Shown here piece after piece: positions 1-64,000 of a stretch of DNA of 64,000 bases. The notes below the pieces were generated by a model that made no database searches, was not told the origin of the DNA, and saw only the letters and a program-made list of their open reading frames with translations. The first letter of the stretch is position 1, and each line of letters opens with the position of its first letter. A program made the position numbers and the translations under genes. Location of the stretch: positions 124,001 to 188,000 of the forward strand of contig JAUIAV010000004.1 in the NCBI GenBank assembly GCA_030425195.1, given 5' to 3'. This DNA comes from Gammaproteobacteria bacterium. GTDB lineage: Bacteria > Pseudomonadota > Gammaproteobacteria > Pseudomonadales > Azotimanducaceae.

Positions 1-644
1 TGCTGCTCGGCCATTTCCTCTCGATACTTGCTGGACACCTCCGAGAGCCGTTCATTGTGCTGCCGGATCAGGTTCTGCAGATCGAGCTTCCCTTCTTCGC
101 CGAACGTCTCGTTGAGGCGCGCTTCCATCATCTGAACGCTGCCTTTTCCGTTCTCCACCAGTTCCAGGTCGTCGTCCGTCATCCGGTTGAGCGCGCCGGA
201 AGGCTTCAGCCCGAGCCGGTTGCGCCAGACGATCTTCTGCACCAGGTCGATGGAGCCGTGCTCGGAGTCGGCCACGGGCTCCCACATATTCACTGAATGC
301 CAGGGTACCGGACATTTTCCGCGGCAGGCGAGACGGATCGGTCCCGCACCCAGGTCGGGGCCCGGACCCGCGTTGTCCGCCAGATAACGGAGAGGAAGAT
401 TGAAGTTCCGGTCTGCCCGGCCGTTCTCGTCCACCTTGAAGGAGAAAAAGACCATGGCACGCACGGACAGAGCGGCCCCCACCACCGCGAACGCAGCTTT
501 GACCACGCTGGCGGCAAACTGGCTCAGATCGGCACCGCCGCCAATCAGTGCTTCGAAATCCGAGGCCGTGTATTCCGAGTCGATGCCGCTCAAATCCGCA
601 TCGAACAGCAACACGACCTCCTCGTATCCATCCTGCTCAGTCAC
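1..644 (-). CDS. Hypothetical protein, 3' end cut by window edge
   Basis: An open frame runs from a GTG at 644 (preceded in frame by TGA, with a purine-rich AAGG about 5 nt upstream) to base 1 without a stop, giving 214 codons. It opens with an acidic stretch (EEVVLLFDADLSGIDSEYT), then a hydrophobic segment around residues 45-65 that could be one membrane helix. A motif CRGKCPVPWHS around residue 107 follows, then a charged, helical C-terminal part. The CxxxCPVPW motif is distinctive but I cannot name a family. Amino-acid use looks protein-like throughout, unlike the competing frames. The remainder lies to the left of the window. Confidence 0.6.
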   Translation of the reverse strand, partial: MTEQDGYEEVVLLFDADLSGIDSEYTASDFEALIGGGADLSQFAASVVKAAFAVVGAALSVRAMVFFSFKVDENGRADRNFNLPLRYLADNAGPGPDLGAGPIRLACRGKCPVPWHSVNMWEPVADSEHGSIDLVQKIVWRNRLGLKPSGALNRMTDDDLELVENGKGSVQMMEARLNETFGEEGKLDLQNLIRQHNERLSEVSSKYREEMAEQ

Positions 645-776
645 GACCTTCCGTCATCCTTTACCGTGACCGGAATCCATAGTTTCCGGAAGTCGGAATT
701 AAAGCAGGAGTTGGCGTTTCAGGCCGAGGAAACCATCACGAAAACAGTGGGATAGCCGTCTTCCTGAGATTGGACG

Positions 777-893
777 CTAGAGTTCGTAGGCGTCCACCCA
801 GACGGGCTCTTCGTCATTGTCCGGGGCCGCGTCCTGCGGGCTGCCGGGCGTTTCACCGGCCCAGTCCGGCTCGGTCAGTTCTTCCAGTTCCAT
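777..893 (-). CDS. Small acidic protein, 38 aa
   Basis: A short frame begins with ATG at 893 (MELEELTEPDWAGETP) and ends with TAG. It is strongly acidic, with Asp and Glu making up roughly a third of residues, has no Cys and no membrane segment. Codon use resembles that of neighbouring genes. It lies between two minus-strand genes in the same direction and may be cotranscribed with the truncated gene to its left. I do not recognise it. It could be spurious, because a short open frame is easy to find in GC-rich DNA. Confidence 0.35.
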   Translation of the reverse strand: MELEELTEPDWAGETPGSPQDAAPDNDEEPVWVDAYEL

Positions 894-1022
894 GGATGCT
901 TCGCTCTTTGTGTCGTGCTGTCTTTTCGCGGGCGGCAGTCTAGAGCCCGGGCATGACGCGGAGATGATCGGAATATGACAGTTTGTGTGCCTTTAACGTC
1001 ACCCAAAAACGGCACACGACGC

Positions 1023-1238
1023 TCAGATCCGCGGATCTCCCGCCTCCAGGCGGCCAGCGATGTCCCCGTAATGAAAGGCGGCCCTCTGGGGTCTGGGTTC
1101 CTCGGTGGCCGGCGCGGTCTGCTCCGCATAGACCATCATTTCACCGGAAAGCTGGCGAACGTCGACCACCCGGTACTCTCCGTCGCCGACGGAGAAAGTG
1201 CGTCCAAGTATGTCCTGCATGATGTCCTCGATGCGCAA
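1023..1238 (-). CDS. Hypothetical protein, 71 aa
   Basis: ATG at 1238 opens a 71-residue frame starting MRIEDIMQDILGRTF. The sequence alternates hydrophobic and charged residues typical of a small beta-rich domain (GEYRVVDVRQLSGEMMVYAE) and ends with a disordered, proline-rich tail. There is no signal peptide or membrane segment. The family is not recognised. It is separated from the small acidic gene by about 130 bp in which I see no feature. Confidence 0.5.
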   Translation of the reverse strand: MRIEDIMQDILGRTFSVGDGEYRVVDVRQLSGEMMVYAEQTAPATEEPRPQRAAFHYGDIAGRLEAGDPRI

Positions 1239-1437
1239 GTACTACACCCGCAGCATAGAGAGCCCGCATGACGGTAGGGTTATGGGGTTGTAATGACTGT
1301 TCGGCGAGATTCACCGCATTCTGGTCTGAGCCGCCAGGAGACACCGAATTTAGCTTTTATAAATCAATGAGTTATCTTTGGCTCGATGGTTGCATGACCC
1401 TGGTGATTCGAACCGATCCGGACAGGAAATATCGAGA

Positions 1438-1722
1438 ATGATCAAACGTGCCCTGCTGATTCTGCTCGCCATCGCCTTCACCGGTCTCGGCCTGATCGGC
1501 CTCGTCGTGCCAATCCTGCCCGGCTTTCTGTTCCTGATTCTGGCCGCCGTCTGTGTCAGCGCGCTCTCACCGCGCTTCGGACGCCGGCTGGACCGTCATC
1601 CGGCCTGGCGCAGCTGGCGTCTGCGCTGGCGGGAAAGCAGCGGCATGCCCCTTCACCGCCGGCTGCAGCTGATGTTCTGGCTGAGCGCGGAAGCCGCCAT
1701 GAAGGCCGTCAACCGGCGCTGA
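1438..1722 (+). CDS. DUF454 (YbaN-like) inner-membrane protein
   Basis: The start chosen is ATG at 1438, preceded by AGGAAA at suitable distance; the frame opens further upstream but without a binding site. The 94-residue protein has two closely spaced hydrophobic segments (about residues 4-40) joined by a Gly/Pro turn, with the pattern LGLIGLVVPILPGFLFLILA, which is the hallmark of the DUF454/YbaN family. An Arg/Trp-rich cytoplasmic part and a final short hydrophobic segment follow. Function of the family is unknown. It lies alone, convergent with the GST-like gene; an AT-rich stretch at about 1350-1375 is a possible promoter. Confidence 0.75.
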   Translation: MIKRALLILLAIAFTGLGLIGLVVPILPGFLFLILAAVCVSALSPRFGRRLDRHPAWRSWRLRWRESSGMPLHRRLQLMFWLSAEAAMKAVNRR

Positions 1723-1737
1723 GGCCCCCGGACGGCA

Positions 1738-2790
1738 TCAGGGCCTGACGAACAGAGCCTCGCAACCGGTACCCTGAAGCAGATCGTCCACCCGCGCCCT
1801 CTCCTCCGCCTCCAGCGCCACGTAGGCCTGCCGCAGCCACTGCAGACATCGGGCCTGGTAAGGGAAGGGTTTCTGAATCCAGGACCGGCCGCCGATCTCG
1901 GTACTGACCTCTTCCGCTCCGGACTCGATGGCCGAGGCATTCGCCAGCAGCACAGGGACGTAGGTGCGACCCACCTCTTCGAGCAGCGCCTTGAGGGTCG
2001 CCGGCAGACCATCGGGTTCGAACCAGCCGTCTCCGTCGGGTTCGAGACCGGACAGATCGTCCACCACGCTCGTCCAGGCATAGACCTGAGGCGCGCGTTC
2101 CAGCGTTGCCGCCATGGGTGTGGGATCGAACGCGGCAAGCTGGGTGAGCTGGCCGTAGACTGCGAAGTCGGCCGATCCCGGCCGTGAACCCAGCAGGTAA
2201 CCGCCCTGGGTCAGATGCGCCCGGAACAGATCGAGAAACCGTAGATAACTCTCCTCGATCACGGGTGCGGTCGTGTCGTTGCTGCCGACCACGTAAAGTC
2301 GCGAGATCTGCCGGTCGGCGATGAAACGGGACAGGGGTTCGATCTCCTCGTCGGTGGCCGTGAGGTTGCGCCATCGGGGCAGGATCTGCCCCGCCCGTTC
2401 GATGTCGGGCGCGTAGTACCACCGGTAGTGAAACATGGCCTTGGTGAGCCATTCGTCTCCGTAGTCCTCGAGCAGGCAGTCCAGAAACGCGAGCACCGGA
2501 TCCTCGGGAATGACAGAACGGCCGGCATACTCGCCTTCCAGCCGGCGGATGATGGGGGTGGAGTCCACCACCGCTTCCGGCTCTCCGGCAGGACCGGGAA
2601 AATAGAAAGTCGGCAGCAGTGAGACCTTCGGCGCCGGCATGCCCATGGCTTCCGCCTGATCGCCGATCAGAAGCCGGTACGGGATACGGCGGTAGCGAAG
2701 CAGCGCCAGCATCTTGCGCGTATACGGTGATCCGGGCGCGCCTTTCAGAGCGAGTGGTGCATCGGTCAGAGATCCGGCGACATCGGTCAT
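1738..2790 (-). CDS. Glutathione S-transferase-like protein, long form
   Basis: The start at 2790 is chosen because AGGGAG lies just upstream; an ATG nine codons earlier lacks a site. The 350-residue product opens with a thioredoxin-like GST N-domain: the motif GSPYTRKM near residue 19, and the cis-Pro/substrate region LPTFYF with VDSTPIIRRLE at about residues 60-85. A long helical C-terminal domain follows with YLLGSRPGSADFAVYGQL, the usual GST C-domain signature. At about 350 residues it is longer than a classical GST (about 200-230), so the C-terminal extension may hold another domain. The substrate is unknown. Confidence 0.75.
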   Translation of the reverse strand: MTDVAGSLTDAPLALKGAPGSPYTRKMLALLRYRRIPYRLLIGDQAEAMGMPAPKVSLLPTFYFPGPAGEPEAVVDSTPIIRRLEGEYAGRSVIPEDPVLAFLDCLLEDYGDEWLTKAMFHYRWYYAPDIERAGQILPRWRNLTATDEEIEPLSRFIADRQISRLYVVGSNDTTAPVIEESYLRFLDLFRAHLTQGGYLLGSRPGSADFAVYGQLTQLAAFDPTPMAATLERAPQVYAWTSVVDDLSGLEPDGDGWFEPDGLPATLKALLEEVGRTYVPVLLANASAIESGAEEVSTEIGGRSWIQKPFPYQARCLQWLRQAYVALEAEERARVDDLLQGTGCEALFVRP

Positions 2791-2831
2791 GAGAAGCTCC
2801 CTGCGAGGTTTGCACAATCTTAACGGGGATT

Positions 2832-2852
2832 AACAAGTTCGCATAACTTGTT
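2832..2852. promoter_or_regulatory. Inverted repeat upstream of GST-like gene
   Basis: AACAAGTT (2832-2839) and AACTTGTT (2845-2852) form a perfect 8-bp inverted repeat with a 5-bp spacer, about 40 bp upstream of the GST-like start and close to the candidate small-RNA promoter. Its size suits a dimeric regulator site. No cognate regulator is evident nearby. Confidence 0.4.
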
Positions 2853-2885
2853 GATTGCCAGCGAAGTTACTGGTACCTTCTTCGC

Positions 2886-3006
2886 TCGTTTTGCCCTGCC
2901 GAGCACGTGCACACGGGCCCGGTAAATAGGGGAGGGGAAAGCGAATCAAGTCCCGAAAAACAATCACAACGGGACGTACTCGAGCCGCCTTCGGGCGGCT
3001 TTTTTC
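2886..3006 (+). ncRNA. Candidate small RNA with Rho-independent terminator
   Basis: This plus-strand stretch lies between two minus-strand genes and has no credible coding frame. It ends in a textbook terminator (2983-3005). Just before it, GTCCCG (2950-2955) pairs with CGGGAC (2970-2975), enclosing a 14-nt A-rich loop, AAAAACAATCACAA. A weak promoter fits: TTGATT at 2851-2856 and TACCTT at 2874-2879 with 17-bp spacing, giving an RNA of about 120 nt. An exposed A-rich loop followed by a terminator with a U-tail is typical of Hfq-dependent small RNAs. The 5' end is inferred and the targets are unknown. Confidence 0.5.
2983..3005 (+). terminator. Rho-independent terminator with UUCG loop
   Basis: AGCCGCC (2983-2989), loop TTCG, GGCGGCT (2994-3000), then a run of T. 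The stem is a perfect 7 bp. The T-run exists only on the plus strand, so it ends a plus-strand transcript, although no plus-strand gene lies upstream within 1 kb. Confidence 0.85.
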
Positions 3007-3015
3007 TGCCTGACA

Positions 3016-4191
3016 TCAGGCCGCCTCCTCGCGTGCGGCCCGGTCCAGGGCGAAGCGGGTGGCCACCGGCCCGGTCAGCTCGAACAGGACCGTCGTCCCG
3101 ATGACGACCGTGAGGATCAGGCCCTGATGGTCAGGCAGGCGTTCGCCCGCCAGCAGAGCCATCCCGATGGCAACCCCGGCCTGAGGGAGCAGCGCGATAC
3201 CCATCCAGCGCCTGACGGGTCGGCCAGCCCGGCTCAGCGCAGCACCAATCGCTGCCCCCGACGTCTTGCCGAACACGCGGGCGACCACGAACACGATGAC
3301 CGTGACCCCGACCTGCCCCAGCGCGGACAACTCGAGCGTGGCACCGGCGAGCATGAAGAAAACGACCATGAACGGCCATTCAATGTTCTCGATCTCATGA
3401 AAGGGATAGTCGTGATGGGCCGCAAGATTGGCTATGACAGCACCCATGCTCATGCAGGCGATCAGGTAGGACACCTCGAGCAGCAGGGCCAGACCGCCGC
3501 AGAGCAGGACAAGTCCGAGCGCTTCCATCAGCATGGGCTGGCCTGGTCGGATCCGACCGGTCAGATAGGCGGCCGGCACGCCGATCGTCAGACCCAGCAG
3601 CACCGCCACGCCCAGATCCCATCCCACCTCCATCAAGGTCCCGGCAAAATGGTTGTCACCGTTGAGGAAGCCGACGAAGGCCAGGCCCAGACTGAAGAGA
3701 ATCAGCGCCCACGCATCGTCGATGGCAACGATGGCCGCAAGCAGGCGGCTGAAACGCCCTTCTCCGCCATAAACGAGAATGGTGTCGAGCGTGGCTGCGG
3801 GTGCGGTGGCCGCAGCGATGCAGCCGAGCAGAATCGCCGGCGCCAACGCAAGTCCCACCAGCAGAAGTGCGCCCATCACGACGGCCGCGGTCCCCACTGC
3901 CGCAAGCACGGATATCCAGACCACCTGCGGCCCGTCTTCCCGGAGCGCGCTCAGCTCCAGCCGGCCGCCGAGCAGGAAACCGACCATCATCAGCGCCATG
4001 TCGGCGATGAGCGGGAAGCGGTCGTGCAGCGGCGCCGGAACGAGATCGAGCACCTGATCGCCCACGAGAATGCCGCAGATCAGAATCAGCGTGACGCGCG
4101 GAATGACCGTCCGCCGACCTACCGCATCTGCGGCCAGACCCAGGAGCAGAAACGCACCCAGGGCGATGAGAAACGGTGAGTTCTCCGGCAT
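3016..4191 (-). CDS. Cation:proton antiporter (CPA2/KefB-like)
   Basis: The 391-residue protein is almost entirely hydrophobic, with about 10-12 predicted membrane segments, and matches the Na+/H+ exchanger fold. Sequences such as RVTLILICGILVGDQVLDLVP near the N-terminus, IVAIDDAWALILFSLGLAF mid-protein and MSMGAVIANLAAHHD are typical of CPA2 members; the DD in AIDDAWALI probably supplies the ion-binding acids. There is no C-terminal TrkA-N domain, so it is the short form. Its ATG directly follows the stop of the ABC permease gene, so it is probably translated as the last gene of that operon. The ion carried (Na+ or K+) cannot be told. Confidence 0.8.
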   Translation of the reverse strand: MPENSPFLIALGAFLLLGLAADAVGRRTVIPRVTLILICGILVGDQVLDLVPAPLHDRFPLIADMALMMVGFLLGGRLELSALREDGPQVVWISVLAAVGTAAVVMGALLLVGLALAPAILLGCIAAATAPAATLDTILVYGGEGRFSRLLAAIVAIDDAWALILFSLGLAFVGFLNGDNHFAGTLMEVGWDLGVAVLLGLTIGVPAAYLTGRIRPGQPMLMEALGLVLLCGGLALLLEVSYLIACMSMGAVIANLAAHHDYPFHEIENIEWPFMVVFFMLAGATLELSALGQVGVTVIVFVVARVFGKTSGAAIGAALSRAGRPVRRWMGIALLPQAGVAIGMALLAGERLPDHQGLILTVVIGTTVLFELTGPVATRFALDRAAREEAA

Positions 4192-5280
4192 TCAATCAAG
4201 CCGCTTCTGAAATCGTATCGTCGCCGCCATCAGGAACACCACGAAAAAGGCCGCCAGGGGCCATACATCCTGCCAGAGCAGCAGCAGATCCGCCTCCCGC
4301 AGCACGATACCGCGCACGATGCGCAGGAAGTGGGTGAGCGGAAACAGCTCGGCCAGCCATTGTGCAGGCACGGGCATCCCTTCGAACGGAAACATGAATC
4401 CTGACAGCAGCAGCTGCGGCAGAAAGCTCATGAACGTCATCTGGAACGCCTGGAACTGGTTGGTGGCCAGGGTGGAGATAACCAGTCCGAGGGACAGGGT
4501 GGCGAGGATGAACAGGCCGACGCCTGCAGCGAAATCGACGGGATTGCCCAGGATGGGCACATCGAAGAGCCAGACTCCCAGGCTCATGATGATGACGGCC
4601 TGGACGTAACCGATCGCCATGTAGGGAAGTATTTTTCCGACCATCAGCTCGAGCGCGCCAACGGGTGTGGTGATGAGAAGCTCCATGTTTCCCCGTTCGC
4701 GTTCACGCACGATGGCCACGGCAGTGAACAGCACCATGGTCAGATTGAGAATCACACCGGTCAGACCCGGGACGATGAACACGGGCGAGCGGCGTTCCGG
4801 ATTGTAGTAGACGCGCATCTCGAAGCGCGGGCCTGAGCGCTGAGCCTGTGCGAGAGGCAGAAGCTGCAGGGACCGGGCCGCGCTCTGCACCACCGGATCA
4901 CTGCCGTCGATCAGCAGTTGCGCAATGGGCCTGTCACGGTGCACCAGTCGACGCTCGAAGTCGGCAGGCACGAAGATGCCGACCGAGATCCGGCCCCGGG
5001 CCATGGCCGTCTCCAGCGCGTCAACAGCGTCGAACCGTTCGACGACGTCCACGACCCGGCTGGCCTGAACCTCGGCGATCAGCAGTCGGGAGGCAGAGGT
5101 TCCGGCCAGATCCACGACGCCCGCCGGCAGATGGCGGACATCATGATTGATGGCGTAGCCGAACAGCAGCGTCATGATCAGCGGGATACCCAGGATCATG
5201 GCCCGGCTCAGCTCGTCACGGCGCAGGTGGCGCAGCTCCTTGCCGGCCACGGCAGCGATTCTCCCCAGGCTATCCCGCAT
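4192..5280 (-). CDS. ABC-2 type exporter permease
   Basis: The 362-residue protein has one N-terminal membrane segment (about residues 28-45, MILGIPLIMTLLFGYAINHD), a large extracytoplasmic region (about 46-170), then five more segments. This is the architecture of the YbhR/YhhJ group of ABC-2 permeases. RERERGNMELLITTPV in the middle is the conserved cytoplasmic motif that contacts the ATPase. It overlaps the ATPase gene by 11 bp. With the ATPase and the HlyD-type adaptor it should form an efflux complex across the envelope. The substrate is unknown. Confidence 0.88.
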   Translation of the reverse strand: MRDSLGRIAAVAGKELRHLRRDELSRAMILGIPLIMTLLFGYAINHDVRHLPAGVVDLAGTSASRLLIAEVQASRVVDVVERFDAVDALETAMARGRISVGIFVPADFERRLVHRDRPIAQLLIDGSDPVVQSAARSLQLLPLAQAQRSGPRFEMRVYYNPERRSPVFIVPGLTGVILNLTMVLFTAVAIVRERERGNMELLITTPVGALELMVGKILPYMAIGYVQAVIIMSLGVWLFDVPILGNPVDFAAGVGLFILATLSLGLVISTLATNQFQAFQMTFMSFLPQLLLSGFMFPFEGMPVPAQWLAELFPLTHFLRIVRGIVLREADLLLLWQDVWPLAAFFVVFLMAATIRFQKRLD

Positions 5281-6226
5281 CGGCGGTCTCTGGAGCGCCT
5301 TCGGTCGCCATCACGAATACGTCCTCCAGATTGGCGGGGACGATGCTGACCCGTGCGGCGGCATCGATCCCGTTCGCCCGGGCTTCGATCAGGCCGACCG
5401 GATCCGCGAGATCCGGACGCACCAGCACATGCAGACGGTTACCGAGCTGAGCGACGTGCCAGACCTGCGACAGCTTCAGGATCGCACCGCGGATGGTGCG
5501 GGAGCGGTCGCTTTCGATCTGAACGACCGTGGCCCCCAGTTCCTCCATGAGCGTGTCCGGCACCCCGTCCGCCACCACACGCCCCTGATCCAGAATCGCC
5601 AGCCGGTGGCAGCGCTCCGCCTCGTCCATGAAGTGCGTGGACACCAGGATGGTCGTACCCTGATCCACCATCTCGAACAGATGTTCCCAGAAGGTCCGCC
5701 GGCTTTCCGGATCCACCGCACTGGTGGGCTCATCCAGAAACAGGAGCTCAGGCTCATGCAGAGTCGCCGCGGCCAGAGCCAGCCGCTGCCGCTGCCCGCC
5801 GCTCATGGTGCCGCTGACCTGGTCTGCTCTGTCGTCGAGGGCGAAACGTTCAAGCTGGCCGTCGACACGCTTCTCGAGCCCGGTCCCCCGCAACGAGTAG
5901 ACCGAACCGAGAAACGCCAGGTTCTCACGGACGGTGAGATCCTCGTACAGCGAGAACCGCTGCGTCATGTAGCCGATCTTGCGGCGGAGCCGCTCCGCCT
6001 CTTCCGGGACCTGACAACCAAGCACACGGGCGCTGCCCGACGTCGGCGTCAGCAGACCGCACAGCATCCGGATGGTCGTGGACTTGCCACAGCCGTTCGG
6101 CCCGAGAAAACCATAGATACAGGCCCTGGGCACCACCAGATCGAGATCGTCGACTGCCCTGAGGTCACCGAAACACCGGGTCAGACCACGGGCCTCGATG
6201 GCCGGATCCGTCCCGGACGCGGTCAT
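5270..6226 (-). CDS. ABC exporter ATP-binding protein
   Basis: A single nucleotide-binding domain of 318 residues. Walker A is GPNGCGKSTT (about residues 40-49), the signature is SGTMSGGQRQ, Walker B is ELLFLDEPTSAVD, and the switch His follows in VSTHFMDEAERC. The C-terminal part (from about residue 225) is the usual accessory domain of DrrA/YbhF-type exporters. YbhF itself carries two ATPase domains; this protein has one. It overlaps both the adaptor stop (1 bp at 6226) and the permease start, so the three genes are cotranslated. Confidence 0.9.
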   Translation of the reverse strand: MTASGTDPAIEARGLTRCFGDLRAVDDLDLVVPRACIYGFLGPNGCGKSTTIRMLCGLLTPTSGSARVLGCQVPEEAERLRRKIGYMTQRFSLYEDLTVRENLAFLGSVYSLRGTGLEKRVDGQLERFALDDRADQVSGTMSGGQRQRLALAAATLHEPELLFLDEPTSAVDPESRRTFWEHLFEMVDQGTTILVSTHFMDEAERCHRLAILDQGRVVADGVPDTLMEELGATVVQIESDRSRTIRGAILKLSQVWHVAQLGNRLHVLVRPDLADPVGLIEARANGIDAAARVSIVPANLEDVFVMATEGAPETADAG

Positions 6227-7206
6227 CAGTGCTGTCCCGGAGAAGGAAAGCGCACTTCCACGGGAACCCCGCTCGGCAGCCGATTTCCTTCATCGATATC
6301 GATCTCCGCCAGGTACGCCAGGCGGCTGCGGTCGTGCTGAGTGAGCGCGTAGTAAGGCGTAAAGGCTGCCTCGCTGGATATCCAGCGTACCCTGCCCCGA
6401 TAGGCAGCGTCGTGACCGTCCAGCCGTATGTCTGCAGCGTCCCCGGTCGCCACCTGCATGCGCAGCGGCGCCGGAATGTGCACACGGGCGAAGGTCCTTT
6501 CGGCAGACAGCAGGGAAATCACGGTCTGTCCCCGGACCGGACGTTCACCGATGCGGAACGGCAGGCTTTCCACGACGCCCCGGACCGGGGCACGGACCTT
6601 CGTCCGTTCCAGGTCGATCTCGAGATCCGACACGGTCGTGCGGCTGGCAGCGTAAGCCGCGCGGGCCTGATCGATCTGCTCAGATCGCGTCCCTTCCACG
6701 AGTTCATCGAGGCGGGCCCGGGTCTCCTCGACCTTTGCCGCCGCGGTATCCACCTCTCCCTGCAGCAGGTTCACCGTGCTTTCGGAGGCATACTTCTGCT
6801 CGATGAGCGATCGCTGCCGTGCCAGCTCGTGTTCGGCCGTCGCCAGAGCGGCCTCCGCGGATGCGAGCTGAGCGCGCGCCATGTCGAGCTCCTGAGCGCG
6901 AGGCCCCGCTTCCGCCTCCTTCAGGCGGGCCAGAGCGAGCGTCTCTTCCGACCTTGCTCTGGCCAGCGCGACCTCCAGCTTGCCCGGGTCCTGCTCGAGC
7001 AGGACCATGCCGGGCTCCACGCTGTCCCCTTCGAGAACGTGCAGGGCCATGACCGGCTCCCCCGAATCCGCGGCCAGGTCGATCCGGTAGCGCTCGACGG
7101 TACCCACGGCGTAGTCCAGGTCATCGCGGTCACACCCCGCCAGCAGGACCAGGACGATCAGTCCAGCGACCGGCCACCGTGCCCTTCCGTTCACGAACGC
7201 GCTCAT
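6226..7206 (-). CDS. HlyD-family periplasmic adaptor, lipoprotein
   Basis: The 326-residue protein begins with a signal segment ending in a lipobox (VLLAGC, Cys at about residue 25), so it is probably lipid-anchored. A biotinyl-lipoyl half-motif follows (VLEGDSVEPGMVLLEQD), then a long alpha-hairpin with heptad-like Leu/Ala/Glu repeats at about residues 80-200, the second lipoyl half (KVRAPVRGVVESLPFRIGE) and a beta-barrel region. This is the YbhG-type adaptor. It bridges the inner-membrane ABC exporter to the outer membrane; no outer-membrane channel gene lies in this window. Confidence 0.88.
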   Translation of the reverse strand: MSAFVNGRARWPVAGLIVLVLLAGCDRDDLDYAVGTVERYRIDLAADSGEPVMALHVLEGDSVEPGMVLLEQDPGKLEVALARARSEETLALARLKEAEAGPRAQELDMARAQLASAEAALATAEHELARQRSLIEQKYASESTVNLLQGEVDTAAAKVEETRARLDELVEGTRSEQIDQARAAYAASRTTVSDLEIDLERTKVRAPVRGVVESLPFRIGERPVRGQTVISLLSAERTFARVHIPAPLRMQVATGDAADIRLDGHDAAYRGRVRWISSEAAFTPYYALTQHDRSRLAYLAEIDIDEGNRLPSGVPVEVRFPSPGQH

Positions 7207-7853
7207 GACGCGCCTCCTTGTGCGCCGCGGGCGATCAGCTCCAGCACGTGCGTTCCATAGTCGTCGGCAAAAACCTCATCCACGTCGAAATGGAGCAGCG
7301 GACCGAGCACCGGATGGGCGATGAACGGAAACAGGCACATGCCGAGCATGGACAGAATGAAATACCGGTGATCGAGATCGTCGCGCAGCATCCCCTGCCT
7401 CATCTCTTCGAGCACTCTGTCCGGCACCACGGACACCGCATGGCTGGCGAATTCCTCGACGAACAGATCCCGCAACGGAGATTCCCGCGATATCACCTCC
7501 CGGATCAGAATCTGCGGAATCCAGGGATCGGCAGCGAGCGCCGACAGATAGCGGCGAACGAGCCCGGAAAGGAAAGCGCCCGGCTCGTGGGTCGCCGCGG
7601 ACGCGTCGATGACCTCCAGCAGCGTGCCGAGACCTTTGCGCACCACGGCTTCCAGGAGTCCCGACTTGTCCCGGAAGTAGTAGGCGACCATGGCCGGGGT
7701 GACGCCGGCATCCTCGGCCACCTGACGCAGGCTGGTCCCTTCCGCACCCTGGGCCGCGAAGCGGTTCGCCGCGGCCCGGATCAGCACGTCCCTGGCTTCT
7801 CCGTCCGACCGATCGGACGCCTGGGGCCGGCCGGGAGATTTTCTGTTCGGCAT
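7203..7853 (-). CDS. TetR-family repressor of the ABC exporter operon
   Basis: The start is taken as ATG at 7853 (MPNRKSPGRPQ); the frame extends seven codons further without support. Residues about 20-65 form the TetR helix-turn-helix, with GTSLRQVAEDAGVTPAMVAYYFRDKSGLL cut across the recognition helix and the typical AxYYxFxxKxxL ending. The rest is a helical ligand domain like that of CecR/YbiH. It is first in the operon, overlapping the adaptor start by 4 bp, and a strong inverted repeat lies just upstream. It most likely represses itself and the exporter until a drug-like ligand binds. Confidence 0.85.
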   Translation of the reverse strand: MPNRKSPGRPQASDRSDGEARDVLIRAAANRFAAQGAEGTSLRQVAEDAGVTPAMVAYYFRDKSGLLEAVVRKGLGTLLEVIDASAATHEPGAFLSGLVRRYLSALAADPWIPQILIREVISRESPLRDLFVEEFASHAVSVVPDRVLEEMRQGMLRDDLDHRYFILSMLGMCLFPFIAHPVLGPLLHFDVDEVFADDYGTHVLELIARGAQGGAS

Positions 7854-7883
7854 GTCTGCAGGGCCACCGTCCATTAACGCCCG

Positions 7884-7911
7884 CCAATTTAATTAATTGG
7901 TCGTTTAATTA
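7884..7911. promoter_or_regulatory. Probable TetR operator between divergent genes
   Basis: Two nested perfect inverted repeats lie 31 bp upstream of the TetR start: CCAATT (7884-7889)/AATTGG (7895-7900) with a 5-bp spacer, and TAATTAA (7890-7896)/TTAATTA (7905-7911) with an 8-bp spacer. The stretch is very AT-rich against the local background and is placed to overlap the promoters of tetR and of the divergent desulfhydrase gene. Confidence 0.6.
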
Positions 7912-7998
7912 CAAGCCTCCACCAGGCCCGCCGATCAGCCTGCAGCGCTGTTCCTCCGCCGGCACTGCGGTAAAGTGCCCATTCCCCGAGGAGCCAAC

Positions 7999-9015
7999 AT
8001 GACAGCCCCATTCGACGATCTGCCACGAACCCCGCTCGCCCACCTGCCGACACCACTGGCGTCCATGCCCCGGCTTTCGGAAGCGCTGAACGGACCCGCC
8101 CTCTGGGTGAAACGGGACGACTGCACGGGGCTCGGTACCGGCGGGAACAAGACCCGGAAGCTGGAGTATCTGATCGGCCGGGCGGAGGCCGAAGGTGCAG
8201 ACACCGTGATCACCTTCGGAGCCGTTCAGTCCAACCATGCGCGTCAGACTGCCGCGGCCTGCGCAGCCCGTGGCCTGACCTGTCACCTGATTCTGGCCAG
8301 AAAGGTTCCATGGCAGGACCCCACCTACGAGCGTCTCGGTAACGTGCTGCTCGACAGGATGTTCGGTGCCGTGCTTCACCTGGTGGAAGCGGACGCGGTG
8401 AATTCGACCTATCAGTCCCTGAAATCGGAACTGGCGACGGCGAACCGGCGTGTCTTCGTCATTCCCACCGGCGGCTCCAACGGCACCGGTGCGCTCGGCT
8501 ATGCCGCCTGCGCCCTGGAGCTCATCGAGCAGGCGGCGGAAGCGGGACTTCAGCTGACGGACATCCTCCACGCCACCTCCAGCGCCGGCACTCAGTCCGG
8601 TCTGCTCGCCGGCCTGGCTCTGGCCGGCAGGCTGGAAGACATACGGGTACACGGCATCAACGTTTCCGAACCGGCAGATGCCGTTCCCGCCCTCATCAGC
8701 CGGATCGGCGAGCTGGCAGACGACGCGCTCGCGCTGCTCGGCTCGGGCATTACCCTGGATCGCGATGCGATCCGCGTGGACTCGAGCTTCTTCGGCGACG
8801 GCTATGGTTTGCCCACACCCGCCACGCTCGACGCTCTGCGCCTGGTCGGCAGCACCGAAGGACTTCTGCTCGATCCTGTCTATTCCGGAAAAGCGATGAG
8901 CGGACTGATCGGAAAGATCAGAGCCGGACATTTCGAGGGGTCTGAGAGCGTGGTTTTCCTGCACACCGGCGGCAGCGCATCCCTGCCCGTCTATGGCGAG
9001 GCGATCGTCCGCTGA
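7999..9015 (+). CDS. D-cysteine desulfhydrase / ACC deaminase family PLP enzyme
   Basis: ATG at 7999 is preceded by GAGGAGCC, deciding this start over one eight codons upstream. The 338-residue product is a fold-type II PLP enzyme: GGNKTRKLEYL (about residues 46-56) carries the Schiff-base Lys, and FGAVQSNHARQTAAAC, the Ser/Asn motif, matches DcyD and ACC deaminase. A glycine-rich phosphate-binding loop and HTGGSASLPVY near the C-terminus complete the set. Likely reactions are D-cysteine to pyruvate, H2S and ammonia, or opening of 1-aminocyclopropane-1-carboxylate; sequence reading alone does not decide between them. Confidence 0.85.
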   Translation: MTAPFDDLPRTPLAHLPTPLASMPRLSEALNGPALWVKRDDCTGLGTGGNKTRKLEYLIGRAEAEGADTVITFGAVQSNHARQTAAACAARGLTCHLILARKVPWQDPTYERLGNVLLDRMFGAVLHLVEADAVNSTYQSLKSELATANRRVFVIPTGGSNGTGALGYAACALELIEQAAEAGLQLTDILHATSSAGTQSGLLAGLALAGRLEDIRVHGINVSEPADAVPALISRIGELADDALALLGSGITLDRDAIRVDSSFFGDGYGLPTPATLDALRLVGSTEGLLLDPVYSGKAMSGLIGKIRAGHFEGSESVVFLHTGGSASLPVYGEAIVR

Positions 9016-9081
9016 GCCTGGCCGACCGGGGTCTCCTTCGTCTAAAGTGAACGCTCGTGCAATCCCGGGGGTGAGAACGAC

Positions 9082-9468
9082 GTGACCATCGAACTTTCCA
9101 TGCTCATCTACAGCGTGGCTCTGCTTGTGATCCTGATTGCCATCCAGGCAACCGCGGGCGTTCTGGCCCAGGGGCTGACCGCCATGGCCGGCGCCCGCGA
9201 CAATCTCGGCGAGCCCTCCACGTTTCAGGCCTGGAGCAAGCGGGTGGCGGAGAACCACAAGGAAGGACTGCTCGTTTTCGCACCGCTCGTTCTGGTGGCC
9301 GCCGCAGCCGGCATCTCGACAGAACTGACGGTTCTCGGAGCTCAGCTGTTCTTCTACAGCCGGGTCGCCCATGCCGTCGTCTACCTGGCCGGGTGGCCGT
9401 GGATACGTCCGCTCTTCTGGGCCATCGGTCTGGTGGGCACTCTGCTCATTCTCTTCGCCCTCCTCTGA
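9082..9468 (+). CDS. MAPEG-family membrane protein
   Basis: A GTG start gives a 128-residue protein with four hydrophobic segments (about residues 3-27, 58-75, 80-98, 105-127). [35 protein letters not shown] between the first segments includes the Arg/Asn/Glu pattern of the MAPEG superfamily (microsomal GST and FLAP relatives), and [15 protein letters not shown] matches the conserved fourth-helix entry. A role in glutathione-dependent detoxification is possible but unproven. The enoyl-CoA hydratase gene starts 19 bp downstream. Confidence 0.8.
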
Positions 9469-9487
9469 AATCAGACCCGAGATTCAC

Positions 9488-10291
9488 ATGGCATACGAAG
9501 GCTATCAGCGGCTGGCATTCGACTATCCGGCGCCCAGGGTGCTCCGGATCACCTTCAATCGTCCGGAGCGGTACAACGCCCTCGACGCCGTCGGGCACCG
9601 GGAGATCACCTACGTCTGGCGTGAAGTCGACGATGACCCCGAGGTCAACGCCGTGGTGCTCACGGGTGCCGGAAAGGCCTTCTCCGCCGGTGGAGATTTC
9701 GACATGATCGATGAGACCATCGAAGACTTCGACGTGCGGGCGAGGACCTGGAAGGAAGCGAGGGATCTGGTCTACAACATCATCAACTGCGGCAAACCGA
9801 TCGTTTCCGCCATCAACGGACCTGCCGTTGGCGCGGGTCTGGTTGCCGGTCTGATGGCGGACATCTCCATCGTCGCCCGCTCGGTGAGCCTGACAGACGG
9901 CCACACGCGGCTCGGTGTGGCCGCCGGCGATCACGCGGCCATCATCTGGCCTCTGCTGTGCGGCATGGCAAAAGCCAAGTACTACCTGCTCACCTGTGAG
10001 CGGTTGTCCGGGGAGGAAGCCGAGCGGATCGGGCTCGTCTCACTGTGCGTGGACGATGACGACCTGCAGACGAGAGCGGTTGAGACGGCAGCCGGCCTGG
10101 CGGGCGGCGCGCAGAGCGCCATCCGCTGGACCAAGTACTCGCTCAACAACTGGCTGAGAATGGCCGGTCCGACCTTCGATACTTCCACCGCTCTGGAGAT
10201 GCTCGGGTTCACGAGTCCGGATGCGAAGGAAGGCGTGCGGGCTCTGCGGGAAAAACGGGACCCGGACTTCGACAGCGGCTCGGTTATCTGA
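9488..10291 (+). CDS. Enoyl-CoA hydratase/isomerase family protein
   Basis: ATG at 9488 gives 267 residues, the standard crotonase length; the frame also extends upstream into the MAPEG gene, which I discount. [13 protein letters not shown] is the family N-terminal motif, [11 protein letters not shown] is the first oxyanion-hole strand and [14 protein letters not shown] the second. The C-terminal helices end at residue 267. It probably hydrates or isomerises an acyl-CoA. The specific substrate is not visible, and no other beta-oxidation genes flank it. Confidence 0.85.
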
Positions 10292-10294
10292 ATA

Positions 10295-10588
10295 TCAGTG
10301 AAACACGTCGTCGGGACTGCGCAGCGGTCCCTCGTCCTCTTCCCGATGCCGCTGCACGTCGACGCCGGTCCGTTCCAGCGCTGACGCGACGGTCTCGTTG
10401 ACACAGGCGGCGCAGAACCCGGCTTTCACGAGATCTTCGATGAGAAACCCGAGCACGTCGTACACCGACAGGGTGCCCTCGTTGGTCTCATTGAACCGCC
10501 ACAGCACGTCGGCGAGGGTCGTCAGCGTCGCGTCGCAGCGTACATCGTCGCGTTCGCGCGCGGCTTCTTCTTCTTCGGCCGTAGCCAT
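10295..10588 (-). CDS. Hypothetical protein, 97 aa
   Basis: The start is placed at ATG 10588 with AAAGG about 8 nt upstream. The protein opens with an acidic helical stretch (ATAEEEEAARERDD), continues with a helical core (LADVLWRFNETNEGTLSVYDVLGFLIEDLVKAG quoted only in part here by its ends LADVLW and LVKAG), and contains FCAACVNET, a CxxC pair that could bind metal or be redox-active. The family is not recognised. It is convergent with the crotonase gene, with only 3 bp between stops. Confidence 0.5.
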   Translation of the reverse strand: MATAEEEEAARERDDVRCDATLTTLADVLWRFNETNEGTLSVYDVLGFLIEDLVKAGFCAACVNETVASALERTGVDVQRHREEDEGPLRSPDDVFH

Positions 10589-10645
10589 CTTCGAACCTTT
10601 GGGCAGCATGGGGACGGCGCATTGTACCTAAAAGAAAAGCACCCA

Positions 10646-10671
10646 AAAGAAAACCCCGCCAGGGCGGGGTT
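10646..10671 (-). terminator. Rho-independent terminator (minus strand)
   Basis: AACCCCGCC (10652-10660) and GGCGGGGTT (10663-10671) form a 9-bp stem; on the minus strand it is followed by a T-rich tail (TTCTTTT). It lies upstream of the hypothetical gene at 10295-10588, so it cannot be that gene's terminator. It would end a minus-strand transcript made within 10.7-11.4 kb. Confidence 0.7.
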
Positions 10672-10679
10672 CTCCAACC

Positions 10680-11400
10680 GGACCTTTCCTGACCGTCCAC
10701 AAGGACGGCGGAAGCGGACCAATCTCAGGTGCCGGGACCTGGCCGGTGGGTCCGCCCGCTTGAGGCATCCCCGTCCGGTCGGTCCGGACCTGTGATCGTT
10801 TCTCTGCCGAACCGCCTCGTGGGCGGTTGGCGTCGTCCCGATCTCAAGGACTCAAGAGTCGTTATTTAACGACGCCTTGCTACGTCGCTCCGATCCGGCT
10901 GATCGGCCGTCTCGAAGTCGGAATCCGCCCGACGTCCGTTGCCATCCGCGAAGCTTCTCCCCTCTCCCTTGCGGGAGCCGTTCTGCATCCGCACGTCACC
11001 CGCAGGCGCCGTGCTTCGCTCGAACCGGGAAGCCGCTCCGTGTGCGACTCCGCCGCCCGTCCGCCCTGCCAGTTGGCCACTGGCGGCCGGACATGAGCTT
11101 TTCCCTTCAGCCAGCGCCGCCTGACGCTGACCGCGACCCCGGCGAGGGTCTTCTCGGCTTTCCGGTTTGAAGTGGCGCTGTCTCCAGTGTCCTTCGCCTC
11201 GTTCAACCTCGAGAATCAGTGTACGGAACCCGGTCGGGCTGACCAGTGAAACCGCCGCAAGTGAGTGTGGATATGTTGTGGCTAACGTGGGCATGACCCT
11301 GTGGACAAACGGGCGCCGGATCCCGCGGTCTCCAGAGAGCACCTCTAAGCCCCTGAATTCCGGGAATTTTACCGACATGCGCGAAATTCATCATGGCGCC
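10680..11400. other. Non-coding, hairpin-rich region
   Basis: About 0.7 kb holds no convincing gene. Several overlapping frames exist on both strands (the longest is 170 codons on the minus strand) but all are Arg/Ser/Gly/Pro-rich, as expected of chance frames in GC-rich DNA, and none has a good start. Perfect short inverted repeats are dense: CCGTCC/GGACGG (10693-10708), GTCCGG/CCGGAC around 10773-10789, AACCGCC/GGCGGTT (10810-10828), GTCGTTA/TAACGAC (10858-10873) and CCGATC/GATCGG (10890-10906). With the minus-strand terminator at its left end, a structured minus-strand RNA is possible. It does not match RNase P, tmRNA, 6S or SRP RNA motifs that I know. Confidence 0.4.
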
Positions 11401-11403
11401 ATA

Positions 11404-11417
11404 TTGATCCGGGTCAA
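11404..11417. promoter_or_regulatory. Anr/FNR-type binding site
   Basis: TTGATCCGGGTCAA matches the FNR/Anr/Dnr consensus TTGAT-N4-ATCAA at nine of ten fixed positions, and the (A/G)TCAA variant is common at Anr/Dnr sites. It ends 59 nt before the diiron-protein ATG, compatible with activation at about -41.5 and a short leader. An FNR-type regulator gene lies 2.7 kb downstream in the same gene run. Confidence 0.75.
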
Positions 11418-11476
11418 TGAGACCGTCTCTGCCGCTGGCAGTCTGTGATGTCTCTCAAGCACATCGGAGCACTCAC

Positions 11477-12556
11477 ATGGCAGCCGTCGTCAAGGAAAAC
11501 CAGGCAGACACCGTCCATTCCGAAACCTACGAAACTCTCATGCAGGTCTCCTGGAATTTCGACTATCAGGGTCAGGTGGCCAAGCTCGACGATCTCTACA
11601 ACCGCGCCAAGGAAAACCAGTGGAATGCGGCGGAGCTCGCCTGGGATACCCCCATCGATCCCTCCAATCCCATCATCGCCGTGGAGCACAGCCAGTACGG
11701 CAAGATGCCGTTCTTCCAGAAGCTGTCGGAAACCCAGCAGCAGACGTTCATGGCCCATTCCACCGCCCAGATGCTGTCCCAGTTCCTGCACGGAGAGCAG
11801 GGCGCGCTCCTGACGGCGGCCACCGTCGCCCATGGCGTGCCGGACATGAAGGCCAAGTACTATGCCGCCACTCAGACCATCGACGAAGCCAGGCACGTGG
11901 AAGCCTATGACCGCTACGTGGAGAAGATCGCCATCCACTACCCCATGGTCCCGTGGCTCAAGGAGCTCATCGACGCCACGCTCGGGACCAACAATTTCTG
12001 CAAGGTCATGATCGGCATGAACATGATCGTCGAAGGCCTCGCCCTGGGTGCTTTCAACAACATGTACAAACAGACGGAAGAGCCTCTGCTGAAGTCCATC
12101 ACCTTCAACGTGATGCGCGACGAGTCACGGCACGTTTCCTTCGGTCACGTCTATCTGGCGCCGACCGTGGCGGCCCTGCACCCGGACGAGCGGGAAGACC
12201 TGGCCCAGTTCGCCTTCGACGCGGTACAGATTCTCGTCAAGGGGCAATCCGCAGGCACGGACGCCGGCTTCCTCAAGGTGCTCGAGGTCAGCGGCATCGA
12301 CCCCCAGGATTTCATGGCCGGCATGCAGGAAGCGGCCGAGCTCGGAATCACCCGTGAGCTGCCGCCCGGTCAGATACATTCGCTGAACGATCTGATGATG
12401 CCGGCGCTGGTCCGGGCTGGTCTGGTGACACCGCGCACGAAGGCGCTCTTCGAAGGGATCGGCGTGCCCGTCAACGCGGATCTCACGGTCCTCGAAGCCA
12501 TGGAGGACGGCAAGTCCGATCTGAACGTGCTGAACGCGGAAAAAGCGGTCTACTAG
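11477..12556 (+). CDS. Ferritin-like diiron protein, probable oxygenase
   Basis: ATG at 11477 gives 359 residues. A complete carboxylate-bridged diiron set is visible: Glu107 (LHGEQGALL), Glu137 and His140 (DEARHVEAY), Glu186 (MIVEGLALGAF) and Glu216 and His219 (DESRHVSFG). This is the R2/ferritin-like arrangement of two E-ExxH pairs in a four-helix bundle, seen in a broad family of bacterial diiron oxidases related to ribonucleotide reductase R2 and arylamine oxygenases. The substrate is unknown. The [2Fe-2S] ferredoxin encoded two genes downstream is a natural electron donor. An Anr/FNR box precedes it. Confidence 0.8.
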   Translation: MAAVVKENQADTVHSETYETLMQVSWNFDYQGQVAKLDDLYNRAKENQWNAAELAWDTPIDPSNPIIAVEHSQYGKMPFFQKLSETQQQTFMAHSTAQMLSQFLHGEQGALLTAATVAHGVPDMKAKYYAATQTIDEARHVEAYDRYVEKIAIHYPMVPWLKELIDATLGTNNFCKVMIGMNMIVEGLALGAFNNMYKQTEEPLLKSITFNVMRDESRHVSFGHVYLAPTVAALHPDEREDLAQFAFDAVQILVKGQSAGTDAGFLKVLEVSGIDPQDFMAGMQEAAELGITRELPPGQIHSLNDLMMPALVRAGLVTPRTKALFEGIGVPVNADLTVLEAMEDGKSDLNVLNAEKAVY

Positions 12557-12578
12557 AAACGGCAGGCGGGGGAAGAGT

Positions 12579-13730
12579 GTGCCATTGGCTGATGTGACGG
12601 CGGCCAGCCTGCTGTCCGGTTTTCCGGAGCCCATGCTGGTCATCCAGGCAGATGGCACACTCGTTTTTCTCAACGAAGCAGCCGGCACGCTGCTGTCCGT
12701 CGAACCCGCCGCCCCCCGCGGACGGATCACCGACTTTCTGCCGGAAAACGAACGCTCGCGCCTCAATCCCCTGGCCTGGCTGCAGCGCTGGGCGGAAACC
12801 CCCGATGCGCCGGAGATGGACTTCGTTCATCTGACGGTGCGGGCGGCCGACGGCCGCGAGCTTCCCGCCCGGGTCCGGGTCGGAAGGCTGCGTCAGGGTA
12901 CAGAGACGCTCTACGTCGTGATGCTTCAGGACGTCACCAGGGATCAGAACCGTCAGCAGCAGACGCGCTCCGCTCACCGGCTCGCCGCCAGAGTGCTGGC
13001 CATCTCCGCAGATGCCATCGTCACCACCGACCCGGACCTCATCATCAGCTACGCGAACCCGAGCGCCGAGAAACTGTTCGAGTATCGGAGCGGCGAACTG
13101 GTCGGGCGACCCCTGGCGGATCTCCTGCCGGAGCGCTACAGGCGCGGTCACCGTGAACAGATCGAGCGCTTCGGTGCCGAACCCCGTCCCGCCCGACTCA
13201 TGGGCGAGCGCTCGGAAGTCCTGGGACTCACCCGAAACGGAGAAGAGATTCCACTGGAGGCCTCCATCACCAAAGTGACGCTGGACGGAGAGCTGTTTTT
13301 CAGCGCCCACCTGCGGGACCTCAGACCCAGGAAAGCCGCAGAGCGGGATCTGGCTGAAACCCGCGCATCGTTTGCGGCCGTGTTCGAACACGCCATTCAG
13401 GCCATGGCGGTGATCGATCCTGACGGCAGAGTGAGAGAGATGAACCGGGCTGCAAGACGGCTTCTGCCGGAGGGCACGGAGGCGATCGGTGCCGAGTTCA
13501 CGACACTCCCGTTCTGGTCCTCCGATCCCGCCGCAACCAAGGAGACCCTGCAGACGGCAATGGCGCACTGTCTTGCCGGAAATCCCTACCGGATCAACAC
13601 CACCATCACGCTGCCGGACGGCAGCGGACGCAGCCTCGACTTTTCCCTGACCCCCGTCCTCGACGCCGGGAGGCCGTTCGCCATCATCGCCGAGGCCCGG
13701 GAACTGCTCGATCAGGACAGCGGCACTTAG
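12579..13730 (+). CDS. PAS-domain-only signalling protein
   Basis: GTG at 12579 (binding site GGGGAAGAG) gives 383 residues with three consecutive PAS-like domains, about residues 8-125, 130-250 and 260-375. The second is clearest: AISADAIVTTDPDLIISYANPSAEKLF, cited here by its ends, then ELVGRPLADLLPERYR and a HLRDLRP ending. There is no kinase, GGDEF, HTH or other output domain and no membrane segment. It sits between the diiron protein and the ferredoxin genes, with 22- and 14-bp gaps, so it is probably in that operon. It may sense a ligand or redox state and act by protein contact. Confidence 0.7.
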   Translation: MPLADVTAASLLSGFPEPMLVIQADGTLVFLNEAAGTLLSVEPAAPRGRITDFLPENERSRLNPLAWLQRWAETPDAPEMDFVHLTVRAADGRELPARVRVGRLRQGTETLYVVMLQDVTRDQNRQQQTRSAHRLAARVLAISADAIVTTDPDLIISYANPSAEKLFEYRSGELVGRPLADLLPERYRRGHREQIERFGAEPRPARLMGERSEVLGLTRNGEEIPLEASITKVTLDGELFFSAHLRDLRPRKAAERDLAETRASFAAVFEHAIQAMAVIDPDGRVREMNRAARRLLPEGTEAIGAEFTTLPFWSSDPAATKETLQTAMAHCLAGNPYRINTTITLPDGSGRSLDFSLTPVLDAGRPFAIIAEARELLDQDSGT

Positions 13731-13744
13731 AGGCCACCTGCCTG

Positions 13745-14065
13745 ATGCCTACGATCATCTACATCGAGGACAACGGCACCGAGCATGAGGTGGATGTGCC
13801 GGTGGGCACCAGCGTCATGCAGGGGGCCGTCAATCATCTGGTACCCGGCATCGAGGGGGATTGTGGCGGCCTCTGTGCCTGCGGCACCTGCCACGTCTAC
13901 GTACCTGACGCATGGCGGGCACTCTGCGGGGAAGCAGACGAGCTGGAACAGGGCATGCTGGAGTTCGCCTACGATGTGAACGATTCAAGCCGGCTGTCCT
14001 GCCAGATCGACGTGACCGAGGAGATGGAGGGCATGCGCGTCCAGATGCCCGCACGGCAGTACTGA
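13745..14065 (+). CDS. [2Fe-2S] ferredoxin, adrenodoxin type
   Basis: The 106-residue protein carries Cys40, Cys46, Cys49 and Cys86 in the C-x5-C-x2-C...C pattern of adrenodoxin/putidaredoxin-type ferredoxins (GDCGGLCACGTCHVY), and EEMEGMRVQMP near the C-terminus is the family's usual ending. It transfers single electrons to oxygenases in the cytoplasm. Its place behind the diiron gene suggests that it reduces that protein; no ferredoxin reductase gene is adjacent. Confidence 0.9.
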   Translation: MPTIIYIEDNGTEHEVDVPVGTSVMQGAVNHLVPGIEGDCGGLCACGTCHVYVPDAWRALCGEADELEQGMLEFAYDVNDSSRLSCQIDVTEEMEGMRVQMPARQY

Positions 14066-14144
14066 TCGGGGTCTTCCGCGGCAAGACGGGCGGTAGGTGA
14101 ATCCCCGTATTTCGCGCTTCCCGCGCGGCCGGCATCGTCTGCCC

Positions 14145-14867
14145 ATGAACACAGGAAGGCGGATATCCAGGATTCACGAAGGCTGTGCCCTCTGTCCCAC
14201 CCGGCAGCTCTGTGCGGCAAGGGATCTGAACGAGGCCGCACTCACGGAGCTCGGGCAGTGCATCTCGGTGACGCAGCCCATGAACAAGGGCGACTTTCTC
14301 TACCGCACGGGAGACCCGGCACAGGCCTGGTTTGTCGTGCGTTCCGGCGTTTTCAAAACGGTCACCGTTACGCCGGACGGCGAGGAATACGTGACCGGGT
14401 TCTATTATCCCGGTGAGATTCTCGGGCTGGACGGTCCCGCGGACGGCGCCCACGGCAGCACGGCGGTCGCCATCGCCTCTTCCACCGCCTGCGCGCTGTC
14501 GCTGATGGACCTCCCCGAGATCTGGTCCCTTGGGGCAGGCAATTCTCTCCTGCGGCTCATCGCCGAGCAGCAGCGCAACGAGGCCCTGCTGCGTATCAAT
14601 CTGAGTCAGTCGCGGGCGGATGCCCGGATCGCCGGTTTTCTGAAGCTGCTCATGGACCGCACCGGACGCCTCGGCTTCGATCCGAAGACACTGCCCATGC
14701 CCATGAGCCGCACGGATCTGGCCAATCATCTCGGGCTCACGCTGGAGTGCGTGTCCCGGGTCCTCTCGAAATGGCGCAGAGCCGGCGTGATCGACACGGA
14801 CCGCACGACCGTTCGGATCCTGGAGCCCGCAGCACTGGCCACCGCCGCCTACCACCTCGCCGCCTGA
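14145..14867 (+). CDS. FNR/Anr-type oxygen-responsive regulator
   Basis: From ATG 14145 the protein has 240 residues; a GTG at 14097 in the same frame is an alternative start and neither has a clear binding site. Cys14, Cys17 and Cys23 (CALCPTRQLC) plus Cys116 reproduce exactly the C-x2-C-x5-C...C spacing that holds the oxygen-labile [4Fe-4S] cluster of FNR. A cyclic-nucleotide-like beta roll spans about 40-130, then a dimer helix and HTH. LTLECVSRVLSKW contains the E-xx-SR recognition helix that reads TTGAT half-sites, matching the box at 11404. Confidence 0.88.
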   Translation: MNTGRRISRIHEGCALCPTRQLCAARDLNEAALTELGQCISVTQPMNKGDFLYRTGDPAQAWFVVRSGVFKTVTVTPDGEEYVTGFYYPGEILGLDGPADGAHGSTAVAIASSTACALSLMDLPEIWSLGAGNSLLRLIAEQQRNEALLRINLSQSRADARIAGFLKLLMDRTGRLGFDPKTLPMPMSRTDLANHLGLTLECVSRVLSKWRRAGVIDTDRTTVRILEPAALATAAYHLAA

Positions 14868-14881
14868 AGAGATACGGAATC

Positions 14882-16252
14882 ATGACAAGCCATTTCGACC
14901 CGGACCTGATACGCGCCTACGACGTGAACGGCCCGCGTTACACGTCCTATCCAACGGCGAATCTGTTCACAGAAGACCTGCCCGGAGACGCCCTCGATCG
15001 TGCGCTGGAAGGACTGCCGGAGAACGCGCCGCTGTCGCTGTACCTGCATGTCCCATTCTGTGCGACGATCTGTTACTACTGCGCCTGCAACAAGATCATC
15101 ACTGCCAACCGGGCGCATGCCGTGGCCTATCTGACCCGGCTGTACCGGGAAATGGCCATGCTGGCACCCAGACTGCCCGGCGGCCATCGGATCGAACAGC
15201 TCCACTTCGGCGGTGGAACACCCACCTACCTCAGCAACGAGCAGTTCGCAGAGGTGTTCGAGAACCTCGGCCGTTCGTTTACGCTTCTGGACGGCGCCGA
15301 ACGCGACTACTCCATCGAAATCGATCCAAGAACAGTGGACCCGGACCGCATCGCCTTTCTCACCGGTCTCGGTATCACCCGTATGAGCCTGGGCATCCAG
15401 GACTTCGATCCGGATGTGCAGCTGGCCGTGAACCGGCTTCAGAGCGAAACGGACACCGCAGCCATCATGGAGGCGGCCAGACAGAACGGGGTCACGTCGC
15501 TCAGCGTCGATCTGATCTACGGGCTGCCTAAGCAGGCGCCCGACCGCTTCGGTCGCACGCTCGATCGCATCATCCACCTCTCACCGGACCGGATATCGCT
15601 CTACAGCTACGCCCATCTCCCGGAACGCTTCAAAACTCAGCGCCAGATCAGGACCGGGGATCTGCCGAATGCGGAAACCAAGCTCCGGCTGCTCCAGCTG
15701 GCCGTGGAACGACTGACCGATGCGGGATACGTGCACGTGGGCATGGATCATTTCGCCAAGCCTTCGGACGAGCTGGTGGTGGCCCAGCAGAACGGCGGTC
15801 TGCACCGGAACTTCCAGGGCTACACGACGCACGGCCACTGCGATCTGATCGGGCTGGGTATCAGCGCCATCAGCAGTGTCGGCAACCTGTACTGTCAGAA
15901 CGCCAAGACCCTGGACGGGTACTCCCAGGCGATCGACGCCGGGCGGCATCCGACCGAGCGCGGTCTGCTCCTGACCGAGGACGACCGGATGGTCCGGGCT
16001 CTGATCGGCGAGCTCATGTGCCACTTCAGACTGGACATTCCGGCCTTCGAAACAGACTGGCAGATCGGGCTGTCCGAGGCCTTTCCCGACGCGTGGCCGA
16101 AGCTCGAGGCACTCGCTGAGGACGGGCTGATCACCCTCAGTGACGAGAGGCTTCAGGTGACGCCGGAAGGCCGCTATCTGATCCGGAACGTGGCCATGGC
16201 GTTCGACCGCTATCTGCCGTCACAGACGTCGGGTTTCTCGAAAGCCATCTGA
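14882..16252 (+). CDS. hemN: Oxygen-independent coproporphyrinogen III oxidase
   Basis: ATG at 14882 gives 456 residues, the usual HemN length. Cys60, Cys64 and Cys67 (CATICYYC) form the radical-SAM CxxxCxxC, followed by HFGGGTPTYL, IEIDPRTVD and GIQDFDPDVQ, all HemN signatures. The enzyme decarboxylates coproporphyrinogen III to protoporphyrinogen IX without oxygen, supplying haem under low oxygen. Its gene starts 14 bp after the FNR-type regulator stop, and FNR/Anr control of hemN is well established in related bacteria. Its product would feed the cytochromes and cbb3 oxidase encoded downstream. Confidence 0.95.
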   Translation: MTSHFDPDLIRAYDVNGPRYTSYPTANLFTEDLPGDALDRALEGLPENAPLSLYLHVPFCATICYYCACNKIITANRAHAVAYLTRLYREMAMLAPRLPGGHRIEQLHFGGGTPTYLSNEQFAEVFENLGRSFTLLDGAERDYSIEIDPRTVDPDRIAFLTGLGITRMSLGIQDFDPDVQLAVNRLQSETDTAAIMEAARQNGVTSLSVDLIYGLPKQAPDRFGRTLDRIIHLSPDRISLYSYAHLPERFKTQRQIRTGDLPNAETKLRLLQLAVERLTDAGYVHVGMDHFAKPSDELVVAQQNGGLHRNFQGYTTHGHCDLIGLGISAISSVGNLYCQNAKTLDGYSQAIDAGRHPTERGLLLTEDDRMVRALIGELMCHFRLDIPAFETDWQIGLSEAFPDAWPKLEALAEDGLITLSDERLQVTPEGRYLIRNVAMAFDRYLPSQTSGFSKAI

Positions 16253-16364
16253 ACAGGGACACCGGCCGGTTTTGCGGAGCCGTCGACGACGCCCGCGGCA
16301 CCCGGTCACATCAACCCCGGCTGGAAACTGCTAGCGTGCCTACCGAACCCTTCGGAACAGACGC

Positions 16365-17120
16365 ATGCGGACTTTCAGAATCGGATTCTGCCTGATTTTC
16401 TTCGGACTGGCCGGCGGTTGCGCCACCATGTCCGCGGACGAGTGCAGCCTGGCGGACTGGTATGCCGTCGGCGAGGCCGACGGCGCCGCAGGCCAGATGC
16501 CAGCCCGGGCTGACCGGCGCGCCAGTGACTGTCTGAGGCACGATATCGTGATGGACAGAGCGCGATACGATGCGGGCCGCAACGACGGCCTTGCCGGTTA
16601 CTGCGTGGCAGGAACCGGCTACCAGCTCGGCGAACGGGGCCAGAGCTACAACGGCGTCTGTGTCGATCACGATGAAGCGGCATTCCTCGACGCCTATCAG
16701 AAAGGACGCGAGCTCCATGCCTTCACCTCTGCCGTCAGCGCTGCCGGCAGCCAGCTCACGACGGCCGAGGCCAGGCATCGGGAACTGGATGGACAGCTCG
16801 AGAAGTACTGGGGCGGCTATCGGGACGAGGGCCTCAGCACGGAAGAACACAACGAAAGGGTTCTCAGGCTCTGGTCAGAACGGAAGTATCTGGCGGAGGA
16901 AGCGATTCCCTACTGGCAGGACGCGAAGGCGGCGCTCACCGTTGCCCTGAACGACTACCGCGGCAGGGTGGCTGCGCAGGATCCGAGCGTCGGAAGTCAG
17001 CTCCGTCCCCCCGAGTTCCCGGGGCCCAAACCCTGGGAAGGTCCTACCCGCGAGGACGCCCGGGCCATGCTCCAGGAAGTCTTCGGCACCCTGGCGCGAG
17101 CCAGCGGCGGTTCGAACTGA
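16365..17120 (+). CDS. DUF2799 lipoprotein
   Basis: The 251-residue protein starts with a signal segment and lipobox (FGLAGGCATM, Cys about residue 20). The region WYAVGEADGAAGQMPARA and YDAGRNDGLAGYCVAGTGY carries the repeated Gly/Asp/Ala pattern and paired Cys of the DUF2799 family. The second half is coiled-coil-like and then proline-rich. Function is unknown; it is probably in the periplasm or outer membrane. It stands alone between hemN and the minus-strand hemerythrin pair. Confidence 0.7.
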   Translation: MRTFRIGFCLIFFGLAGGCATMSADECSLADWYAVGEADGAAGQMPARADRRASDCLRHDIVMDRARYDAGRNDGLAGYCVAGTGYQLGERGQSYNGVCVDHDEAAFLDAYQKGRELHAFTSAVSAAGSQLTTAEARHRELDGQLEKYWGGYRDEGLSTEEHNERVLRLWSERKYLAEEAIPYWQDAKAALTVALNDYRGRVAAQDPSVGSQLRPPEFPGPKPWEGPTREDARAMLQEVFGTLARASGGSN

Positions 17121-17129
17121 GTCCAGGCG

Positions 17130-17348
17130 CTACCGGGAACGTATGAACTGGGTGTCCGTGGCACCTTCCACTTCGCCCAGCTCGTAAAGCAGAGCGTCAC
17201 GGGTGGCCTTGCTCCCGGCTTCCGAACGGTAGGCGGCCACACTGGCTACGATCAGCGCAAGCAGAACCTCCCCCTTATCCAGGCCTTCGGCGACGCCTGC
17301 AGATACGGCCTGCTCTATTGCTGCGTTGGCATGCTGATACTTGCTCAT
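17130..17348 (-). CDS. Hypothetical helical protein, 72 aa
   Basis: The start is ATG 17348 (MSKYQHANAAIEQAV) with GGAG upstream. It is a small, Ala-rich, helical protein without Cys or membrane segments. It follows the hemerythrin gene by 17 bp in the same direction and is probably cotranscribed with it. The family is not recognised. Confidence 0.5.
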   Translation of the reverse strand: MSKYQHANAAIEQAVSAGVAEGLDKGEVLLALIVASVAAYRSEAGSKATRDALLYELGEVEGATDTQFIRSR

Positions 17349-17365
17349 GATATCTCCGATGATCT

Positions 17366-17893
17366 TCAATCCTTCACGGAAGACCGTGACGGCTGCTCCT
17401 GTTCCGGTATGTCCGCAATACCCATCAGTGCATTCCAGTCGTCATTGTCGAACGTCTGATCTAGGAGCGGAAAGAGCTGATCTTCCTCGATTCTCATGTG
17501 GCGGCGCTGCAGCGTGATGTAGGCCGAAACATCCTCAAGGAAAGCGGCCGGATCCACAACCCGCCCTTCTCTGCCTTCCGCCACCTGATCGGACAGCTGC
17601 CCCGTCATGGAACTTAGCTCCTCGTGCTGACCGAGATTTCGGAACAGCAGATAGCGTTCGGTCGGAGTCAGGCCCTTGTTCATCAGGTGATCGAACAGTC
17701 TGTCCTCGAGCGGGTGATGGACCCGATCGGCATAGTAATCCAGAAATCCGATCAGCTCATCTAGCCCTTCCCAGTCCGGCTCGCCACTCGTCGCATCCGC
17801 CAGCTCTGAAAGCTGCTGGACTACCCCGGCGATCCTCGCGTGATCGCGGCTCAGTCGCTCCAGCAGCACGGACAGAAGGCCCGAGCCCTTCAC
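17366..17893 (-). CDS. Hemerythrin-domain (HHE) protein
   Basis: The 175-residue protein is a four-helix bundle of the HHE cation-binding family. Likely diiron ligands are His18 (SRDHARI), the HHPLEDRLF motif near residue 57, the His in LGQHEELS near 88, and QRRHMRIEEDQLFP near 130, where His and Glu give the last pair. Such proteins bind oxygen or sense iron, oxygen or nitric oxide in the cytoplasm. It is transcribed with the downstream stress protein gene direction, 9 bp from the USP stop, within a low-oxygen cluster. Confidence 0.85.
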   Translation of the reverse strand: MKGSGLLSVLLERLSRDHARIAGVVQQLSELADATSGEPDWEGLDELIGFLDYYADRVHHPLEDRLFDHLMNKGLTPTERYLLFRNLGQHEELSSMTGQLSDQVAEGREGRVVDPAAFLEDVSAYITLQRRHMRIEEDQLFPLLDQTFDNDDWNALMGIADIPEQEQPSRSSVKD

Positions 17894-17902
17894 GGTGCCT
17901 CA

Positions 17903-18355
17903 TTACTCCTCATCGAAGTTGAGCCGCACGGCCAGCACGTTGCAGCCGGCGTCGTGCAGAACCGCGTTCGCCGTGGACCCCAGCAGCATGCTGAGTCCGT
18001 GCCTGCCGTGGCTACCGATCACGATCAGGTCCGCCCGGGTGGAACGGGCCAGCTCCCGGATCTCCGGGCCGGGCGCACCGAGGATCACGTGCACGTCGTT
18101 CCTGTCGATCCCGTATTCTTCCGCCAGGTTCTCCAGCTGTTGCCTGGCCTGAGTACCGGCTTCCTCCTCGAAAGAGATGGCGCCGCTGGCAATCGGCGCC
18201 ATGTCCAGACCGCCGTAGACCTGCGTCAGCGGCTTCACCACCGTCACGAGATGGATCCGCCCTCCCGTTCTCGCGGTCACGGACCTGGCGCTGTCAAGCA
18301 CGGCGCGGGACTCGCTGGAAAGATCGACGGCAACGAGAATATTATCGTAGCTCAC
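17903..18355 (-). CDS. Universal stress protein, single domain
   Basis: The 150-residue protein begins NILVAVDLSSESRAVLD and ends with the ATP-binding glycine loop IVIGSHGRHGLSMLLGSTANAVLH (cited as GSHGRHG and GSTANAV), so it is of the ATP-binding UspA class. PLTQVYGGLDMA is shared almost exactly with the USP at 25923-26366, showing that the two are paralogues. It is divergent from the DksA-like gene across a region containing the shared 15-bp motif. Confidence 0.92.
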   Translation of the reverse strand: MSYDNILVAVDLSSESRAVLDSARSVTARTGGRIHLVTVVKPLTQVYGGLDMAPIASGAISFEEEAGTQARQQLENLAEEYGIDRNDVHVILGAPGPEIRELARSTRADLIVIGSHGRHGLSMLLGSTANAVLHDAGCNVLAVRLNFDEE

Positions 18356-18465
18356 GACATCATCATCCTGTGCTCCCTCGGGTTCTGGATATCGGAACGT
18401 CCAGACGTCTGAATTTAGGGAGAGCCGGCTGCCCGCACAATTCGTGGATGACCGCCGGGTCGTCT

Positions 18466-18480
18466 TCGGGAAACCCCTAG
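18466..18480 (+). promoter_or_regulatory. Shared 15-bp motif, copy 1
   Basis: TCGGGAAACCCCTAG occurs here and, identically, at 26499-26513. In both places exactly 55 nt separate the motif from the ATG of the plus-strand gene (18536 and 26569), and in both a USP gene lies divergently on the other side. Fixed spacing suggests an activator site upstream of matched promoters. Confidence 0.55.
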
Positions 18481-18535
18481 TGACAGGGGCCGGGCGGCGG
18501 GGGTTAATCGCCAGGAACTATCGAGGTTTTTCAGT

Positions 18536-18883
18536 ATGCTCGACATCGAAGCCGCACGCGCCGAACTGAACACACGAAAGCGGGAGCTCTCGGACAGACA
18601 GGAGCGGGTCTCCCGCCACACGCGCCACCGGGAGGACCCCTTGCCCCAGGACTTCGCAGAGCAGGCGGTGGAGCTGGAGAATGGCGAGACCCTGGTGGCG
18701 CTGGACCAGGAACTCAACCAGGAGCTGAAGAAAATCGACCGGGCGCTTGCACGGATCGAGTCAGGCGACTATCTCAACTGCGAATCCTGCGGGGAACCGA
18801 TCGGCGAAGAACGTCTTCAGGCGCTTCCGACCAGCGTTCAGTGCATCGACTGCGCCAGCGAAGCCGATCAGCAGCAGAACTGA
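18536..18883 (+). CDS. DksA/TraR-family zinc-finger protein
   Basis: The 115-residue protein has an N-terminal coiled-coil region (about residues 1-75, many Glu/Arg/Leu) and a C-terminal C4 zinc finger: CESCGEPIGEERLQALP followed by CIDC. This is the DksA/TraR/YbiI family that binds RNA polymerase through the secondary channel. It is shorter than E. coli DksA (151). In a stress island it could adjust transcription during starvation or hypoxia. The CBS gene follows after 4 bp. Confidence 0.88.
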   Translation: MLDIEAARAELNTRKRELSDRQERVSRHTRHREDPLPQDFAEQAVELENGETLVALDQELNQELKKIDRALARIESGDYLNCESCGEPIGEERLQALPTSVQCIDCASEADQQQN

Positions 18884-18887
18884 TCCC

Positions 18888-19313
18888 ATGGCCGAGCCGA
18901 AGGTCAAATCCGTGATGACGCCGTTTCCCTACTCGGTCGCCGTCGAGGCGCCGATCGGGGCTGCCAGAAAGCTGATGCTGGACAATCACGTACATCATCT
19001 TCCGGTTACCCGGAACGGAGAGCTTGCGGGCATCATCAGCGACCGGGACATCAAGCTGCTGCTCGGCCCCGAGCTCGGTTCTCCGGATCCCAGAGAGCTG
19101 ACCGTGGAGGACGCTTACATCGCCGACTGCTACGCGGTGGACATCGAAACACCGCTGGTGGAAGTGCTGGCCGCCATGGTGGAGCATCATCTGGGTGCTG
19201 CTCTGGTGACCGGTCACGGGCGTCTGGCAGGCATCTTCACCGCCATGGACGCCTGCAGGACTCTGCACGATCAGCTCCAGGAAACCTGGCATCCACCGCC
19301 CGACGCTGCCTGA
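18888..19313 (+). CDS. CBS-domain pair protein
   Basis: The start is ATG 18888, just after the DksA-like stop. The 141 residues form two CBS motifs (about 6-62 and 72-130): VKSVMTPFPYSVAVEAPIGA then GIISDRDIK, and VEDAYIADCYAVDIETPL then GIFTAMDACR. Stand-alone CBS pairs bind adenine nucleotides and act as energy sensors. The operon position between a DksA-like protein and a cytochrome c supports a stress or energy-related role. Confidence 0.88.
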   Translation: MAEPKVKSVMTPFPYSVAVEAPIGAARKLMLDNHVHHLPVTRNGELAGIISDRDIKLLLGPELGSPDPRELTVEDAYIADCYAVDIETPLVEVLAAMVEHHLGAALVTGHGRLAGIFTAMDACRTLHDQLQETWHPPPDAA

Positions 19314-19333
19314 ACGGCTGACGAGGAAGACTC

Positions 19334-19741
19334 ATGAAGGAAGTGATACCGGCCGTCGCGATCCTGCTGATCGCGCTGATGCCGCAGCCTCTGCGGGCAG
19401 AGCCCGTGGAGTACGATGGCGCGGAACTCTATGCGCTCAACTGCTCGAACTGCCACGGCATCTACGGTGAAGGAGACGGTGCCGTGACTCCGGACCTTTC
19501 CGTCGTTCTGCTCGACCTGCGCTACATGGCCGCCAGAAACGGCGGCGTCTTCCCCGCCGATTTCGTCCGGCAGATCATCGACGGCAGAGAATCACGGGCG
19601 GCACACGGTCCTGCCGGCATGCCGGTGTGGGGCGCGGAGTTCTCCCGTGGCGAAGGCACATCAGACAAAGCTCAGGAACGGGTCACCGACAAGATCGACG
19701 CGATCGTCGAGTTCCTGGCATCGCTGCAGATCATGGATTGA
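19334..19741 (+). CDS. Monohaem cytochrome c, secreted
   Basis: The 135-residue protein has a signal peptide (about residues 1-22, cleavage after LRA) and one haem site, CSNCH, near residue 38, with GIYGEGDGAVTPDL following as in class I cytochromes c. A Met in GMPVWG near residue 95 is the likely sixth ligand. It acts in the periplasm and could donate electrons to the cbb3 oxidase encoded 11 kb downstream. It follows the CBS gene by 20 bp. Confidence 0.88.
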   Translation: MKEVIPAVAILLIALMPQPLRAEPVEYDGAELYALNCSNCHGIYGEGDGAVTPDLSVVLLDLRYMAARNGGVFPADFVRQIIDGRESRAAHGPAGMPVWGAEFSRGEGTSDKAQERVTDKIDAIVEFLASLQIMD

Positions 19742-19775
19742 CAGTGACCGGGCACGCTGCCCTCCGCGTCTGTTC

Positions 19776-20681
19776 TCAGGGGTGCACCACCAGGAGGTCG
19801 GCCGGCGAACGCTCCAGGATCTTTTCCGCCGAGTTGCCGAGCAGCGTAGCACCCAGACCACGTCGGGCCGCGCTGCCCACCACCACCAGGCCGGCGCCCG
19901 TCTTGCGCACCGTCTGAGCCACCATGTGGCCCACCTTGCCTGCGGGACGGTGAATGCGGGTTCGGGCTATCCCGTACGGCTTGATGAGCGCCTCCAGGAA
20001 ATCGGCGCTCGCAGCGACCGCCTCCTTGCGGACCTTGCGCGGATCGATGACCTCCAGATCGCTGAGCACTTCCGAGTATTCGACCACGGAAACGCAGTGA
20101 AGCCGCCCGCCACGCAGCTCGGCAAACCGGGCAGCGGCATCCAGCACCTTCAGATTCAGCATCCGGTGCTTCCGATCCTCGTTTCTCAGATCGATGGTGG
20201 CAATCACGTCGGACTCCGACCGCTTCTTCTTTCTGCGGTTCTTGCCCTTCCATCCACCGACCAGGAGGAGCGGTCTGGGGCAGGTACGGATCAGGGCCCA
20301 GTCCAGCGGTGTGTGTATCAGGGTCCGGGACTTGTGCACCGATTTGATCACCAGATCCGAATTCCCTGCTGCCTGTGCCACCCAGGCGGCAATGTCGCCG
20401 GTCCAGACGACTTCGATGGAGATGGATGCAGCAGAAAGACCTTCATCACGGACGAGGTCTCTCAGCCAGGTTTCCCGCACCCGCACGATTTCCCGTTTGA
20501 TCGCCCGACGCTGACTCGCATCGAAGACGTTCTTCTGTTCCACCATGGCATGCCACACGAAAGACACCAGCTGCAGATGCATCTCCGGATGTCTGAGCAG
20601 CAGCGACTTCGCCTCGGCCAGTGCGGACTGCTCGTGTTTGGGCTTGTCCAGAATGACGAGCACGGAAGTCGGGGTTTTCAA
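19776..20681 (-). CDS. Universal stress protein, double domain (1)
   Basis: The start is TTG at 20681 with AAAGGAG upstream; no ATG is suitably placed. About 301 residues comprise two USP folds. The second ends in VVVGSAARRGLGATLLGNSAEKIL, cited by its ends, a G-rich nucleotide loop; the first lacks a clear loop and contains HTPLDWALIRTCPRPLLLV, a pattern shared with the protein at 21832-22740. This matches the UspE-type tandem arrangement. It lies 22 bp downstream of another double-domain USP gene in the same direction, so they are probably cotranscribed. Confidence 0.88.
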   Translation of the reverse strand: MKTPTSVLVILDKPKHEQSALAEAKSLLLRHPEMHLQLVSFVWHAMVEQKNVFDASQRRAIKREIVRVRETWLRDLVRDEGLSAASISIEVVWTGDIAAWVAQAAGNSDLVIKSVHKSRTLIHTPLDWALIRTCPRPLLLVGGWKGKNRRKKKRSESDVIATIDLRNEDRKHRMLNLKVLDAAARFAELRGGRLHCVSVVEYSEVLSDLEVIDPRKVRKEAVAASADFLEALIKPYGIARTRIHRPAGKVGHMVAQTVRKTGAGLVVVGSAARRGLGATLLGNSAEKILERSPADLLVVHP

Positions 20682-20703
20682 TCGGTTCTCCTTTCGGGAT
20701 GTT

Positions 20704-21633
20704 TCAGGGTGCGTGGACGGTAACCACGTCACAGTCGACGGCGTGAAGAATACGCTCTGACGTATTGCCGAGCAAAACACCACGGACCCCTTCCCTTGCA
20801 TGGGTGCCCACCACGAGCAGGGCGGCCTCGGCATCTTCCACCAGGGCCGCCAGCACGGGAGCGGTCGGGCCTTCTTCCAGATGCAGGTGCCGGTAGCTCA
20901 CCCCTGCAGCATCCGTCAGCTCACTCGTGCGCGACCGGGCGTCTTCCTCCACCGCAGCCTTGATCTCCGCGTAGCTCTTGATGGCACCCAGCTCGCCGAC
21001 CCAGGGCTCGAACAGCGGATAGGCGTAGACGATATCGAGATCACCGCCCAGCAGATCTGCCAGCATCCGGGCCTCACTCAGCGCTTTGCGATTCAACCCC
21101 TCATGGCTGTCGTCGAACACGTCCAGCGAACAGACCACGACCGGCTCCTTCGGCCATGCGGCAGCCTTGACCAGCATCACGGGCACGGTCGCATGCCTCA
21201 GAAGATTCCATTCATCCGGGGTGCGCAGCACGCTGACGACCCGGTCACCGACACCCGCCTGCTCGCTCGTGGCCCGCAGAATCAGATCGGCTCCGCTGTT
21301 TTCCGCCGCATGCAGAACCGCTTCCCAGGTCCGGGGATTCCAGAGCGTCGCGGATTCCATCTTTCTGAAACGGCCCCGCCAGTTCTCCAGCTCGTCCTCG
21401 AGCTCAGTCTCGGCCGCCTCGAGAATGAACGTCTTGAGCCTGGCCGAGTCTTCGACCGCAGACGTGCTGATGTCCGCCACTCCCTCGTAGATCACGTGCA
21501 CCACGTGAACCTGGGTGTCGGTTCCGGCGATCCTCAGCGCCTTCTCCATCAGGTAGGGCACCGAAAGGGCATCGTCCACGACAACCAGGAGGTTGTTGAT
21601 TCCGGCTCCGCGAGCCGCTGAGTTATCCACCAT
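20704..21633 (-). CDS. Universal stress protein, double domain (2)
   Basis: ATG 21633 is chosen because GGAGG lies 7 nt upstream. The roughly 309-residue protein has an N-terminal USP domain beginning NNLLVVVDDALSV and a second domain ending LLVVGTHAREGVRGVLLGNTSERIL, cited by its ends, with the nucleotide-binding loop. The junction carries LLRHATVPVMLVKA, the usual end of a USP fold. It is divergent from a third double-domain USP gene, with about 200 bp between starts. Confidence 0.88.
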   Translation of the reverse strand: MVDNSAARGAGINNLLVVVDDALSVPYLMEKALRIAGTDTQVHVVHVIYEGVADISTSAVEDSARLKTFILEAAETELEDELENWRGRFRKMESATLWNPRTWEAVLHAAENSGADLILRATSEQAGVGDRVVSVLRTPDEWNLLRHATVPVMLVKAAAWPKEPVVVCSLDVFDDSHEGLNRKALSEARMLADLLGGDLDIVYAYPLFEPWVGELGAIKSYAEIKAAVEEDARSRTSELTDAAGVSYRHLHLEEGPTAPVLAALVEDAEAALLVVGTHAREGVRGVLLGNTSERILHAVDCDVVTVHAP

Positions 21634-21831
21634 CACCAGGCCTCCAGCTTACAGGGTGTTTCCGGCTAAGCTTAGGGACTGGTGAACAGAGGCCAATCCG
21701 TAGTTTTCCAGCCGGGTTTCGGAATGTACTTACCGGGAAGGTACCATGACGGTTCATGCATTCGGGCAGAATGACGGGAAGCCGGCACATCTGCGGGAGC
21801 GCCGGCATGAAGCGAAACCAGAGAGGATCCG

Positions 21832-22740
21832 ATGAGCAAGAAGCCGGTTTTCAAAAAGGTACTGATCGCCAACGACAGGCTCGATGGCCTGGATCTCGCC
21901 CTGCCCAAGGCCGCGATGATCGAGCACTACAGCGGGGCCGCCGTGGAGGTCCTCGGTGTGGTCTACGACACCATCGCGGAGGAGCCGGATACCATTCTGC
22001 CTGCGGCCGAACGCGCGAACCTCATCGAAGGACTGAAAGCGGCGGAGCGGAACGGACTGAAACGTCTGATAGCGCCCTACCAGGATAAGGTCGCCGACAT
22101 CAGCGCCCGGGTGCTGTGGGAGAAGAACCCGGCCAGCGGCATCCTGAGTCAGCTGGATGGCGTGGATTTTCTGATCAAACCCATCTCCAGACACCAGGCC
22201 CTGCTCGACCGGCTGCACGCTCCGCTGGACTGGGCACTCACCCGATCCGCCCCCTGCCCGGTGCTCATTTCCAAGAAAGCCTGGCCTCAGCCGAATCTGG
22301 TGCTGGCGGCACTGGACGCGGGAGATGAGTCCCATCAGACGCTGAATCGGGCCATTCTGGATACTGCCGCCAGCATGTCCCGCATTCTGGGCTGCGATCT
22401 GCAGGTCGTCTGCGCCTATCCGAGCCTCGGCCAGTCCGTGAACGATCTGCAGGTGGCCATGGACTACGACGGCATCAAGGCGGACATGCGGGAAACGCGC
22501 AGCAGGCTGATCGCGGCACTCACCAGAGAGCTGGAGGCGCCGGTGAGCGAGGTGCACCTGCTCGAGGGACATGCCCGGGATACCATTCCGGCACTTGCCA
22601 ACGAGATGAATGCGGTCCTCACGGTCCTCGGCACGGCGGCCCGCCGCGGGCTTTCCCAGCTGATTCTCGGGAATACGGCCGAAGCCATCATCGGCTCCCT
22701 GGAAGGAGACCTGGTCACCGTCAGGGAACCGGGCAGCTGA
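21832..22740 (+). CDS. Universal stress protein, double domain (3)
   Basis: ATG 21832 follows GAGAGG. The 302 residues form two USP domains: the first contains HAPLDWALTRSAPCPVLI, resembling the protein at 19776-20681, and the second ends VLGTAARRGLSQLILGNTAEAII, cited by its ends. Among its paralogues it is the only tandem USP on the plus strand. It is convergent with the slipin gene; 8 bp separate the stops. Confidence 0.9.
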   Translation: MSKKPVFKKVLIANDRLDGLDLALPKAAMIEHYSGAAVEVLGVVYDTIAEEPDTILPAAERANLIEGLKAAERNGLKRLIAPYQDKVADISARVLWEKNPASGILSQLDGVDFLIKPISRHQALLDRLHAPLDWALTRSAPCPVLISKKAWPQPNLVLAALDAGDESHQTLNRAILDTAASMSRILGCDLQVVCAYPSLGQSVNDLQVAMDYDGIKADMRETRSRLIAALTRELEAPVSEVHLLEGHARDTIPALANEMNAVLTVLGTAARRGLSQLILGNTAEAIIGSLEGDLVTVREPGS

Positions 22741-22748
22741 GCGGCGGC

Positions 22749-23534
22749 TCAGCCTCCGGACTGCCCGTCCGGGCCGTCTGCTGAGGAAGACTCCAGAATC
22801 CGCTGCATGGTACCAATGAGGGACACCGGCAACGGAAAAACAATGGTCGAGCTCTTCTCCCCTGCAATCTCCGTGAGCGTCTGCAGATACCTCAGCTGCA
22901 TGGCTTCCGGCTGCCGGGCAAGAGACTCGGCAGCTTCCACCAGCTTCTGAGCCGCCTGCTCCTCGCCGTCCGCATGGATGATCTTGGCCCGTCGTTCCCG
23001 TTCGGCTTCCGCCTGCCGGGCAATGGCTCTGATCATGCTCTCGTCGATGTCGACGTGCTTGATCTCCACGTTGGCCACCTTGATGCCCCATTGATCCGTC
23101 TGATTGTCGAGGATCGTCTGGACGTCGGAGTTCAGCCGTTCCCGTTCGGCCAGGAGCTCGTCGAGCTCGTGCTGGCCCAGCACCGAGCGGAGAGTGGTCT
23201 GGGCCAGCTGCCCGGTGGCCTCCATGTAGTTCTCCACGTTGATGATGGCCCGTTCCGGGTCCACGACGCGGAAGTAGAGCACGGCATTCACCTTCACGGA
23301 GACGTTGTCCCGGGTGATGAGATCCTGGCTGGGGATGTCCAGAACCAGCGTCCTGAGATCGACCCGGACCATCTGCTGGATGATGGGAATGATGATCACC
23401 AGACCGGGCCCCTTCACCTTGTAGAAGCGGCCCAGCATGAACACCACGCCGCGCTCGTACTCGCGCAGCACCCGGAACGCGCTGATCAGCAGGCCGCCGA
23501 CCAGCGTGATGATGATGAGTGTGAAGATCTCCAT
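22749..23534 (-). CDS. Slipin (SPFH/stomatin-like membrane protein)
   Basis: ATG 23534 with GGGAGAC upstream is preferred to the longer frame. The 261-residue protein has one N-terminal membrane segment (about 3-22), then [14 protein letters not shown], the SPFH start, [16 protein letters not shown], and a C-terminal helical region with [17 protein letters not shown]. It matches bacterial stomatin/slipin. It forms membrane oligomers and is coded with NfeD, whose gene ends 1 bp before its start, the classic partner pair. Confidence 0.93.
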
Positions 23535-23535
23535 C

Positions 23536-24906
23536 CTATGTCTCCCTGTTGGCTTCCGGAACGATCCGGAGTACCAGTCCGTCCACGGCCTCCACCCGGG
23601 CCCGCTCGCCTGCGCGCACGGGCACCTGCGTCTGTGCCTGCCAGATCTCGCCGAAACCACGCACCCGGCCGGTACCCGTGAAGTCCTCGAGCACCTCCAC
23701 GGATTTTCCGATCATGCCTTCCCAGCCCGTTCGCACGGCTGCCCTCCGCGCCTGCACGGCCGCACCCACCGCGAAGAGGGTCAGACCCGCCGTAGTCACG
23801 GCAAATGCCGCGATGACGGCCACCGGCAGACCGAACTCCGGTGACTCCGTGTCCAGCAGCATCACCGATCCCATGACGAAGGCCACCACGCCGGCAATAC
23901 CCAGCACGCCCATGGTGGGCGTGAACACCTCCACCACCATCATGATGATGCCGACGACGATGAGCGCGAGCCCGGCATAGTTGACCGGCAGCATCTGCAG
24001 CCCGTAGGCCCCGAGCAGCAGGCAGACGATGCCCACCACCGAGGGAAAGATCATGCCCGGATTGTAGAACTCGAGAATCAGGCCGTAGATGCCGAAGATG
24101 AGCAGACCGTAGGCGATGGTCGGGTCGGTGATGAGCTCCAGCAGTTCATGCTTCCAGTCCGCCTCCACCCGGTAGATTCCGGCACCCGCGGTTTCGAGGG
24201 TGACCCGGCCGGAAGGCAGAGGCACCTCCATCCCGTCCACAGCCTCGAGCAGTTCGCCCACGTCGTCGGCAATGAGGTCGATGACGTTCAGCTCGAGCGC
24301 TTCGGAAGCACGCACGTTCGCACCGGAGCGAACCGTTTCACCCGCCCATTCGATGTTTCTGCCCCGGAGCTCCGCCAGGCCTTCGAGATAGGCCACCGCG
24401 TCGTTGACCACTTTGCGGGTCATCGCATCGGCGGGGGCCGCCGGTTGCTGCGCGCCATCATCCGGCGCCTGCGCAGGCTGCGGCGGGCCGGGCGTCGGTG
24501 CAAGGCTCACGGGGGTTGAAGACCCGATGTTGGTGGCCGGCGCCATGGCCGCAATGTGGCTGGCGTAAGCAATGTAGGTTCCGGCGCTGGCCGCCCTGGC
24601 ACCATTGGGTGCGACGAAGGTGATCACCGGGAGCTCGGCGCTGAGGATGGCCTGCACCAGGCCCCGCATGGACTTGTCGAGCCCGCCGGGCGTATCCATC
24701 CGGATCACGAGCGCTTCCGCATCGGCCTCAGCCGCCGCGTCTATGGAGCGGATGATCAGATCGGCTGTCGCGGGCCCCAGGGCACCATCCAGTTCCACGA
24801 GCCAGACCTGCCCGGACCGGGACGCTTCGCTCCCGGCGACGGTCATGGCAGAGCCGAGCAGCAGCAGCACACCTGCGAGGACTCCGTACCGGCGCAGGCT
24901 CAACAT
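23536..24906 (-). CDS. nfeD: NfeD-family membrane serine protease
   Basis: The long-form NfeD, 456 residues: a signal segment, a ClpP-class protease domain (about 30-230), four to five membrane segments (about 240-370) and a C-terminal OB-like domain. The catalytic Ser is in [11 protein letters not shown] and the catalytic Lys in [11 protein letters not shown], the known Ser-Lys dyad of this class. An Ala/Pro-rich insert separates them. It is thought to cleave the C-terminus of stomatin-like partners; the slipin gene follows immediately. Confidence 0.92.
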
Positions 24907-24915
24907 GTCGGTTAC

Positions 24916-25452
24916 CTACTCACAGGGCGTGGTCAGGCCGACGAACATGTCGTCGTACGCCTGACGGATGATGAGCACGGCACGTTCATCGTGGAAAGTC
25001 TCTCCGCCGGAAATGGCGTGCGACCGGTACATGGCGCCTGTCCAGATGATCTGCTCCGTGCGCTGATCGATCACATCCACCTCGAGATGGGTGACGAAGC
25101 GGTTGGTCGTGCCCGTCTGGACCGGCTCACCCATGGGATCGCCCTGCGGGCGTGGGGGATTCCGATCGATGAGATAGAAGGTGTTGATCACCCCCACATC
25201 CGCCTCGTCCGGATTCTCCGCCTCCGAGAGTCCCTGGGCGGCCAGCGCGCCCTGCGCAGCGGATTCGATGACACCTTCGATGAATCCGGGCACCTCCACG
25301 AAGGAGAGCGAATAGGTGGAGAAAGGCTCCGCCGCGCCATGACAGGCATGAGGCACGTAGAGATCCATCTCCCCGGACGACGCGCAACCTGCGAGCACAA
25401 CGGCCAGCAGGATGGCCGCCATCGCAGCACCAATACGCTTCACCATGCTCAT
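24916..25452 (-). CDS. DUF4136-like lipoprotein
   Basis: ATG at 25452 overlaps the upstream USP stop in ATGA; another ATG two codons later is possible. A lipobox (VVLAGCASS) gives a lipid-anchored product of about 178 residues. The pattern of a Tyr/Phe-rich opening, IESAAQGALAAQGL and a late WTGAMYRSHA strand resembles the DUF4136 family of outer-membrane-associated lipoproteins. Function is unknown. The overlap implies coupled translation with the stress protein. Confidence 0.6.
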   Translation of the reverse strand: MSMVKRIGAAMAAILLAVVLAGCASSGEMDLYVPHACHGAAEPFSTYSLSFVEVPGFIEGVIESAAQGALAAQGLSEAENPDEADVGVINTFYLIDRNPPRPQGDPMGEPVQTGTTNRFVTHLEVDVIDQRTEQIIWTGAMYRSHAISGGETFHDERAVLIIRQAYDDMFVGLTTPCE

Positions 25453-25910
25453 GCGTCTCCGATGCGAACGGTGAGAACGTCGCACGGACTTCCGTGCAGG
25501 ACGCCATTGGCGGTGGAACCCAGCATCACGCCGGTCAGACCGTGGCGCCCGTGAGTGCCCAGCACGATCAGATCCGTACCGATCTCCTCAGCGTAGGCCC
25601 GGATCTCGAGCGCCGGCCGGCCGATCCGGACTGCCACCCGCTCAGGCTCTATGCCGAAGGCAGCCACCCTTTCACGGATGTTCCTGGCGGTTTCCTTGGC
25701 GACGGTTTCCTCCATGTCCCGCAGCGGCCATGACGCGGCGAACGAAGCGCCGTCCATGCCGCTGACGCCGCCGAGCAGCGGCGGGATCACTGTGATCACC
25801 TGGAAGTCCACGGAACCCCGCGGATCCAGCGCCGTGGCGCCTTCCAGCACGTCTTCGGCTTCGTCGGTCGCATCCAGCGCGATCAGCACCTTTTTCAGTT
25901 TCGCGTTCAT
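25449..25910 (-). CDS. Universal stress protein, single domain
   Basis: The 153-residue protein opens KKVLIALDATDEAEDVL and ends LIVLGTHGRHGLTGVMLGSTANGVL, cited as GTHGRHG and GSTANGV, with the ATP-binding glycine loop, placing it in the UspA-like ATP-binding class. It lies 12 bp downstream of another USP gene and overlaps the lipoprotein gene. Confidence 0.92.
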   Translation of the reverse strand: MNAKLKKVLIALDATDEAEDVLEGATALDPRGSVDFQVITVIPPLLGGVSGMDGASFAASWPLRDMEETVAKETARNIRERVAAFGIEPERVAVRIGRPALEIRAYAEEIGTDLIVLGTHGRHGLTGVMLGSTANGVLHGSPCDVLTVRIGDA

Positions 25911-25922
25911 TCGCCTGTCAAA

Positions 25923-26366
25923 TCAGTCCTTGATCCGGATAGTCAGCACATCACACTCCGCGTGATGGAGGACGCCGTTTGCGGTGGAGCCCAGCAGCAG
26001 CCCGAGACCATGCTTTCCGTGTGACCCCACCACGATGAGATCGACGCCGAGATCCTTCGCCGTATCCACGATCTGAGGCGCCGGTGCGCCGATCGCCGCA
26101 TGGGTGTCCTCGGCCGCCACACCGATGCCCGCGCCGACGGACTTCAGATGCTCCTGCGCCTGGTTCTGGGCTTCACGCTCGAAGTTCACGCTGGCCTGTG
26201 TGTAGGCCGCCATGTCCAGGCCGCCGTAGACCTGAGTCAGCGGTTTGACCACCGTAATCAGGGACAGTTTCGCACCGTGATCTTCAGCGACGCGCTGTGC
26301 TTCCTTGAGCACCTGGCCGGCCTCGTCTGACAGATCTACGGCCGCCATCACGTGCTTGTAAGCCAT
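25923..26366 (-). CDS. Universal stress protein, single domain
   Basis: The 147-residue protein begins YKHVMAAVDLSDEAGQVL and ends GSHGKHGLGLLLGSTANGVL, cited at its limit, with the nucleotide loop. PLTQVYGGLDMAAY is nearly identical to the USP at 17903-18355; both resemble the UspA/UspC type. It is the first gene of a minus-strand run (USP, USP, lipoprotein, NfeD, slipin) and divergent from the USP at 26569. Confidence 0.92.
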   Translation of the reverse strand: MAYKHVMAAVDLSDEAGQVLKEAQRVAEDHGAKLSLITVVKPLTQVYGGLDMAAYTQASVNFEREAQNQAQEHLKSVGAGIGVAAEDTHAAIGAPAPQIVDTAKDLGVDLIVVGSHGKHGLGLLLGSTANGVLHHAECDVLTIRIKD

Positions 26367-26477
26367 CTGTGTTCTCTCCTATCACGCCGTAGCGTTTCTG
26401 ATGTTGCTGTGACTGTTGCTATAACAACTGTTGCTGTAGTTTCGGCAGAGTACGCGACCCCATGCGGACGACTACTC

Positions 26478-26513
26478 GGGGCACCCCTGGGCACCCCCTC
26501 GGGAAACCCCTAG
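26478..26513 (+). promoter_or_regulatory. Tandem GGG-CCCCT units with 15-bp motif copy 2
   Basis: Three related units follow each other: GGGGCACCCCT (26478-26488), GGGCACCCCCT (26489-26499) and GGGAAACCCCT (26501-26511), at 11-12 bp spacing, so on the same face of the helix. The last lies inside the 15-bp motif (26499-26513) shared with 18466-18480, again 55 nt before the ATG. The arrangement suggests cooperative binding of a dimeric activator between two divergent USP genes. Confidence 0.55.
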
Positions 26514-26568
26514 GTTGGCGCCTGCTACACTCTGTCACCATAGATTCAGCTCAGGTGGATATTCAAGG

Positions 26569-27000
26569 ATGTTTGACAAAATTCTCGTCGCCGTCGACCT
26601 CGATCCGGAGGGTGCGGAGCTGCTGCTGAAGAAGGCTCAGAGCCTCGGCAGCGGCGAGGTCTGGGCCATCCACGTCGTCGAGCCCCAGTTCGTTCAGTAC
26701 AGCATCGATCCCACCTTCACCGGGGCCCTGACCCGGGCCATGGAGCAGGATGCGATCAGCGCGGCCCGGGCCAGGATGAAGGAAATCTTCAGCGGCAGCG
26801 GTATTCCACCGGAAAGACAGCTGGTGACCCTGGGCCGGCCCGCCGAGCGGATCCACGAAGCGGCCGAGGCGGAGGATATCGATACCATTCTGATCGGCTC
26901 CCATGCCAGAAAAGGGCTCCGCCGCCTGCTCGGCTCCACCGCCAACGCCGTCCTGCACGACGCGCCTGTCAACGTCCTGACCATGAGGGTGCCCGAATGA
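26569..27000 (+). CDS. Universal stress protein, single domain
   Basis: ATG 26569 is preceded by CAAGG. The 143-residue product starts DKILVAVDLDPEGAELL and ends LIGSHARKGLRRLLGSTANAVL, cited as GSHARKG and GSTANAV. It heads a plus-strand run, USP, phasin-like, globin, fixL and fixJ, and its stop overlaps the next start in ATGA. The upstream 15-bp motif may activate this run. Confidence 0.92.
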   Translation: MFDKILVAVDLDPEGAELLLKKAQSLGSGEVWAIHVVEPQFVQYSIDPTFTGALTRAMEQDAISAARARMKEIFSGSGIPPERQLVTLGRPAERIHEAAEAEDIDTILIGSHARKGLRRLLGSTANAVLHDAPVNVLTMRVPE

Positions 27001-27347
27001 GCCTGAACGCCAGAACCATCGGTGAAGAAATTCTCGGCGCCGAGATCGTCGCCGGCAAGGAGCTGACGGAAGCCGCCGGCGGTGTCTTCGAGACCATGGA
27101 ACGCAGCGCGGCCATCTGGCTGCAGCAGACACGCTGGCTGTTCGAAGACTACGGGCAGTTCATGCGGGACAGCGTGTCCAGGCCCGGTGATCCTTCGAGC
27201 CTGCTCACGCTCATCGAGTCCCGCTCGGAACACATCGCATCCGGCTTCCATCAGTTCGGCGAGCTGGTCCAGCAGGAGTGCCTGCCGGCCACGAAGATCT
27301 GGACCGATTTCGCCGGCACGGTGGAGCAGGACTGGCGTTCCGGCTGA
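26997..27347 (+). CDS. Phasin-like protein
   Basis: A 116-residue, entirely helical protein without Cys clusters or membrane segments. Amphipathic helices such as ELTEAAGGVFETMERSAAIW and FHQFGELVQQE resemble the phasin fold that coats polyhydroxyalkanoate granules, but no strict motif confirms it. Translation is coupled to the USP gene (4-bp overlap). Some phasin-like proteins act as chaperones, which would suit a stress operon. Confidence 0.5.
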   Translation: MSLNARTIGEEILGAEIVAGKELTEAAGGVFETMERSAAIWLQQTRWLFEDYGQFMRDSVSRPGDPSSLLTLIESRSEHIASGFHQFGELVQQECLPATKIWTDFAGTVEQDWRSG

Positions 27348-27401
27348 TGCGCGGCCCATGCCTCTCGCTGGGGTAATCCGGCCTATGGCCCGGCGGCGGT
27401 C

Positions 27402-27836
27402 ATGAGCGGCAATCCGCTGTTCGATGAGAGCTATGCCCGCGTCTTCGGCAGCGGCGTCGGGCTGTCCGAGGCGGCAACGCCCTTCTTCGAGTCCTTCTAC
27501 CGCCACTTCCTGAAAGACCAGCCGATCGCCGACGCCTTCAGCCAGACGGACATGAACCGGCAGGTATCCATGCTGCGCAAGTCGTTCTTCCATCTGGTAG
27601 CCTTTTACGTCAGCCACGAACCTTCCGCGGAGCTCGCCCGCATCGCACATCTCCACCACAGGATCGGCATCGACAGCAGCTACTACGACCTCTGGCTGGA
27701 CGCGCTGATCAGCGCGGTGCGCGAATTCGATCCGGAATGCGATCAGGCGACGGAGCTTGCCTGGCGCTGGGCGCTCACCCCGGGACTCACCTATATGCGC
27801 CTGCTGGACAGGCTGTCCCCGTCCGACCCGGAGTAA
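27402..27836 (+). CDS. Globin-family protein
   Basis: The 144-residue protein has the sequence pattern of bacterial globins: a Phe/Tyr-rich FFESFYRHFL in the A/B region and FFHLVAFYVSH in the E region. The likely proximal His is His85 or His86 in IAHLHHRIGIDSSYYDLW, with the Gly-Ile four residues on, as in flavohaemoglobin-like globins. There is no reductase domain. It may bind oxygen or nitric oxide, or sense them. The fixL start is 3 bp downstream, and an oxygen-binding protein cotranscribed with an oxygen sensor fits. Confidence 0.8.
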   Translation: MSGNPLFDESYARVFGSGVGLSEAATPFFESFYRHFLKDQPIADAFSQTDMNRQVSMLRKSFFHLVAFYVSHEPSAELARIAHLHHRIGIDSSYYDLWLDALISAVREFDPECDQATELAWRWALTPGLTYMRLLDRLSPSDPE

Positions 27837-27839
27837 GCC

Positions 27840-29267
27840 TTGATAGAGTATCCGGCCATCGACCGCCTTCCGGTGCCGCTGTTCCGCGCCGACGCCTCCG
27901 GCCGCATCTCCTGGGTCAACGAAGCCTGGGAAAGCGAGCTTGCGGCCGAAACCGGTGAGGACTGGCATGTTCCTTTCGCCGCCGTCGACGCCGACAGTGC
28001 GGCAGCGTTCTGGCAGCGCTGCGTGCAGGAGTGTGAACCGGTCAACCTCACTTCGCCGGCGGCCGGGCGGAATGGGGAAGCGCTCTTTTTCGAGGTCATT
28101 CTTCAGCCCGTGCTCGCCGATGGGGCGCCGGAGATCATGGGTGCGCTCGTGGACATCACAGAGCAGACCGTGGGTCTCGCCGAAACCACCGCCATTCTGG
28201 ATACGGCGGTGGACGGCATCATCATCATCGACGAGACCGGCATCATTCATACGTTCAACCAGGCGGCGAGCGAGCTGTTCGGCTACCGGCCGGAAGAGAT
28301 CATCGGCCGGAGCGTCAATCTGCTCATGCCGCCGGGAGATGCAAGCCGGCACGATGGTTACCTGCGCACTTATCTGCGGACCGGAAAGGCTTCGATCATC
28401 GGCGTCGGCCGCGAGCTGGTGGGGGTCACCGCCAGCGGTGAACGGGTCCCCGTCTACCTCGCCATCTCCGACATCCGCCTGCGGGGCCGGAGGCGCTTCG
28501 CGGGCGTCGTCCGGAATCTGACCGAGCAGTATGCCGCCAGGGAAGCGCTGGCCAGCCAGCGGGAAAAGCTGGCTCATGTCGGCAGGCTTTCCACCATGGG
28601 AGAAATGACGGCCAGCATCGCCCACGAGATCAATCAGCCGCTGACGGCCATATCCATGTATGCCCAGGCCAGTCTGAAGCTGATCGAGCGCGGCGGCAGC
28701 CTGGAGAAGGTGAAAGAGGCTCTGGAGAAGCTGAACACGCAGTCCCTGCGGGCAGGTGCGGTGATCGAGCGTATTCAGCGCTTTGCCCGGGCCCAGGAGA
28801 CGACCAAGGAGCTGGTGGCCCTGAACGACCTGGTGACCGATCTTCTGAAGCTGGCGGACTCCGACGCCCGTATGCACGACATCGAGCTCGAGCTCGACCT
28901 GGCTGTGGACCTGCCCCCCGTGTTCGCGGATCCGGTGCAGATCCAGCAGGTCATCCTGAATCTCATCCGCAACGGCATAGACGCCATGAACGAGATCGGC
29001 TGCGCCAACGGCCGCCGGATCCGTGTGGAGACCCGTCTGAAGGGCAAAGCCGCCGAGCTATGCGTACTCGACCAGGGTCCCGGGGTTGCCGACGACCAAT
29101 CTGAACTGGTATTTACTCCTTTTCACACGACCAAGAAGGAAGGTATGGGCATGGGATTATCGATCTGCCGGTCGATCATCTCAGAGCATGGTGGCGAGCT
29201 GCGTTTCCGGAACAACGAAAGCGCCGGCGCCTGCTTCTATTTCTCCCTGCCCGTCGACCATGAGTGA
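27840..29267 (+). CDS. fixL: Haem-PAS oxygen-sensor histidine kinase FixL
   Basis: TTG start; 475 residues, soluble, with two PAS domains (about 1-110 and 114-230), HisKA (about 240-310) and HATPase (about 330-475). In the second PAS, SRHDGYLRTYLRTG aligns with Bradyrhizobium FixL so that His171 falls on the haem ligand His200 and Arg191 (IIGVGR) on oxygen-sensing Arg220; propionate-contact His214 is Ser here. The phosphoacceptor is His262 (SIAHEINQPLTA); N and G boxes are NLIRNGIDAM and MGLSICRS. It should be inhibited by oxygen and phosphorylate FixJ in hypoxia. Its stop overlaps fixJ by 8 bp. Confidence 0.92.
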   Translation: MIEYPAIDRLPVPLFRADASGRISWVNEAWESELAAETGEDWHVPFAAVDADSAAAFWQRCVQECEPVNLTSPAAGRNGEALFFEVILQPVLADGAPEIMGALVDITEQTVGLAETTAILDTAVDGIIIIDETGIIHTFNQAASELFGYRPEEIIGRSVNLLMPPGDASRHDGYLRTYLRTGKASIIGVGRELVGVTASGERVPVYLAISDIRLRGRRRFAGVVRNLTEQYAAREALASQREKLAHVGRLSTMGEMTASIAHEINQPLTAISMYAQASLKLIERGGSLEKVKEALEKLNTQSLRAGAVIERIQRFARAQETTKELVALNDLVTDLLKLADSDARMHDIELELDLAVDLPPVFADPVQIQQVILNLIRNGIDAMNEIGCANGRRIRVETRLKGKAAELCVLDQGPGVADDQSELVFTPFHTTKKEGMGMGLSICRSIISEHGGELRFRNNESAGACFYFSLPVDHE

Positions 29268-29877
29268 TTCCGAGCCCACTGTTTTCGTCGTCGACGACGA
29301 CGAACCCGTTCGCGACGCCATCGGGCTGCTGCTCGATACCGTGGACATCCCTCACGAGTGCTACGAAAGCGCCACCGCTTTCCTGGATGGTTATCAGGAC
29401 CGGCGCTGTGGTGCCCTGGTGCTCGATATCCGGATGCCGGGCATGAGTGGCCTGGAGCTTCAGGACCAGCTGCTCGCCAACAGCGATCCCCTGCCCATCA
29501 TCTTCATCACCGGCCACGGCGACATTCCCATGGCCGTGGAGGCGATGAAGAAAGGTGCCATGGACTTCATCCGGAAGCCGTTCCGGGACCAGGAGCTGCT
29601 GGACCGGATTCAGGAAGCGCTGAGCTTCGACGCCCGGAACCGGGAGCATCATGCCGATCTCGACGCGGTGCGCAGCCGCGCATCGAGCCTGACCCCGCGG
29701 GAGCGGGAGGTGTTCGAACGGGTCGCCGAGGGCCAGGCCAACAAGGTCGTGGCCATCGATCTGGAAATCAGCGAACGGACCGTGGAGATCCACCGTTCAC
29801 AGGTCATGCAGAAGATGGAAGCCCGGAATCTGGCCGACCTCGTCAAGATGAAGATCCTGCTGGACAACGACGGCTGA
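29260..29877 (+). CDS. fixJ: Response regulator FixJ
   Basis: ATG 29260 gives 205 residues: a receiver domain (about 1-125) with the acidic pair VVDDD, phosphoacceptor Asp56 (LVLDIRMPGMSG), the Thr in FITGHGD and Lys in FIRKPF; then a LuxR-type HTH (about 140-200) with SLTPREREVFERVAEGQANK and ISERTVEIHRSQVM. This is the canonical FixJ/NarL architecture. It is translated with fixL and is the obvious candidate to activate the ccoNOQP operon 650 bp downstream and perhaps the stress genes. Confidence 0.93.
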   Translation: MSDSEPTVFVVDDDEPVRDAIGLLLDTVDIPHECYESATAFLDGYQDRRCGALVLDIRMPGMSGLELQDQLLANSDPLPIIFITGHGDIPMAVEAMKKGAMDFIRKPFRDQELLDRIQEALSFDARNREHHADLDAVRSRASSLTPREREVFERVAEGQANKVVAIDLEISERTVEIHRSQVMQKMEARNLADLVKMKILLDNDG

Positions 29878-29956
29878 CCTCACCCCGACCAGGCGACCCT
29901 GCCTTTACGTGAAACCGCGTATACCGCGGAATCCCGGCCCCCATTAGGGTGCGCGC

Positions 29957-30340
29957 ATGGATGGTCATTCTGCCTCAGTGGTACATGTGGTGGACGGCGA
30001 CCCGGCGGTTCGCGACAGTCTGACGACACTTCTGGATCTCAATGGATTCAGAGTGGCGAGCTATGCGACGGGCAGCGCCTTTCTGAAGCGGCTCAACGCG
30101 TCGGATGCCGACGGTGACAGGGACTGGGTCGTCTGCGAGGCCGATCTTCCGGATGGCAGCGGCATCGATCTGTTCAACAGAATCCGTGAATCGAGAGCCG
30201 GAACACCATTCATCCTGCTGGTCAGCCGACGCAATCCGAGCATGGTCGAAACTGCCAGGCATGCCGGCATCGAGCAGGTCTACCAGAAGCCCCTGGTGCA
30301 CCGGAACCTGCTCAGCTACATCGAGACCCGGACCGGCTGA
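29957..30340 (+). CDS. Stand-alone receiver protein, phosphosite Asp replaced by Glu
   Basis: 127 residues form one receiver domain with no output domain. The first acidic pair is present (VVDGDPAVRD) and so is the Lys (QKPL), but at the phosphorylation position the sequence is VVCEADLPDGSG: aligned on the P-x-x-x-G of FixJ (DIRMPGMSG), Glu61 takes the place of Asp. Glu often mimics the phosphorylated state. It lies between fixJ and ccoN, and probably modulates FixL/FixJ by competing for contacts rather than by phosphotransfer. Confidence 0.8.
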   Translation: MDGHSASVVHVVDGDPAVRDSLTTLLDLNGFRVASYATGSAFLKRLNASDADGDRDWVVCEADLPDGSGIDLFNRIRESRAGTPFILLVSRRNPSMVETARHAGIEQVYQKPLVHRNLLSYIETRTG

Positions 30341-30461
30341 GGCAATCACAGAACTGAAGAGATATCATCGGGTGCCATCGGGGCGCCTCGGTCCGCTGGT
30401 GGTGCCGTACCGAACTCGCGGAACGCCTCCGGCCCCGGAAAGGCCGGCGGTGCGCCAGAAC

Positions 30462-30513
30462 GCTAAACGCTGAATAAGCTAAACAGAAGCTATACGAAAG
30501 CTAAACGATCGTT
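30462..30513. promoter_or_regulatory. Direct repeats upstream of ccoN
   Basis: GCTAAAC occurs at 30462, 30478 and 30500 with GCTATAC at 30489, so the last three units are spaced 11 bp apart and the first 16. The final unit merges into the palindrome AACGATCGTT (30504-30513). The array ends 12 bp before the ccoN GTG, whose binding site AAGGAAGAG follows. Eleven-bp spacing puts the units on one face of the helix, as for a cooperatively binding regulator. Confidence 0.5.
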
Positions 30514-30524
30514 AAGGAAGAGAT

Positions 30525-31973
30525 GTGACGGAGGAAACCCCCTACAACTTAGAGGTAGTGCGCTGGTTCGCCGTGATGACGGTAGTCTGGGGCATCGTCG
30601 GCATGGCGGTAGGCGTGCTGATCGCCGGACAGCTCGCCTGGCCGGCGCTGAATTTCGATACCTCCTGGCTGTCCTACGGCAGGCTTCGCCCCCTGCACAC
30701 CAATGCGGTGATCTTCGCCTTCGGCGGCTGTGCCCTCATGGGAACGGCCTTTTATGTGGTGCAGCGCACCTGCCGGACCCCGCTGATATCGCATGGCCTG
30801 GCCAAGGTGGTCTTCTTCGGCTGGAACCTGGTCATTCTTCTGGCCGCCATCACCCTGCCCATGGGCCTGACCACTACCAAGGAGTATGCGGAGCTGGAAT
30901 GGCCCATCGACATACTCATCGCCGTGGTCTGGGTGCTGTTCGGCGTGGTCTTCTTCGGCACCATCATGAAGCGGAAGATCGATCACATCTATGTGGCCAA
31001 CTGGTTCTATGGCGCGCTCATCATCGGCGTGGCCGTGCTGCACATATTCAACAGCCTGGCCCTGCCGGTCACCCTCACCAAGAGCTACTCCATCTACTCC
31101 GGCGCCATGGATGCCATGATGCAGTGGTGGTACGGCCACAACGCCGTCGGTTTCTTCCTGACCGCCGGCTTCCTGGGCATCATGTACTACTTCGTGCCCA
31201 AGCAGGCGGGCCGACCCGTCTACTCCTACCGGCTTTCCATCGTCCACTTCTGGGCACTGATCGCCATCTACGTCTGGGCCGGGCCTCACCATCTTCACTA
31301 CACCTCTCTGCCGGACTGGGCCCAGAGCCTCGGCATGGTGATGTCGCTGGTTCTGCTGGCGCCTTCCTGGGGCGGCATGATCAACGGAATCATGACCCTC
31401 TCCGGTGCCTGGGACAAACTGCGCACGGACCCGATCCTCAAATTCCTGATCGTATCCCTGTCTTTCTACGGAATGAGCACCTTCGAAGGGCCCATGATGT
31501 CGATCAAGACCATCAACGCCCTGTCACACAACACGGACTGGACCATCGGCCACGTGCATTCCGGAGCGCTCGGCTGGGTGGCCATGGTCTCCATCGGCGC
31601 CATGTATCACCTGATTCCGCTGCTGTACGGGCGGGACCAGGGCCAGATGTACTCGGTCAAGCTGATCAACCTGCACTTCTGGCTCGCGACGCTCGGCACG
31701 GTACTCTACATCGCCTCCATGTGGGTGAACGGACTGCTCCAGGGTCTGATGTGGCGGGCCACCTCCGTGGACGGCACTCTCACCTACAGCTTCGCGGAGG
31801 CTGTGGAAGCGAGCTTCCCGGGCTACTACGTCCGATTCATCGGCGGATCGATCTTCCTGCTCGGCATGCTGATCATGGCCTTCAATGTCTACAAGACCGT
31901 TCGGGGTGAGCGGCGCACGGAAGAACCTGCCCCCGCGACGCCGCTGGTCAGCCCGGGAGGAGCGAACGCATGA
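30525..31973 (+). CDS. ccoN: cbb3 cytochrome c oxidase subunit I
   Basis: GTG start with AAGGAAGAG upstream; 482 residues and about 12-14 membrane segments. Haem b and copper ligands are recognisable: [14 protein letters not shown] (low-spin haem), [13 protein letters not shown] (CuB His and Tyr region), [15 protein letters not shown] (CuB His pair) and [11 protein letters not shown] (haem ligands). The catalytic subunit of a high-affinity, proton-pumping terminal oxidase that reduces oxygen to water. Its stop overlaps ccoO (ATGA). Confidence 0.97.
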
Positions 31974-32587
31974 AGCATGAAGTACTGGAAAAGAATGTCG
32001 GCCTGATGATGGCGTTCATCCTGGTCGCCGTCAGCTTCGGCGGGATGGTCCAGATCTTCCCGCTGCTCTTCGAAGGCGAGCTGTCCAAACCCATCGAGAC
32101 GCTGAAGCCGCTGACGGCCGTGCAGCTCGAGGGCCGGGACATCTACATCCGGGAGGGCTGCGCGGTGTGCCATACGCAGATGGTCCGACCTCTGCAGCAC
32201 GAGACCGCCCGCTACGGCCACTACTCCGTGGCGGGCGAAGACGCCTATGAGCATCCGTTTCTCTGGGGCTCCAAGCGAACCGGACCGGATCTGGCCCGGG
32301 TCGGCGGCCGCTACAGCGATGCCTGGCACGTGGCCCACCTGATGAACCCGCGCAGTGTGGTCCCCGTCTCCAACATGCCCGCCTACCCGTGGCTGTTCGA
32401 GAACGAGCTCGACGGGGAGGATACGGCCGCCAAGATGAAGACGCTCAGAATTCTCGGCGTGCCTTACACGGACGCGGATGTGGAAGGCGCCCAGGCAGCC
32501 GTGCAGGGCACCACGGAAGCCCAGGCGCTGATCGCCTATCTGCAGAGCCTCGGGCAGGACATGAAAGGCTTTGGAGGCGCCCGATGA
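31970..32587 (+). CDS. ccoO: cbb3 cytochrome c oxidase subunit II (monohaem)
   Basis: 205 residues with one N-terminal membrane anchor (about 8-30) and one haem c site, CAVCH, in the [15 protein letters not shown] motif that is diagnostic of CcoO. Sequences [16 protein letters not shown] and SNMPAYPWL follow, the latter with the axial Met. It transfers electrons from CcoP to CcoN in the periplasm. Both ends overlap neighbouring genes by 4 bp. Confidence 0.97.
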
Positions 32588-32739
32588 ACGCGACGCTGTT
32601 CTCTCTGATCGCCGTCACGGTGGGATTCGCGGCCCTGATCGCCTGGGTCTACTGGCCATCACGCAAGAACCGGCTGGAGGCACTCGGTGAGATCCCGCTG
32701 GATTCCGATTCGGACGTAAAGAAGGAAGCAAACCAATGA
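32584..32739 (+). CDS. ccoQ: cbb3 oxidase subunit IV
   Basis: 51 residues from ATG 32584: one membrane segment (about 5-24, [20 protein letters not shown]), then a basic RKNRLEAL and an acidic tail. The size, position and WxYxPSRKxR pattern are those of CcoQ, a stabilising subunit without cofactors. It overlaps ccoO and ccoP by ATGA on both sides. Confidence 0.93.
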
Positions 32740-33605
32740 GTAGCGCGTGGAGCTGGTTCGTCATCGTCGGCACTCTGGGCAGCCTGATCGTTTTCGCCGT
32801 GCTGCTGTTTGCGAATCGCCGCACGTCCGGTGGCGAGGATACGGGTCACGATTACGACGGCATCAAGGAGCTGGATAACCCCCTGCCGATGTGGTGGGTG
32901 GGCATGTTCGTGCTGACCATCGTCTACGCCATCGGCTACCTGGTCTGGTACCCGGGCCTCGGCAACGTCCAGGGTACGGCTGGCTGGACGTCGCTCGGCC
33001 AGTGGCAGGCGGAAGTCGACCGTCACGACGAGCGGTTCGCGCCGATCTACGCCAGGCTGGCTGCCATGAGTCCGGAGGAGCTGGCTTCCGATCGGGTCGC
33101 GCAGCAGGTCGGCCGGCGCCTGTTCCTCAACCACTGCTCCACCTGCCACGGTGTCACCGCCCAGGGCGGGTTCGGTTTCCCCAATCTCACCGATGGCGAG
33201 TGGATATGGGACAGCGGCTTCGACAAGGTGAAGCATGCCGTGCTGAACGGCCGCAACGGCATCATGCCCCCCTGGGGTGCAGCGCTCGGCGACCAGGGCG
33301 TTGCCGACGTCACGCAGTACACCCTGTCGCTGGCAGGCCGTGAGCATGACGCGGAAGCCGCCCAGCGCGGTCAGGCGCAGTACAACACGCTCTGTGTCGC
33401 CTGCCACGGCGCCGATGGCAGCGGCAACCCGCTTCTGGGCGCGCCGAATCTGACCAACGACATCTGGCTCTACGGCGGCAGCGCGGATGAGATCGCGTTC
33501 ACGATCAAGAACGGAAGGAACGGCAACATGCCTTCCTTCGCCGACGTGCTGGATGAGCAGAAAGCACACATCCTCGCTGGTTATGTGACCAGCCTCAGCC
33601 AGTAA
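32736..33605 (+). CDS. ccoP: cbb3 cytochrome c oxidase subunit III (dihaem)
   Basis: 289 residues with two N-terminal membrane segments (about 5-27 and 52-72; DGIKELDNPLPMWW lies between, typical of CcoP) and two cytochrome c domains: CSTCH (about 132-136) and CVACH (about 224-228), with Met ligands in NGIMPPWG and NGNMPSF. It takes electrons from soluble cytochromes or from the bc1 complex. The gene ends the structural part of the operon; ccoG starts 28 bp on. Confidence 0.97.
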   Translation: MSSAWSWFVIVGTLGSLIVFAVLLFANRRTSGGEDTGHDYDGIKELDNPLPMWWVGMFVLTIVYAIGYLVWYPGLGNVQGTAGWTSLGQWQAEVDRHDERFAPIYARLAAMSPEELASDRVAQQVGRRLFLNHCSTCHGVTAQGGFGFPNLTDGEWIWDSGFDKVKHAVLNGRNGIMPPWGAALGDQGVADVTQYTLSLAGREHDAEAAQRGQAQYNTLCVACHGADGSGNPLLGAPNLTNDIWLYGGSADEIAFTIKNGRNGNMPSFADVLDEQKAHILAGYVTSLSQ

Positions 33606-33633
33606 GCAGAGAAGCGGAACAGGCAGCGCAGCA

Positions 33634-35046
33634 GTGAACGGTCCGGAAGTCACAGAAGAACCGGTCCGGCTCGAAGGGTTCGGGCCGAAAGACCTCTACC
33701 AGAAGCGCGAGAAGATCTTCACGCGCTTCGTCGGCGGATTCTTTCAGCGTCTGCGTTTTTTCACCGGCTGGCCCCTGCTCATGGGCTACTTTCTGCTGCC
33801 ATGGATGAACTGGGATGGTCGCCAGGCGGTGCTTTTCGACCTGCCCGCCCGGCAGTTTCACATCTTCACGGTGACCTTCTATCCCCAGGATTTCTGGCTG
33901 CTGGGCTGGATGCTGATCATTGCCGCCTTCGGGCTGTTCACCATCACCACCCTGGTGGGACGGCTGTGGTGCGGATACACCTGCCCGCAGACGGTCTGGA
34001 CCGCCATCTTCATGTGGATCGAGCAGGTCGCCGAAGGTCCCCGCCATGCCCGGATCCGTCTGGAGAACGCACCCTGGTCGTTTGAGAAACTCCGCAAGCG
34101 GACGATGAAGCACGGCATGTGGCTCGGTGTGGCCGCGTTGACGGGCATCACCTTCGTCGGCTACTTCACGCCGATCCGGGAGCTGGTGCCCGATCTCGCC
34201 GGCCTGGAAGCGAACGGCTGGGCCGTGTTCTGGAGTCTTTTCTTCACCGGCGCCACCTACACGAATGCCGGCTGGATGCGCGAGCAGGTGTGCATCTACA
34301 TGTGCCCGTACGCACGTTTCCAGTCCGCCATGTTCGACAAGGACACACTGGTGGTCTCCTACGATCCCGCACGGGGCGAGCCGAGAGGTCCGAGAAAGCG
34401 GAAAGCCGAGGATACGGAGCTCGGCGACTGCGTGGACTGTCAGCTGTGCGTTCAGGTGTGCCCCGTGGGCATCGACATCCGGGACGGCCTCCAGTACGAG
34501 TGCATTGGCTGCGCACACTGTATCGATGCCTGCAATCAGGTGATGGACAAGATGGACTACCCGCAGGGGCTGATCCGCTACACCACCGAGCACGAGCTTT
34601 CAGGCGGGAAAACCCACTGGCTGCGTCCGCGGGCCATCGGCTATGCGGTGGTTCTGCTCGTCATGATGACGGCCTTCAGCATCGCCCTCTTCTCCCGGAA
34701 CGCCTTCGAAGTGGACGTGCTCCGTGAACGGGGCGCGCTGTCCGGGATCAACGCTGCCGGCGAGGTGACCAACCAGTACAGCCTGAAGATCCTGAACAAG
34801 ACCCAGCGACCCCAGTCCTACACCATGCGCGTGATATCCGACCTTCCGATCAGCGTCGGACGCAGCGAACGGCTCGAACGCGGGCTGTCCAGCCTGCCGG
34901 GAGAGGTGATCGATCTCCCGCTGACCCTGAAGGTTGCCCGGGAAGCCGTCAGTCTGCCCAGCGTGCCGGTAACCGTTGAGCTCTGTGAAACGGGCACCAG
35001 TTACTGCGACACCGAAGAGACCACCTTCTTCGGACCCATGCAATGA
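33634..35046 (+). CDS. ccoG: cbb3 assembly protein CcoG (FixG/RdxA)
   Basis: GTG start; 470 residues. About five membrane segments, a Cys-rich GRLWCGYTCPQTVW and two bacterial ferredoxin motifs, DCVDCQLCVQVCP and ECIGCAHCIDACN, for two [4Fe-4S] clusters, then a periplasmic Ig-like C-terminal domain. CcoG is a cupric reductase that prepares Cu(I) for CcoI and CcoN. Its stop overlaps the next small gene (ATGA). Confidence 0.96.
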   Translation: MNGPEVTEEPVRLEGFGPKDLYQKREKIFTRFVGGFFQRLRFFTGWPLLMGYFLLPWMNWDGRQAVLFDLPARQFHIFTVTFYPQDFWLLGWMLIIAAFGLFTITTLVGRLWCGYTCPQTVWTAIFMWIEQVAEGPRHARIRLENAPWSFEKLRKRTMKHGMWLGVAALTGITFVGYFTPIRELVPDLAGLEANGWAVFWSLFFTGATYTNAGWMREQVCIYMCPYARFQSAMFDKDTLVVSYDPARGEPRGPRKRKAEDTELGDCVDCQLCVQVCPVGIDIRDGLQYECIGCAHCIDACNQVMDKMDYPQGLIRYTTEHELSGGKTHWLRPRAIGYAVVLLVMMTAFSIALFSRNAFEVDVLRERGALSGINAAGEVTNQYSLKILNKTQRPQSYTMRVISDLPISVGRSERLERGLSSLPGEVIDLPLTLKVAREAVSLPSVPVTVELCETGTSYCDTEETTFFGPMQ

Positions 35047-35210
35047 TGAAGCGTCTGCCCATCATCCTGGTGATCGCCATTCCAGCTGCCGCGGTGGTCA
35101 TGGGGCTCATCACCATGTATCTGGCCTTTCAGGGTCCGGATCAGGAGATCCGCATGGACGGAGAGCCGCTCTCCAAGACCAGCTGGCGCACGCCGGAGCC
35201 TCAGCAGTGA
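35043..35210 (+). CDS. ccoH: Minimal CcoH (FixH) protein, 55 aa
   Basis: ATG 35043 overlaps the ccoG stop; the frame ends at TGA 35208-35210. It has one membrane segment (about 5-29, IILVIAIPAAAVVMGLITMYLA) followed by QGPDQEIRMDGEPLSKTSW. Position between ccoG and ccoI, and the pattern P-x3-VV-x6-YLA-x3-PD, identify the N-terminal anchor of CcoH. Usual CcoH proteins have about 150 or more residues with a periplasmic beta domain, which is absent here. It should associate with the oxidase in the membrane. Confidence 0.75.
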   Translation: MMKRLPIILVIAIPAAAVVMGLITMYLAFQGPDQEIRMDGEPLSKTSWRTPEPQQ

Positions 35211-37357
35211 GCGTCTGCACCATCAGTGTCAGTGACATGCACTGCGCTGCCTGTGCCGGGAAGATACGACGGGCGCTCACCACACTGGACGGCATCGAAG
35301 CCACCCACATCAACCCGGTGCGCCGCCAGGTGCTGGTGGAACACGGCAGAGCGACGGACCCGCTGCAGATTCTGAACACCATCGAGTCCGCGGGCTTCAC
35401 GCCGACGCTGGCAGGTCTGGACGATCACGACGAGCGTCAGCGGGACCTGCTGAAGCGCCTCGGCATCGCCGGCCTCGCCATGATGCAGGTCATGATGGCC
35501 GCCATCGCGCTGTATGCGGGCAGTTTCGACGGCATCGAACCCGCCTACGAACGGCTTCTGCAGTTCACCAGCCTGCTGTTCACCATTCCCGTCGTCTGTT
35601 ACTCCGCGGTACCCTTTTTCACCAGCGCGCTGTCGAGCATTCGCGGCGGCGGTCTGAACATGGACGTGCCCATAGCGCTGGCCATCTCCATCGCCTTCTC
35701 CGTGAGCCTGCACGCCACGCTGACGGGCGGCAGTGACGTGTTTTACGACTCCGTGGTGATGTTCACCTTTCTGCTGCTGGGTGCCCGTTACATCGACAAC
35801 CGGCTCCAGCGCCGTTTCGATCTCACCGGACAGCTTCTGTCGGCGCTGCCCAGTACCGCGCTGCGTATCGAAGCCGGGGAACGGCAGCCGGTTCCTGTCG
35901 CAGAACTGGCCCCGGGAGATCAGATCTGGGTGCCGGAAGGTGCGCAGATCCCCGTGGACGGCACGCTCGATGGGAACACGGCCCTGCTGGACGAGGCCGT
36001 GCTCACGGGAGAATCCGACTGGGTGGAAAAGCAGACGGCTGAAACCGTCTACGCCGGAACTCTGAATCGGGGCGCGGGATTCGGGTTGACCGCCACCCGC
36101 ACGGTGGATGAGTCGCGGATTGCCGATATTGCTCAGCTCGCGGAACAGGCCGAAGTCGGCCAGGCCCGGATCACCCGGATCACGGACCGGATTGCCGGTA
36201 TCTTCATTCCTTCGGTGCTCGCCCTCGCCGCTCTGACTTTCGTGATCTGGCAGTTCGTGGACCCATCCCGAGCGCTCATGGCCATGCTCACCGTGCTGGT
36301 GGTCAGCTGTCCCTGCGCATTGTCGCTGGCCACGCCCGCGGCGCTCACGGCCGCCATGACACGCCTGCGGCAGCTCGGCGTGGTGCTGACGAACAGCGAG
36401 GCGCTAGAACGCGTACTCGATGTCAATCGGGTCTACATCGACAAGACGGGCACCCTCACCACCAGCCGGCCCGCGATTCTCCACACCGAGGTGCTCGATT
36501 CGGGAATGAACCAGGCGGAGTGCCTGACCCTGGCAACGGCCCTGCAGCGCTACTCCAGTCACCCGTACGCGACCGCGTTCGAACACGCCGGAGCGGATTC
36601 AGGGCCGGGGTGGACTGTCGAAGACGTGGAAACCGTGACCGGCGGCGGCGTACGCGGATGGATCTCGGCAGACGCCGGCGGCCCGTCGGCGGAATTCCGG
36701 ATCGGCAGCGCGTCCTTTGCCGGTGCCTCCGGCGAGGCGGACGACCGGTCCGTCTATCTCGCCCGTGCAGGCTGGGTCATCGCCCGGTTCGATCTTTCCA
36801 ATCAGGTGAGGCCTGACGCCATGGCGTCGGTGACTGCCCTGAAAAACCTGGGGATCGCGCCCGTCATGCTGTCCGGCGATTCCCCGGAACGCTGCGCGGA
36901 GACCGCAGCCGTCCTCGGGATCGATTTCCTGGCAAGACAGACTCCCGAAGCCAAGCTCGCAGCCATCCATGCCGATCAGCAGCGCGGCGCCCGGGTGCTC
37001 ATGCTGGGCGACGGCATCAATGACGTGCCGGTGCTCGCCGGCGCCGACGTTTCCGCCGCCGTGGTGGAAGCCAGCGACCTGGTGAAGTCCCGATCTGACG
37101 TCCTGCTGCTCAGCAGGCGGCTGGCACCGCTCACGGATCTGTTCCGGGTAGCTCGGCAGACCCGCTCGATCACCCTGCAGAATCTGATCTGGGCGGCTGC
37201 CTACAACCTGACCGCGATTCCCGTGGCAGCGCTCGGCCTCATGCCCCCCTGGCTCGCGGCCCTGGGAATGGCGGCGAGCTCGACCCTGGTGATGCTGAAC
37301 GCGACGCGCCTGCTGTCGGTCGCACCGACGGAGGCAGCTCCGGGGATGGAGGCCTGA
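35207..37357 (+). CDS. ccoI: Copper-transporting P-type ATPase CcoI
   Basis: GTG 35207 overlaps the ccoH stop (GTGA). 716 residues: an N-terminal metal-binding domain with SDMHCAACAGKIRRAL, eight membrane segments, the actuator loop LTGES, the intramembrane SCPCALSLATP, DKTGTLT with the phosphorylated Asp, and GDGINDVPVL. This is the CopA2/FixI type that exports Cu(I) for insertion into CcoN. A histidine-rich N-terminal extension is lacking. Confidence 0.96.
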   Translation: MSVCTISVSDMHCAACAGKIRRALTTLDGIEATHINPVRRQVLVEHGRATDPLQILNTIESAGFTPTLAGLDDHDERQRDLLKRLGIAGLAMMQVMMAAIALYAGSFDGIEPAYERLLQFTSLLFTIPVVCYSAVPFFTSALSSIRGGGLNMDVPIALAISIAFSVSLHATLTGGSDVFYDSVVMFTFLLLGARYIDNRLQRRFDLTGQLLSALPSTALRIEAGERQPVPVAELAPGDQIWVPEGAQIPVDGTLDGNTALLDEAVLTGESDWVEKQTAETVYAGTLNRGAGFGLTATRTVDESRIADIAQLAEQAEVGQARITRITDRIAGIFIPSVLALAALTFVIWQFVDPSRALMAMLTVLVVSCPCALSLATPAALTAAMTRLRQLGVVLTNSEALERVLDVNRVYIDKTGTLTTSRPAILHTEVLDSGMNQAECLTLATALQRYSSHPYATAFEHAGADSGPGWTVEDVETVTGGGVRGWISADAGGPSAEFRIGSASFAGASGEADDRSVYLARAGWVIARFDLSNQVRPDAMASVTALKNLGIAPVMLSGDSPERCAETAAVLGIDFLARQTPEAKLAAIHADQQRGARVLMLGDGINDVPVLAGADVSAAVVEASDLVKSRSDVLLLSRRLAPLTDLFRVARQTRSITLQNLIWAAAYNLTAIPVAALGLMPPWLAALGMAASSTLVMLNATRLLSVAPTEAAPGMEA

Positions 37358-37358
37358 C

Positions 37359-37511
37359 ATGGAAATACTCGTGGTGCTGATTCCGGTATCCGTGGTGCTG
37401 ATCGGCATCGCCGCGGCGATTTTCCTGTGGGCGGTGAACAACGACCAATTCGAACAACTGGACAAACACGGTTTCGATATTTTTGAGGAAGATTCGGGAG
37501 ATGAGAAATGA
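37359..37511 (+). CDS. ccoS: cbb3 maturation protein CcoS
   Basis: 50 residues from ATG 37359, one base after the ccoI stop. A single membrane segment (about 3-25) is followed by WAVNNDQFEQLDKHG, the conserved CcoS signature, and an acidic tail. CcoS is needed to insert haem b and copper into CcoN. Its stop overlaps the next start (ATGA). Confidence 0.95.
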   Translation: MEILVVLIPVSVVLIGIAAAIFLWAVNNDQFEQLDKHGFDIFEEDSGDEK

Positions 37512-38110
37512 ATAGTGTAGTCAACGGCTTTCTGGTGGTGTTCAACCCCAAGCAGGGCTGGGCACGGATCGCTGAGGGCCGTCCGGGGCTCGTGCAGACC
37601 CTGGCTCTACACACCATCCCCTTTGCGCTGATCCCTGCGGTGTGCTGGTATTTCGGGGTGACGACACAGGGCTGGACCATCATGGGAGACCCGGTGAAGC
37701 TCACGCCGGAAAGCGCGCTGCCCATGTGCGTACTGTTCTATCTCGCCATGGTGTTCGGCGTGATCTTCCTCGGCTACATGGTCAGCTGGATGGCCGCCAC
37801 CTATGACACCGAAGGCGGTGTGGCAAAGGGTGTGGCCCTCATCAGCTATACGGCCAGTCCGTTCTTCCTGGCAGGTATCCTGGGCCTTTACCCGGTGCTC
37901 TGGCTGGACATCATGATCGGCACCATCGTCGCCTGCTACTGCATCTATCTGCTTTTCCTCGGCACAGGACCGGTGATGGAAGTTCCCCCGGAACGATCGT
38001 TTCTCTATGCGGCCGCCGTGTTCGCCGTAGCGCTCGTGGCCTTCGTGGCGCTGCTCGGCGCGACGGTCGTGCTGTGGGATCTGGGACCGACGCCCGAGTA
38101 CACCTACTGA
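37508..38110 (+). CDS. Yip1-family membrane protein
   Basis: 200 residues with five membrane segments; FNPKQGWARIAEGRPGL at the start is the typical entry of the Yip1/DUF1282 family. No cofactor ligands are visible. Function in bacteria is unclear. The ATGA overlap with ccoS ties it to the oxidase operon, which suggests a part in membrane assembly or in the b/c module encoded next. Confidence 0.75.
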   Translation: MNSVVNGFLVVFNPKQGWARIAEGRPGLVQTLALHTIPFALIPAVCWYFGVTTQGWTIMGDPVKLTPESALPMCVLFYLAMVFGVIFLGYMVSWMAATYDTEGGVAKGVALISYTASPFFLAGILGLYPVLWLDIMIGTIVACYCIYLLFLGTGPVMEVPPERSFLYAAAVFAVALVAFVALLGATVVLWDLGPTPEYTY

Positions 38111-38790
38111 GGACACTCCTGGCGCTGACCGTCGTCGTGCTGGGCGTCTGCCTGGCCGCCGGTGGTCTGCCGAGCGGCGGCTTCTGGTGGGACCTGCTTG
38201 CCGGTCTCGGCTTCTGCGCTTTCGTGCTCGTCGCCTTCATGGGCTGGGATTCCGAGTCCCCCGCGAGAAATCCCCGCCTGCGTCAGCATCGCAACCTGGC
38301 CCTTCTGGCCACCGTCATCGCCGCCGCCCACGGGCTGGGCTATCTGGTCATCGACACTACCGTCATCGAGCACCTCAAGCCCGCTGCACCCGTCTACATG
38401 CTCTGCGGCCTGGCCGCCCTGCTGCTGCTCGCAGGCACCACCTGGTCGTCCCTGCCGGGTCCTCGTCAGCGCACCTATGCCGGGTTCGCCGCTTTCAGAG
38501 GCTGGCACCGGGGTCTGTACGTCGCCCTGCTGGCGGCGACCGGCTGGCACGCGTTCGGAACGGAGTTCTCACTCGGCCGTCCCTGGCAGGCGGTCCTGCT
38601 CTTCGCGCTCCTGGTGGGCGTACCGCTGCTGGCCTATGCGGCCAGACGTTTCGACAGGCCACCGCCTCTCGACCGGGGACCCGGCACTGAGGCGGCGGCG
38701 GACCTCCACCCGCTGCTGTCAGGACTGGCCATGGTGGCGCTTTCGTTCGGTTTCGCGGGCCTCAAGCTGGCGGCATGCGACGCCTGCTGA
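38074..38790 (+). CDS. Ferric-reductase-like b-type cytochrome (four His)
   Basis: From GTG 38074, overlapping the previous gene by 37 bp, the protein has 238 residues; a CTG at 38107 or later start is possible. It has about seven membrane segments. His72 and His86 flank one helix, and His145 and His159 flank another, each pair 14 residues apart, the spacing that holds two stacked haem b groups in ferric-reductase-like proteins. No flavin or NAD domain is present. It overlaps the tetrahaem cytochrome gene by 16 bp; the two probably form one complex moving electrons across the membrane. Confidence 0.6.
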   Translation: MGSGTDARVHLLRTLLALTVVVLGVCLAAGGLPSGGFWWDLLAGLGFCAFVLVAFMGWDSESPARNPRLRQHRNLALLATVIAAAHGLGYLVIDTTVIEHLKPAAPVYMLCGLAALLLLAGTTWSSLPGPRQRTYAGFAAFRGWHRGLYVALLAATGWHAFGTEFSLGRPWQAVLLFALLVGVPLLAYAARRFDRPPPLDRGPGTEAAADLHPLLSGLAMVALSFGFAGLKLAACDAC

Positions 38791-39128
38791 TCCTTCCGCT
38801 GCTGATCACGGCAGTCGCAGCCGCGGGTTATCTGGGGCACACCTGGCAGCAGAGCCTGCGCGCGGAACGGCCCATGCTGGAGGTCACCTTCGCCCATATC
38901 GATCATCGCGCCGTCAACTGCGTCGAGTGTCATCACAACTTCGTCGACGATACCGGGCAGGGACTCTGCTTCGACTGTCACAAGACGGACCCGGCGGTGA
39001 ACGCCCTGATCGAAGTGCAGTTTCACGACCTCTGCCGCGGCTGCCACCTGGATCATCAGCGAAGCGGGGAAGACGGCGGTCCCGTCCGGCAGTGTATTGA
39101 CTGTCACACGGCGGACGACGCACCCTGA
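38775..39128 (+). CDS. Membrane-anchored tetrahaem cytochrome c
   Basis: 117 residues: an N-terminal anchor or uncleaved signal (about 3-22) and four haem sites, CVECH (49-53), CFDCH (65-69), CRGCH (87-91) and CIDCH (107-111). Extra His at 41, 44, 54, 84 and 94 could give bis-His ligation, as in class III (c3/c7) cytochromes. The size and low-potential type of haem site suggest electron exchange with a periplasmic partner. It is the last gene in the oxidase run; 23 bp separate it from the dehydrogenase. Confidence 0.85.
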   Translation: MRRLLILPLLITAVAAAGYLGHTWQQSLRAERPMLEVTFAHIDHRAVNCVECHHNFVDDTGQGLCFDCHKTDPAVNALIEVQFHDLCRGCHLDHQRSGEDGGPVRQCIDCHTADDAP

Positions 39129-39151
39129 TCCCGCAGCCGGAGGAGAACCCC

Positions 39152-40159
39152 ATGCGCGCCATGCAGATGAACCGGATCGTCTCGCTTCTGGATGAGGACG
39201 CTCCGCTGACGCTCACCGACCTCCCTGCTCCACAACCCGCACCGGGTGAGGTTCTGCTGAGAGTCCATGCCTGCGGCGTCTGCCATACGGAACTCGATGA
39301 GATCGAAGGCCGCACCCCGCCGCCCCGCCTGCCGGTCATACCAGGACATGAGGTGGTAGGCACCGTCGCCGCACTGGGCGCCGGCGTGACCCGTCATGCG
39401 CTCGGCGACCGTCTCGGTGTGGGGTGGATCCACCGGAGCAGCGGCGGGGAGCAGGAAAACCTCAGTGAAGACTTCGAGGCAACCGGCCGGGATGCGAATG
39501 GCGGCTATGCCGAGTACATGACCGTACCCGCGGCCTACGCGGTGCCCATCCCCGCCCCGTTCAGCGACGAGCAGGCCGCCCCTCTGCTCTGCGCCGGCGC
39601 CATCGGCTACCGTGCGCTCCGGCTCACCGGGCTCGAGAACGGCCAGTCACTGGGACTCACCGGCTTCGGGGGCTCCGCCCACATCGTCCTCCAGTTGAGC
39701 CGACATCTGTTTCCGGCCAGCCGGATCGCCGTCTTCGCCCGGGATGCGAAGTCCCGGGCCTTCGCCGAATCGCTGGGCGCCGACTGGGTGGGCCAGACCA
39801 CCGATCAGGCACCCGAACCCCTGAGCGCCATCATCGACACGACGCCGGCCTGGATCCCCGTGATCGCGGCACTCTCCAATCTGAAACCCGGCGGACGACT
39901 GGTCATCAACGCGATCCGCAAGGAGGACGGCGACAAACGCGCGCTGCTGGATCTCAGTTATCACGACCACCTGTGGCTGGAACGGGAGATCAAGTCTGTC
40001 GCCAACATCACGGTCCGGGACATCGCGGAGTTTCTGCCCATCGCAGCGCGGATTCCCATCCGACCCACCGTGGAGGTGTATCCGCTCGAAGACGCCAATC
40101 AGGCGCTGGTGTCGCTCAAGCGCGACCCGGTGCGAGGCGCAAAAGTGCTGAAGTGCTGA
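39152..40159 (+). CDS. Zinc alcohol dehydrogenase family protein lacking structural zinc site
   Basis: 335 residues of medium-chain dehydrogenase. The catalytic zinc site is intact (Cys41 in HACGVCHTE, His66-Glu67 in PGHEVVG, Cys in PLLCAGAIGYRAL), as is LTGFGGSAH, a Rossmann loop. At 97-105, where relatives carry four Cys, the sequence is SSGGEQENLSEDF: no Cys remains and a few residues are missing. It probably oxidises an alcohol or reduces an aldehyde with NAD(P)H. Confidence 0.85.
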   Translation: MRAMQMNRIVSLLDEDAPLTLTDLPAPQPAPGEVLLRVHACGVCHTELDEIEGRTPPPRLPVIPGHEVVGTVAALGAGVTRHALGDRLGVGWIHRSSGGEQENLSEDFEATGRDANGGYAEYMTVPAAYAVPIPAPFSDEQAAPLLCAGAIGYRALRLTGLENGQSLGLTGFGGSAHIVLQLSRHLFPASRIAVFARDAKSRAFAESLGADWVGQTTDQAPEPLSAIIDTTPAWIPVIAALSNLKPGGRLVINAIRKEDGDKRALLDLSYHDHLWLEREIKSVANITVRDIAEFLPIAARIPIRPTVEVYPLEDANQALVSLKRDPVRGAKVLKC

Positions 40160-40241
40160 AACCCGATTGACGTATGTCCGCTCGCGGCTGCCGGTCGCAG
40201 AGGCTATGCTCACCCGCTGCAACCTGCCGGGACCGAACGCG

Positions 40242-40820
40242 ATGAACCCAGATCTCACGAGACGCCGATTTCTTGTTGCCGGTGGTTCCGCAGGCGGCAG
40301 CGTCTGGCTGCGACTGTCCGCGCCCGGGCTGGCAGCACTCACTGCCTCCGCCTGCTCTGCACGGGACGAACGTGCGGTTTTCCTCGTGCTTGACCGTGAC
40401 GAGGCGGCGACCATGGAAGCCATGACGGCGCGCCTGATTCCCACCACCGATACGCCGGGTGCCAGGGAAGCCGGCGTCATCCACTTCATCGATCGGGCTT
40501 TCAGCGACGTGCTTGCCGACACGCTGACACAGACCCGCGCAGAGCTTGCCGGGTTCCGGCAGGCACTTCAGGCGGAACATGCGGGTGTCGATTTCCAGGA
40601 TCTGCCGGCGGCAGCCCAGGACGCTTTCCTCGCCAGCCAGGAAGGCGGCGGCTTCTTCGAACGCATCCGTGAGCTGACGATTCTCGGATTTTTCGCCATG
40701 TCCGCCCACGGCGGCAATCGGGACCATCTGAGCTGGGATCTGATCGGCTTCGAGGGCCACGGGGCCTGGACGGCTCCGTTCGGCTTCTACGACAGGGAGG
40801 CGAACGGCCATGGCGGATAA
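40242..40820 (+). CDS. Gluconate 2-dehydrogenase subunit 3 family protein (Tat signal)
   Basis: ATG 40242 gives 192 residues starting with a Tat signal (TRRRFLVAGGSAGG, twin Arg at about 7-9). The body matches the small subunit of flavin-dependent gluconate/sorbitol dehydrogenases (EAATMEAMTARLIPTTDTPGAREAGV, cited by its ends EAATMEA and GAREAG, then IHFIDRAF). It exports the partner GMC subunit, which has no signal of its own, by co-translocation. The stop overlaps the GMC start by 11 bp. Confidence 0.85.
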   Translation: MNPDLTRRRFLVAGGSAGGSVWLRLSAPGLAALTASACSARDERAVFLVLDRDEAATMEAMTARLIPTTDTPGAREAGVIHFIDRAFSDVLADTLTQTRAELAGFRQALQAEHAGVDFQDLPAAAQDAFLASQEGGGFFERIRELTILGFFAMSAHGGNRDHLSWDLIGFEGHGAWTAPFGFYDREANGHGG

Positions 40821-42471
40821 GCCCGCATTCCCGGAAACGGAGCCCGTCGACTTCGTGATCATCGGCGCCGGCTCTGCCGGCGGCATCCTCGCGAAAGAGC
40901 TCGCAACCGCCGATTTCGACGTGGTGGTGCTCGAACAGGGTCCCTATCGACGGAGCCACGAGTTCGGCCACGACGAGTTGTCCATCGTCATGCGCCAGGA
41001 ACTGCTCGGCGGGAGGAACGACGTCCACGGTCAGACCTTCCGTCACCATGAGCACGAGACGGCGACGCGCCCGGCCGTCCAGCCGGTCCGCTACGCCCGC
41101 GGCGTGGGCGGCAGCAGCGTTCACTTCACCGCCAACTTCTGGCGGTTGCGGCCATCGGACTTCCGTGAGCGCAGCCTGCTGGGTTCCATCGAAGGCACCA
41201 ACTTCAGCGACTGGCCCATCACCTACGAGGAGCTGGAGCCTTACTACACCCGGGTGGACTGGGAGATCGGCGTCTCCGGCGCACCCGGCCCCTTTGACGC
41301 ACCCAGATCGAAACCCTTCCCCATGCGGCCCATGCCCATCAAATCCTCCGGCGTGCTGATGGAGAAAGGGGCAGGAAAACTGGGCCTGCATGCCCAGGTG
41401 GAACCGCTGGCCATCCTGTCCGAGCCGCTCAACGGCCGTCCCCCCTGCATCAACTGCGGCTACTGCATGTACTTCGGCTGCGAGGTCGGTGCCAAATCCT
41501 CCACGCTGGCGGCCATGATTCCGCTGGCCGAAGCCACCGGTCGCTGCGAAATCCGTCCGGAATCGGTCGTGATCCGCATCGAGACGGACGACGCGGGCAA
41601 GGCCAGCCGGGTCGTCTACCTGGATGCATCGGGCACGGAACGGGCCCAGGCCGCACGGGCGGTGATCCTGTCCGCCAACGGCGCTGAATCCGCGCGCCTG
41701 CTGCTCATGTCCGCGAGCAGCCGTCAGCCCGACGGACTTGCGAACTCGTCCGGATTCGTGGGACGGAATCTCATGCACAACGCGCACTCCCTGGCGAGCG
41801 GCGTCTTCGAGCATCCGCTGAACGACTACAAGGGGCCTCAGGTGTCCCGGATCATTCACGATTTCTACGAGACGGACGCGGCGCGTGGTTTCTACGGCGG
41901 CGGCGGTATCGACGCCCGACCGCTGTTCTCGGCAACCCCCATCCTCCATGCGATGAACGGCATGCCGCCGGACGTGCCCCGCTGGGGGGCGGAGTGGAAA
42001 GACGCCATCGCCCACAACTTCACCCGGCAGATGGCGCTGGTGGGCTCCACCACCTCCCTGCCGTTGGATCGGAACAACATCACGCTCGACCCGCAGAGCA
42101 AGGATGCCTGGGGTCGGCCGGCGATCCGGGAGACCTACCACGACCACCCCGACGATCTGGCCATGGCTGCATTTCTTCAGGACAAGGCCATGGCGCTGTT
42201 CGACGCAGCCGGGGCGGAGAAAGCCTGGCGCACACCCGTGGAGGCCTCGACAGGCGGCGAGCATCTCCTGGGCACCTGCCGGATGGGCGACGACCCCGCC
42301 ACCTCGGTGGTGGACCGCTATCACCGGGCTCATGACGTGCCGAATCTGTTCATCTGTGACGGCAGCAGCATGGTCACCTCCGGGCGCGGTCAGCCGACCA
42401 TGACCATCATGGCACTGGCTTTCCGGGCTGCCGAGCACATTGCGAACGCCGCCCGCCGGGGCGACGTCTGA
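40810..42471 (+). CDS. GMC-family FAD oxidoreductase, dehydrogenase large subunit
   Basis: 553 residues. The FAD-binding GxGxxG is VIIGAGSAGGILAKEL (about 17-32), followed by YARGVGGSSVHFTANFWRLR, and the C-terminal HLLGTCRMGDDPATSVVD with the GMC signature. CINCGYCMYFGCEVG at about 213-227 is a four-Cys cluster seen in this membrane-linked subgroup. It oxidises a sugar or alcohol in the periplasm. A cytochrome c subunit, usual in this complex, is not adjacent; the tetrahaem cytochrome 2 kb upstream is the nearest. Confidence 0.88.
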   Translation: MADKPAFPETEPVDFVIIGAGSAGGILAKELATADFDVVVLEQGPYRRSHEFGHDELSIVMRQELLGGRNDVHGQTFRHHEHETATRPAVQPVRYARGVGGSSVHFTANFWRLRPSDFRERSLLGSIEGTNFSDWPITYEELEPYYTRVDWEIGVSGAPGPFDAPRSKPFPMRPMPIKSSGVLMEKGAGKLGLHAQVEPLAILSEPLNGRPPCINCGYCMYFGCEVGAKSSTLAAMIPLAEATGRCEIRPESVVIRIETDDAGKASRVVYLDASGTERAQAARAVILSANGAESARLLLMSASSRQPDGLANSSGFVGRNLMHNAHSLASGVFEHPLNDYKGPQVSRIIHDFYETDAARGFYGGGGIDARPLFSATPILHAMNGMPPDVPRWGAEWKDAIAHNFTRQMALVGSTTSLPLDRNNITLDPQSKDAWGRPAIRETYHDHPDDLAMAAFLQDKAMALFDAAGAEKAWRTPVEASTGGEHLLGTCRMGDDPATSVVDRYHRAHDVPNLFICDGSSMVTSGRGQPTMTIMALAFRAAEHIANAARRGDV

Positions 42472-43098
42472 GTGATATCACCGGATACGCTGATCCTGTT
42501 CGCCACTGCATCGGCCGCTCTGTGCATCGCACCGGGTCCTGACAATCTGTTCGTGCTCACCCAGTCCGGTCTGCACGGACGCCTGGCCGGTTTCCTGGTG
42601 ACTCTCGGCCTGTGCACAGGGCTCCTGGCCCACACGAGCGCCGTGGCGGTTGGGGTGGCCACGCTCTTTCAGACCTCCGAGCTCGCCTTCAACACACTCA
42701 AGCTGGTCGGCGCAGGCTACCTCCTCTACCTGGCCTGGCAGGCATTCCGCGCGGACACCACGGCGATCGAGGCGAACGGCGGCGGTCGGATCAGCCTGGC
42801 GGCCCTCTATGCCCGCGGTGTGATCATGAACATCACGAATCCGAAGGTCGCCATTTTCTTCCTGGCCTTTCTGCCGCAGTTCGCAGACCCGGCTCGTGGC
42901 TCCGTGGGCGCTCAGATCATTCTGCTCGGTGGCGTTTTCATTGCCGCCACGCTCCTGATATTCGGTGCCATCGCTTGGGGTGCGGGCTATATCGGCAGCT
43001 GGCTGCGGCGCTCGGTGCGGGCTCAGACGCTCATGAACCGGCTGGCAGGCACCGTCTTCTTCGCGCTCGCGCTGCGGCTCGCCGTAGCGGAAAGGTAA
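42472..43098 (+). CDS. LysE/RhtB-family exporter
   Basis: GTG start directly after the GMC stop; 208 residues and six membrane segments. ASAALCIAPGPDNLFVLTQSGLHGR, cited by APGPDNLFVL, is the LysE/RhtB signature, and NITNPKVAIFFLAFLPQF the second. It exports amino acids or small metabolites. The substrate is unknown. Confidence 0.88.
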   Translation: MISPDTLILFATASAALCIAPGPDNLFVLTQSGLHGRLAGFLVTLGLCTGLLAHTSAVAVGVATLFQTSELAFNTLKLVGAGYLLYLAWQAFRADTTAIEANGGGRISLAALYARGVIMNITNPKVAIFFLAFLPQFADPARGSVGAQIILLGGVFIAATLLIFGAIAWGAGYIGSWLRRSVRAQTLMNRLAGTVFFALALRLAVAER

Positions 43099-43161
43099 TC
43101 CATATTATCACAAATAGTTATTAACTAGTTGTTTTATATGAATATTTTTAGAGGCAGACGC
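43099..43161. other. AT-rich spacer between convergent genes
   Basis: This 63-bp stretch is over 70% A+T in a region that is otherwise GC-rich. It contains AACTAGTT and runs such as TTGTTTTATATGAATATTTTTAG, so it could end transcripts from either side, but no stable GC stem is present. Confidence 0.4.
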
Positions 43162-44187
43162 TCAAGCATCTGAGCGATCGCCTGCCTGTTGTCGCGCCAG
43201 CTCGCGCATGTCCGCCACTTCATCGTGCTCGTCGACGATCTCGGCGCCGAGAATCGTCTCCAGGACATCTTCCAGCGTCACCACGCCCGCCGTGCCGCCG
43301 AATTCGTCCTGCACGAAGGCCATGTGGGACTGCTCGCGCATGAGGTCGTGAAACAGCCGCTCGATGTTCTCCCGCGTCGATACCATGGGTGCCGTCTGCA
43401 GGAAGTCGGTCAGTGGCCTTTCCCACTCGCCGTCGGCCGCCGCCAGCAGGACGTCCTTGCGCAGGACGAATCCCCGCAGATCGTCCAGCGACTCACCGAT
43501 CAGCGGCATCCGGCTGAACTGGGTTCTGGGCACGTTCTCCAGCGCCTGCCGCACCCTGTAGTCGGCCGGCCAGCTGGAGATCACCACTCGCGGGGTCATG
43601 ATTTCCCGGACCTGCCGGTCCCTGAGCTGCAGCAGGTTCGTGATCACCGCCTCTTCGTCTTCCGCAATGGCACCCTCGGCCTCGCCGATGTCCGCGAGTG
43701 CCGCGAGCTCATCCCGGGTAATCACGCTGGAATCCGCCTTGGGGAGCATCTTCTTCAGAACCAGGATGAGGGCGATGAACGGCCACATCAGTCTCACCAT
43801 CCAGTCGAGCGTGTGTGCGGCAGCGGAACCCAGCTGTTTCCAGTAGGCGGCCCCCAGGGTCTTGGGCAGGATCTCAGACAGCAGCAGGATGGCGAGCGTG
43901 AGCAGGGCGGACGCCACGGCGACCGCGTACTCTCCCGGGAAGGTCGCCGCCACCTCCACCCCGACACCCAGTGCGCCAACCGTGTGGGCAATGGTGTTCA
44001 GGGTCAGAATGGCCGTAAGCGGCTGCACCGCATCGTGGTCCTTGAGCTTCAGCCAGAGCGCGCCGCTTCTGCGCCCTTCCCGCTCCAGCATGTGGGCGTG
44101 ACTGTGCGTCGTGGACAGCAGCACGCTCTCCAGCAATGAGCAGATGAAGGAGACGCCGAGTGCGAGGGACAGATATATGATCAGCAC
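43162..44187 (-). CDS. CNNM/CBS transporter-like protein (CorC/HlyC family)
   Basis: 341 residues: an N-terminal CNNM membrane domain with three to four segments (about 1-145), then a CBS pair (about 200-320) with REIMTPRVVISSWPADYRV and FVQDEFGGTAGVVTLEDVLETILG, cited by DEFGGTAGVVTLEDV. There is no C-terminal CorC-HlyC domain of normal length. Family members handle Mg2+ or Co2+ efflux. It is divergent from trxB. Confidence 0.88.
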   Translation of the reverse strand: MLIIYLSLALGVSFICSLLESVLLSTTHSHAHMLEREGRRSGALWLKLKDHDAVQPLTAILTLNTIAHTVGALGVGVEVAATFPGEYAVAVASALLTLAILLLSEILPKTLGAAYWKQLGSAAAHTLDWMVRLMWPFIALILVLKKMLPKADSSVITRDELAALADIGEAEGAIAEDEEAVITNLLQLRDRQVREIMTPRVVISSWPADYRVRQALENVPRTQFSRMPLIGESLDDLRGFVLRKDVLLAAADGEWERPLTDFLQTAPMVSTRENIERLFHDLMREQSHMAFVQDEFGGTAGVVTLEDVLETILGAEIVDEHDEVADMRELARQQAGDRSDA

Positions 44188-44202
44188 AGGCCGATCATGT
44201 AG

Positions 44203-45243
<1,041 letters not shown>

Positions 45244-45306
45244 TCGAACGAGCTCCTCCACCCGCAATCGCGCTTCGGCGGCGTCGACGGCACAGAGACG
45301 CGTCTG

Positions 45307-45384
45307 GGGAGCCTCTGAACAAGGATGCGCAACGCTGCGTGGCCAGAGGTGTTCCTCTGCAAGGCGCCGCGCGCGTAGGCTCCC
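45307..45384. repeat. 78-bp element with 8-bp terminal inverted repeats
   Basis: GGGAGCCT (45307-45314) and AGGCTCCC (45377-45384) are perfect inverted ends. Inside lies a hairpin, CAGAGG (45344-45349)/CCTCTG (45354-45359) with a TGTT loop, and GC-rich GGCGCCGCGCGCG on the right. It fills the space between the convergent trxB and LLM genes and abuts the LLM stop. It is either a small non-autonomous element (MITE/REP-like) or a two-way terminator. No second copy was noticed in this window. Confidence 0.5.
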
Positions 45385-46241
45385 TAGGTCAGCAGTGCCG
45401 CGGCCGTATCCTCGATGAACCGTCGCGCCCCATCCAGCGGGGATGTGCCGTCCGCAGGGGGCGTCGGCAGCAGGATCAGTCGGGAAACACCCAGATCCTC
45501 GAAGCGCTTCACCCGATCCGCATCGACTGGCCCTCGGGGCGTGACCGAGATCTCCAGTGCATCGAAGCGCTCCGGCGTTCCCGCCGCTTCAGATGCCTGA
45601 CGCAGACCGTCGATGGATGCCGCCGCCTGCTCCTCGGTCTGATTGAATCCGTACCAGCCATCGCCGCGGGCAACTGCCCGGCGGTAGGCCGAAGGCGACA
45701 TGCCGCCGATCACGAATGGCGGGTGCGGCGACTGTGCAGGCAGAGGTCTGGCCAGAACGCCCGATATCCGGCTGAAACGTCCCTGGAAATCCGGTTTGCC
45801 CTCGGCCCAGAGGGCGCGCATCGCATCGATGTGATCGTCGACCCGCGCACCCCGTTCCTCATAGGGGACGCCGATCACCTCAAACTCGCGCCTGACATAG
45901 CCGACCCCGATCCCGAAGATCAGTCGTCCGCCGGACAGTACGTCCACGCTCGCAAGCTCCTTGGCAAGCACCACCGGATTGCGCTGCGCCAGCAGGACGA
46001 TGCCCGAGCCGAGCCTGAGCTGTGTGGTTACCGCCGCGGCGTAAGCCAGCGAAGCAACGGTATCCAGCATCGGAAACTCCGGCGGCACCGGTGAGGGCGG
46101 CTCCTGAGGATCGATCACCACCACGTGCTCGCCCGTCCAGGCCGACTCGAAGCCGGCCGATTCGGCGCACTGCAGGAGACTTCTGATCCCGTCCGGTGTA
46201 CCCAACGGTCCGTTGTTGAATCCGAAATAGCCGATTTTCAT
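45384..46241 (-). CDS. LLM-class (luciferase-like) oxidoreductase, probably F420-type
   Basis: 285 residues with the TIM-barrel pattern of the bacterial luciferase superfamily: FESAWTGEHVVVID, LRLGSGIVLLAQRNPVVLAKELASVD, cited by LGSGIVLLAQRNP, and GIGVGYVRREFEVIGVPYEERG, cited by GIGVGYVRREFE. This subgroup is usually annotated as F420-dependent, but it may use FMN. The substrate is unknown. Confidence 0.8.
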   Translation of the reverse strand: MKIGYFGFNNGPLGTPDGIRSLLQCAESAGFESAWTGEHVVVIDPQEPPSPVPPEFPMLDTVASLAYAAAVTTQLRLGSGIVLLAQRNPVVLAKELASVDVLSGGRLIFGIGVGYVRREFEVIGVPYEERGARVDDHIDAMRALWAEGKPDFQGRFSRISGVLARPLPAQSPHPPFVIGGMSPSAYRRAVARGDGWYGFNQTEEQAAASIDGLRQASEAAGTPERFDALEISVTPRGPVDADRVKRFEDLGVSRLILLPTPPADGTSPLDGARRFIEDTAAALLT

Positions 46242-46340
46242 CTTCCTGCTCCCCGTGACGTCTGCTCAGACCAACGATACGCCGCGAAGCCGCCCGGAAG
46301 AAAGGCACGGCTTTGAGATCGACCGGTCTGATCATGCATC

Positions 46341-47645
46341 ATGTGCGATATGAGGTTTTTTACTGATACGGAATTCAACGATCGCATACGCCGTGTCCGT
46401 GCGGCCATTCAGGATGCCGGCTGGGACGCCTGTATCATCACCAACCCGGAAAACATCTACTACCTCACCGGGCTGAGCCATCAGGGCTATTTCGCGTACA
46501 CGTCTCTGATCCTGCCCCTGGATGGTTCTCCCACGCTCATCATGCGGGAGATGGAGAAGATGATCGTCAGGGACATGGTGGTCCCCACGGTAAAGTTCTT
46601 TCCCTACTCAGACGGCATCGACCCCCTGCCGCCGCCGCGGGACCGGGATGAGGACCTGACGCTGATCGGCGAGCGGCAGGGTTCCTCACTGAGCGGACTG
46701 CGGCCTTCTTCAATGAGTCTCGGAGTTTCCGTTCAGGCCAACGATGAGGAACCGATGGACTACGCGAACCCGGCGAAGGTGACCTGTCAGGCTCTGACCG
46801 ATCTCGGGCTGTCCGCTGCTCGGGTGGCCTTCGAGAAGAACAGCTCCTTTCTGCCCTATCGGGTCGCGGAAGAATTCACGGCCGGTATGCCTCAGGTGCA
46901 CTGGGACGATGCGGGTGACGTCGTGAATGACTGCCGGATCCTCCAGTCACCGGCCGAGCTCGAGTGCACCCGGCGTGCGGCCGGAATCTCTGATGCCATG
47001 GTGATGTCGGCGATTGCCATGGCCGGCGAAGGTGTGCCGACCAGGACGGTCGCTGCACAGGTTTATGCCACCATGATTCAGCGCGGCGGCACTTATCCCG
47101 CCTTCGTGCCGCTCATACGCTCGACGCGAACGCTCGATCACGAACACGGGACCTGGGATGATGACGTTCTGACGCCCGCGGATCTGCTTTTCCTGGAGAT
47201 GTCCGGCTGCTACTGGCGCTACCACGCACCGGTCGGCAGACTGATTCACATCGGAACGCCGTCAAAAGGTGCGGAGCGGGCAACCAGAGCCTGTATCGAG
47301 GCCGAGGAGAGCGTGGTCGGAACCATACGGCCCGGTGTGACGGCCAATGAGGTCTATCAGGCATGGAAGCGCACCATCGACAGGTTCGGGTTCGACTACT
47401 ACCACCGGCACCACTGCGGCTATCTGGTCGGCATCGGATTTCCGCCCAGCTGGTCCGGTTCAGGCGTGCCCCGCAGCCTGCGGAATGGTTCCGATCTGGT
47501 GCTTCAGCAGGGCATGGTCTTCCATCTGCTTTCCTGGCTGATGCGCACGGGCGAAGGTGACGCCTTCGTTTCCGACACCGTCGTCGTGACCGAGACGGGC
47601 TGCGAGATCCTGACCAACACTCCGCGGGAGCTGACGGTCAGATAG
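46341..47645 (+). CDS. M24-family protein, creatinase/ectoine-hydrolase-like
   Basis: 434 residues: a creatinase N-domain (about 5-165, TNPENIYYLTGLSHQGYFAY) and a pita-bread C-domain. The five metal ligands of M24 peptidases are not all kept: the usual first Asp pair reads FLEMSGCYWRYHAPVGR, and the late Glu pair is missing from GMVFHLLSWLM and VVVTETGCE. RYH and CGYLVGIGFPPSW resemble DoeA/creatinase-type, metal-independent hydrolases. It may hydrolyse a small amide such as ectoine; no ectoine genes are adjacent. Confidence 0.7.
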   Translation: MCDMRFFTDTEFNDRIRRVRAAIQDAGWDACIITNPENIYYLTGLSHQGYFAYTSLILPLDGSPTLIMREMEKMIVRDMVVPTVKFFPYSDGIDPLPPPRDRDEDLTLIGERQGSSLSGLRPSSMSLGVSVQANDEEPMDYANPAKVTCQALTDLGLSAARVAFEKNSSFLPYRVAEEFTAGMPQVHWDDAGDVVNDCRILQSPAELECTRRAAGISDAMVMSAIAMAGEGVPTRTVAAQVYATMIQRGGTYPAFVPLIRSTRTLDHEHGTWDDDVLTPADLLFLEMSGCYWRYHAPVGRLIHIGTPSKGAERATRACIEAEESVVGTIRPGVTANEVYQAWKRTIDRFGFDYYHRHHCGYLVGIGFPPSWSGSGVPRSLRNGSDLVLQQGMVFHLLSWLMRTGEGDAFVSDTVVVTETGCEILTNTPRELTVR

Positions 47646-47657
47646 CGTCAGGGCAAC

Positions 47658-48554
47658 TCAGGTTTTTCTGAGACGCTCGATGAGGCTTGACGTATCCCAG
47701 CGCCCGCCGCCATAGCTCTGCACATCGGCATAGAACTGATCCACCAGCGCCGTCAGCGGTAGCCGGGCTTCGAGCCTGCGGCCGGTGTTGAGCGTGATGT
47801 CCAGGTCCTTCCGCATCCAGTTCACGGCAAAACCGAAGTCGAACTCCCCCCGGGCCATGGTCTGATAGCGGTTCTCCATCTGCCAGGACTGCGCCGCCCC
47901 TTTCGAGATCACGTCCACCACCGCTTCGATGTCGAGGCCGGCCCGTTCTGCAAAGTGCAGCCCTTCCGAAAGGCCCTGCAGCACGCCGGCGATACAGATC
48001 TGATTGACCATCTTGGTCAGCTGGCCCGCGCCGGCAGGCCCCATGAGCCGGACCGATTTGGCGAAGCAGTCGATGACGGGCGCAGCCAGATCGAACGTCG
48101 TCTGCTCCCCGCCCACCATCACCGTCAGCTGACCATTCTCCGCCCCGGCCTGACCGCCGGAAACCGGCGCATCCAGAAAGCCGATGTCCTTTTCGGAGCA
48201 GGCTGATGCGAGCTCTTCGGCAAGATCGGCACTGGCCGTGGTGTGATCGACCAGCACGCTGCCGGCGGCCATCCCGGCCAGCACCCCGGCATCACCGTAG
48301 ACGACGGAGCGTACGTCATCGTCATTGCCGACACAGAGAAAGACGATCTCGGCGCCTTCGGCAGCGACCGCGGGCGTATCCGCGCTCCGATGACCGCCGG
48401 TGCCGGCAGCCCCATGGTCCTCGAGCCAGGCCCGTGCCTTTTCTTCCGTGCGATTGTAGACGGCGACGCCGTGGCCGGCCGTCGCCAGATGACCGGCCAT
48501 GGGGTAGCCCATGACTCCCAGGCCGACGAAGGCCGTTTTCTTGGACTCGGACAC
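47658..48554 (-). CDS. 3-hydroxyisobutyrate dehydrogenase-family oxidoreductase
   Basis: 298 residues: Rossmann FVGLGVMGYPMAGHLA (GxGxMG), the substrate motif DAPVSGGQAGAENG, and the catalytic Lys in LTKMVNQI. This is the beta-hydroxyacid dehydrogenase family (MmsB/GarR/GlxR). The substrate cannot be chosen from sequence. It lies 11 bp downstream of the hydrolase gene and may act on the same pathway. Confidence 0.9.
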   Translation of the reverse strand: MSESKKTAFVGLGVMGYPMAGHLATAGHGVAVYNRTEEKARAWLEDHGAAGTGGHRSADTPAVAAEGAEIVFLCVGNDDDVRSVVYGDAGVLAGMAAGSVLVDHTTASADLAEELASACSEKDIGFLDAPVSGGQAGAENGQLTVMVGGEQTTFDLAAPVIDCFAKSVRLMGPAGAGQLTKMVNQICIAGVLQGLSEGLHFAERAGLDIEAVVDVISKGAAQSWQMENRYQTMARGEFDFGFAVNWMRKDLDITLNTGRRLEARLPLTALVDQFYADVQSYGGGRWDTSSLIERLRKT

Positions 48555-48565
48555 TGACAGTCTCC

Positions 48566-49291
48566 TCAGGGCGTGTGGGTTCTCAGGAAGTCGGCCACCG
48601 CGCGGCGCGCGGCCTCACGGTCATCCCCTTCTTTCCAGTTCTCGATGAAGGAGACCTCCGGCGCCATCTCCGCGATGGCCCTCGAGGTACTCTCGGGGTG
48701 ATAGAGATCCTTGCCGCAGAGCACGAGCAGGGGCGTTGCGCACCCGCGCACCCAGTCGTCGTCCACATTGAAGATCCGGTCGTCTCCGTCATACATGTTG
48801 CCCCGGAAGCTCGCCCAGTCGGAATCGCTCATCCCGGGAAATTCGTCCTTCAGAGTCACCGCCCAGCTGTCGAACATCTCGTAGAACGCCTGCCGGTTGT
48901 CGTCCCGGCCGATGGGCTGAAACAGCACGGCAGAAGTCACCCGATCGCGTGCCGCATCGATCAGACCGAATGCGTAGGGCCCACCGATACACATTCCGGC
49001 AACGTGAAAACGCGTAGCACCGAGATGATCCATGAGTGCCAGCTGATCCCCGGCATAGGTGTGCCAGCCATCGGACGCGCTTACCGGCCCCCGGGAACTG
49101 CCGGCATTCCGCTGATCCATCGCCACCACCTGGAAGTCGCCTTCGAGGTCGGTGATCGGGTTCCAGGGGGTGTTTTCCCAGAAGGACACGGCCGACCGCA
49201 TGCCGCCAGGTGCGATCAGAAGGACGGGGAAACCGTCCCCGTGCACTTCGTAGTAGATCTCAGCGCCATCAGGCGTTTCGAAAGTGGCCAC
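48566..49291 (-). CDS. Alpha/beta hydrolase-fold protein with Cys nucleophile position
   Basis: 241 residues of alpha/beta hydrolase fold: GDGFPVLLIAPGG (oxyanion strand), DQRNAGSS, and the nucleophile elbow GMCIGGPYA, where Cys101 stands in place of Ser. The acid residue is likely Asp in LLVLCGKDLYHP. In the region where the catalytic His is expected (SFIENWKEGDDREAA) no His is seen. The chemistry may differ from a standard esterase. It is cotranscribed with the dehydrogenase downstream. Confidence 0.8.
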   Translation of the reverse strand: MATFETPDGAEIYYEVHGDGFPVLLIAPGGMRSAVSFWENTPWNPITDLEGDFQVVAMDQRNAGSSRGPVSASDGWHTYAGDQLALMDHLGATRFHVAGMCIGGPYAFGLIDAARDRVTSAVLFQPIGRDDNRQAFYEMFDSWAVTLKDEFPGMSDSDWASFRGNMYDGDDRIFNVDDDWVRGCATPLLVLCGKDLYHPESTSRAIAEMAPEVSFIENWKEGDDREAARRAVADFLRTHTP

Positions 49292-49300
49292 GCTTTCTCC

Positions 49301-50719
49301 TCAGTTTCCGTTTCGCTGCATGATAGCCTCGCGCACCGGGACGAGTCGCCCCTCCGGAAGGAGGCGGACGTCACCGCTGCTCGAGTCTATGCCCAGATCC
49401 CGGTACAGCGCTTCGAGATCCGGCATGCCGCGTTCGGCCATGAACGTCTCGAACAGCGGAACGAACACGTCCGCATCCGCAAGCGCATCGAGCCGGGAGA
49501 ACAGCGTCCCGGCGGTCCAGGTGTGGTCACTCGGGAGACAGCAGCGGCCGAGCGCGCCCAGAACCGTATCCAGGTTCTGTCTGCCCTCCGTCCGCGACCT
49601 CAGCTCCACATCCGCCATGAGCGCCATGGCCGCCCCCGCCCAGTAGACGAGCATGCGCACGTCCCTGAACGAACGCTGGTGGAGCCGGTCGAGGCGCGGC
49701 GGTTCGTCGATCCGGTCCGCCCGTTCGAACGAACGTATCAGTCGGCCCCAGGCATCCGTCGGAGTGTAGGCGCCGCGTCGGGCCAGCAGCACGTTCTGGT
49801 AATAACTGGCGAATCCTTCCGAGACCCACTTTTCGCGGCTTCGGACATACGGAAGCAGCAGGTGGGCGAACTCGTGGGTGGCGGTCCAGTCGTCGTGAAA
49901 GTCCCCCACGGGGCGTGACCCGTCGACGAAAAAACGCACCGCTTCACCACCGTCCCGGATCACGTATCCGAAGGGAACGGGAGAGCGCCCCCGGCTGCGG
50001 ACGGCCTGCACGATCACCTGCAGGTCGGGATTCGGGAAGCGTCCGCCGACGGAAGCCACATCCGCCGCCGCGACCCTGAGCCATTCGAGTATCTTGTGTT
50101 CATCGACGGGGAGTCCCGGGCCCTCCAGCACGGCGACGCGCAGATCTCCGCCCGGCACCCGCAGCGTCGGATGCGGAAAGCGCCCGATGACCGCGGTGCC
50201 GGTGGCGCTTCCCGGCGAGGGTGACAGCGCGAACCGACGGGCACCGAGCGGCGTCCAGGGCACGGACAGGGCGAGCGCATCCGCCGCGGTCACATCGATG
50301 AGCAGCCGTTCGCCGGGACGCAGTTCCGGCACCCAGAGCCACTCGCCGGGGGTCACCACGCGCACGCCATCCGAGACCGGCGGGCTGCGCCGTCCGGATT
50401 GCGCACGAAGGGATGCACGGTAGCGTAGACAGCCTCCGGCGCCAGTCGGAAGTATCCGTCCCCCGTCCGTGGCGATCGGTTCTCCCCGGCAGCCGGTAAG
50501 ACCCGTAAGGTCGCTCAGGCGTCCGCCTTCGGCCGCAAGCGGCCGTTCATCACCGGCGGGGTGTCGGATCTCCACTTCCACGGAACGCAGATCCTCGTGG
50601 AGCGTGAGGCTGTACCGGTATTGAGCACCGGCCGTCCCGGTCAGGAACCCCGCGGCGAGCAGCAGACGGAGAACGGGCGTTCGCGCCCGACGTTCCGGCC
50701 GGTTACCCTGTCGTTCCAT
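49301..50719 (-). CDS. Secreted gluzincin metallopeptidase, M61-like
   Basis: ATG 50719 is chosen, with AGGAGAGG upstream; the frame extends ten codons further. The 472-residue protein has a signal peptide (about 14-32), a beta-rich N-terminal half and a zinc site HEFAH (282-286) with Glu301 in WVSEGFASYYQ. Spacing from the second His to Glu is 15, as in M61 glycyl aminopeptidases rather than M1. It should act in the periplasm or outside. Its start codon overlaps that of the symporter on the other strand. Confidence 0.75.
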   Translation of the reverse strand: MERQGNRPERRARTPVLRLLLAAGFLTGTAGAQYRYSLTLHEDLRSVEVEIRHPAGDERPLAAEGGRLSDLTGLTGCRGEPIATDGGRILPTGAGGCLRYRASLRAQSGRRSPPVSDGVRVVTPGEWLWVPELRPGERLLIDVTAADALALSVPWTPLGARRFALSPSPGSATGTAVIGRFPHPTLRVPGGDLRVAVLEGPGLPVDEHKILEWLRVAAADVASVGGRFPNPDLQVIVQAVRSRGRSPVPFGYVIRDGGEAVRFFVDGSRPVGDFHDDWTATHEFAHLLLPYVRSREKWVSEGFASYYQNVLLARRGAYTPTDAWGRLIRSFERADRIDEPPRLDRLHQRSFRDVRMLVYWAGAAMALMADVELRSRTEGRQNLDTVLGALGRCCLPSDHTWTAGTLFSRLDALADADVFVPLFETFMAERGMPDLEALYRDLGIDSSSGDVRLLPEGRLVPVREAIMQRNGN

Positions 50720-52313
50720 GACCGCCATCCTCTCCTGCTGTTTTTTCATGGCTCTGGTCGGCGTGATCTCCTATCGCCGGACCCGGGGCCAGACCCGCAG
50801 CCGGGAAGGGTACTTCCTGGCCGGTCACGGGCTCACCGGCACCTTCATCGCCGGCTCGCTGCTGCTCACGAATCTCTCAGCGGAGCAGCTCATCGGTCTG
50901 AACGGGTCCGCCTACGCGTTCAATCTATCCAGCATGGCCTGGGAAGTCACCGCCGCCGTCGCCATCGTGATCATGGCCCTGGTGCTGCTGCCCCGCTATC
51001 TCACCGGCGGCTTCACTACCCTGCCGGAATATCTGGAGTCCCGATTCGATGCCCGGGTCCGCCGGGCGACCGCCGTGCTCTTTCTACTGGGCTACGGCGT
51101 CATCACCATTCCGTCGGTGCTCTACTCCGGCTCCCTGGCCGTTCTGCAGCTCTTCGACGTGCCGGCGCTTCTCGGTCTGCCGAGGGAACAGGCCCTGGTG
51201 CTCACTCTCTGGACCATCGGCCTGATCGGGGCTGCCTATGCTGTCTTCGGCGGTCTGAAAGCGGTGGCTGTGTCGGACACGCTGAACGGCGTCGGCCTCC
51301 TGATCATCGGCGTCCTGGTGCCCGTGCTCGGGCTCATCCGCCTGGGTGGGGGCGACCTGGCCTCAGGGCTCGCCAGACTCACGACCGAGCACACGGAAAA
51401 ACTGAACGCCATCGGCACAGCAGACGATCCCACCCCGTTCGGCACCCTGTTCACCGGCATGGTCTTCGCCAACCTCTTCTACTGGGGAACGAACCAGTAC
51501 GTGATACAGCGGACACTCGGCGCCGCCAGCCTCGCGGAGGGTCAGAAGGGTGTACTGATCTCCGGTTTCTTCAAGATTGCCGTCCCCTTTCTCATGATGA
51601 TCCCGGGGGTCATCGCCTTTCACCTGTACGGACCATCCCTCACGGGCATGGATGACGCCTATCCGCGGCTGGCCGCCGACGTGCTGCCCGCCTGGCTTTC
51701 CGGCTTCTTCCTCGCCGTGCTGCTGGGCGCGGTACTCAGCTCCTTCAATTCCCTGCTGAACAGCGCGTCCACCCTGTTCGCCGTGGATCTGGTCGCGCCG
51801 CTCACGCGCACGCTTTCTGACGGCGCGCTCATCCGTATCGCCAGAATCTTCGGCACGGTGCTGGCCCTGGCTTCGTTTCTGATCGCCCCCCTGCTCCAGT
51901 ACGCACCGGAAGGCGTGTGGCAGCTGATACGGAAATTCACCGGCTTCTACAACATTCCCATCATCGCCATCGTGGTGATGGCCGTGCTCACCAGCCGCAC
52001 TCATCACCGGGTTCCGGCGGCGGGCGCACTCACCGCCATCGGCTTCCATCTGATCGCCTACGGCCTCCTGACCTTCCGGATCGACACGGGCATTCACTTC
52101 ATCCACCTGTACGCCGTTCTGTTCCTCATCGAGGTGGGCATCATGGCCGCATTCGCCTGGCGATCCGGGAGAGCGCCCATACCGCCCCCGGCGCCACCGG
52201 GCCTGGATCTGACTCCCTGGCGCTGGGCACGGCCGGTTGCCGGGCTCCTGCTCGCGGCGATGGTTGGCGTGTATCTGCTGTTTTCGAGTCTGGGCGTCGC
52301 TCAGGCAGGCTGA
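50718..52313 (+). CDS. Sodium:solute symporter (SSS family)
   Basis: 531 residues with about 13-14 membrane segments. REGYFLAGHGLTGTFIAGSLLLTNLSAEQLIGLNGSAY (cited by its ends REGYFLAG and LIGLNG), LPEYLESRFDARVRR, and SSFNSLLNSASTLFAVDL with the Na+-site Ser are SSS signatures, close to the SglT sugar group. It imports a sugar or similar solute with Na+. Its stop overlaps that of the MauD-like gene by 13 bp, convergently. Confidence 0.9.
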   Translation: MTAILSCCFFMALVGVISYRRTRGQTRSREGYFLAGHGLTGTFIAGSLLLTNLSAEQLIGLNGSAYAFNLSSMAWEVTAAVAIVIMALVLLPRYLTGGFTTLPEYLESRFDARVRRATAVLFLLGYGVITIPSVLYSGSLAVLQLFDVPALLGLPREQALVLTLWTIGLIGAAYAVFGGLKAVAVSDTLNGVGLLIIGVLVPVLGLIRLGGGDLASGLARLTTEHTEKLNAIGTADDPTPFGTLFTGMVFANLFYWGTNQYVIQRTLGAASLAEGQKGVLISGFFKIAVPFLMMIPGVIAFHLYGPSLTGMDDAYPRLAADVLPAWLSGFFLAVLLGAVLSSFNSLLNSASTLFAVDLVAPLTRTLSDGALIRIARIFGTVLALASFLIAPLLQYAPEGVWQLIRKFTGFYNIPIIAIVVMAVLTSRTHHRVPAAGALTAIGFHLIAYGLLTFRIDTGIHFIHLYAVLFLIEVGIMAAFAWRSGRAPIPPPAPPGLDLTPWRWARPVAGLLLAAMVGVYLLFSSLGVAQAG

Positions 52314-52855
52314 GCGTTCATCAGCGCGGCTACCTGTCTCGGCCCGGTCAGGGTTTCCCGGGCGACCAGACGCTGCTCCTCATCGAGCAGAACCAGCGCC
52401 GGAATCTGCCGGACGTCCAGGGAAAGACCGAGCGCCTGAGAAACGAGAAGCCTGTCCGGGTCCACATGATGATCGGCCGCATAGCGTCCGTAGTCGGGCA
52501 GATCGCCGCTGGGTCCGGGCAGACCGTCCGCCACCCAGAAGCCCTGGTAGGCGGAATCTCTGAGGGCGTCTTCGAAGGCCGGCAGAACGCTCCTGCAGAT
52601 CGGACATTCGCTGGAGACGAACAGGAGCGCGCAAGGCGCACCGCTGAAGGCCACCGGCGCGCCGGACAGCGACTCGAGTGCCTGGGCGGGAACCATCTGA
52701 CCGATCTGGATGCCCTCCCGGGCACGCGTCATACCGGCGGGACTCAGACGCTCGTGGAGAATTCCGACCTGACGGGCCAGGCTCAGCACGACGATGGCAA
52801 GGCCGATGAGCAGAATGAACTGCACCGCCGTGGCTATGGTCAGGAACGTCATCAT
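52301..52855 (-). CDS. MauD-like membrane-anchored thioredoxin-fold protein
   Basis: 184 residues: one N-terminal membrane helix (about 5-27), QVGILHERLSPAGMTRAREG (the MauD signature), and a periplasmic thioredoxin fold with Cys84-Pro-Ile-Cys87 (SSECPICRSV). MauD assists maturation of methylamine dehydrogenase small subunit, but no mau genes are nearby, so another disulfide client is likely. Its start overlaps the malonyl-CoA synthetase stop. Confidence 0.8.
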   Translation of the reverse strand: MMTFLTIATAVQFILLIGLAIVVLSLARQVGILHERLSPAGMTRAREGIQIGQMVPAQALESLSGAPVAFSGAPCALLFVSSECPICRSVLPAFEDALRDSAYQGFWVADGLPGPSGDLPDYGRYAADHHVDPDRLLVSQALGLSLDVRQIPALVLLDEEQRLVARETLTGPRQVAALMNAQPA

Positions 52856-54387
52856 GCCCCTTCCTCGAACAACGCCGCATGGATCGAGCGTAGCTGGTTC
52901 TTCTGAACCTTGCCCATGGCGTTGCGCGGCAGCTCCGGCACATTGATGACGCGCTTCGGCTGCTTGAACCGGGCGATCCGACCATCCAGCGCCGTATCGG
53001 TCTGCGCGACCGATACTTCCGCGCCTGCCGGCACCACGACCGCCACCACGCCCTCGCCGAAGTCCGCATGCGGCACGCCGATCACCGCGCTTTCCACCAC
53101 TTCCGGCATCTCGTCGAGCAGAACTTCGATTTCCTTCGGATAGACGTTGTATCCGCCGGAGATGATCATGTCCTTTTCCCGGCCGACGATGGTCACCCGG
53201 CCCGTCTCATCCATGAACGCCTGATCACCCGTGATGAAATATCCGTCGGGACGGAACTCCTCTGCCGTCTTTTCCGGCATCTGCCAGTAGCCGCAGAAGA
53301 CGTTGGGACCTCTGACCTCGATCACCCCTACCTCCCCGGTCGGTACGGGCCGGCCATCCTCCGTGGCGATACGCAGCTGCACGCCGGGGAGCGGAAACCC
53401 GACAGTCCCGGCGATCCGCTGGCCCACCAGCGGATTCGACACGTTCATCATGGTCTCGCTCATGCCGTAACGTTCGAGAATGCGGTGACCCGTGCGCGCT
53501 TCGAAAACCTCGAAGGTCTGGCTGGTCAGCGGGGCGGAGCCGGAGATGAAAAGGCGCATGTGGCTGCACAGGCCCGCATCGAAGTCTTCCCTGGCCAGCA
53601 GCCGGGTGTAGAAGGTCGGCACGCCCATCATCACCGTGGCCCGCGGCAGTGCGTCGATCACCTTTGAAGCGTCGAACCCGGACAGAAAGATCATCGGCGT
53701 GGCCTTCAGCATGGCGCAGTGCATGGCGATGAAAAGACCGTGCACGTGGAAGATCGGCAGCGCGTGGAGCAGCACGTCATCCTCCTGCCAGCCCCAGCAG
53801 TCGACGAGAACGACTCCGCTGACCGCCAGATTCTCGTGAGTGAGCATGGCCCCCTTGGAGCGTCCCGTCGTACCGGAGGTATAGAGAATGGCCGCCAGAT
53901 CCCGACCGCTGCGTTCGACCACCGGGATGGGCTGGCGCGGGTCCGGATCCAGCGCTGCCAGCGCATCCGTCAGCGAGCCCTGGCCGTCCACCCCCAGAGA
54001 ACGGATGTCCACCGCCGTCGCCTCCTGTGCCGCCAGATCCCGGAAAACTTGCTCCGCTCCGGGATCGCAGACGAACAGGCGCGGTGACGCATCTTTCAGG
54101 AAGTAGGCCACCTCGGTGGGCGTGTAGGCGGTGTTGATGGGGACATAGACCGCACCTGCACGCAGACAGCCCAGGTAGAGAGCGACGCTTTCCGGGGATT
54201 TACCCGCCTGCACCAGCACCCGGTCACCGGGCTCGACGGCCAGGCTCGCGAGCAACGCGGCGCAGTCCGCACTCTGACGCTCCAGATCCCCGTAGGTCAG
54301 GTCTTCGCCATCGTCCAGAATCAGCGCCGTGCCTTCCGGCTTCTGCTGAAAGGCATGACTGAGCAGCGCGAAGAAGTTTTCGTTCAT
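52852..54387 (-). CDS. matB: Malonyl-CoA synthetase
   Basis: 511 residues of the AMP-forming acyl-CoA synthetase family. The P-loop is YTSGTTGRSKGAML, then ERYGMSETMMNVSNP, where the ETMMNVSNP pattern is typical of MatB, GYFITGDQAFMDETGRV and a catalytic Lys in NAMGKVQKNQL. It makes malonyl-CoA from malonate, ATP and CoA. A malonyl-CoA decarboxylase or malonate transporter is not adjacent. Confidence 0.88.
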   Translation of the reverse strand: MNENFFALLSHAFQQKPEGTALILDDGEDLTYGDLERQSADCAALLASLAVEPGDRVLVQAGKSPESVALYLGCLRAGAVYVPINTAYTPTEVAYFLKDASPRLFVCDPGAEQVFRDLAAQEATAVDIRSLGVDGQGSLTDALAALDPDPRQPIPVVERSGRDLAAILYTSGTTGRSKGAMLTHENLAVSGVVLVDCWGWQEDDVLLHALPIFHVHGLFIAMHCAMLKATPMIFLSGFDASKVIDALPRATVMMGVPTFYTRLLAREDFDAGLCSHMRLFISGSAPLTSQTFEVFEARTGHRILERYGMSETMMNVSNPLVGQRIAGTVGFPLPGVQLRIATEDGRPVPTGEVGVIEVRGPNVFCGYWQMPEKTAEEFRPDGYFITGDQAFMDETGRVTIVGREKDMIISGGYNVYPKEIEVLLDEMPEVVESAVIGVPHADFGEGVVAVVVPAGAEVSVAQTDTALDGRIARFKQPKRVINVPELPRNAMGKVQKNQLRSIHAALFEEGA

Positions 54388-54526
54388 CGGGGTACGTTCA
54401 TCCGGCGGGGTAGTCAGTTTAGGGTGCCCGTGCGGAAGACGCCATCGAACAGTCTGCCACTTCGGCGGTCCAAACAGGTACTCTTGACGGACCCAGCCTC
54501 ACCCGCTGCATTGGGGAAAGACGGAC

Positions 54527-55621
54527 TTGCGATTCTTCTCACTGCCAGGCCTCGCGCTCAGTCTGCTGCTGACCGGCTGTGGCGATGCCGGTTCCTCTGG
54601 AGCCGGCGGCGCGCCGGGCTTCAGTCGTGGGCCTACGTTCGTGATTACCGCGCCGGCCACCATCCGCGAGATCCGGGACGAAGTGGAGGCCATCGGCACG
54701 ACCCGGGCAAACGAGTCGGTGACCATTGCCGCCAAACTCACGGATACCGTCAGCCGGGTGAACTTCGAAGACGGTCAGTTCGTGAATGCCGGCGACGTGC
54801 TGGTGGAGCTCACCAACCGGGAACAGTCGGCGCTGCTCGACGAGGCTGAAGCCAACCTTCAGGATGCCCGCAATCAGGCGCGCCGGCTGGAGTCCATGGC
54901 CGCAGACAACCTGGTCCCCCTTTCCGAGCGGGATGCGGCCAATGCCCGGCTGGCCGCTGCCGACGCCAGATACCAGTCCATCGTCGCCAGACTGGAGGAC
55001 CGGCTGATCCGGGCTCCCTTTTCCGGGCTGCTGGGTTTCCGGGAGGTGAGCGAAGGTACGCTGGTCACGCCCGGCAGCCGGATCACCACGCTGGACGATA
55101 TCTCGCTGATCAAGCTCGATTTCTCGATCCCCGAGGTGCATCTCAATCTGGTTCGGCGCGGACTGACGCTGGTGGCGCAGAGCTCCGCCTATCCGGGACG
55201 GACCTTTTCCGCCACCGTACGCACCGTGGGCTCCCGCATCGATGAGAATACCCGGGCCGCCACTGTTCGGGCCCACATCGACAACCCGGACCTGGTGCTG
55301 AAGCCGGGCATGCTGCTCACGGTGCACCTGACCACCGCAACCCGCCAGGCGCTGATGGTACCCGAAGCCGCTCTCCTTCAGCGGTCGTCTCAGGCATTCG
55401 TCTTCACCATCGAAGACGGCCGGGCGAGCATGCGTCAGGTCCAGCCCGGCGCCCGGCGAGATGGCTGGGTGGAGGTGGAGTCCGGGCTCAGCGAAGCGGA
55501 AACGGTGGTCACCGAAGGCGTGATCAAGATCCGGGATGGATCACCCGTCACCACGGACCGGATCGCCACCGGCCCGGATGCGGACCGCAGGCCCGGGCCG
55601 GAAGGCCCCGGAGGCAGCTGA
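54527..55621 (+). CDS. RND efflux periplasmic adaptor, lipoprotein
   Basis: TTG start with GGGGAAAG upstream; 364 residues. The lipobox is LLLTGCGDA. Lipoyl halves (VNFEDGQFVNAGDVLVEL and RLIRAPFSGLLGFREVSEG) flank a coiled hairpin; the beta-barrel and membrane-proximal domains follow. This is the MFP/HlyD_D23 type that partners HAE1 pumps. The pump gene starts 2 bp on; a TolC-like outer channel is not in the window. Confidence 0.92.
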   Translation: MRFFSLPGLALSLLLTGCGDAGSSGAGGAPGFSRGPTFVITAPATIREIRDEVEAIGTTRANESVTIAAKLTDTVSRVNFEDGQFVNAGDVLVELTNREQSALLDEAEANLQDARNQARRLESMAADNLVPLSERDAANARLAAADARYQSIVARLEDRLIRAPFSGLLGFREVSEGTLVTPGSRITTLDDISLIKLDFSIPEVHLNLVRRGLTLVAQSSAYPGRTFSATVRTVGSRIDENTRAATVRAHIDNPDLVLKPGMLLTVHLTTATRQALMVPEAALLQRSSQAFVFTIEDGRASMRQVQPGARRDGWVEVESGLSEAETVVTEGVIKIRDGSPVTTDRIATGPDADRRPGPEGPGGS

Positions 55622-55623
55622 GC

Positions 55624-58600
55624 ATGTGGCTCTCCGATATCTCCGTACGGCGTCCGGTCTTCGCGACCGTCATCAGCCTCATGCTGGTGGCCTTCGGCGC
55701 TCTGTCGTTCAACTACCTTCCGCTCCGGGAGTATCCGGACATCAACTCGCCGACGGTATCCGTCAGCACCACCTACGTCGGGGCATCGGCCGACGTGATC
55801 GAGACACGCATTACCCAGGTGATCGAGGACCAGATCAGCGGCATCGAGGGGATCAAGACCATCCGCTCGACCAGCCGTGACGAGGTATCCAACGTGAACG
55901 TCGAGTTCCAGCTCGACCGCAACATCGACGAAGCCGCCAACGACGTGCGCGACCGGGTCTCCCGGGTGCTCGGCCGGCTGCCGCAGGACGTGGAGCCGCC
56001 CATCGTGGCCAAGGCCGATTCGGACGCCAGGCCGGTGATGTATCTGAACATCTCCAGCACTGAGCTCGCGCTCATGGATCTGCACGACTACGTGGAGCGC
56101 TATATCGTCGACCGGTTTGCCGTCATTCCGGGAGTTTCCACCGTGGAGGCCAGCGGTGGCGCCAAACCGTCCATGCGGATCTGGCTGGACCGGCTCGCGC
56201 TCGCCGCCCGTCAGCTCACAGTCACCGACATCGAAACTGCACTCCGCCGGGAAAATCTGGAACTGCCGGCGGGGCGCATCGAAAGCGACTCCATGGAGTT
56301 CCGCGTCCGCCTGGAGCGCAGCTATCAGACGCCGGAAGACTTCCGGGCGCTGGTCATCCGCCGTGGCGACGACGGACATCTGATCCGTCTCGGGGAGGTG
56401 GCGAACGTGGAACTCGCGCCCCGGAACACGCGTGAGACCTTCCGCTCCAACGGCCAGACCACCGTGGGCATGCGCATTTCCAAGCAGTCCACCGCCAACA
56501 CGCTCGAGATGCTGGAAGCGGTGAAAGCAGAGATCGAGCGCATTCAGGACACCCTGCCCGAGCACATGGAACTGATCCCCAGCCAGGACGATTCTCTGTT
56601 CATCCGGGAGGCGATCAATTCCGTCTACCAGACCATCGCCGTGACCACCGTGCTCGTCAGCATCGTCATCTTCGCCTTCCTCGGCACCTTCCGGACCATG
56701 CTGATTCCCGCCGTCACCATCCCCATCTGCCTGATCTCCGCCTTCATCGCCCTGGCGGCGTTCGGCTTCTCGGTGAACCTGATCACGCTGCTCGCGCTCG
56801 TGCTGTGCATCGGCCTGGTGGTTGACGATGCCATCGTCGTGCTGGAAAACATCTACCGACGGATCGAGAAGGGTGAGGAGCCGCTGCTCGCTGCCTACAA
56901 AGGTGCCCGCCAGGTCGCTTTCGCCGTGGTCGCCACCACTGCCGTGCTCGTGGCCGTCTTCACACCCATCATCTTTCTGGAAGACAACCTGGGCGTGATC
57001 TTCAGTGAGCTGGCGGTGACGATCAGCGCCGCCGTGATCTTCTCCAGCGTTCTGGCCCTGACGCTGACGCCGGTCCTGTGCTCGAAGTTTCTGTCGCAGA
57101 AGACGACGGTGAATCCGTTCACCCGGGTGGTGCACCGCCTGTTCGAACGGTTCGAGGCCGGTTATCAGACCGTGCTGAACCGGTTTCTCGCCCACAGCTG
57201 GCTCGCCGTGGTGATCACCGTGGCCGTGCTGGCAGGCACCGGCTGGCTCCTGACCCATGTCCCCCAGGAGTACGCACCCGGAGAAGATCAGGGGGCCTTC
57301 TTCGCCCGTGTCCTTGCACCGGAGGGCACCGGCATCAACCGCATGATCGAATACATGGACCATCTCGAGACACCGCTGCAGCAGATGCGGGACGAGGGCC
57401 AGGTTCAGCGGGTGGTCTCCCGGGTACCGGCCTTCGGCAGCTCATCGCCGAACACGGGCATGTTCATCGTCAGCATGATGCCCTGGATGGAACGCTCCCT
57501 CAGCACCCAGGAAGCCGTGGATCGGGCCGGAGCGTACTGGCAGCAGGTCCCGGGTGTGCGTGCCTTCGCCTTCGTGCGGTCCGGCCTTTCCCGTGGCGGT
57601 GGCGACCTGCCCGTTCAGTTCGTCCTCGGCGGGCCCAACTACGAAACGCTGGCGGAATGGCGGGACATCCTGATTGAGCGGGCCGAGTCCTATCCCGGGC
57701 TGATACGGATCGACAGTGACTTCAAGGAAACACAGCCACAGGTGGTGGTCCGGGTGGACAAGAACCGGGCCGCCGACCTCGGCGTTTCAGTGGAAACCAT
57801 CGGGCGGACGCTGGCGGCCATGATGAGCGAGCAGCGGGTCACCACGTTCGTCCAGGATGGGGAAGAGTACGACGTGATCCTTCAGGCCCGTGAGGATCAG
57901 CGCGCCACCGCCAACGACCTTCAGAACATCTACGTGCGGTCGACGACCACCGGCGGCCTGATCCCGCTCGCCAACCTGATCTACCTGGAGGAAACCGCGG
58001 GTGCCGCCAACCTCAACCGCTACAACCGTCTTCGCGCCATCACCATCAGTGCCAATCTCGCGTCCGGCCATGCGCTCGGTGATGCACTCGCCTTCCTGGA
58101 GAACGTGGTGGCGAGCGAGCTGCCGGAGTTCGCGCAGATCGACTACAAGGGTGAGTCACTCGAATACAAGGAAGCTTCCGGCAGTCTGGCATTCACGTTC
58201 GGGATCGCCATGCTCATCGTATTTCTCGTGCTGGCCGCGCAGTTCGAGAGCTTCATCCACCCGTTCGTGATTCTGCTCACCGTGCCCATGGCCCTGGCCG
58301 GTGCGCTGCTCGGCCTGTATGTGACCGGCTCCACCCTCAACATCTACAGCCAGATCGGCGTGGTCATGCTCATCGGCATCGCGGCCAAGAACGGCGTGCT
58401 CATCGTCGAGTTCATCAATCAGCTCAGAGACGCGGGCAGAGGCTTCGAGGAAGCGATCACGGAAGCCGCGGGCATCCGTCTGCGGCCCGTGATCATGACC
58501 ACCATCGCCACCCTGATGGGCTCCATACCTCTGATGCTCGCAACCGGCGCAGGCTCCGCCGGCCGCAACATGCTCGGCATCGTCATCTTCTCCGGCGTCT

Positions 58601-58722
58601 CGCTGGCAACGCTGCTGACGCTCTTCATCGTGCCGGCGTTCTACAGGCTCCTGGCCCGGAACACGAACTCACCACGGACCATCGCCAGGCGCCTGGAAGC
58701 CCTGACAACGCCCGGCGGCTAG
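55624..58722 (+). CDS. RND multidrug efflux pump (HAE1 family)
   Basis: 1032 residues, the usual AcrB length, with 12 membrane segments and two large periplasmic loops (about 30-335 and 560-860). The proton-relay acids are in LCIGLVVDDAIVVLENIYRR. Other family marks are LREYPDINSPTVSVSTTY and ATPVGAKNGVL-like GIAAKNGVLIVEF. It closely resembles the MexI/MdtB-type group. It exports hydrophobic compounds with H+ antiport. Confidence 0.95.
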   Translation: MWLSDISVRRPVFATVISLMLVAFGALSFNYLPLREYPDINSPTVSVSTTYVGASADVIETRITQVIEDQISGIEGIKTIRSTSRDEVSNVNVEFQLDRNIDEAANDVRDRVSRVLGRLPQDVEPPIVAKADSDARPVMYLNISSTELALMDLHDYVERYIVDRFAVIPGVSTVEASGGAKPSMRIWLDRLALAARQLTVTDIETALRRENLELPAGRIESDSMEFRVRLERSYQTPEDFRALVIRRGDDGHLIRLGEVANVELAPRNTRETFRSNGQTTVGMRISKQSTANTLEMLEAVKAEIERIQDTLPEHMELIPSQDDSLFIREAINSVYQTIAVTTVLVSIVIFAFLGTFRTMLIPAVTIPICLISAFIALAAFGFSVNLITLLALVLCIGLVVDDAIVVLENIYRRIEKGEEPLLAAYKGARQVAFAVVATTAVLVAVFTPIIFLEDNLGVIFSELAVTISAAVIFSSVLALTLTPVLCSKFLSQKTTVNPFTRVVHRLFERFEAGYQTVLNRFLAHSWLAVVITVAVLAGTGWLLTHVPQEYAPGEDQGAFFARVLAPEGTGINRMIEYMDHLETPLQQMRDEGQVQRVVSRVPAFGSSSPNTGMFIVSMMPWMERSLSTQEAVDRAGAYWQQVPGVRAFAFVRSGLSRGGGDLPVQFVLGGPNYETLAEWRDILIERAESYPGLIRIDSDFKETQPQVVVRVDKNRAADLGVSVETIGRTLAAMMSEQRVTTFVQDGEEYDVILQAREDQRATANDLQNIYVRSTTTGGLIPLANLIYLEETAGAANLNRYNRLRAITISANLASGHALGDALAFLENVVASELPEFAQIDYKGESLEYKEASGSLAFTFGIAMLIVFLVLAAQFESFIHPFVILLTVPMALAGALLGLYVTGSTLNIYSQIGVVMLIGIAAKNGVLIVEFINQLRDAGRGFEEAITEAAGIRLRPVIMTTIATLMGSIPLMLATGAGSAGRNMLGIVIFSGVSLATLLTLFIVPAFYRLLARNTNSPRTIARRLEALTTPGG

Positions 58723-61334
58723 CGCACCTTGCGCTCGGCGGGACCATACTTGCCTTCCGGAGGATCGATGACCGCACCGAAGCTGATGGCGTTGGACAGC
58801 AGCCGTTGCCCCACCCACCAGACTGCCCGGAAAGCCGGCGCGTCCGCAAAAGCAATGATCACGCCTTCGCCTTTCGGCACCGCCAGCAGTGCCGGGGTGC
58901 CGCTGAGGGTATCCGCAAAACCCTCCGGCAGATAGCCTGAGACCAGCGGTTTCTCCGTGTAGGCACCGACGACCGTGAACGGGTTGTCCCAGGGTGCTTT
59001 CAGAACCGTGGTCCCCCGCCGCATCAACCCGACCGTGCCGGGCCGGATGCCGAAGCTCAGAGGATGCGAATCGTCCAGCTTCACGCTGAGGATCGCGCCT
59101 CCAACCTGCTGAGCACCATCCCTGGCTGCCATCTCACCATAAGGCCACTGCTTCTTTTCCGGGTCGGGCAGTCCGGGGTCCGGCAGCCAGCCCATGCGCT
59201 GCGCCAGGTCCGCGGCACGCCGGACCAGAATCAGCACCCCACCGGCTTCAGTCCAGCGGTCGACCATCTCCCCGAGGACTGCCAGCGATTCCCCGGCTTC
59301 CTCGTAATCCCCGTCCGCAATGATCAGATGGGTGTGGCGGTTGAGAGCCGCCTCATCCAGCAGTGCCGGGTCTATCATCGTGACCGGGTAACCGAGCCGC
59401 CGATCCAGGGCATGCCAGATGCTCCCGGCAGACAGAGGGTTTACCGGACGGCCCGCCAGCATGGCCACCCGGGCAGGTATGAGCGGCCGCAGGCGCGGAC
59501 TGCCCAGATCCGGGCCGGAGTCTGATCGGCCGCTGTCCAGACCCACCAGAGGCGCATCACCCGCGGCAACCCGCGTCAGAAAATCCCGCTTGAGCGCTTC
59601 CATGTCCGGGACGTCGGACTCGTGAATGACGACGGCCCCCGGGCGGAAGCGGACGGGTTCGCCGTCGCTGGTGGACTCGAACGCCCGGAGCGCGACCCTG
59701 CCCCGAACCCCCTGGGACTGAAGGCGGGCCAGGACCATGGGTGCGTGAAAATCGTCCCAGGGCAGAACCCAGGCCTTTGCATCCCGTCGACCGCTGACGC
59801 CGTAGTTGCGGTTCACCCGGCTCTCCGTATCCAGTCGGGATGGAACGCGGGACAGCGGACTCGCCTGCACGCCGAACGCACTCGGCAACGACCAGGCGGA
59901 CACGTCGTAGAAGGTGGAATCCTCGAAGCTGGTGACGTTCTGAAACAGCGTCTGAGTCAACGGAGCCTGGGAACCGAGCACGGGCACCACCCAGGCTCTG
60001 CCGGGCGCATAGCTCACGCCGCCGGCGGTGACCGGCTCGGTGAGGCCGAACACGGACAATCCCTGCCCCTTGATCAGATCGACCATCGCCGCCGCGCGGC
60101 TGGGATCGCCGCCATCGTCGAAGATCCAGGCGCCGGGAAGCCCGGAGGGCACATGCTTCCGCTCCTGGAAATCGGCGCGGAACGCGCGCAGATCGGTCCC
60201 CATCTCCTGGACCCCTTCGAGGGTGGAAAGGGTGCTGATGACATGATTGTGCACGGACATGGGCAGGGTGATCCGACCATGCTGCGTGTTCAGCACCCGG
60301 CCAAGAGTGCTCGCCTGCTCGAACAGCACGCCGACCGTTCCCTGCAGATCCGGCCAGGTGGATCCTTTACCCGGATAGAAGTCGTCGAAGGACTCACCGC
60401 TGTAGTACAGACGTCCGGCCCGATCCAGCGCCCGGGCATGAAACGCCCCCAGCCGTTCCGTCAGGGAGCGGTTTTCCGCAGGGATATAGGGATGCCACCG
60501 GGATTCCACTCCCGGCTGAAAGAAAAACGTTCTGTCACTGCCCATCTCGTGATGATCCGTCATCACCAGAGGCTGATATTCCTGCAGGAAGCGGACCCGA
60601 TTCACGGTTTCCGGCTGCTGGAGCAGCAGCCAGTCCCTGTTCAGATCGAAGAAGTAGTGATTACCGCGACCGGTGGGCCAGGCTTCCGTGCGCTCACGGT
60701 GAATGGGATCGGCAACAGGCACCCGCCCGGCCGCCTGATTGGCCCAGGTGGTGAAGCGTCCATAGCCGTCCGGATTCAGGGCGGGATCGATCATGATCAC
60801 CGTGTTCCGAAGCAGCTCTCGAACCGACTCCTCACCGCTCGCCGCCAGATACCAGGCCACCGCCATCGCCGCCTGAACCCCGCTGGCCTCGTCACCGTGA
60901 ATGCTGTAGCCGTGCCAGGTGAAAACGGGCGCATCGGGCTCGTTGGCCAGATGGGTCCGCTGCACTTCGGAAAGCCGGTCCAGGTTGCGGACGGAAGAGA
61001 TGATGGCCGTGATCTGTCGCCGTCCTTCATGGGTTCTTCCGAGATCGACGAGCCGGACTTTCGGAGACATCTCCGCCAGCGCCTCGAACCAGGCCACCAC
61101 CAGGTCGTGCCGGGCGAGCGCACTGCCGAGGGTGTGTCCGAGCACGGACTCCGGTCTGGGAACCGTCTCGTCGTAGCCCACATCCGGGTCAACGGGCGGA
61201 AAATAATCCTCTATCGATACATGATCCGGATGCGCAAACACGCCTCGCGCAGGATCGGCTGCATGGCTGAGCGCCGGCAGAATCACCGGAAGGACGACAG
61301 AGAGAACCAGAGCGGTCTTCAGTATGGTGTGCAT
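58719..61334 (-). CDS. M14-family zinc carboxypeptidase, secreted
   Basis: 871 residues with a signal peptide (about 1-26). The zinc ligands are in HGYSIHGDEASGVQ (HxxE, His and Glu about 143-146) and the His pair in MTDHHEMGSD. The domain occupies about 60-400; the remaining 470 residues include a Rossmann-like region similar to glutamine-amidotransferase-type tails. Family members cleave C-terminal residues from peptides outside the cytoplasm. It is convergent with the RND pump, sharing the CTAG of both stops. Confidence 0.85.
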   Translation of the reverse strand: MHTILKTALVLSVVLPVILPALSHAADPARGVFAHPDHVSIEDYFPPVDPDVGYDETVPRPESVLGHTLGSALARHDLVVAWFEALAEMSPKVRLVDLGRTHEGRRQITAIISSVRNLDRLSEVQRTHLANEPDAPVFTWHGYSIHGDEASGVQAAMAVAWYLAASGEESVRELLRNTVIMIDPALNPDGYGRFTTWANQAAGRVPVADPIHRERTEAWPTGRGNHYFFDLNRDWLLLQQPETVNRVRFLQEYQPLVMTDHHEMGSDRTFFFQPGVESRWHPYIPAENRSLTERLGAFHARALDRAGRLYYSGESFDDFYPGKGSTWPDLQGTVGVLFEQASTLGRVLNTQHGRITLPMSVHNHVISTLSTLEGVQEMGTDLRAFRADFQERKHVPSGLPGAWIFDDGGDPSRAAAMVDLIKGQGLSVFGLTEPVTAGGVSYAPGRAWVVPVLGSQAPLTQTLFQNVTSFEDSTFYDVSAWSLPSAFGVQASPLSRVPSRLDTESRVNRNYGVSGRRDAKAWVLPWDDFHAPMVLARLQSQGVRGRVALRAFESTSDGEPVRFRPGAVVIHESDVPDMEALKRDFLTRVAAGDAPLVGLDSGRSDSGPDLGSPRLRPLIPARVAMLAGRPVNPLSAGSIWHALDRRLGYPVTMIDPALLDEAALNRHTHLIIADGDYEEAGESLAVLGEMVDRWTEAGGVLILVRRAADLAQRMGWLPDPGLPDPEKKQWPYGEMAARDGAQQVGGAILSVKLDDSHPLSFGIRPGTVGLMRRGTTVLKAPWDNPFTVVGAYTEKPLVSGYLPEGFADTLSGTPALLAVPKGEGVIIAFADAPAFRAVWWVGQRLLSNAISFGAVIDPPEGKYGPAERKVR

Positions 61335-61463
61335 TCAGGCCCCATGTGCGCGGACCGCCGGAGGCGGGATTGCGATTGACTTGACTGAGAGGGTGGTTAA
61401 TTCTCACCACGCACCCGAACAGGGTCAAACGGGGCCTGGAAATGGAAGGGGGACCACAGGCAC

Positions 61464-62192
61464 TTGCAGCTGCTCAGCTTCAGAACCGGGGACGAGGTAT
61501 CCTTCGGTGCTCTGATCGAGGGTCGCGTCGTCGATCTCGGTCGACACCTGCCCGAATACGATTCTCTCAGAGCGCTCCTCGAGGCGAACGGTATCGTCCG
61601 TGCGCTCGATACTGCAGCCGAGGTCTCGCCGGATTACCGTCTTGACAAGGTCGACCTCCTCGCTCCCCTCCCTGATGCGGCGCGTCTGCTGTGCGTTTTC
61701 GATGACGCGCGGGATGAGCCGGTGAGCGTGGATCCGAAGTTCATCCGGGGTCACGGCCGGCCTCTGCGTCTGCCGGAGGGGGATACGAAGCCTGTCGCCG
61801 CCGGCGTGGCGGTTGCCGTTTCCACGACGCACGAAGACATGGCCGTTCTCGGCTTCTGCCTGTTGACCTACCTGTCACCCGCTCTGCTTGCTGCCGGGCC
61901 CTGGCTCACCACGCCGGAAGCGCTGCCCGGGGATCAGACATTCTCGCTCAGAGTGCAGGTGGATGATCAGAGCGCTGAACTCGAGCTGCCCGTGCCCGGG
62001 GAGTCCGCGCTGGCCCTGGCCGGGGAACGCTCTCTGGAAAGCGGCGACATGATCGCCTTCCTCCACTATCTTCCTGATCTGAAGGCCGGGGCAGGCAGCC
62101 GCATAGAGCTGGACTGTCCGCCGCTGGGCACGCTGCTCAGCCCGGTGGAGGAACAGCCGCCCGAAGACGCAACAGGAGGAAATCCGTCATGA
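61464..62192 (+). CDS. Degenerate fumarylacetoacetate hydrolase-like protein
   Basis: TTG start; 242 residues. The N-terminal part (LLSFRTGDEVSFGALIEGRVVDLG; VDLLAPLPDAARLLCVFDD, cited by its ends) is that of FAH family proteins, and AGPWLTTPEALPGDQTFSLRV matches a later FAH strand. The central stretch with the metal-binding Glu-x-Glu and Asp is missing or replaced, so no hydrolase activity is expected. Its stop overlaps the DUF385-like gene (ATGA). Confidence 0.6.
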   Translation: MQLLSFRTGDEVSFGALIEGRVVDLGRHLPEYDSLRALLEANGIVRALDTAAEVSPDYRLDKVDLLAPLPDAARLLCVFDDARDEPVSVDPKFIRGHGRPLRLPEGDTKPVAAGVAVAVSTTHEDMAVLGFCLLTYLSPALLAAGPWLTTPEALPGDQTFSLRVQVDDQSAELELPVPGESALALAGERSLESGDMIAFLHYLPDLKAGAGSRIELDCPPLGTLLSPVEEQPPEDATGGNPS

Positions 62193-62605
62193 AGATTCTG
62201 AAAATCGCCGGCATTCTGCTGGTGGTATACGTGGGCATCGTGGTCCTGTTCGAATCCCTGATCGGTTACTTCCAGCCGAGCGATGGCAACACCCTCGTCA
62301 TCACGACCACGGATGCGGACGGTCGGAAGAATGACCGGGTTCTGTCCGCCATCGAGGACGAAGGCACGCTGTATGTAGCTGCAAATCACTGGCCGAGAGC
62401 CTGGTTCCGCGCGGTGCAGGAGAATCCCGAGGTCGCCATCATTCACGGCGACACCCGGGGCGACTTCGTGGCGGTACCGGTCTCCGACGACGTGCACGAG
62501 CGTCTCGACACCCAGGTGCAGCCGCTGCCGCTGCTCGTGCGCTTTCTGACCGGCTTTCCGCCCCGCTATTTCGTCCGCCTCGACCCGGTAGTCGCCGGCG
62601 GCTGA
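62189..62605 (+). CDS. Deazaflavin-type nitroreductase (DUF385)-like protein
   Basis: 138 residues with an N-terminal hydrophobic segment (about 5-22), then a split-barrel: TLVITTTDADGRKNDRVLSAIEDEGTLYVAANHWPRAWFRAVQENPEV, cited by LYVAANHWPRAWF and VQENPEV. That pattern is the DUF385/Ddn fold that binds F420 or FMN. The anchor is unusual for the family. It is translated with the FAH-like gene. Confidence 0.7.
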   Translation: MKILKIAGILLVVYVGIVVLFESLIGYFQPSDGNTLVITTTDADGRKNDRVLSAIEDEGTLYVAANHWPRAWFRAVQENPEVAIIHGDTRGDFVAVPVSDDVHERLDTQVQPLPLLVRFLTGFPPRYFVRLDPVVAGG

Positions 62606-62619
62606 ACAGGGGCCCCGCC

Positions 62620-62940
62620 CTACCAGCTTCTGCGGGCGGCGATGGCGTTGGCCGATTCGAAGGTGCGGGTTCTCAGCTCGGTGAGCCGGGCATTCAGATT
62701 CCTGAACCTGAGCGGTTCCCGCTCGGAGTACCGGCCGCCGATCACCAGGTCCGAAAACGTGTCCTGCCCCCCGTAGCAGCCGAGCACGAAGGTGGCGCCT
62801 GCCAGCTTCCGTTCCCGGATCTGAGTCAGCCCGCGGGCCAGTGTGTTGCACCAGAACCGCTCCTCCGCCTCTTCGAGGAGAGCGAGCAGCGCAGTCAGAT
62901 CATTCTCCAGTGCCTCGAATTCCATCGCCAGCGAGCTCAT
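62620..62940 (-). CDS. Hypothetical protein, 106 aa
   Basis: ATG 62940 has GGAGG 5-6 nt upstream; the frame opens further. The product is helical at the start (AMEFEALENDLTALLALLEEAEERFW), cited here by its ends, then has CNTLARGLTQIRERKLAGATFVLGCYGG and ends basic. Two Cys are present but no motif is recognised. The family is unknown. It lies between the DUF385-like gene and the multihaem gene. Confidence 0.5.
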   Translation of the reverse strand: MSSLAMEFEALENDLTALLALLEEAEERFWCNTLARGLTQIRERKLAGATFVLGCYGGQDTFSDLVIGGRYSEREPLRFRNLNARLTELRTRTFESANAIAARRSW

Positions 62941-63041
62941 GGGGCCTCCACGGGGTCCGAAGAGACCGGACCGTCGGCCCATTCTGGCACCGAACAGCCG
63001 CCGGCGCCAAAACCCCCGTGCGCCTGCTATCCTGCGCCCCC

Positions 63042-64000
63042 ATGCGACCCGTCACCCAACTGCTCCAGACCCGCCGCACTCTGAGGACGGCGCTGATCGC
63101 CATGCTCATCGCCGGCTGTTCGGAGGCGCCGGAGCAGACATCCGCACCGCCACCGGTCCCGGCAGCCTCGGTGGCCGCCGACTACGTAGGCAGCGAAGCC
63201 TGCCGGGACTGCCATGCCGCCGAGCACGCCGCCTGGTTGAATTCTCATCACGACCTGGCCCTGCAGCCGGCGACGCCGGACACCATCCTCGCCACGGGAT
63301 CCGGTAACCATGAAGGCACCCGCTTCGAAATCGAGGGAGGCCGGCTCACCATCTCTCCGGACCCGGACACGCGCCTCACACCCCGTTTCACCTTCGGCAT
63401 TGCACCGCTGCAGCAGTATGTGGTCGATGGTGACAATGGCGCCTGGCAGACCTACCCCATCGCCTGGGACAGCCGGCCCGGCTCCGAAGGCGGTCAGCGC
63501 TGGTTCAATCTGCACGACGACGTCTACCCGGCAGGCGATCCCATGCACTGGCAGGGGCGGGCCAACCGCTGGAACAGCCAGTGTGCCGACTGCCACTCCA
63601 CCGGGGTGACGAAAAACTACGATCCCGCCGAGCGCAGCTATGAGACCACCCTCGAAGTGGAAGACGTCGGCTGCGAAGCCTGCCACGGACCCGGATCTCT
63701 TCACCTGGCGGACCCGGCAGCGCAACCGCTGCTGCGCACCGGCGCGCAGCCGGAGGAGATCGATACCTGCGCAGGCTGCCATTCGCGCCGCAGCCAGATT
63801 GCGGAAGGCTTCCGGCCCGGTCTGCCTTACTACGATTTCTACTCGCCACGGCTCCTCGAGCCGGGTCTGTATCACGTGGACGGACAGATTCTCGAAGAGG
63901 TGTATGTCTGGGGTTCGTTCCTCTCGAGCCGCATGCATCGCAGCGGTGTCACCTGCACCGATTGCCACGATCCGCACAGCGCCCGACTGGAGCGTCCGGG
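63042..64000 (+). CDS. Multihaem c-type cytochrome lipoprotein, 3' end cut by window edge
   Basis: From ATG 63042 the frame stays open to the edge (319 codons). A lipobox (MLIAGCSEA, Cys26) marks a lipoprotein. Five haem sites are visible: CRDCH (54-58), then CADCH, CEACH, CAGCH and CTDCH. The layout of the first haem near the N-terminus followed by QYVVDGDNGAWQTYPIAWD and RWNSQCADCHSTGV is that of multihaem cytochromes often fused to TPR repeats. It probably acts at the outer face of the envelope in electron transfer. The rest lies beyond the window. Confidence 0.85.
   Translation, partial: MRPVTQLLQTRRTLRTALIAMLIAGCSEAPEQTSAPPPVPAASVAADYVGSEACRDCHAAEHAAWLNSHHDLALQPATPDTILATGSGNHEGTRFEIEGGRLTISPDPDTRLTPRFTFGIAPLQQYVVDGDNGAWQTYPIAWDSRPGSEGGQRWFNLHDDVYPAGDPMHWQGRANRWNSQCADCHSTGVTKNYDPAERSYETTLEVEDVGCEACHGPGSLHLADPAAQPLLRTGAQPEEIDTCAGCHSRRSQIAEGFRPGLPYYDFYSPRLLEPGLYHVDGQILEEVYVWGSFLSSRMHRSGVTCTDCHDPHSARLERP

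Follow-up and report, generated by a model that had tools for sequence, protein, structure and literature searches.

Whether an oxygen-sensing FixLJ system can command stress proteins as well as a terminal oxidase is the question raised by the locus in this window, the whole 64-kb stretch of DNA that was analysed. An earlier note had placed an oxygen-limitation island at 16365-39128 and suggested that FixJ controls both. The analysis below makes it likely that this is a FixLJ-governed low-oxygen island in which FixJ would act directly at universal stress protein (USP) and HSP20 promoters. The evidence for this reading consists of gene content, conserved linkage, and a DNA motif and its placement.

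Content and extent of the island

Pfam searches showed that the island, made up of USP, oxygen-binding, FixLJ and cbb3 genes, is real. The left edge of the conserved block was found at about 11417, leftward of 16365, and the DUF2799 gene at 16365 had no counterpart in the relatives' regions compared. The leftward extension contains the following.

11404..11417, +, FNR-type box TTGATCCGGGTCAA ahead of the AurF-PAS-ferredoxin-FNR-HemN gene row (sequence pattern)
11417..12556, +, AurF-like diiron protein, opening the block (Pfam AurF)
12579..13730, +, triple-PAS protein (Pfam; also in two congeners)
13745..14065, +, ferredoxin-like protein (named by eye; also in two congeners)
14097..14867, +, FNR/Anr-type regulator (Pfam cNMP_binding and HTH_Crp_2)
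14879..16252, +, HemN-type oxygen-independent coproporphyrinogen dehydrogenase, start inferred (Radical_SAM and HemN_C)

The AurF-like protein was 85-91% identical in two congeners, and no kinase domain was matched by Pfam in the triple-PAS protein. The FNR/Anr-type regulator carries CALCPTRQLC (a CxxCx5C motif) and scored 138.5 bits against NCBIfam Fnr, below the cut-off of 228; the true start codon of its gene may lie downstream of the given GTG.

17130..17345, -, 71-aa conserved protein adjoining hemerythrin (conservation in relatives)
17366..17893, -, hemerythrin (Pfam Hemerythrin, 1.5e-15)
17903..18355, -, USP 1, UspA1 (Pfam Usp, 1.8e-30)
18536..18883, +, DksA-like protein (Pfam zf-dskA_traR zinc finger)
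18885..19313, +, CBS-pair protein, start inferred (Pfam CBS)
19334..19741, +, cytochrome c (Pfam)
19776..20690, -, long USP, Usp2b, start inferred; second domain matched, first inferred (Pfam Usp)
20704..21636, -, tandem USP, Usp2a (Pfam Usp, two stretches)
21832..22740, +, tandem USP, Usp2c (Pfam Usp, two stretches)
22749..23525, -, slipin (SPFH), start inferred (Pfam Band_7)
23536..24906, -, NfeD (Pfam)
24916..25449, -, DUF4136-like lipoprotein (match below Pfam cut-off)
25449..25910, -, USP 3 (Pfam)
25923..26366, -, USP 4 (Pfam)

With USP 5 (below), Pfam recovered all seven USP genes of the earlier note, four single-domain and three long. Nine of the 17 Usp-domain matches in the 4.63-Mb genome fell within the island, and the length of 19776-20834 implies a tenth, N-terminal domain. 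The hemerythrin, DksA-like, CBS, cytochrome c and slipin/NfeD assignments were likewise confirmed by Pfam. The 71-aa protein had no match in Pfam or NCBIfam and was 48-73% identical in four relatives.

26569..27000, +, USP 5, heading the putative fixLJ operon; start inferred (Pfam)
26997..27347, +, two-helix protein (structure prediction)
27402..27836, +, single-domain globin of PA3967 type (1tu9, E 3.9e-19; below Pfam cut-offs)
27840..29267, +, FixL, haem-type PAS domain and histidine kinase (Pfam; solved-structure alignment)
29260..29877, +, FixJ response regulator, start inferred (Pfam Response_reg and GerE)
29957..30340, +, stand-alone receiver (Pfam REC)

The globin called earlier fell below Pfam cut-offs, yet its kinship with the solved PA3967 structure is clear, and the relatives' sequences were aligned as well. 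The product of 26997..27347 is predicted to be a two-helix hairpin (mean pLDDT 85.5); its former label, phasin-like, was dropped after Pfam and NCBIfam searches gave no match. FixL, FixJ and the receiver were upheld by Pfam as a PAS histidine kinase, a receiver-GerE protein and a stand-alone receiver. The FixL sensor was matched by PAS and not by GAF, and its PAS domain aligned with the solved Bradyrhizobium FixL PAS domain (E 1.8e-25), SRHDGY and GRELVG with SRHDSY and GRIVTG. These stretches hold what we take to be the proximal haem His and the oxygen-contacting Arg; of the 30 family rows aligned, 28 kept both residues, the exceptions being G007 and G154. FixJ aligned with solved FixJ (5xso, E 1.6e-48). 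NCBIfam scores were 326.2 bits for FixL and 243.3 for FixJ, under the rhizobial equivalog cut-offs of 850 and 255, and by sequence the two are homologues beyond the strict curated equivalogs.

30525..31973, +, ccoN (COX1; 94% identity in congener G002)
31970..32587, +, ccoO (FixO)
32584..32739, +, ccoQ (FixQ)
32736..33605, +, ccoP (FixP_N)
33634..35046, +, ccoG (Fer4_18 and FixG_C)
35045..37357, +, ccoI-type copper P-type ATPase, start inferred (NCBIfam/Pfam)
37359..37511, +, ccoS (FixS)
37508..38110, +, Yip1-domain membrane protein, accompanying cco in relatives (Pfam; relatives' regions)
38074..38790, +, ferric-reductase-like membrane protein (Ferric_reduct)
38775..39128, +, class-III-like multihaem cytochrome c (Pfam)

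Thus Pfam bore out N, O, Q, P, G, an I-type gene and S of the ccoNOQP-GHIS cluster read earlier, but found no separate ccoH in the window's cluster.

The linkage itself, whose absence from close relatives the earlier note would have counted against its proposal, was compared among relatives and was upheld. Nearly the entire block was retained in two of three congeners (G002 and G003); in the third, whose genome is 74% complete, globin and FixJ gave no match. In a further 31 FixJ-bearing regions from the family, fixLJ had USP genes nearby in 16, cco genes in 10 and globin in 11, with varying gene order and orientation. The genes might instead cluster without common control, through shared ancestry or co-inheritance, the promoter elements being general. 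Simple descent accounts for some of the conservation, given that the block is shared by two congeners. However, the linkage survives reordering in other genera, where partial blocks occur in shuffled order (G208, G025, G028, G031 and G195), and unlinked HSP20 genes carry the motif described next; this explanation is accordingly very improbable.

Candidate FixJ sites and competing regulators

A motif, acTACGTAGTTTCCGaag, was obtained by unsupervised EM from 53 upstream regions, with the window's own genome left out. Its log-likelihood was 180.9, against 55.6-68.1 for 10 shuffled sets with equal starts, and it agrees with the in-vitro FixJ consensus classes GTAGTTTCCC and GTAMGTAG published in PMC4999443. 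The window's top three matches were its three divergent USP promoters; 30 Markov null windows peaked at 15.2, and the third match (14.2) lies below this value.

18464..18481, -, candidate FixJ site ACTAGGGGTTTCCCGAAG (19.1), UspA1/DksA intergenic, best match in the 64-kb window
26497..26514, -, candidate FixJ site CCTAGGGGTTTCCCGAGG (15.2), Usp4/Usp5 intergenic, ahead of the putative Usp5-globin-fixLJ operon (motif score)
21717..21734, -, candidate FixJ site GGTAAGTACATTCCGAAA (14.2), Usp2a/Usp2c intergenic (motif score)
14094..14111, -, candidate FixJ site at the FNR gene's 5' end (12.6, motif score; ranked fourth in the window)

Equivalents of the first were present in the regions of G002, G003 and G069, of the second in those three and G017, and of the third in G002, G003 and G017; at the FNR-gene position the site in G002 scored 13.3. 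The sequence GTAGTTTTCC at 21700 adjoins the site at 21717..21734.

Strict patterns were also composed by eye, the first drawing on a list that contained own-genome sites. It gave 10 matches in the own genome, three at the divergent USP promoters and one ahead of tandem HSP20 genes. Match counts were not distinctive against reversed controls (10 vs 16; in a second search 23 vs 14), and seven of those 23 lay at USP or HSP20 promoters. Across the own genome, a search with a sequence-only model returned nothing, and no site was present at the five loci read out of six for USP genes outside the island (best 5.3-6.9).

In FixJ-bearing regions, 24 of 33 USP regions carried a site (leave-one-genome-out), while USP upstreams scored at least 12 at 1 of 29 usable loci in FixJ-lacking genomes, a comparison confounded in that the former were taken near fixLJ and the latter from anywhere. 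Of 30 HSP20 upstreams from 12 FixJ-bearing genomes, 9 scored 12 or more and 21 had no such site; seven of these genomes had one or more, the best at -76 to -120. The FixJ-lacking figure was 1 of 19. The FixJ-lacking set comprised 21 genomes, 19 without a match at 1e-35 and two with a match of 43-45% identity.

The motif could be that of a different NarL/FixJ-family member whose DNA-binding helix is similar, such as a StyR-like protein. The StyR-type structure 1yio is the best solved match of FixJ, slightly above 5xso, and two FixJ-lacking genomes each hold one strong site (G012 ahead of a USP gene, 17.5 at -230; G014 ahead of an HSP20 gene, 15.3 at -124). Rarity without FixJ and agreement with the in-vitro consensus make this quite unlikely, as does the motif's position in five genomes, drawn from four other families, in which a fixK-like gene stands beside fixLJ. 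In all five regions where such a fixK/FNR-type gene was detected, the best site lay just 5' of it (23.2, 20.0, 19.3, 18.1 and 13.0). The USP/DksA intergenic site was again present (15.6) in L199, also of another family.

FNR/Anr-type control of USPs is known in Pseudomonas, and the FNR/Anr-type regulator at 14097 might control the USPs here, leaving FixLJ a mere bystander. Its gene sits inside the conserved block; the genome does contain FNR boxes (14 matches at nine places, against 2 in the reversed control), one of them ahead of AurF at 11404, and TTGATCCTGGTCAA is visible 5' of AurF in G003. Bradyrhizobium USP and Hsp20 genes are moreover tabulated with FixK2 boxes in the consulted part of PMC9104804. 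Yet the window's USP promoters showed no canonical FNR box, and none of 58 candidate promoter regions of USP, globin, ccoN, hemerythrin and DksA genes, from the own genome and relatives, had one with at most one mismatch, the mismatch distribution resembling that of shuffles. These promoters bear the FixJ-type motif instead, and control by the FNR-type regulator is unlikely.

Proposed mode of control

Because of the motif placement, its rarity without FixJ and the lack of FNR boxes at USP promoters, FixJ is the probable direct activator of the USPs and HSP20, and probably of cbb3 in relatives. The conserved DNA elements point to the stress proteins being switched on directly by the oxygen sensor, which lends the earlier proposal sequence support. 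For the oxidase, the proposal is supported in relatives: candidate ccoN sites scored 15-19 in five genomes, and a USP gene stands immediately ahead of ccoN in three. In the window genome, however, the candidates at ccoN and the receiver scored only 0.7 and 6.2, the latter being the weak equivalent site, and several relatives likewise had no strong ccoN site.

FixJ binding, the direction of control and the physiology are inferred as follows. Judging from conserved residues, FixL would sense oxygen through its haem PAS domain, and, by known FixLJ biochemistry, would phosphorylate FixJ when oxygen falls. FixJ would then bind TACGTAGTTTCCG-type sites at the divergent USP promoters and activate the USPs, hemerythrin and DksA/CBS genes, its own operon (Usp5-globin-fixL-fixJ) and the tandem HSP20 genes elsewhere on the chromosome; in relatives it would also activate the cbb3 oxidase, which either has a site to itself or follows a USP gene. 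Coupling high-affinity respiration to a USP and small heat-shock survival programme in oxygen limitation is the likely purpose. A broader reading is put forward only tentatively: in this gammaproteobacterial family an entire hypoxic survival regulon (USPs, HSP20, hemerythrin, DksA and cbb3), partly FixK's in rhizobia, may have come under the immediate control of FixJ, a DosR-like arrangement around a different haem sensor, with the globin encoded just 5' of fixL as its O2 or NO partner.

Comparison with known systems

The lxa locus of Burkholderia cenocepacia (BCAM0275-BCAM0323), a low-oxygen locus with six USPs, an alpha-crystallin protein and a cytochrome c (PMC6127331, PMC9733578), has already been likened to DosR in print (PMC6127331). 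The window's putative low-oxygen island is similarly rich in USPs (seven genes). It differs in that the Burkholderia FixLJ homologues lie away from lxa, at BCAL2210/2211 (PMC6127331), and that no classical cbb3 oxidase had turned up in sequenced Burkholderia, according to the consulted part of PMC3759415. Direct FixJ control of lxa is not reported in the sections of the lxa literature consulted.

FixLJ beyond the alphaproteobacteria has a precedent in Burkholderia dolosa, where it is a low-oxygen system that activates fixK (PMC5234846); the consulted part of that paper mentions no USP/oxidase island around it, and 'universal stress' is absent from its main text. FixL, FixJ and cbb3 recall the rhizobial FixLJ-FixK2 cascade, in which USP and Hsp20 genes are reached via FixK2 (PMC9104804), and fixK is given as the sole known conserved FixJ target in the consulted part of PMC4999443. 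In contrast to the FixK2 boxes of rhizobia, the window's family has FixJ-type sites at these genes, and its USP promoters have no FNR/FixK boxes.

As a counterpart of the DosR dormancy regulon, the island stands as an analogy but not as regulon membership. The haem domain of DosS/DosT is of the GAF type. The window's FixL has a PAS haem domain instead, and the motif and the inclusion of a cbb3 oxidase also set it apart from DosR and OsdR. By analogy, the likeness lies in the haem sensor kinase, the receiver-GerE regulator, the USPs and alpha-crystallin HSP20, and candidate regulator sites are present at USP and HSP20 promoters, as judged by sequence. DosR/DevR and Streptomyces OsdKR likewise join a haem sensor kinase to a response regulator with USPs and heat-shock proteins as targets; in Streptomyces most USP genes are found in the vicinity of osdKR, and the predicted targets include a hemerythrin gene (PMC5069765). 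DosR-like USP islands are therefore already known from Burkholderia lxa and Streptomyces OsdR, and what is new is the direct FixJ control put forward here. It predicts small heat-shock proteins and USPs, besides the oxidase, as first-line outputs of oxygen sensing. DosR, OsdR and FixJ together suggest a repeated origin of haem-sensor-driven USP/alpha-crystallin programmes, and comparing them can help explain the role of USPs under hypoxia. The parallel with tuberculosis bacteria is one of a different sensor and a similar stress-protein output.

Gene content and conservation of the island

The gene list of the earlier note, which placed fixLJ, a cbb3 oxidase, haem and diiron oxygen-binding proteins and stress proteins together, was almost entirely borne out by Pfam. 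Seven USP genes with about ten domains, as claimed there, were found between 17.9 and 27.0 kb, four of them single-domain and three long. The whole 4.63-Mb genome had 17 Usp-domain matches, nine of which were inside the island. The cbb3 set comprised ccoN, O, Q, P, G, I and S. A separate ccoH, which had also been listed, was not found in it, and a ccoH identity for the gene at 38074 was ruled out by domain search. The label 'phasin' was dropped because domain and family searches (Pfam, NCBIfam) gave no match, and the protein concerned is predicted to be a two-helix hairpin. A 71-amino-acid protein encoded beside the hemerythrin (17130-17345) had no known family, and its SKY start and RSR end were invariant in five aligned genomes. 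No Rfam families or tRNAs were reported in the window.

The gene set proposed for the island largely stood, but its left border did not, as the conserved unit begins further left, at 11417. This extension holds an FNR-type regulator (CxxCx5C motif) and HemN, and it starts with the following feature:

11404-12556, AurF-like diiron protein with a preceding FNR box; heads the block; 85-91% identity in two congeners

The neighbors of the AurF-like gene were PAS, ferredoxin-like, FNR and HemN genes.

The linkage was also found in close relatives: two of the three congeners, G002 and G003, had almost all of the block with its gene order unchanged. A CBS match was not found in G002, where the contig stops within ccoP, and matches to UspA1 (17903..18355, minus strand) and HemN were not found in the row in G003. 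In the third congener, G001, which is 74% complete, globin and FixJ matches were not found.

FixJ orthologues (E ≤ 1e-60) were found in 32 of the 200 family genomes, including the source genome. Thirty-one of the 32 family FixJ places other than that of the window were fetched, with one in G021 left out. A USP was nearby in 16 of these 31 regions, cco genes in 10, and a globin in 11, all of which are lower bounds, as many regions were cut by contig ends. In ten of the 11 globin-bearing regions the globin was directly upstream of fixL, and this PA3967-type globin may be a partner of the oxygen sensor. Besides 27402-29267 in the window, the globin preceded fixL at loci L014, L015, L017, L019, L021, L022/L023, L029, L064, L067, and L074; at L029 (G018) the globin match was split in two, perhaps by a frameshift. 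A contig scan showed no fixLJ near the globin of Marinobacter changyiensis. Gene order and orientation varied between genera. A USP gene immediately preceded ccoN, in the same orientation, in G208, G025, and G028 (gaps of 61, 102, and 52 bases), and at these loci (L077, L078, L086) USP and cbb3 may be on one transcript. For other families of the class, 20 of 25 FixJ places were fetched as regions; four of these 20 fixLJ regions had a USP nearby and five had cco genes.

A candidate FixJ motif

TTCGGGAAACCCCTAG-like elements common to several intergenic regions were seen by eye before any training. An unsupervised model was then trained on 53 upstream regions of USP, globin, ccoN, hemerythrin, and DksA genes from 18 genomes, which excluded the window genome and included 11 regions from congeners. 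The learned motif was acTACGTAGTTTCCGaag, with a log-likelihood of 180.9 versus 55.6-68.1 in ten shuffled sets with equal starts. Passages of a published study give GTAGTTTCCC and GTAMGTAG as in-vitro FixJ binding classes, and TAAGTAATTTCCCTTA as the S. meliloti fixK site (PMC4999443).

When the 64-kb window was scanned with this matrix, the top three matches were the three divergent USP intergenic regions, at 18464 (score 19.1), 26497 (15.2), and 21717 (14.2), and the fourth was at the 5' end of the FNR gene. The maximum over 30 Markov windows was 15.2, so the first site was above it, the second about equal, and the third below; the third is notable by its place, not its score.

A strict pattern, built partly from the genome's own sites, occurred at 10 places in the 4.63-Mb genome versus 16 for the reversed control. 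These were the three island promoters, one place before a tandem HSP20 pair that was not among the sites used, and six places inside predicted reading frames, one of which (L113) was near a likely gene start. The tandem HSP20 genes (contig C37, L110 465-1401) had a strong FixJ-type candidate site (21.3). They are divergent from an amino acid permease gene, beyond which is a cytochrome c gene. In 12 FixJ-bearing relatives, nine of 30 HSP20 upstream regions scored at least 12, with at least one in seven of the genomes. The five best, in G192, G003, G002, G208, and G028, scored 18.4-20.4 and shared one orientation, at positions -76 to -120; that of G028 (L118) was inside a training region.

An FNR/fixK-type gene was detected in five of the 20 fixLJ regions from other families. 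Each of the five had its best site just upstream of that gene, approximately 20-60 bases from the extrapolated start (23.2, 20.0, 19.3, 18.1, and 13.0; five genomes, four families). Because these sites mark fixK-type genes, and fixK is the canonical FixJ target, they tie the motif to FixJ. Another locus from a different family, L199, had a site (15.6) between USP and DksA genes beside fixJ.

Specificity of the motif

In FixJ-bearing regions 24 of 33 USP upstream regions scored at least 12 (leave-one-genome-out), versus one of 29 usable ones in 21 genomes of the family lacking a FixJ orthologue (one of 30 loci, cut by a contig end, was dropped), a contrast that is supportive but not clean because the two USP sets were chosen differently. 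Nineteen of these 21 genomes had no FixJ match at 1e-35, and G009 and G035 each encode a FixJ-like protein with 43-45% identity. For HSP20, one of 19 upstream regions reached 12 in the 21 genomes; counted by genomes having HSP20, sites were found in 7/12 FixJ-bearing versus 1/14 FixJ-lacking ones. Two FixJ-lacking genomes with no match at 1e-35 had one strong site each, G012 before a USP gene (17.5; L178, G012:C78) and G014 before an HSP20 gene (15.3; L236, G014:C21). Another regulator may read the motif there, or these may be remnants.

The ccoN gene of the window had no site (0.7), and the receiver before it scored only 6.2, where that of G002 scored 12.2. Sites of 15-19 preceded ccoN in G003, G008, G017, G031, and G071, and four of ten ccoN regions were confirmed by leave-one-out, as were two of five hemerythrin and two of three DksA upstream regions. 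None of seven globin genes had a convincing site of its own, nor would one be expected for those inside the putative Usp5 operon. Outside the island, five of the six loci with the genome's own USP genes were read, and none had a site. With a second pattern there were 23 matches in 12 genomes versus 14 when reversed; seven of the 23 were USP or HSP20 promoters and the remaining 16 were mostly coding or unconvincing. A sequence-only model of the 18-base motif gave no match in the source genome, which is uninformative at that length.

Direct regulation of the USP genes by FNR/Anr was rejected, as an FNR/FixK box with at most one mismatch was found at none of 58 candidate promoter regions of USP, globin, ccoN, hemerythrin, and DksA genes from the source genome and its relatives. 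Elsewhere in the source genome, a perfect FNR box (C34:122578, L242) precedes a gene that by eye resembles an OmpW-type porin.

Proposed regulation and comparison with known systems

When aligned with Bradyrhizobium FixL, the FixL of the island has both the haem His and the Arg that contacts O2. The REC-LuxR architecture of FixJ is preserved, and in alignments the helix of this FixJ, ISERTVEIHRSQVM, is closer to that of the solved FixJ (ISPRTIEVYRANVM) than to that of StyR (IAEVTVKVHRHNIM). Going past the sequence, we infer that low oxygen would raise the level of FixJ phosphate, which would activate the divergent USP promoters, among them the promoter of the putative Usp5-(two-helix protein)-globin-fixL-fixJ operon. 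As FixJ would thus activate its own operon, it would set up a self-amplifying loop. A second regulatory tier is suggested by a candidate FixJ site of moderate score at the FNR gene (12.6; 13.3 in G002), together with an FNR box at 11404, ahead of the AurF gene.

The nearest known island is the Burkholderia lxa locus, for which a comparison with DosR has been drawn in published passages; a plasmid collection searched for lxa-like islands gave only distant UspE-like matches among 25 of 70 matches listed. Streptomyces OsdKR is described in such passages as a second DosR-like case, in which USPs surround the regulator. The corresponding kinds of target in Bradyrhizobium, USP and Hsp20 genes, are tabulated with FixK2 boxes. 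No passage or listing from the literature searched reports that FixJ controls USPs directly. The new elements here are the FixJ-type candidate sites carried by the USP and HSP20-type targets themselves, the USP promoters being free of FNR/FixK boxes (0/58 regions), and the gathering of oxygen sensor, oxidase, and USPs in one island.
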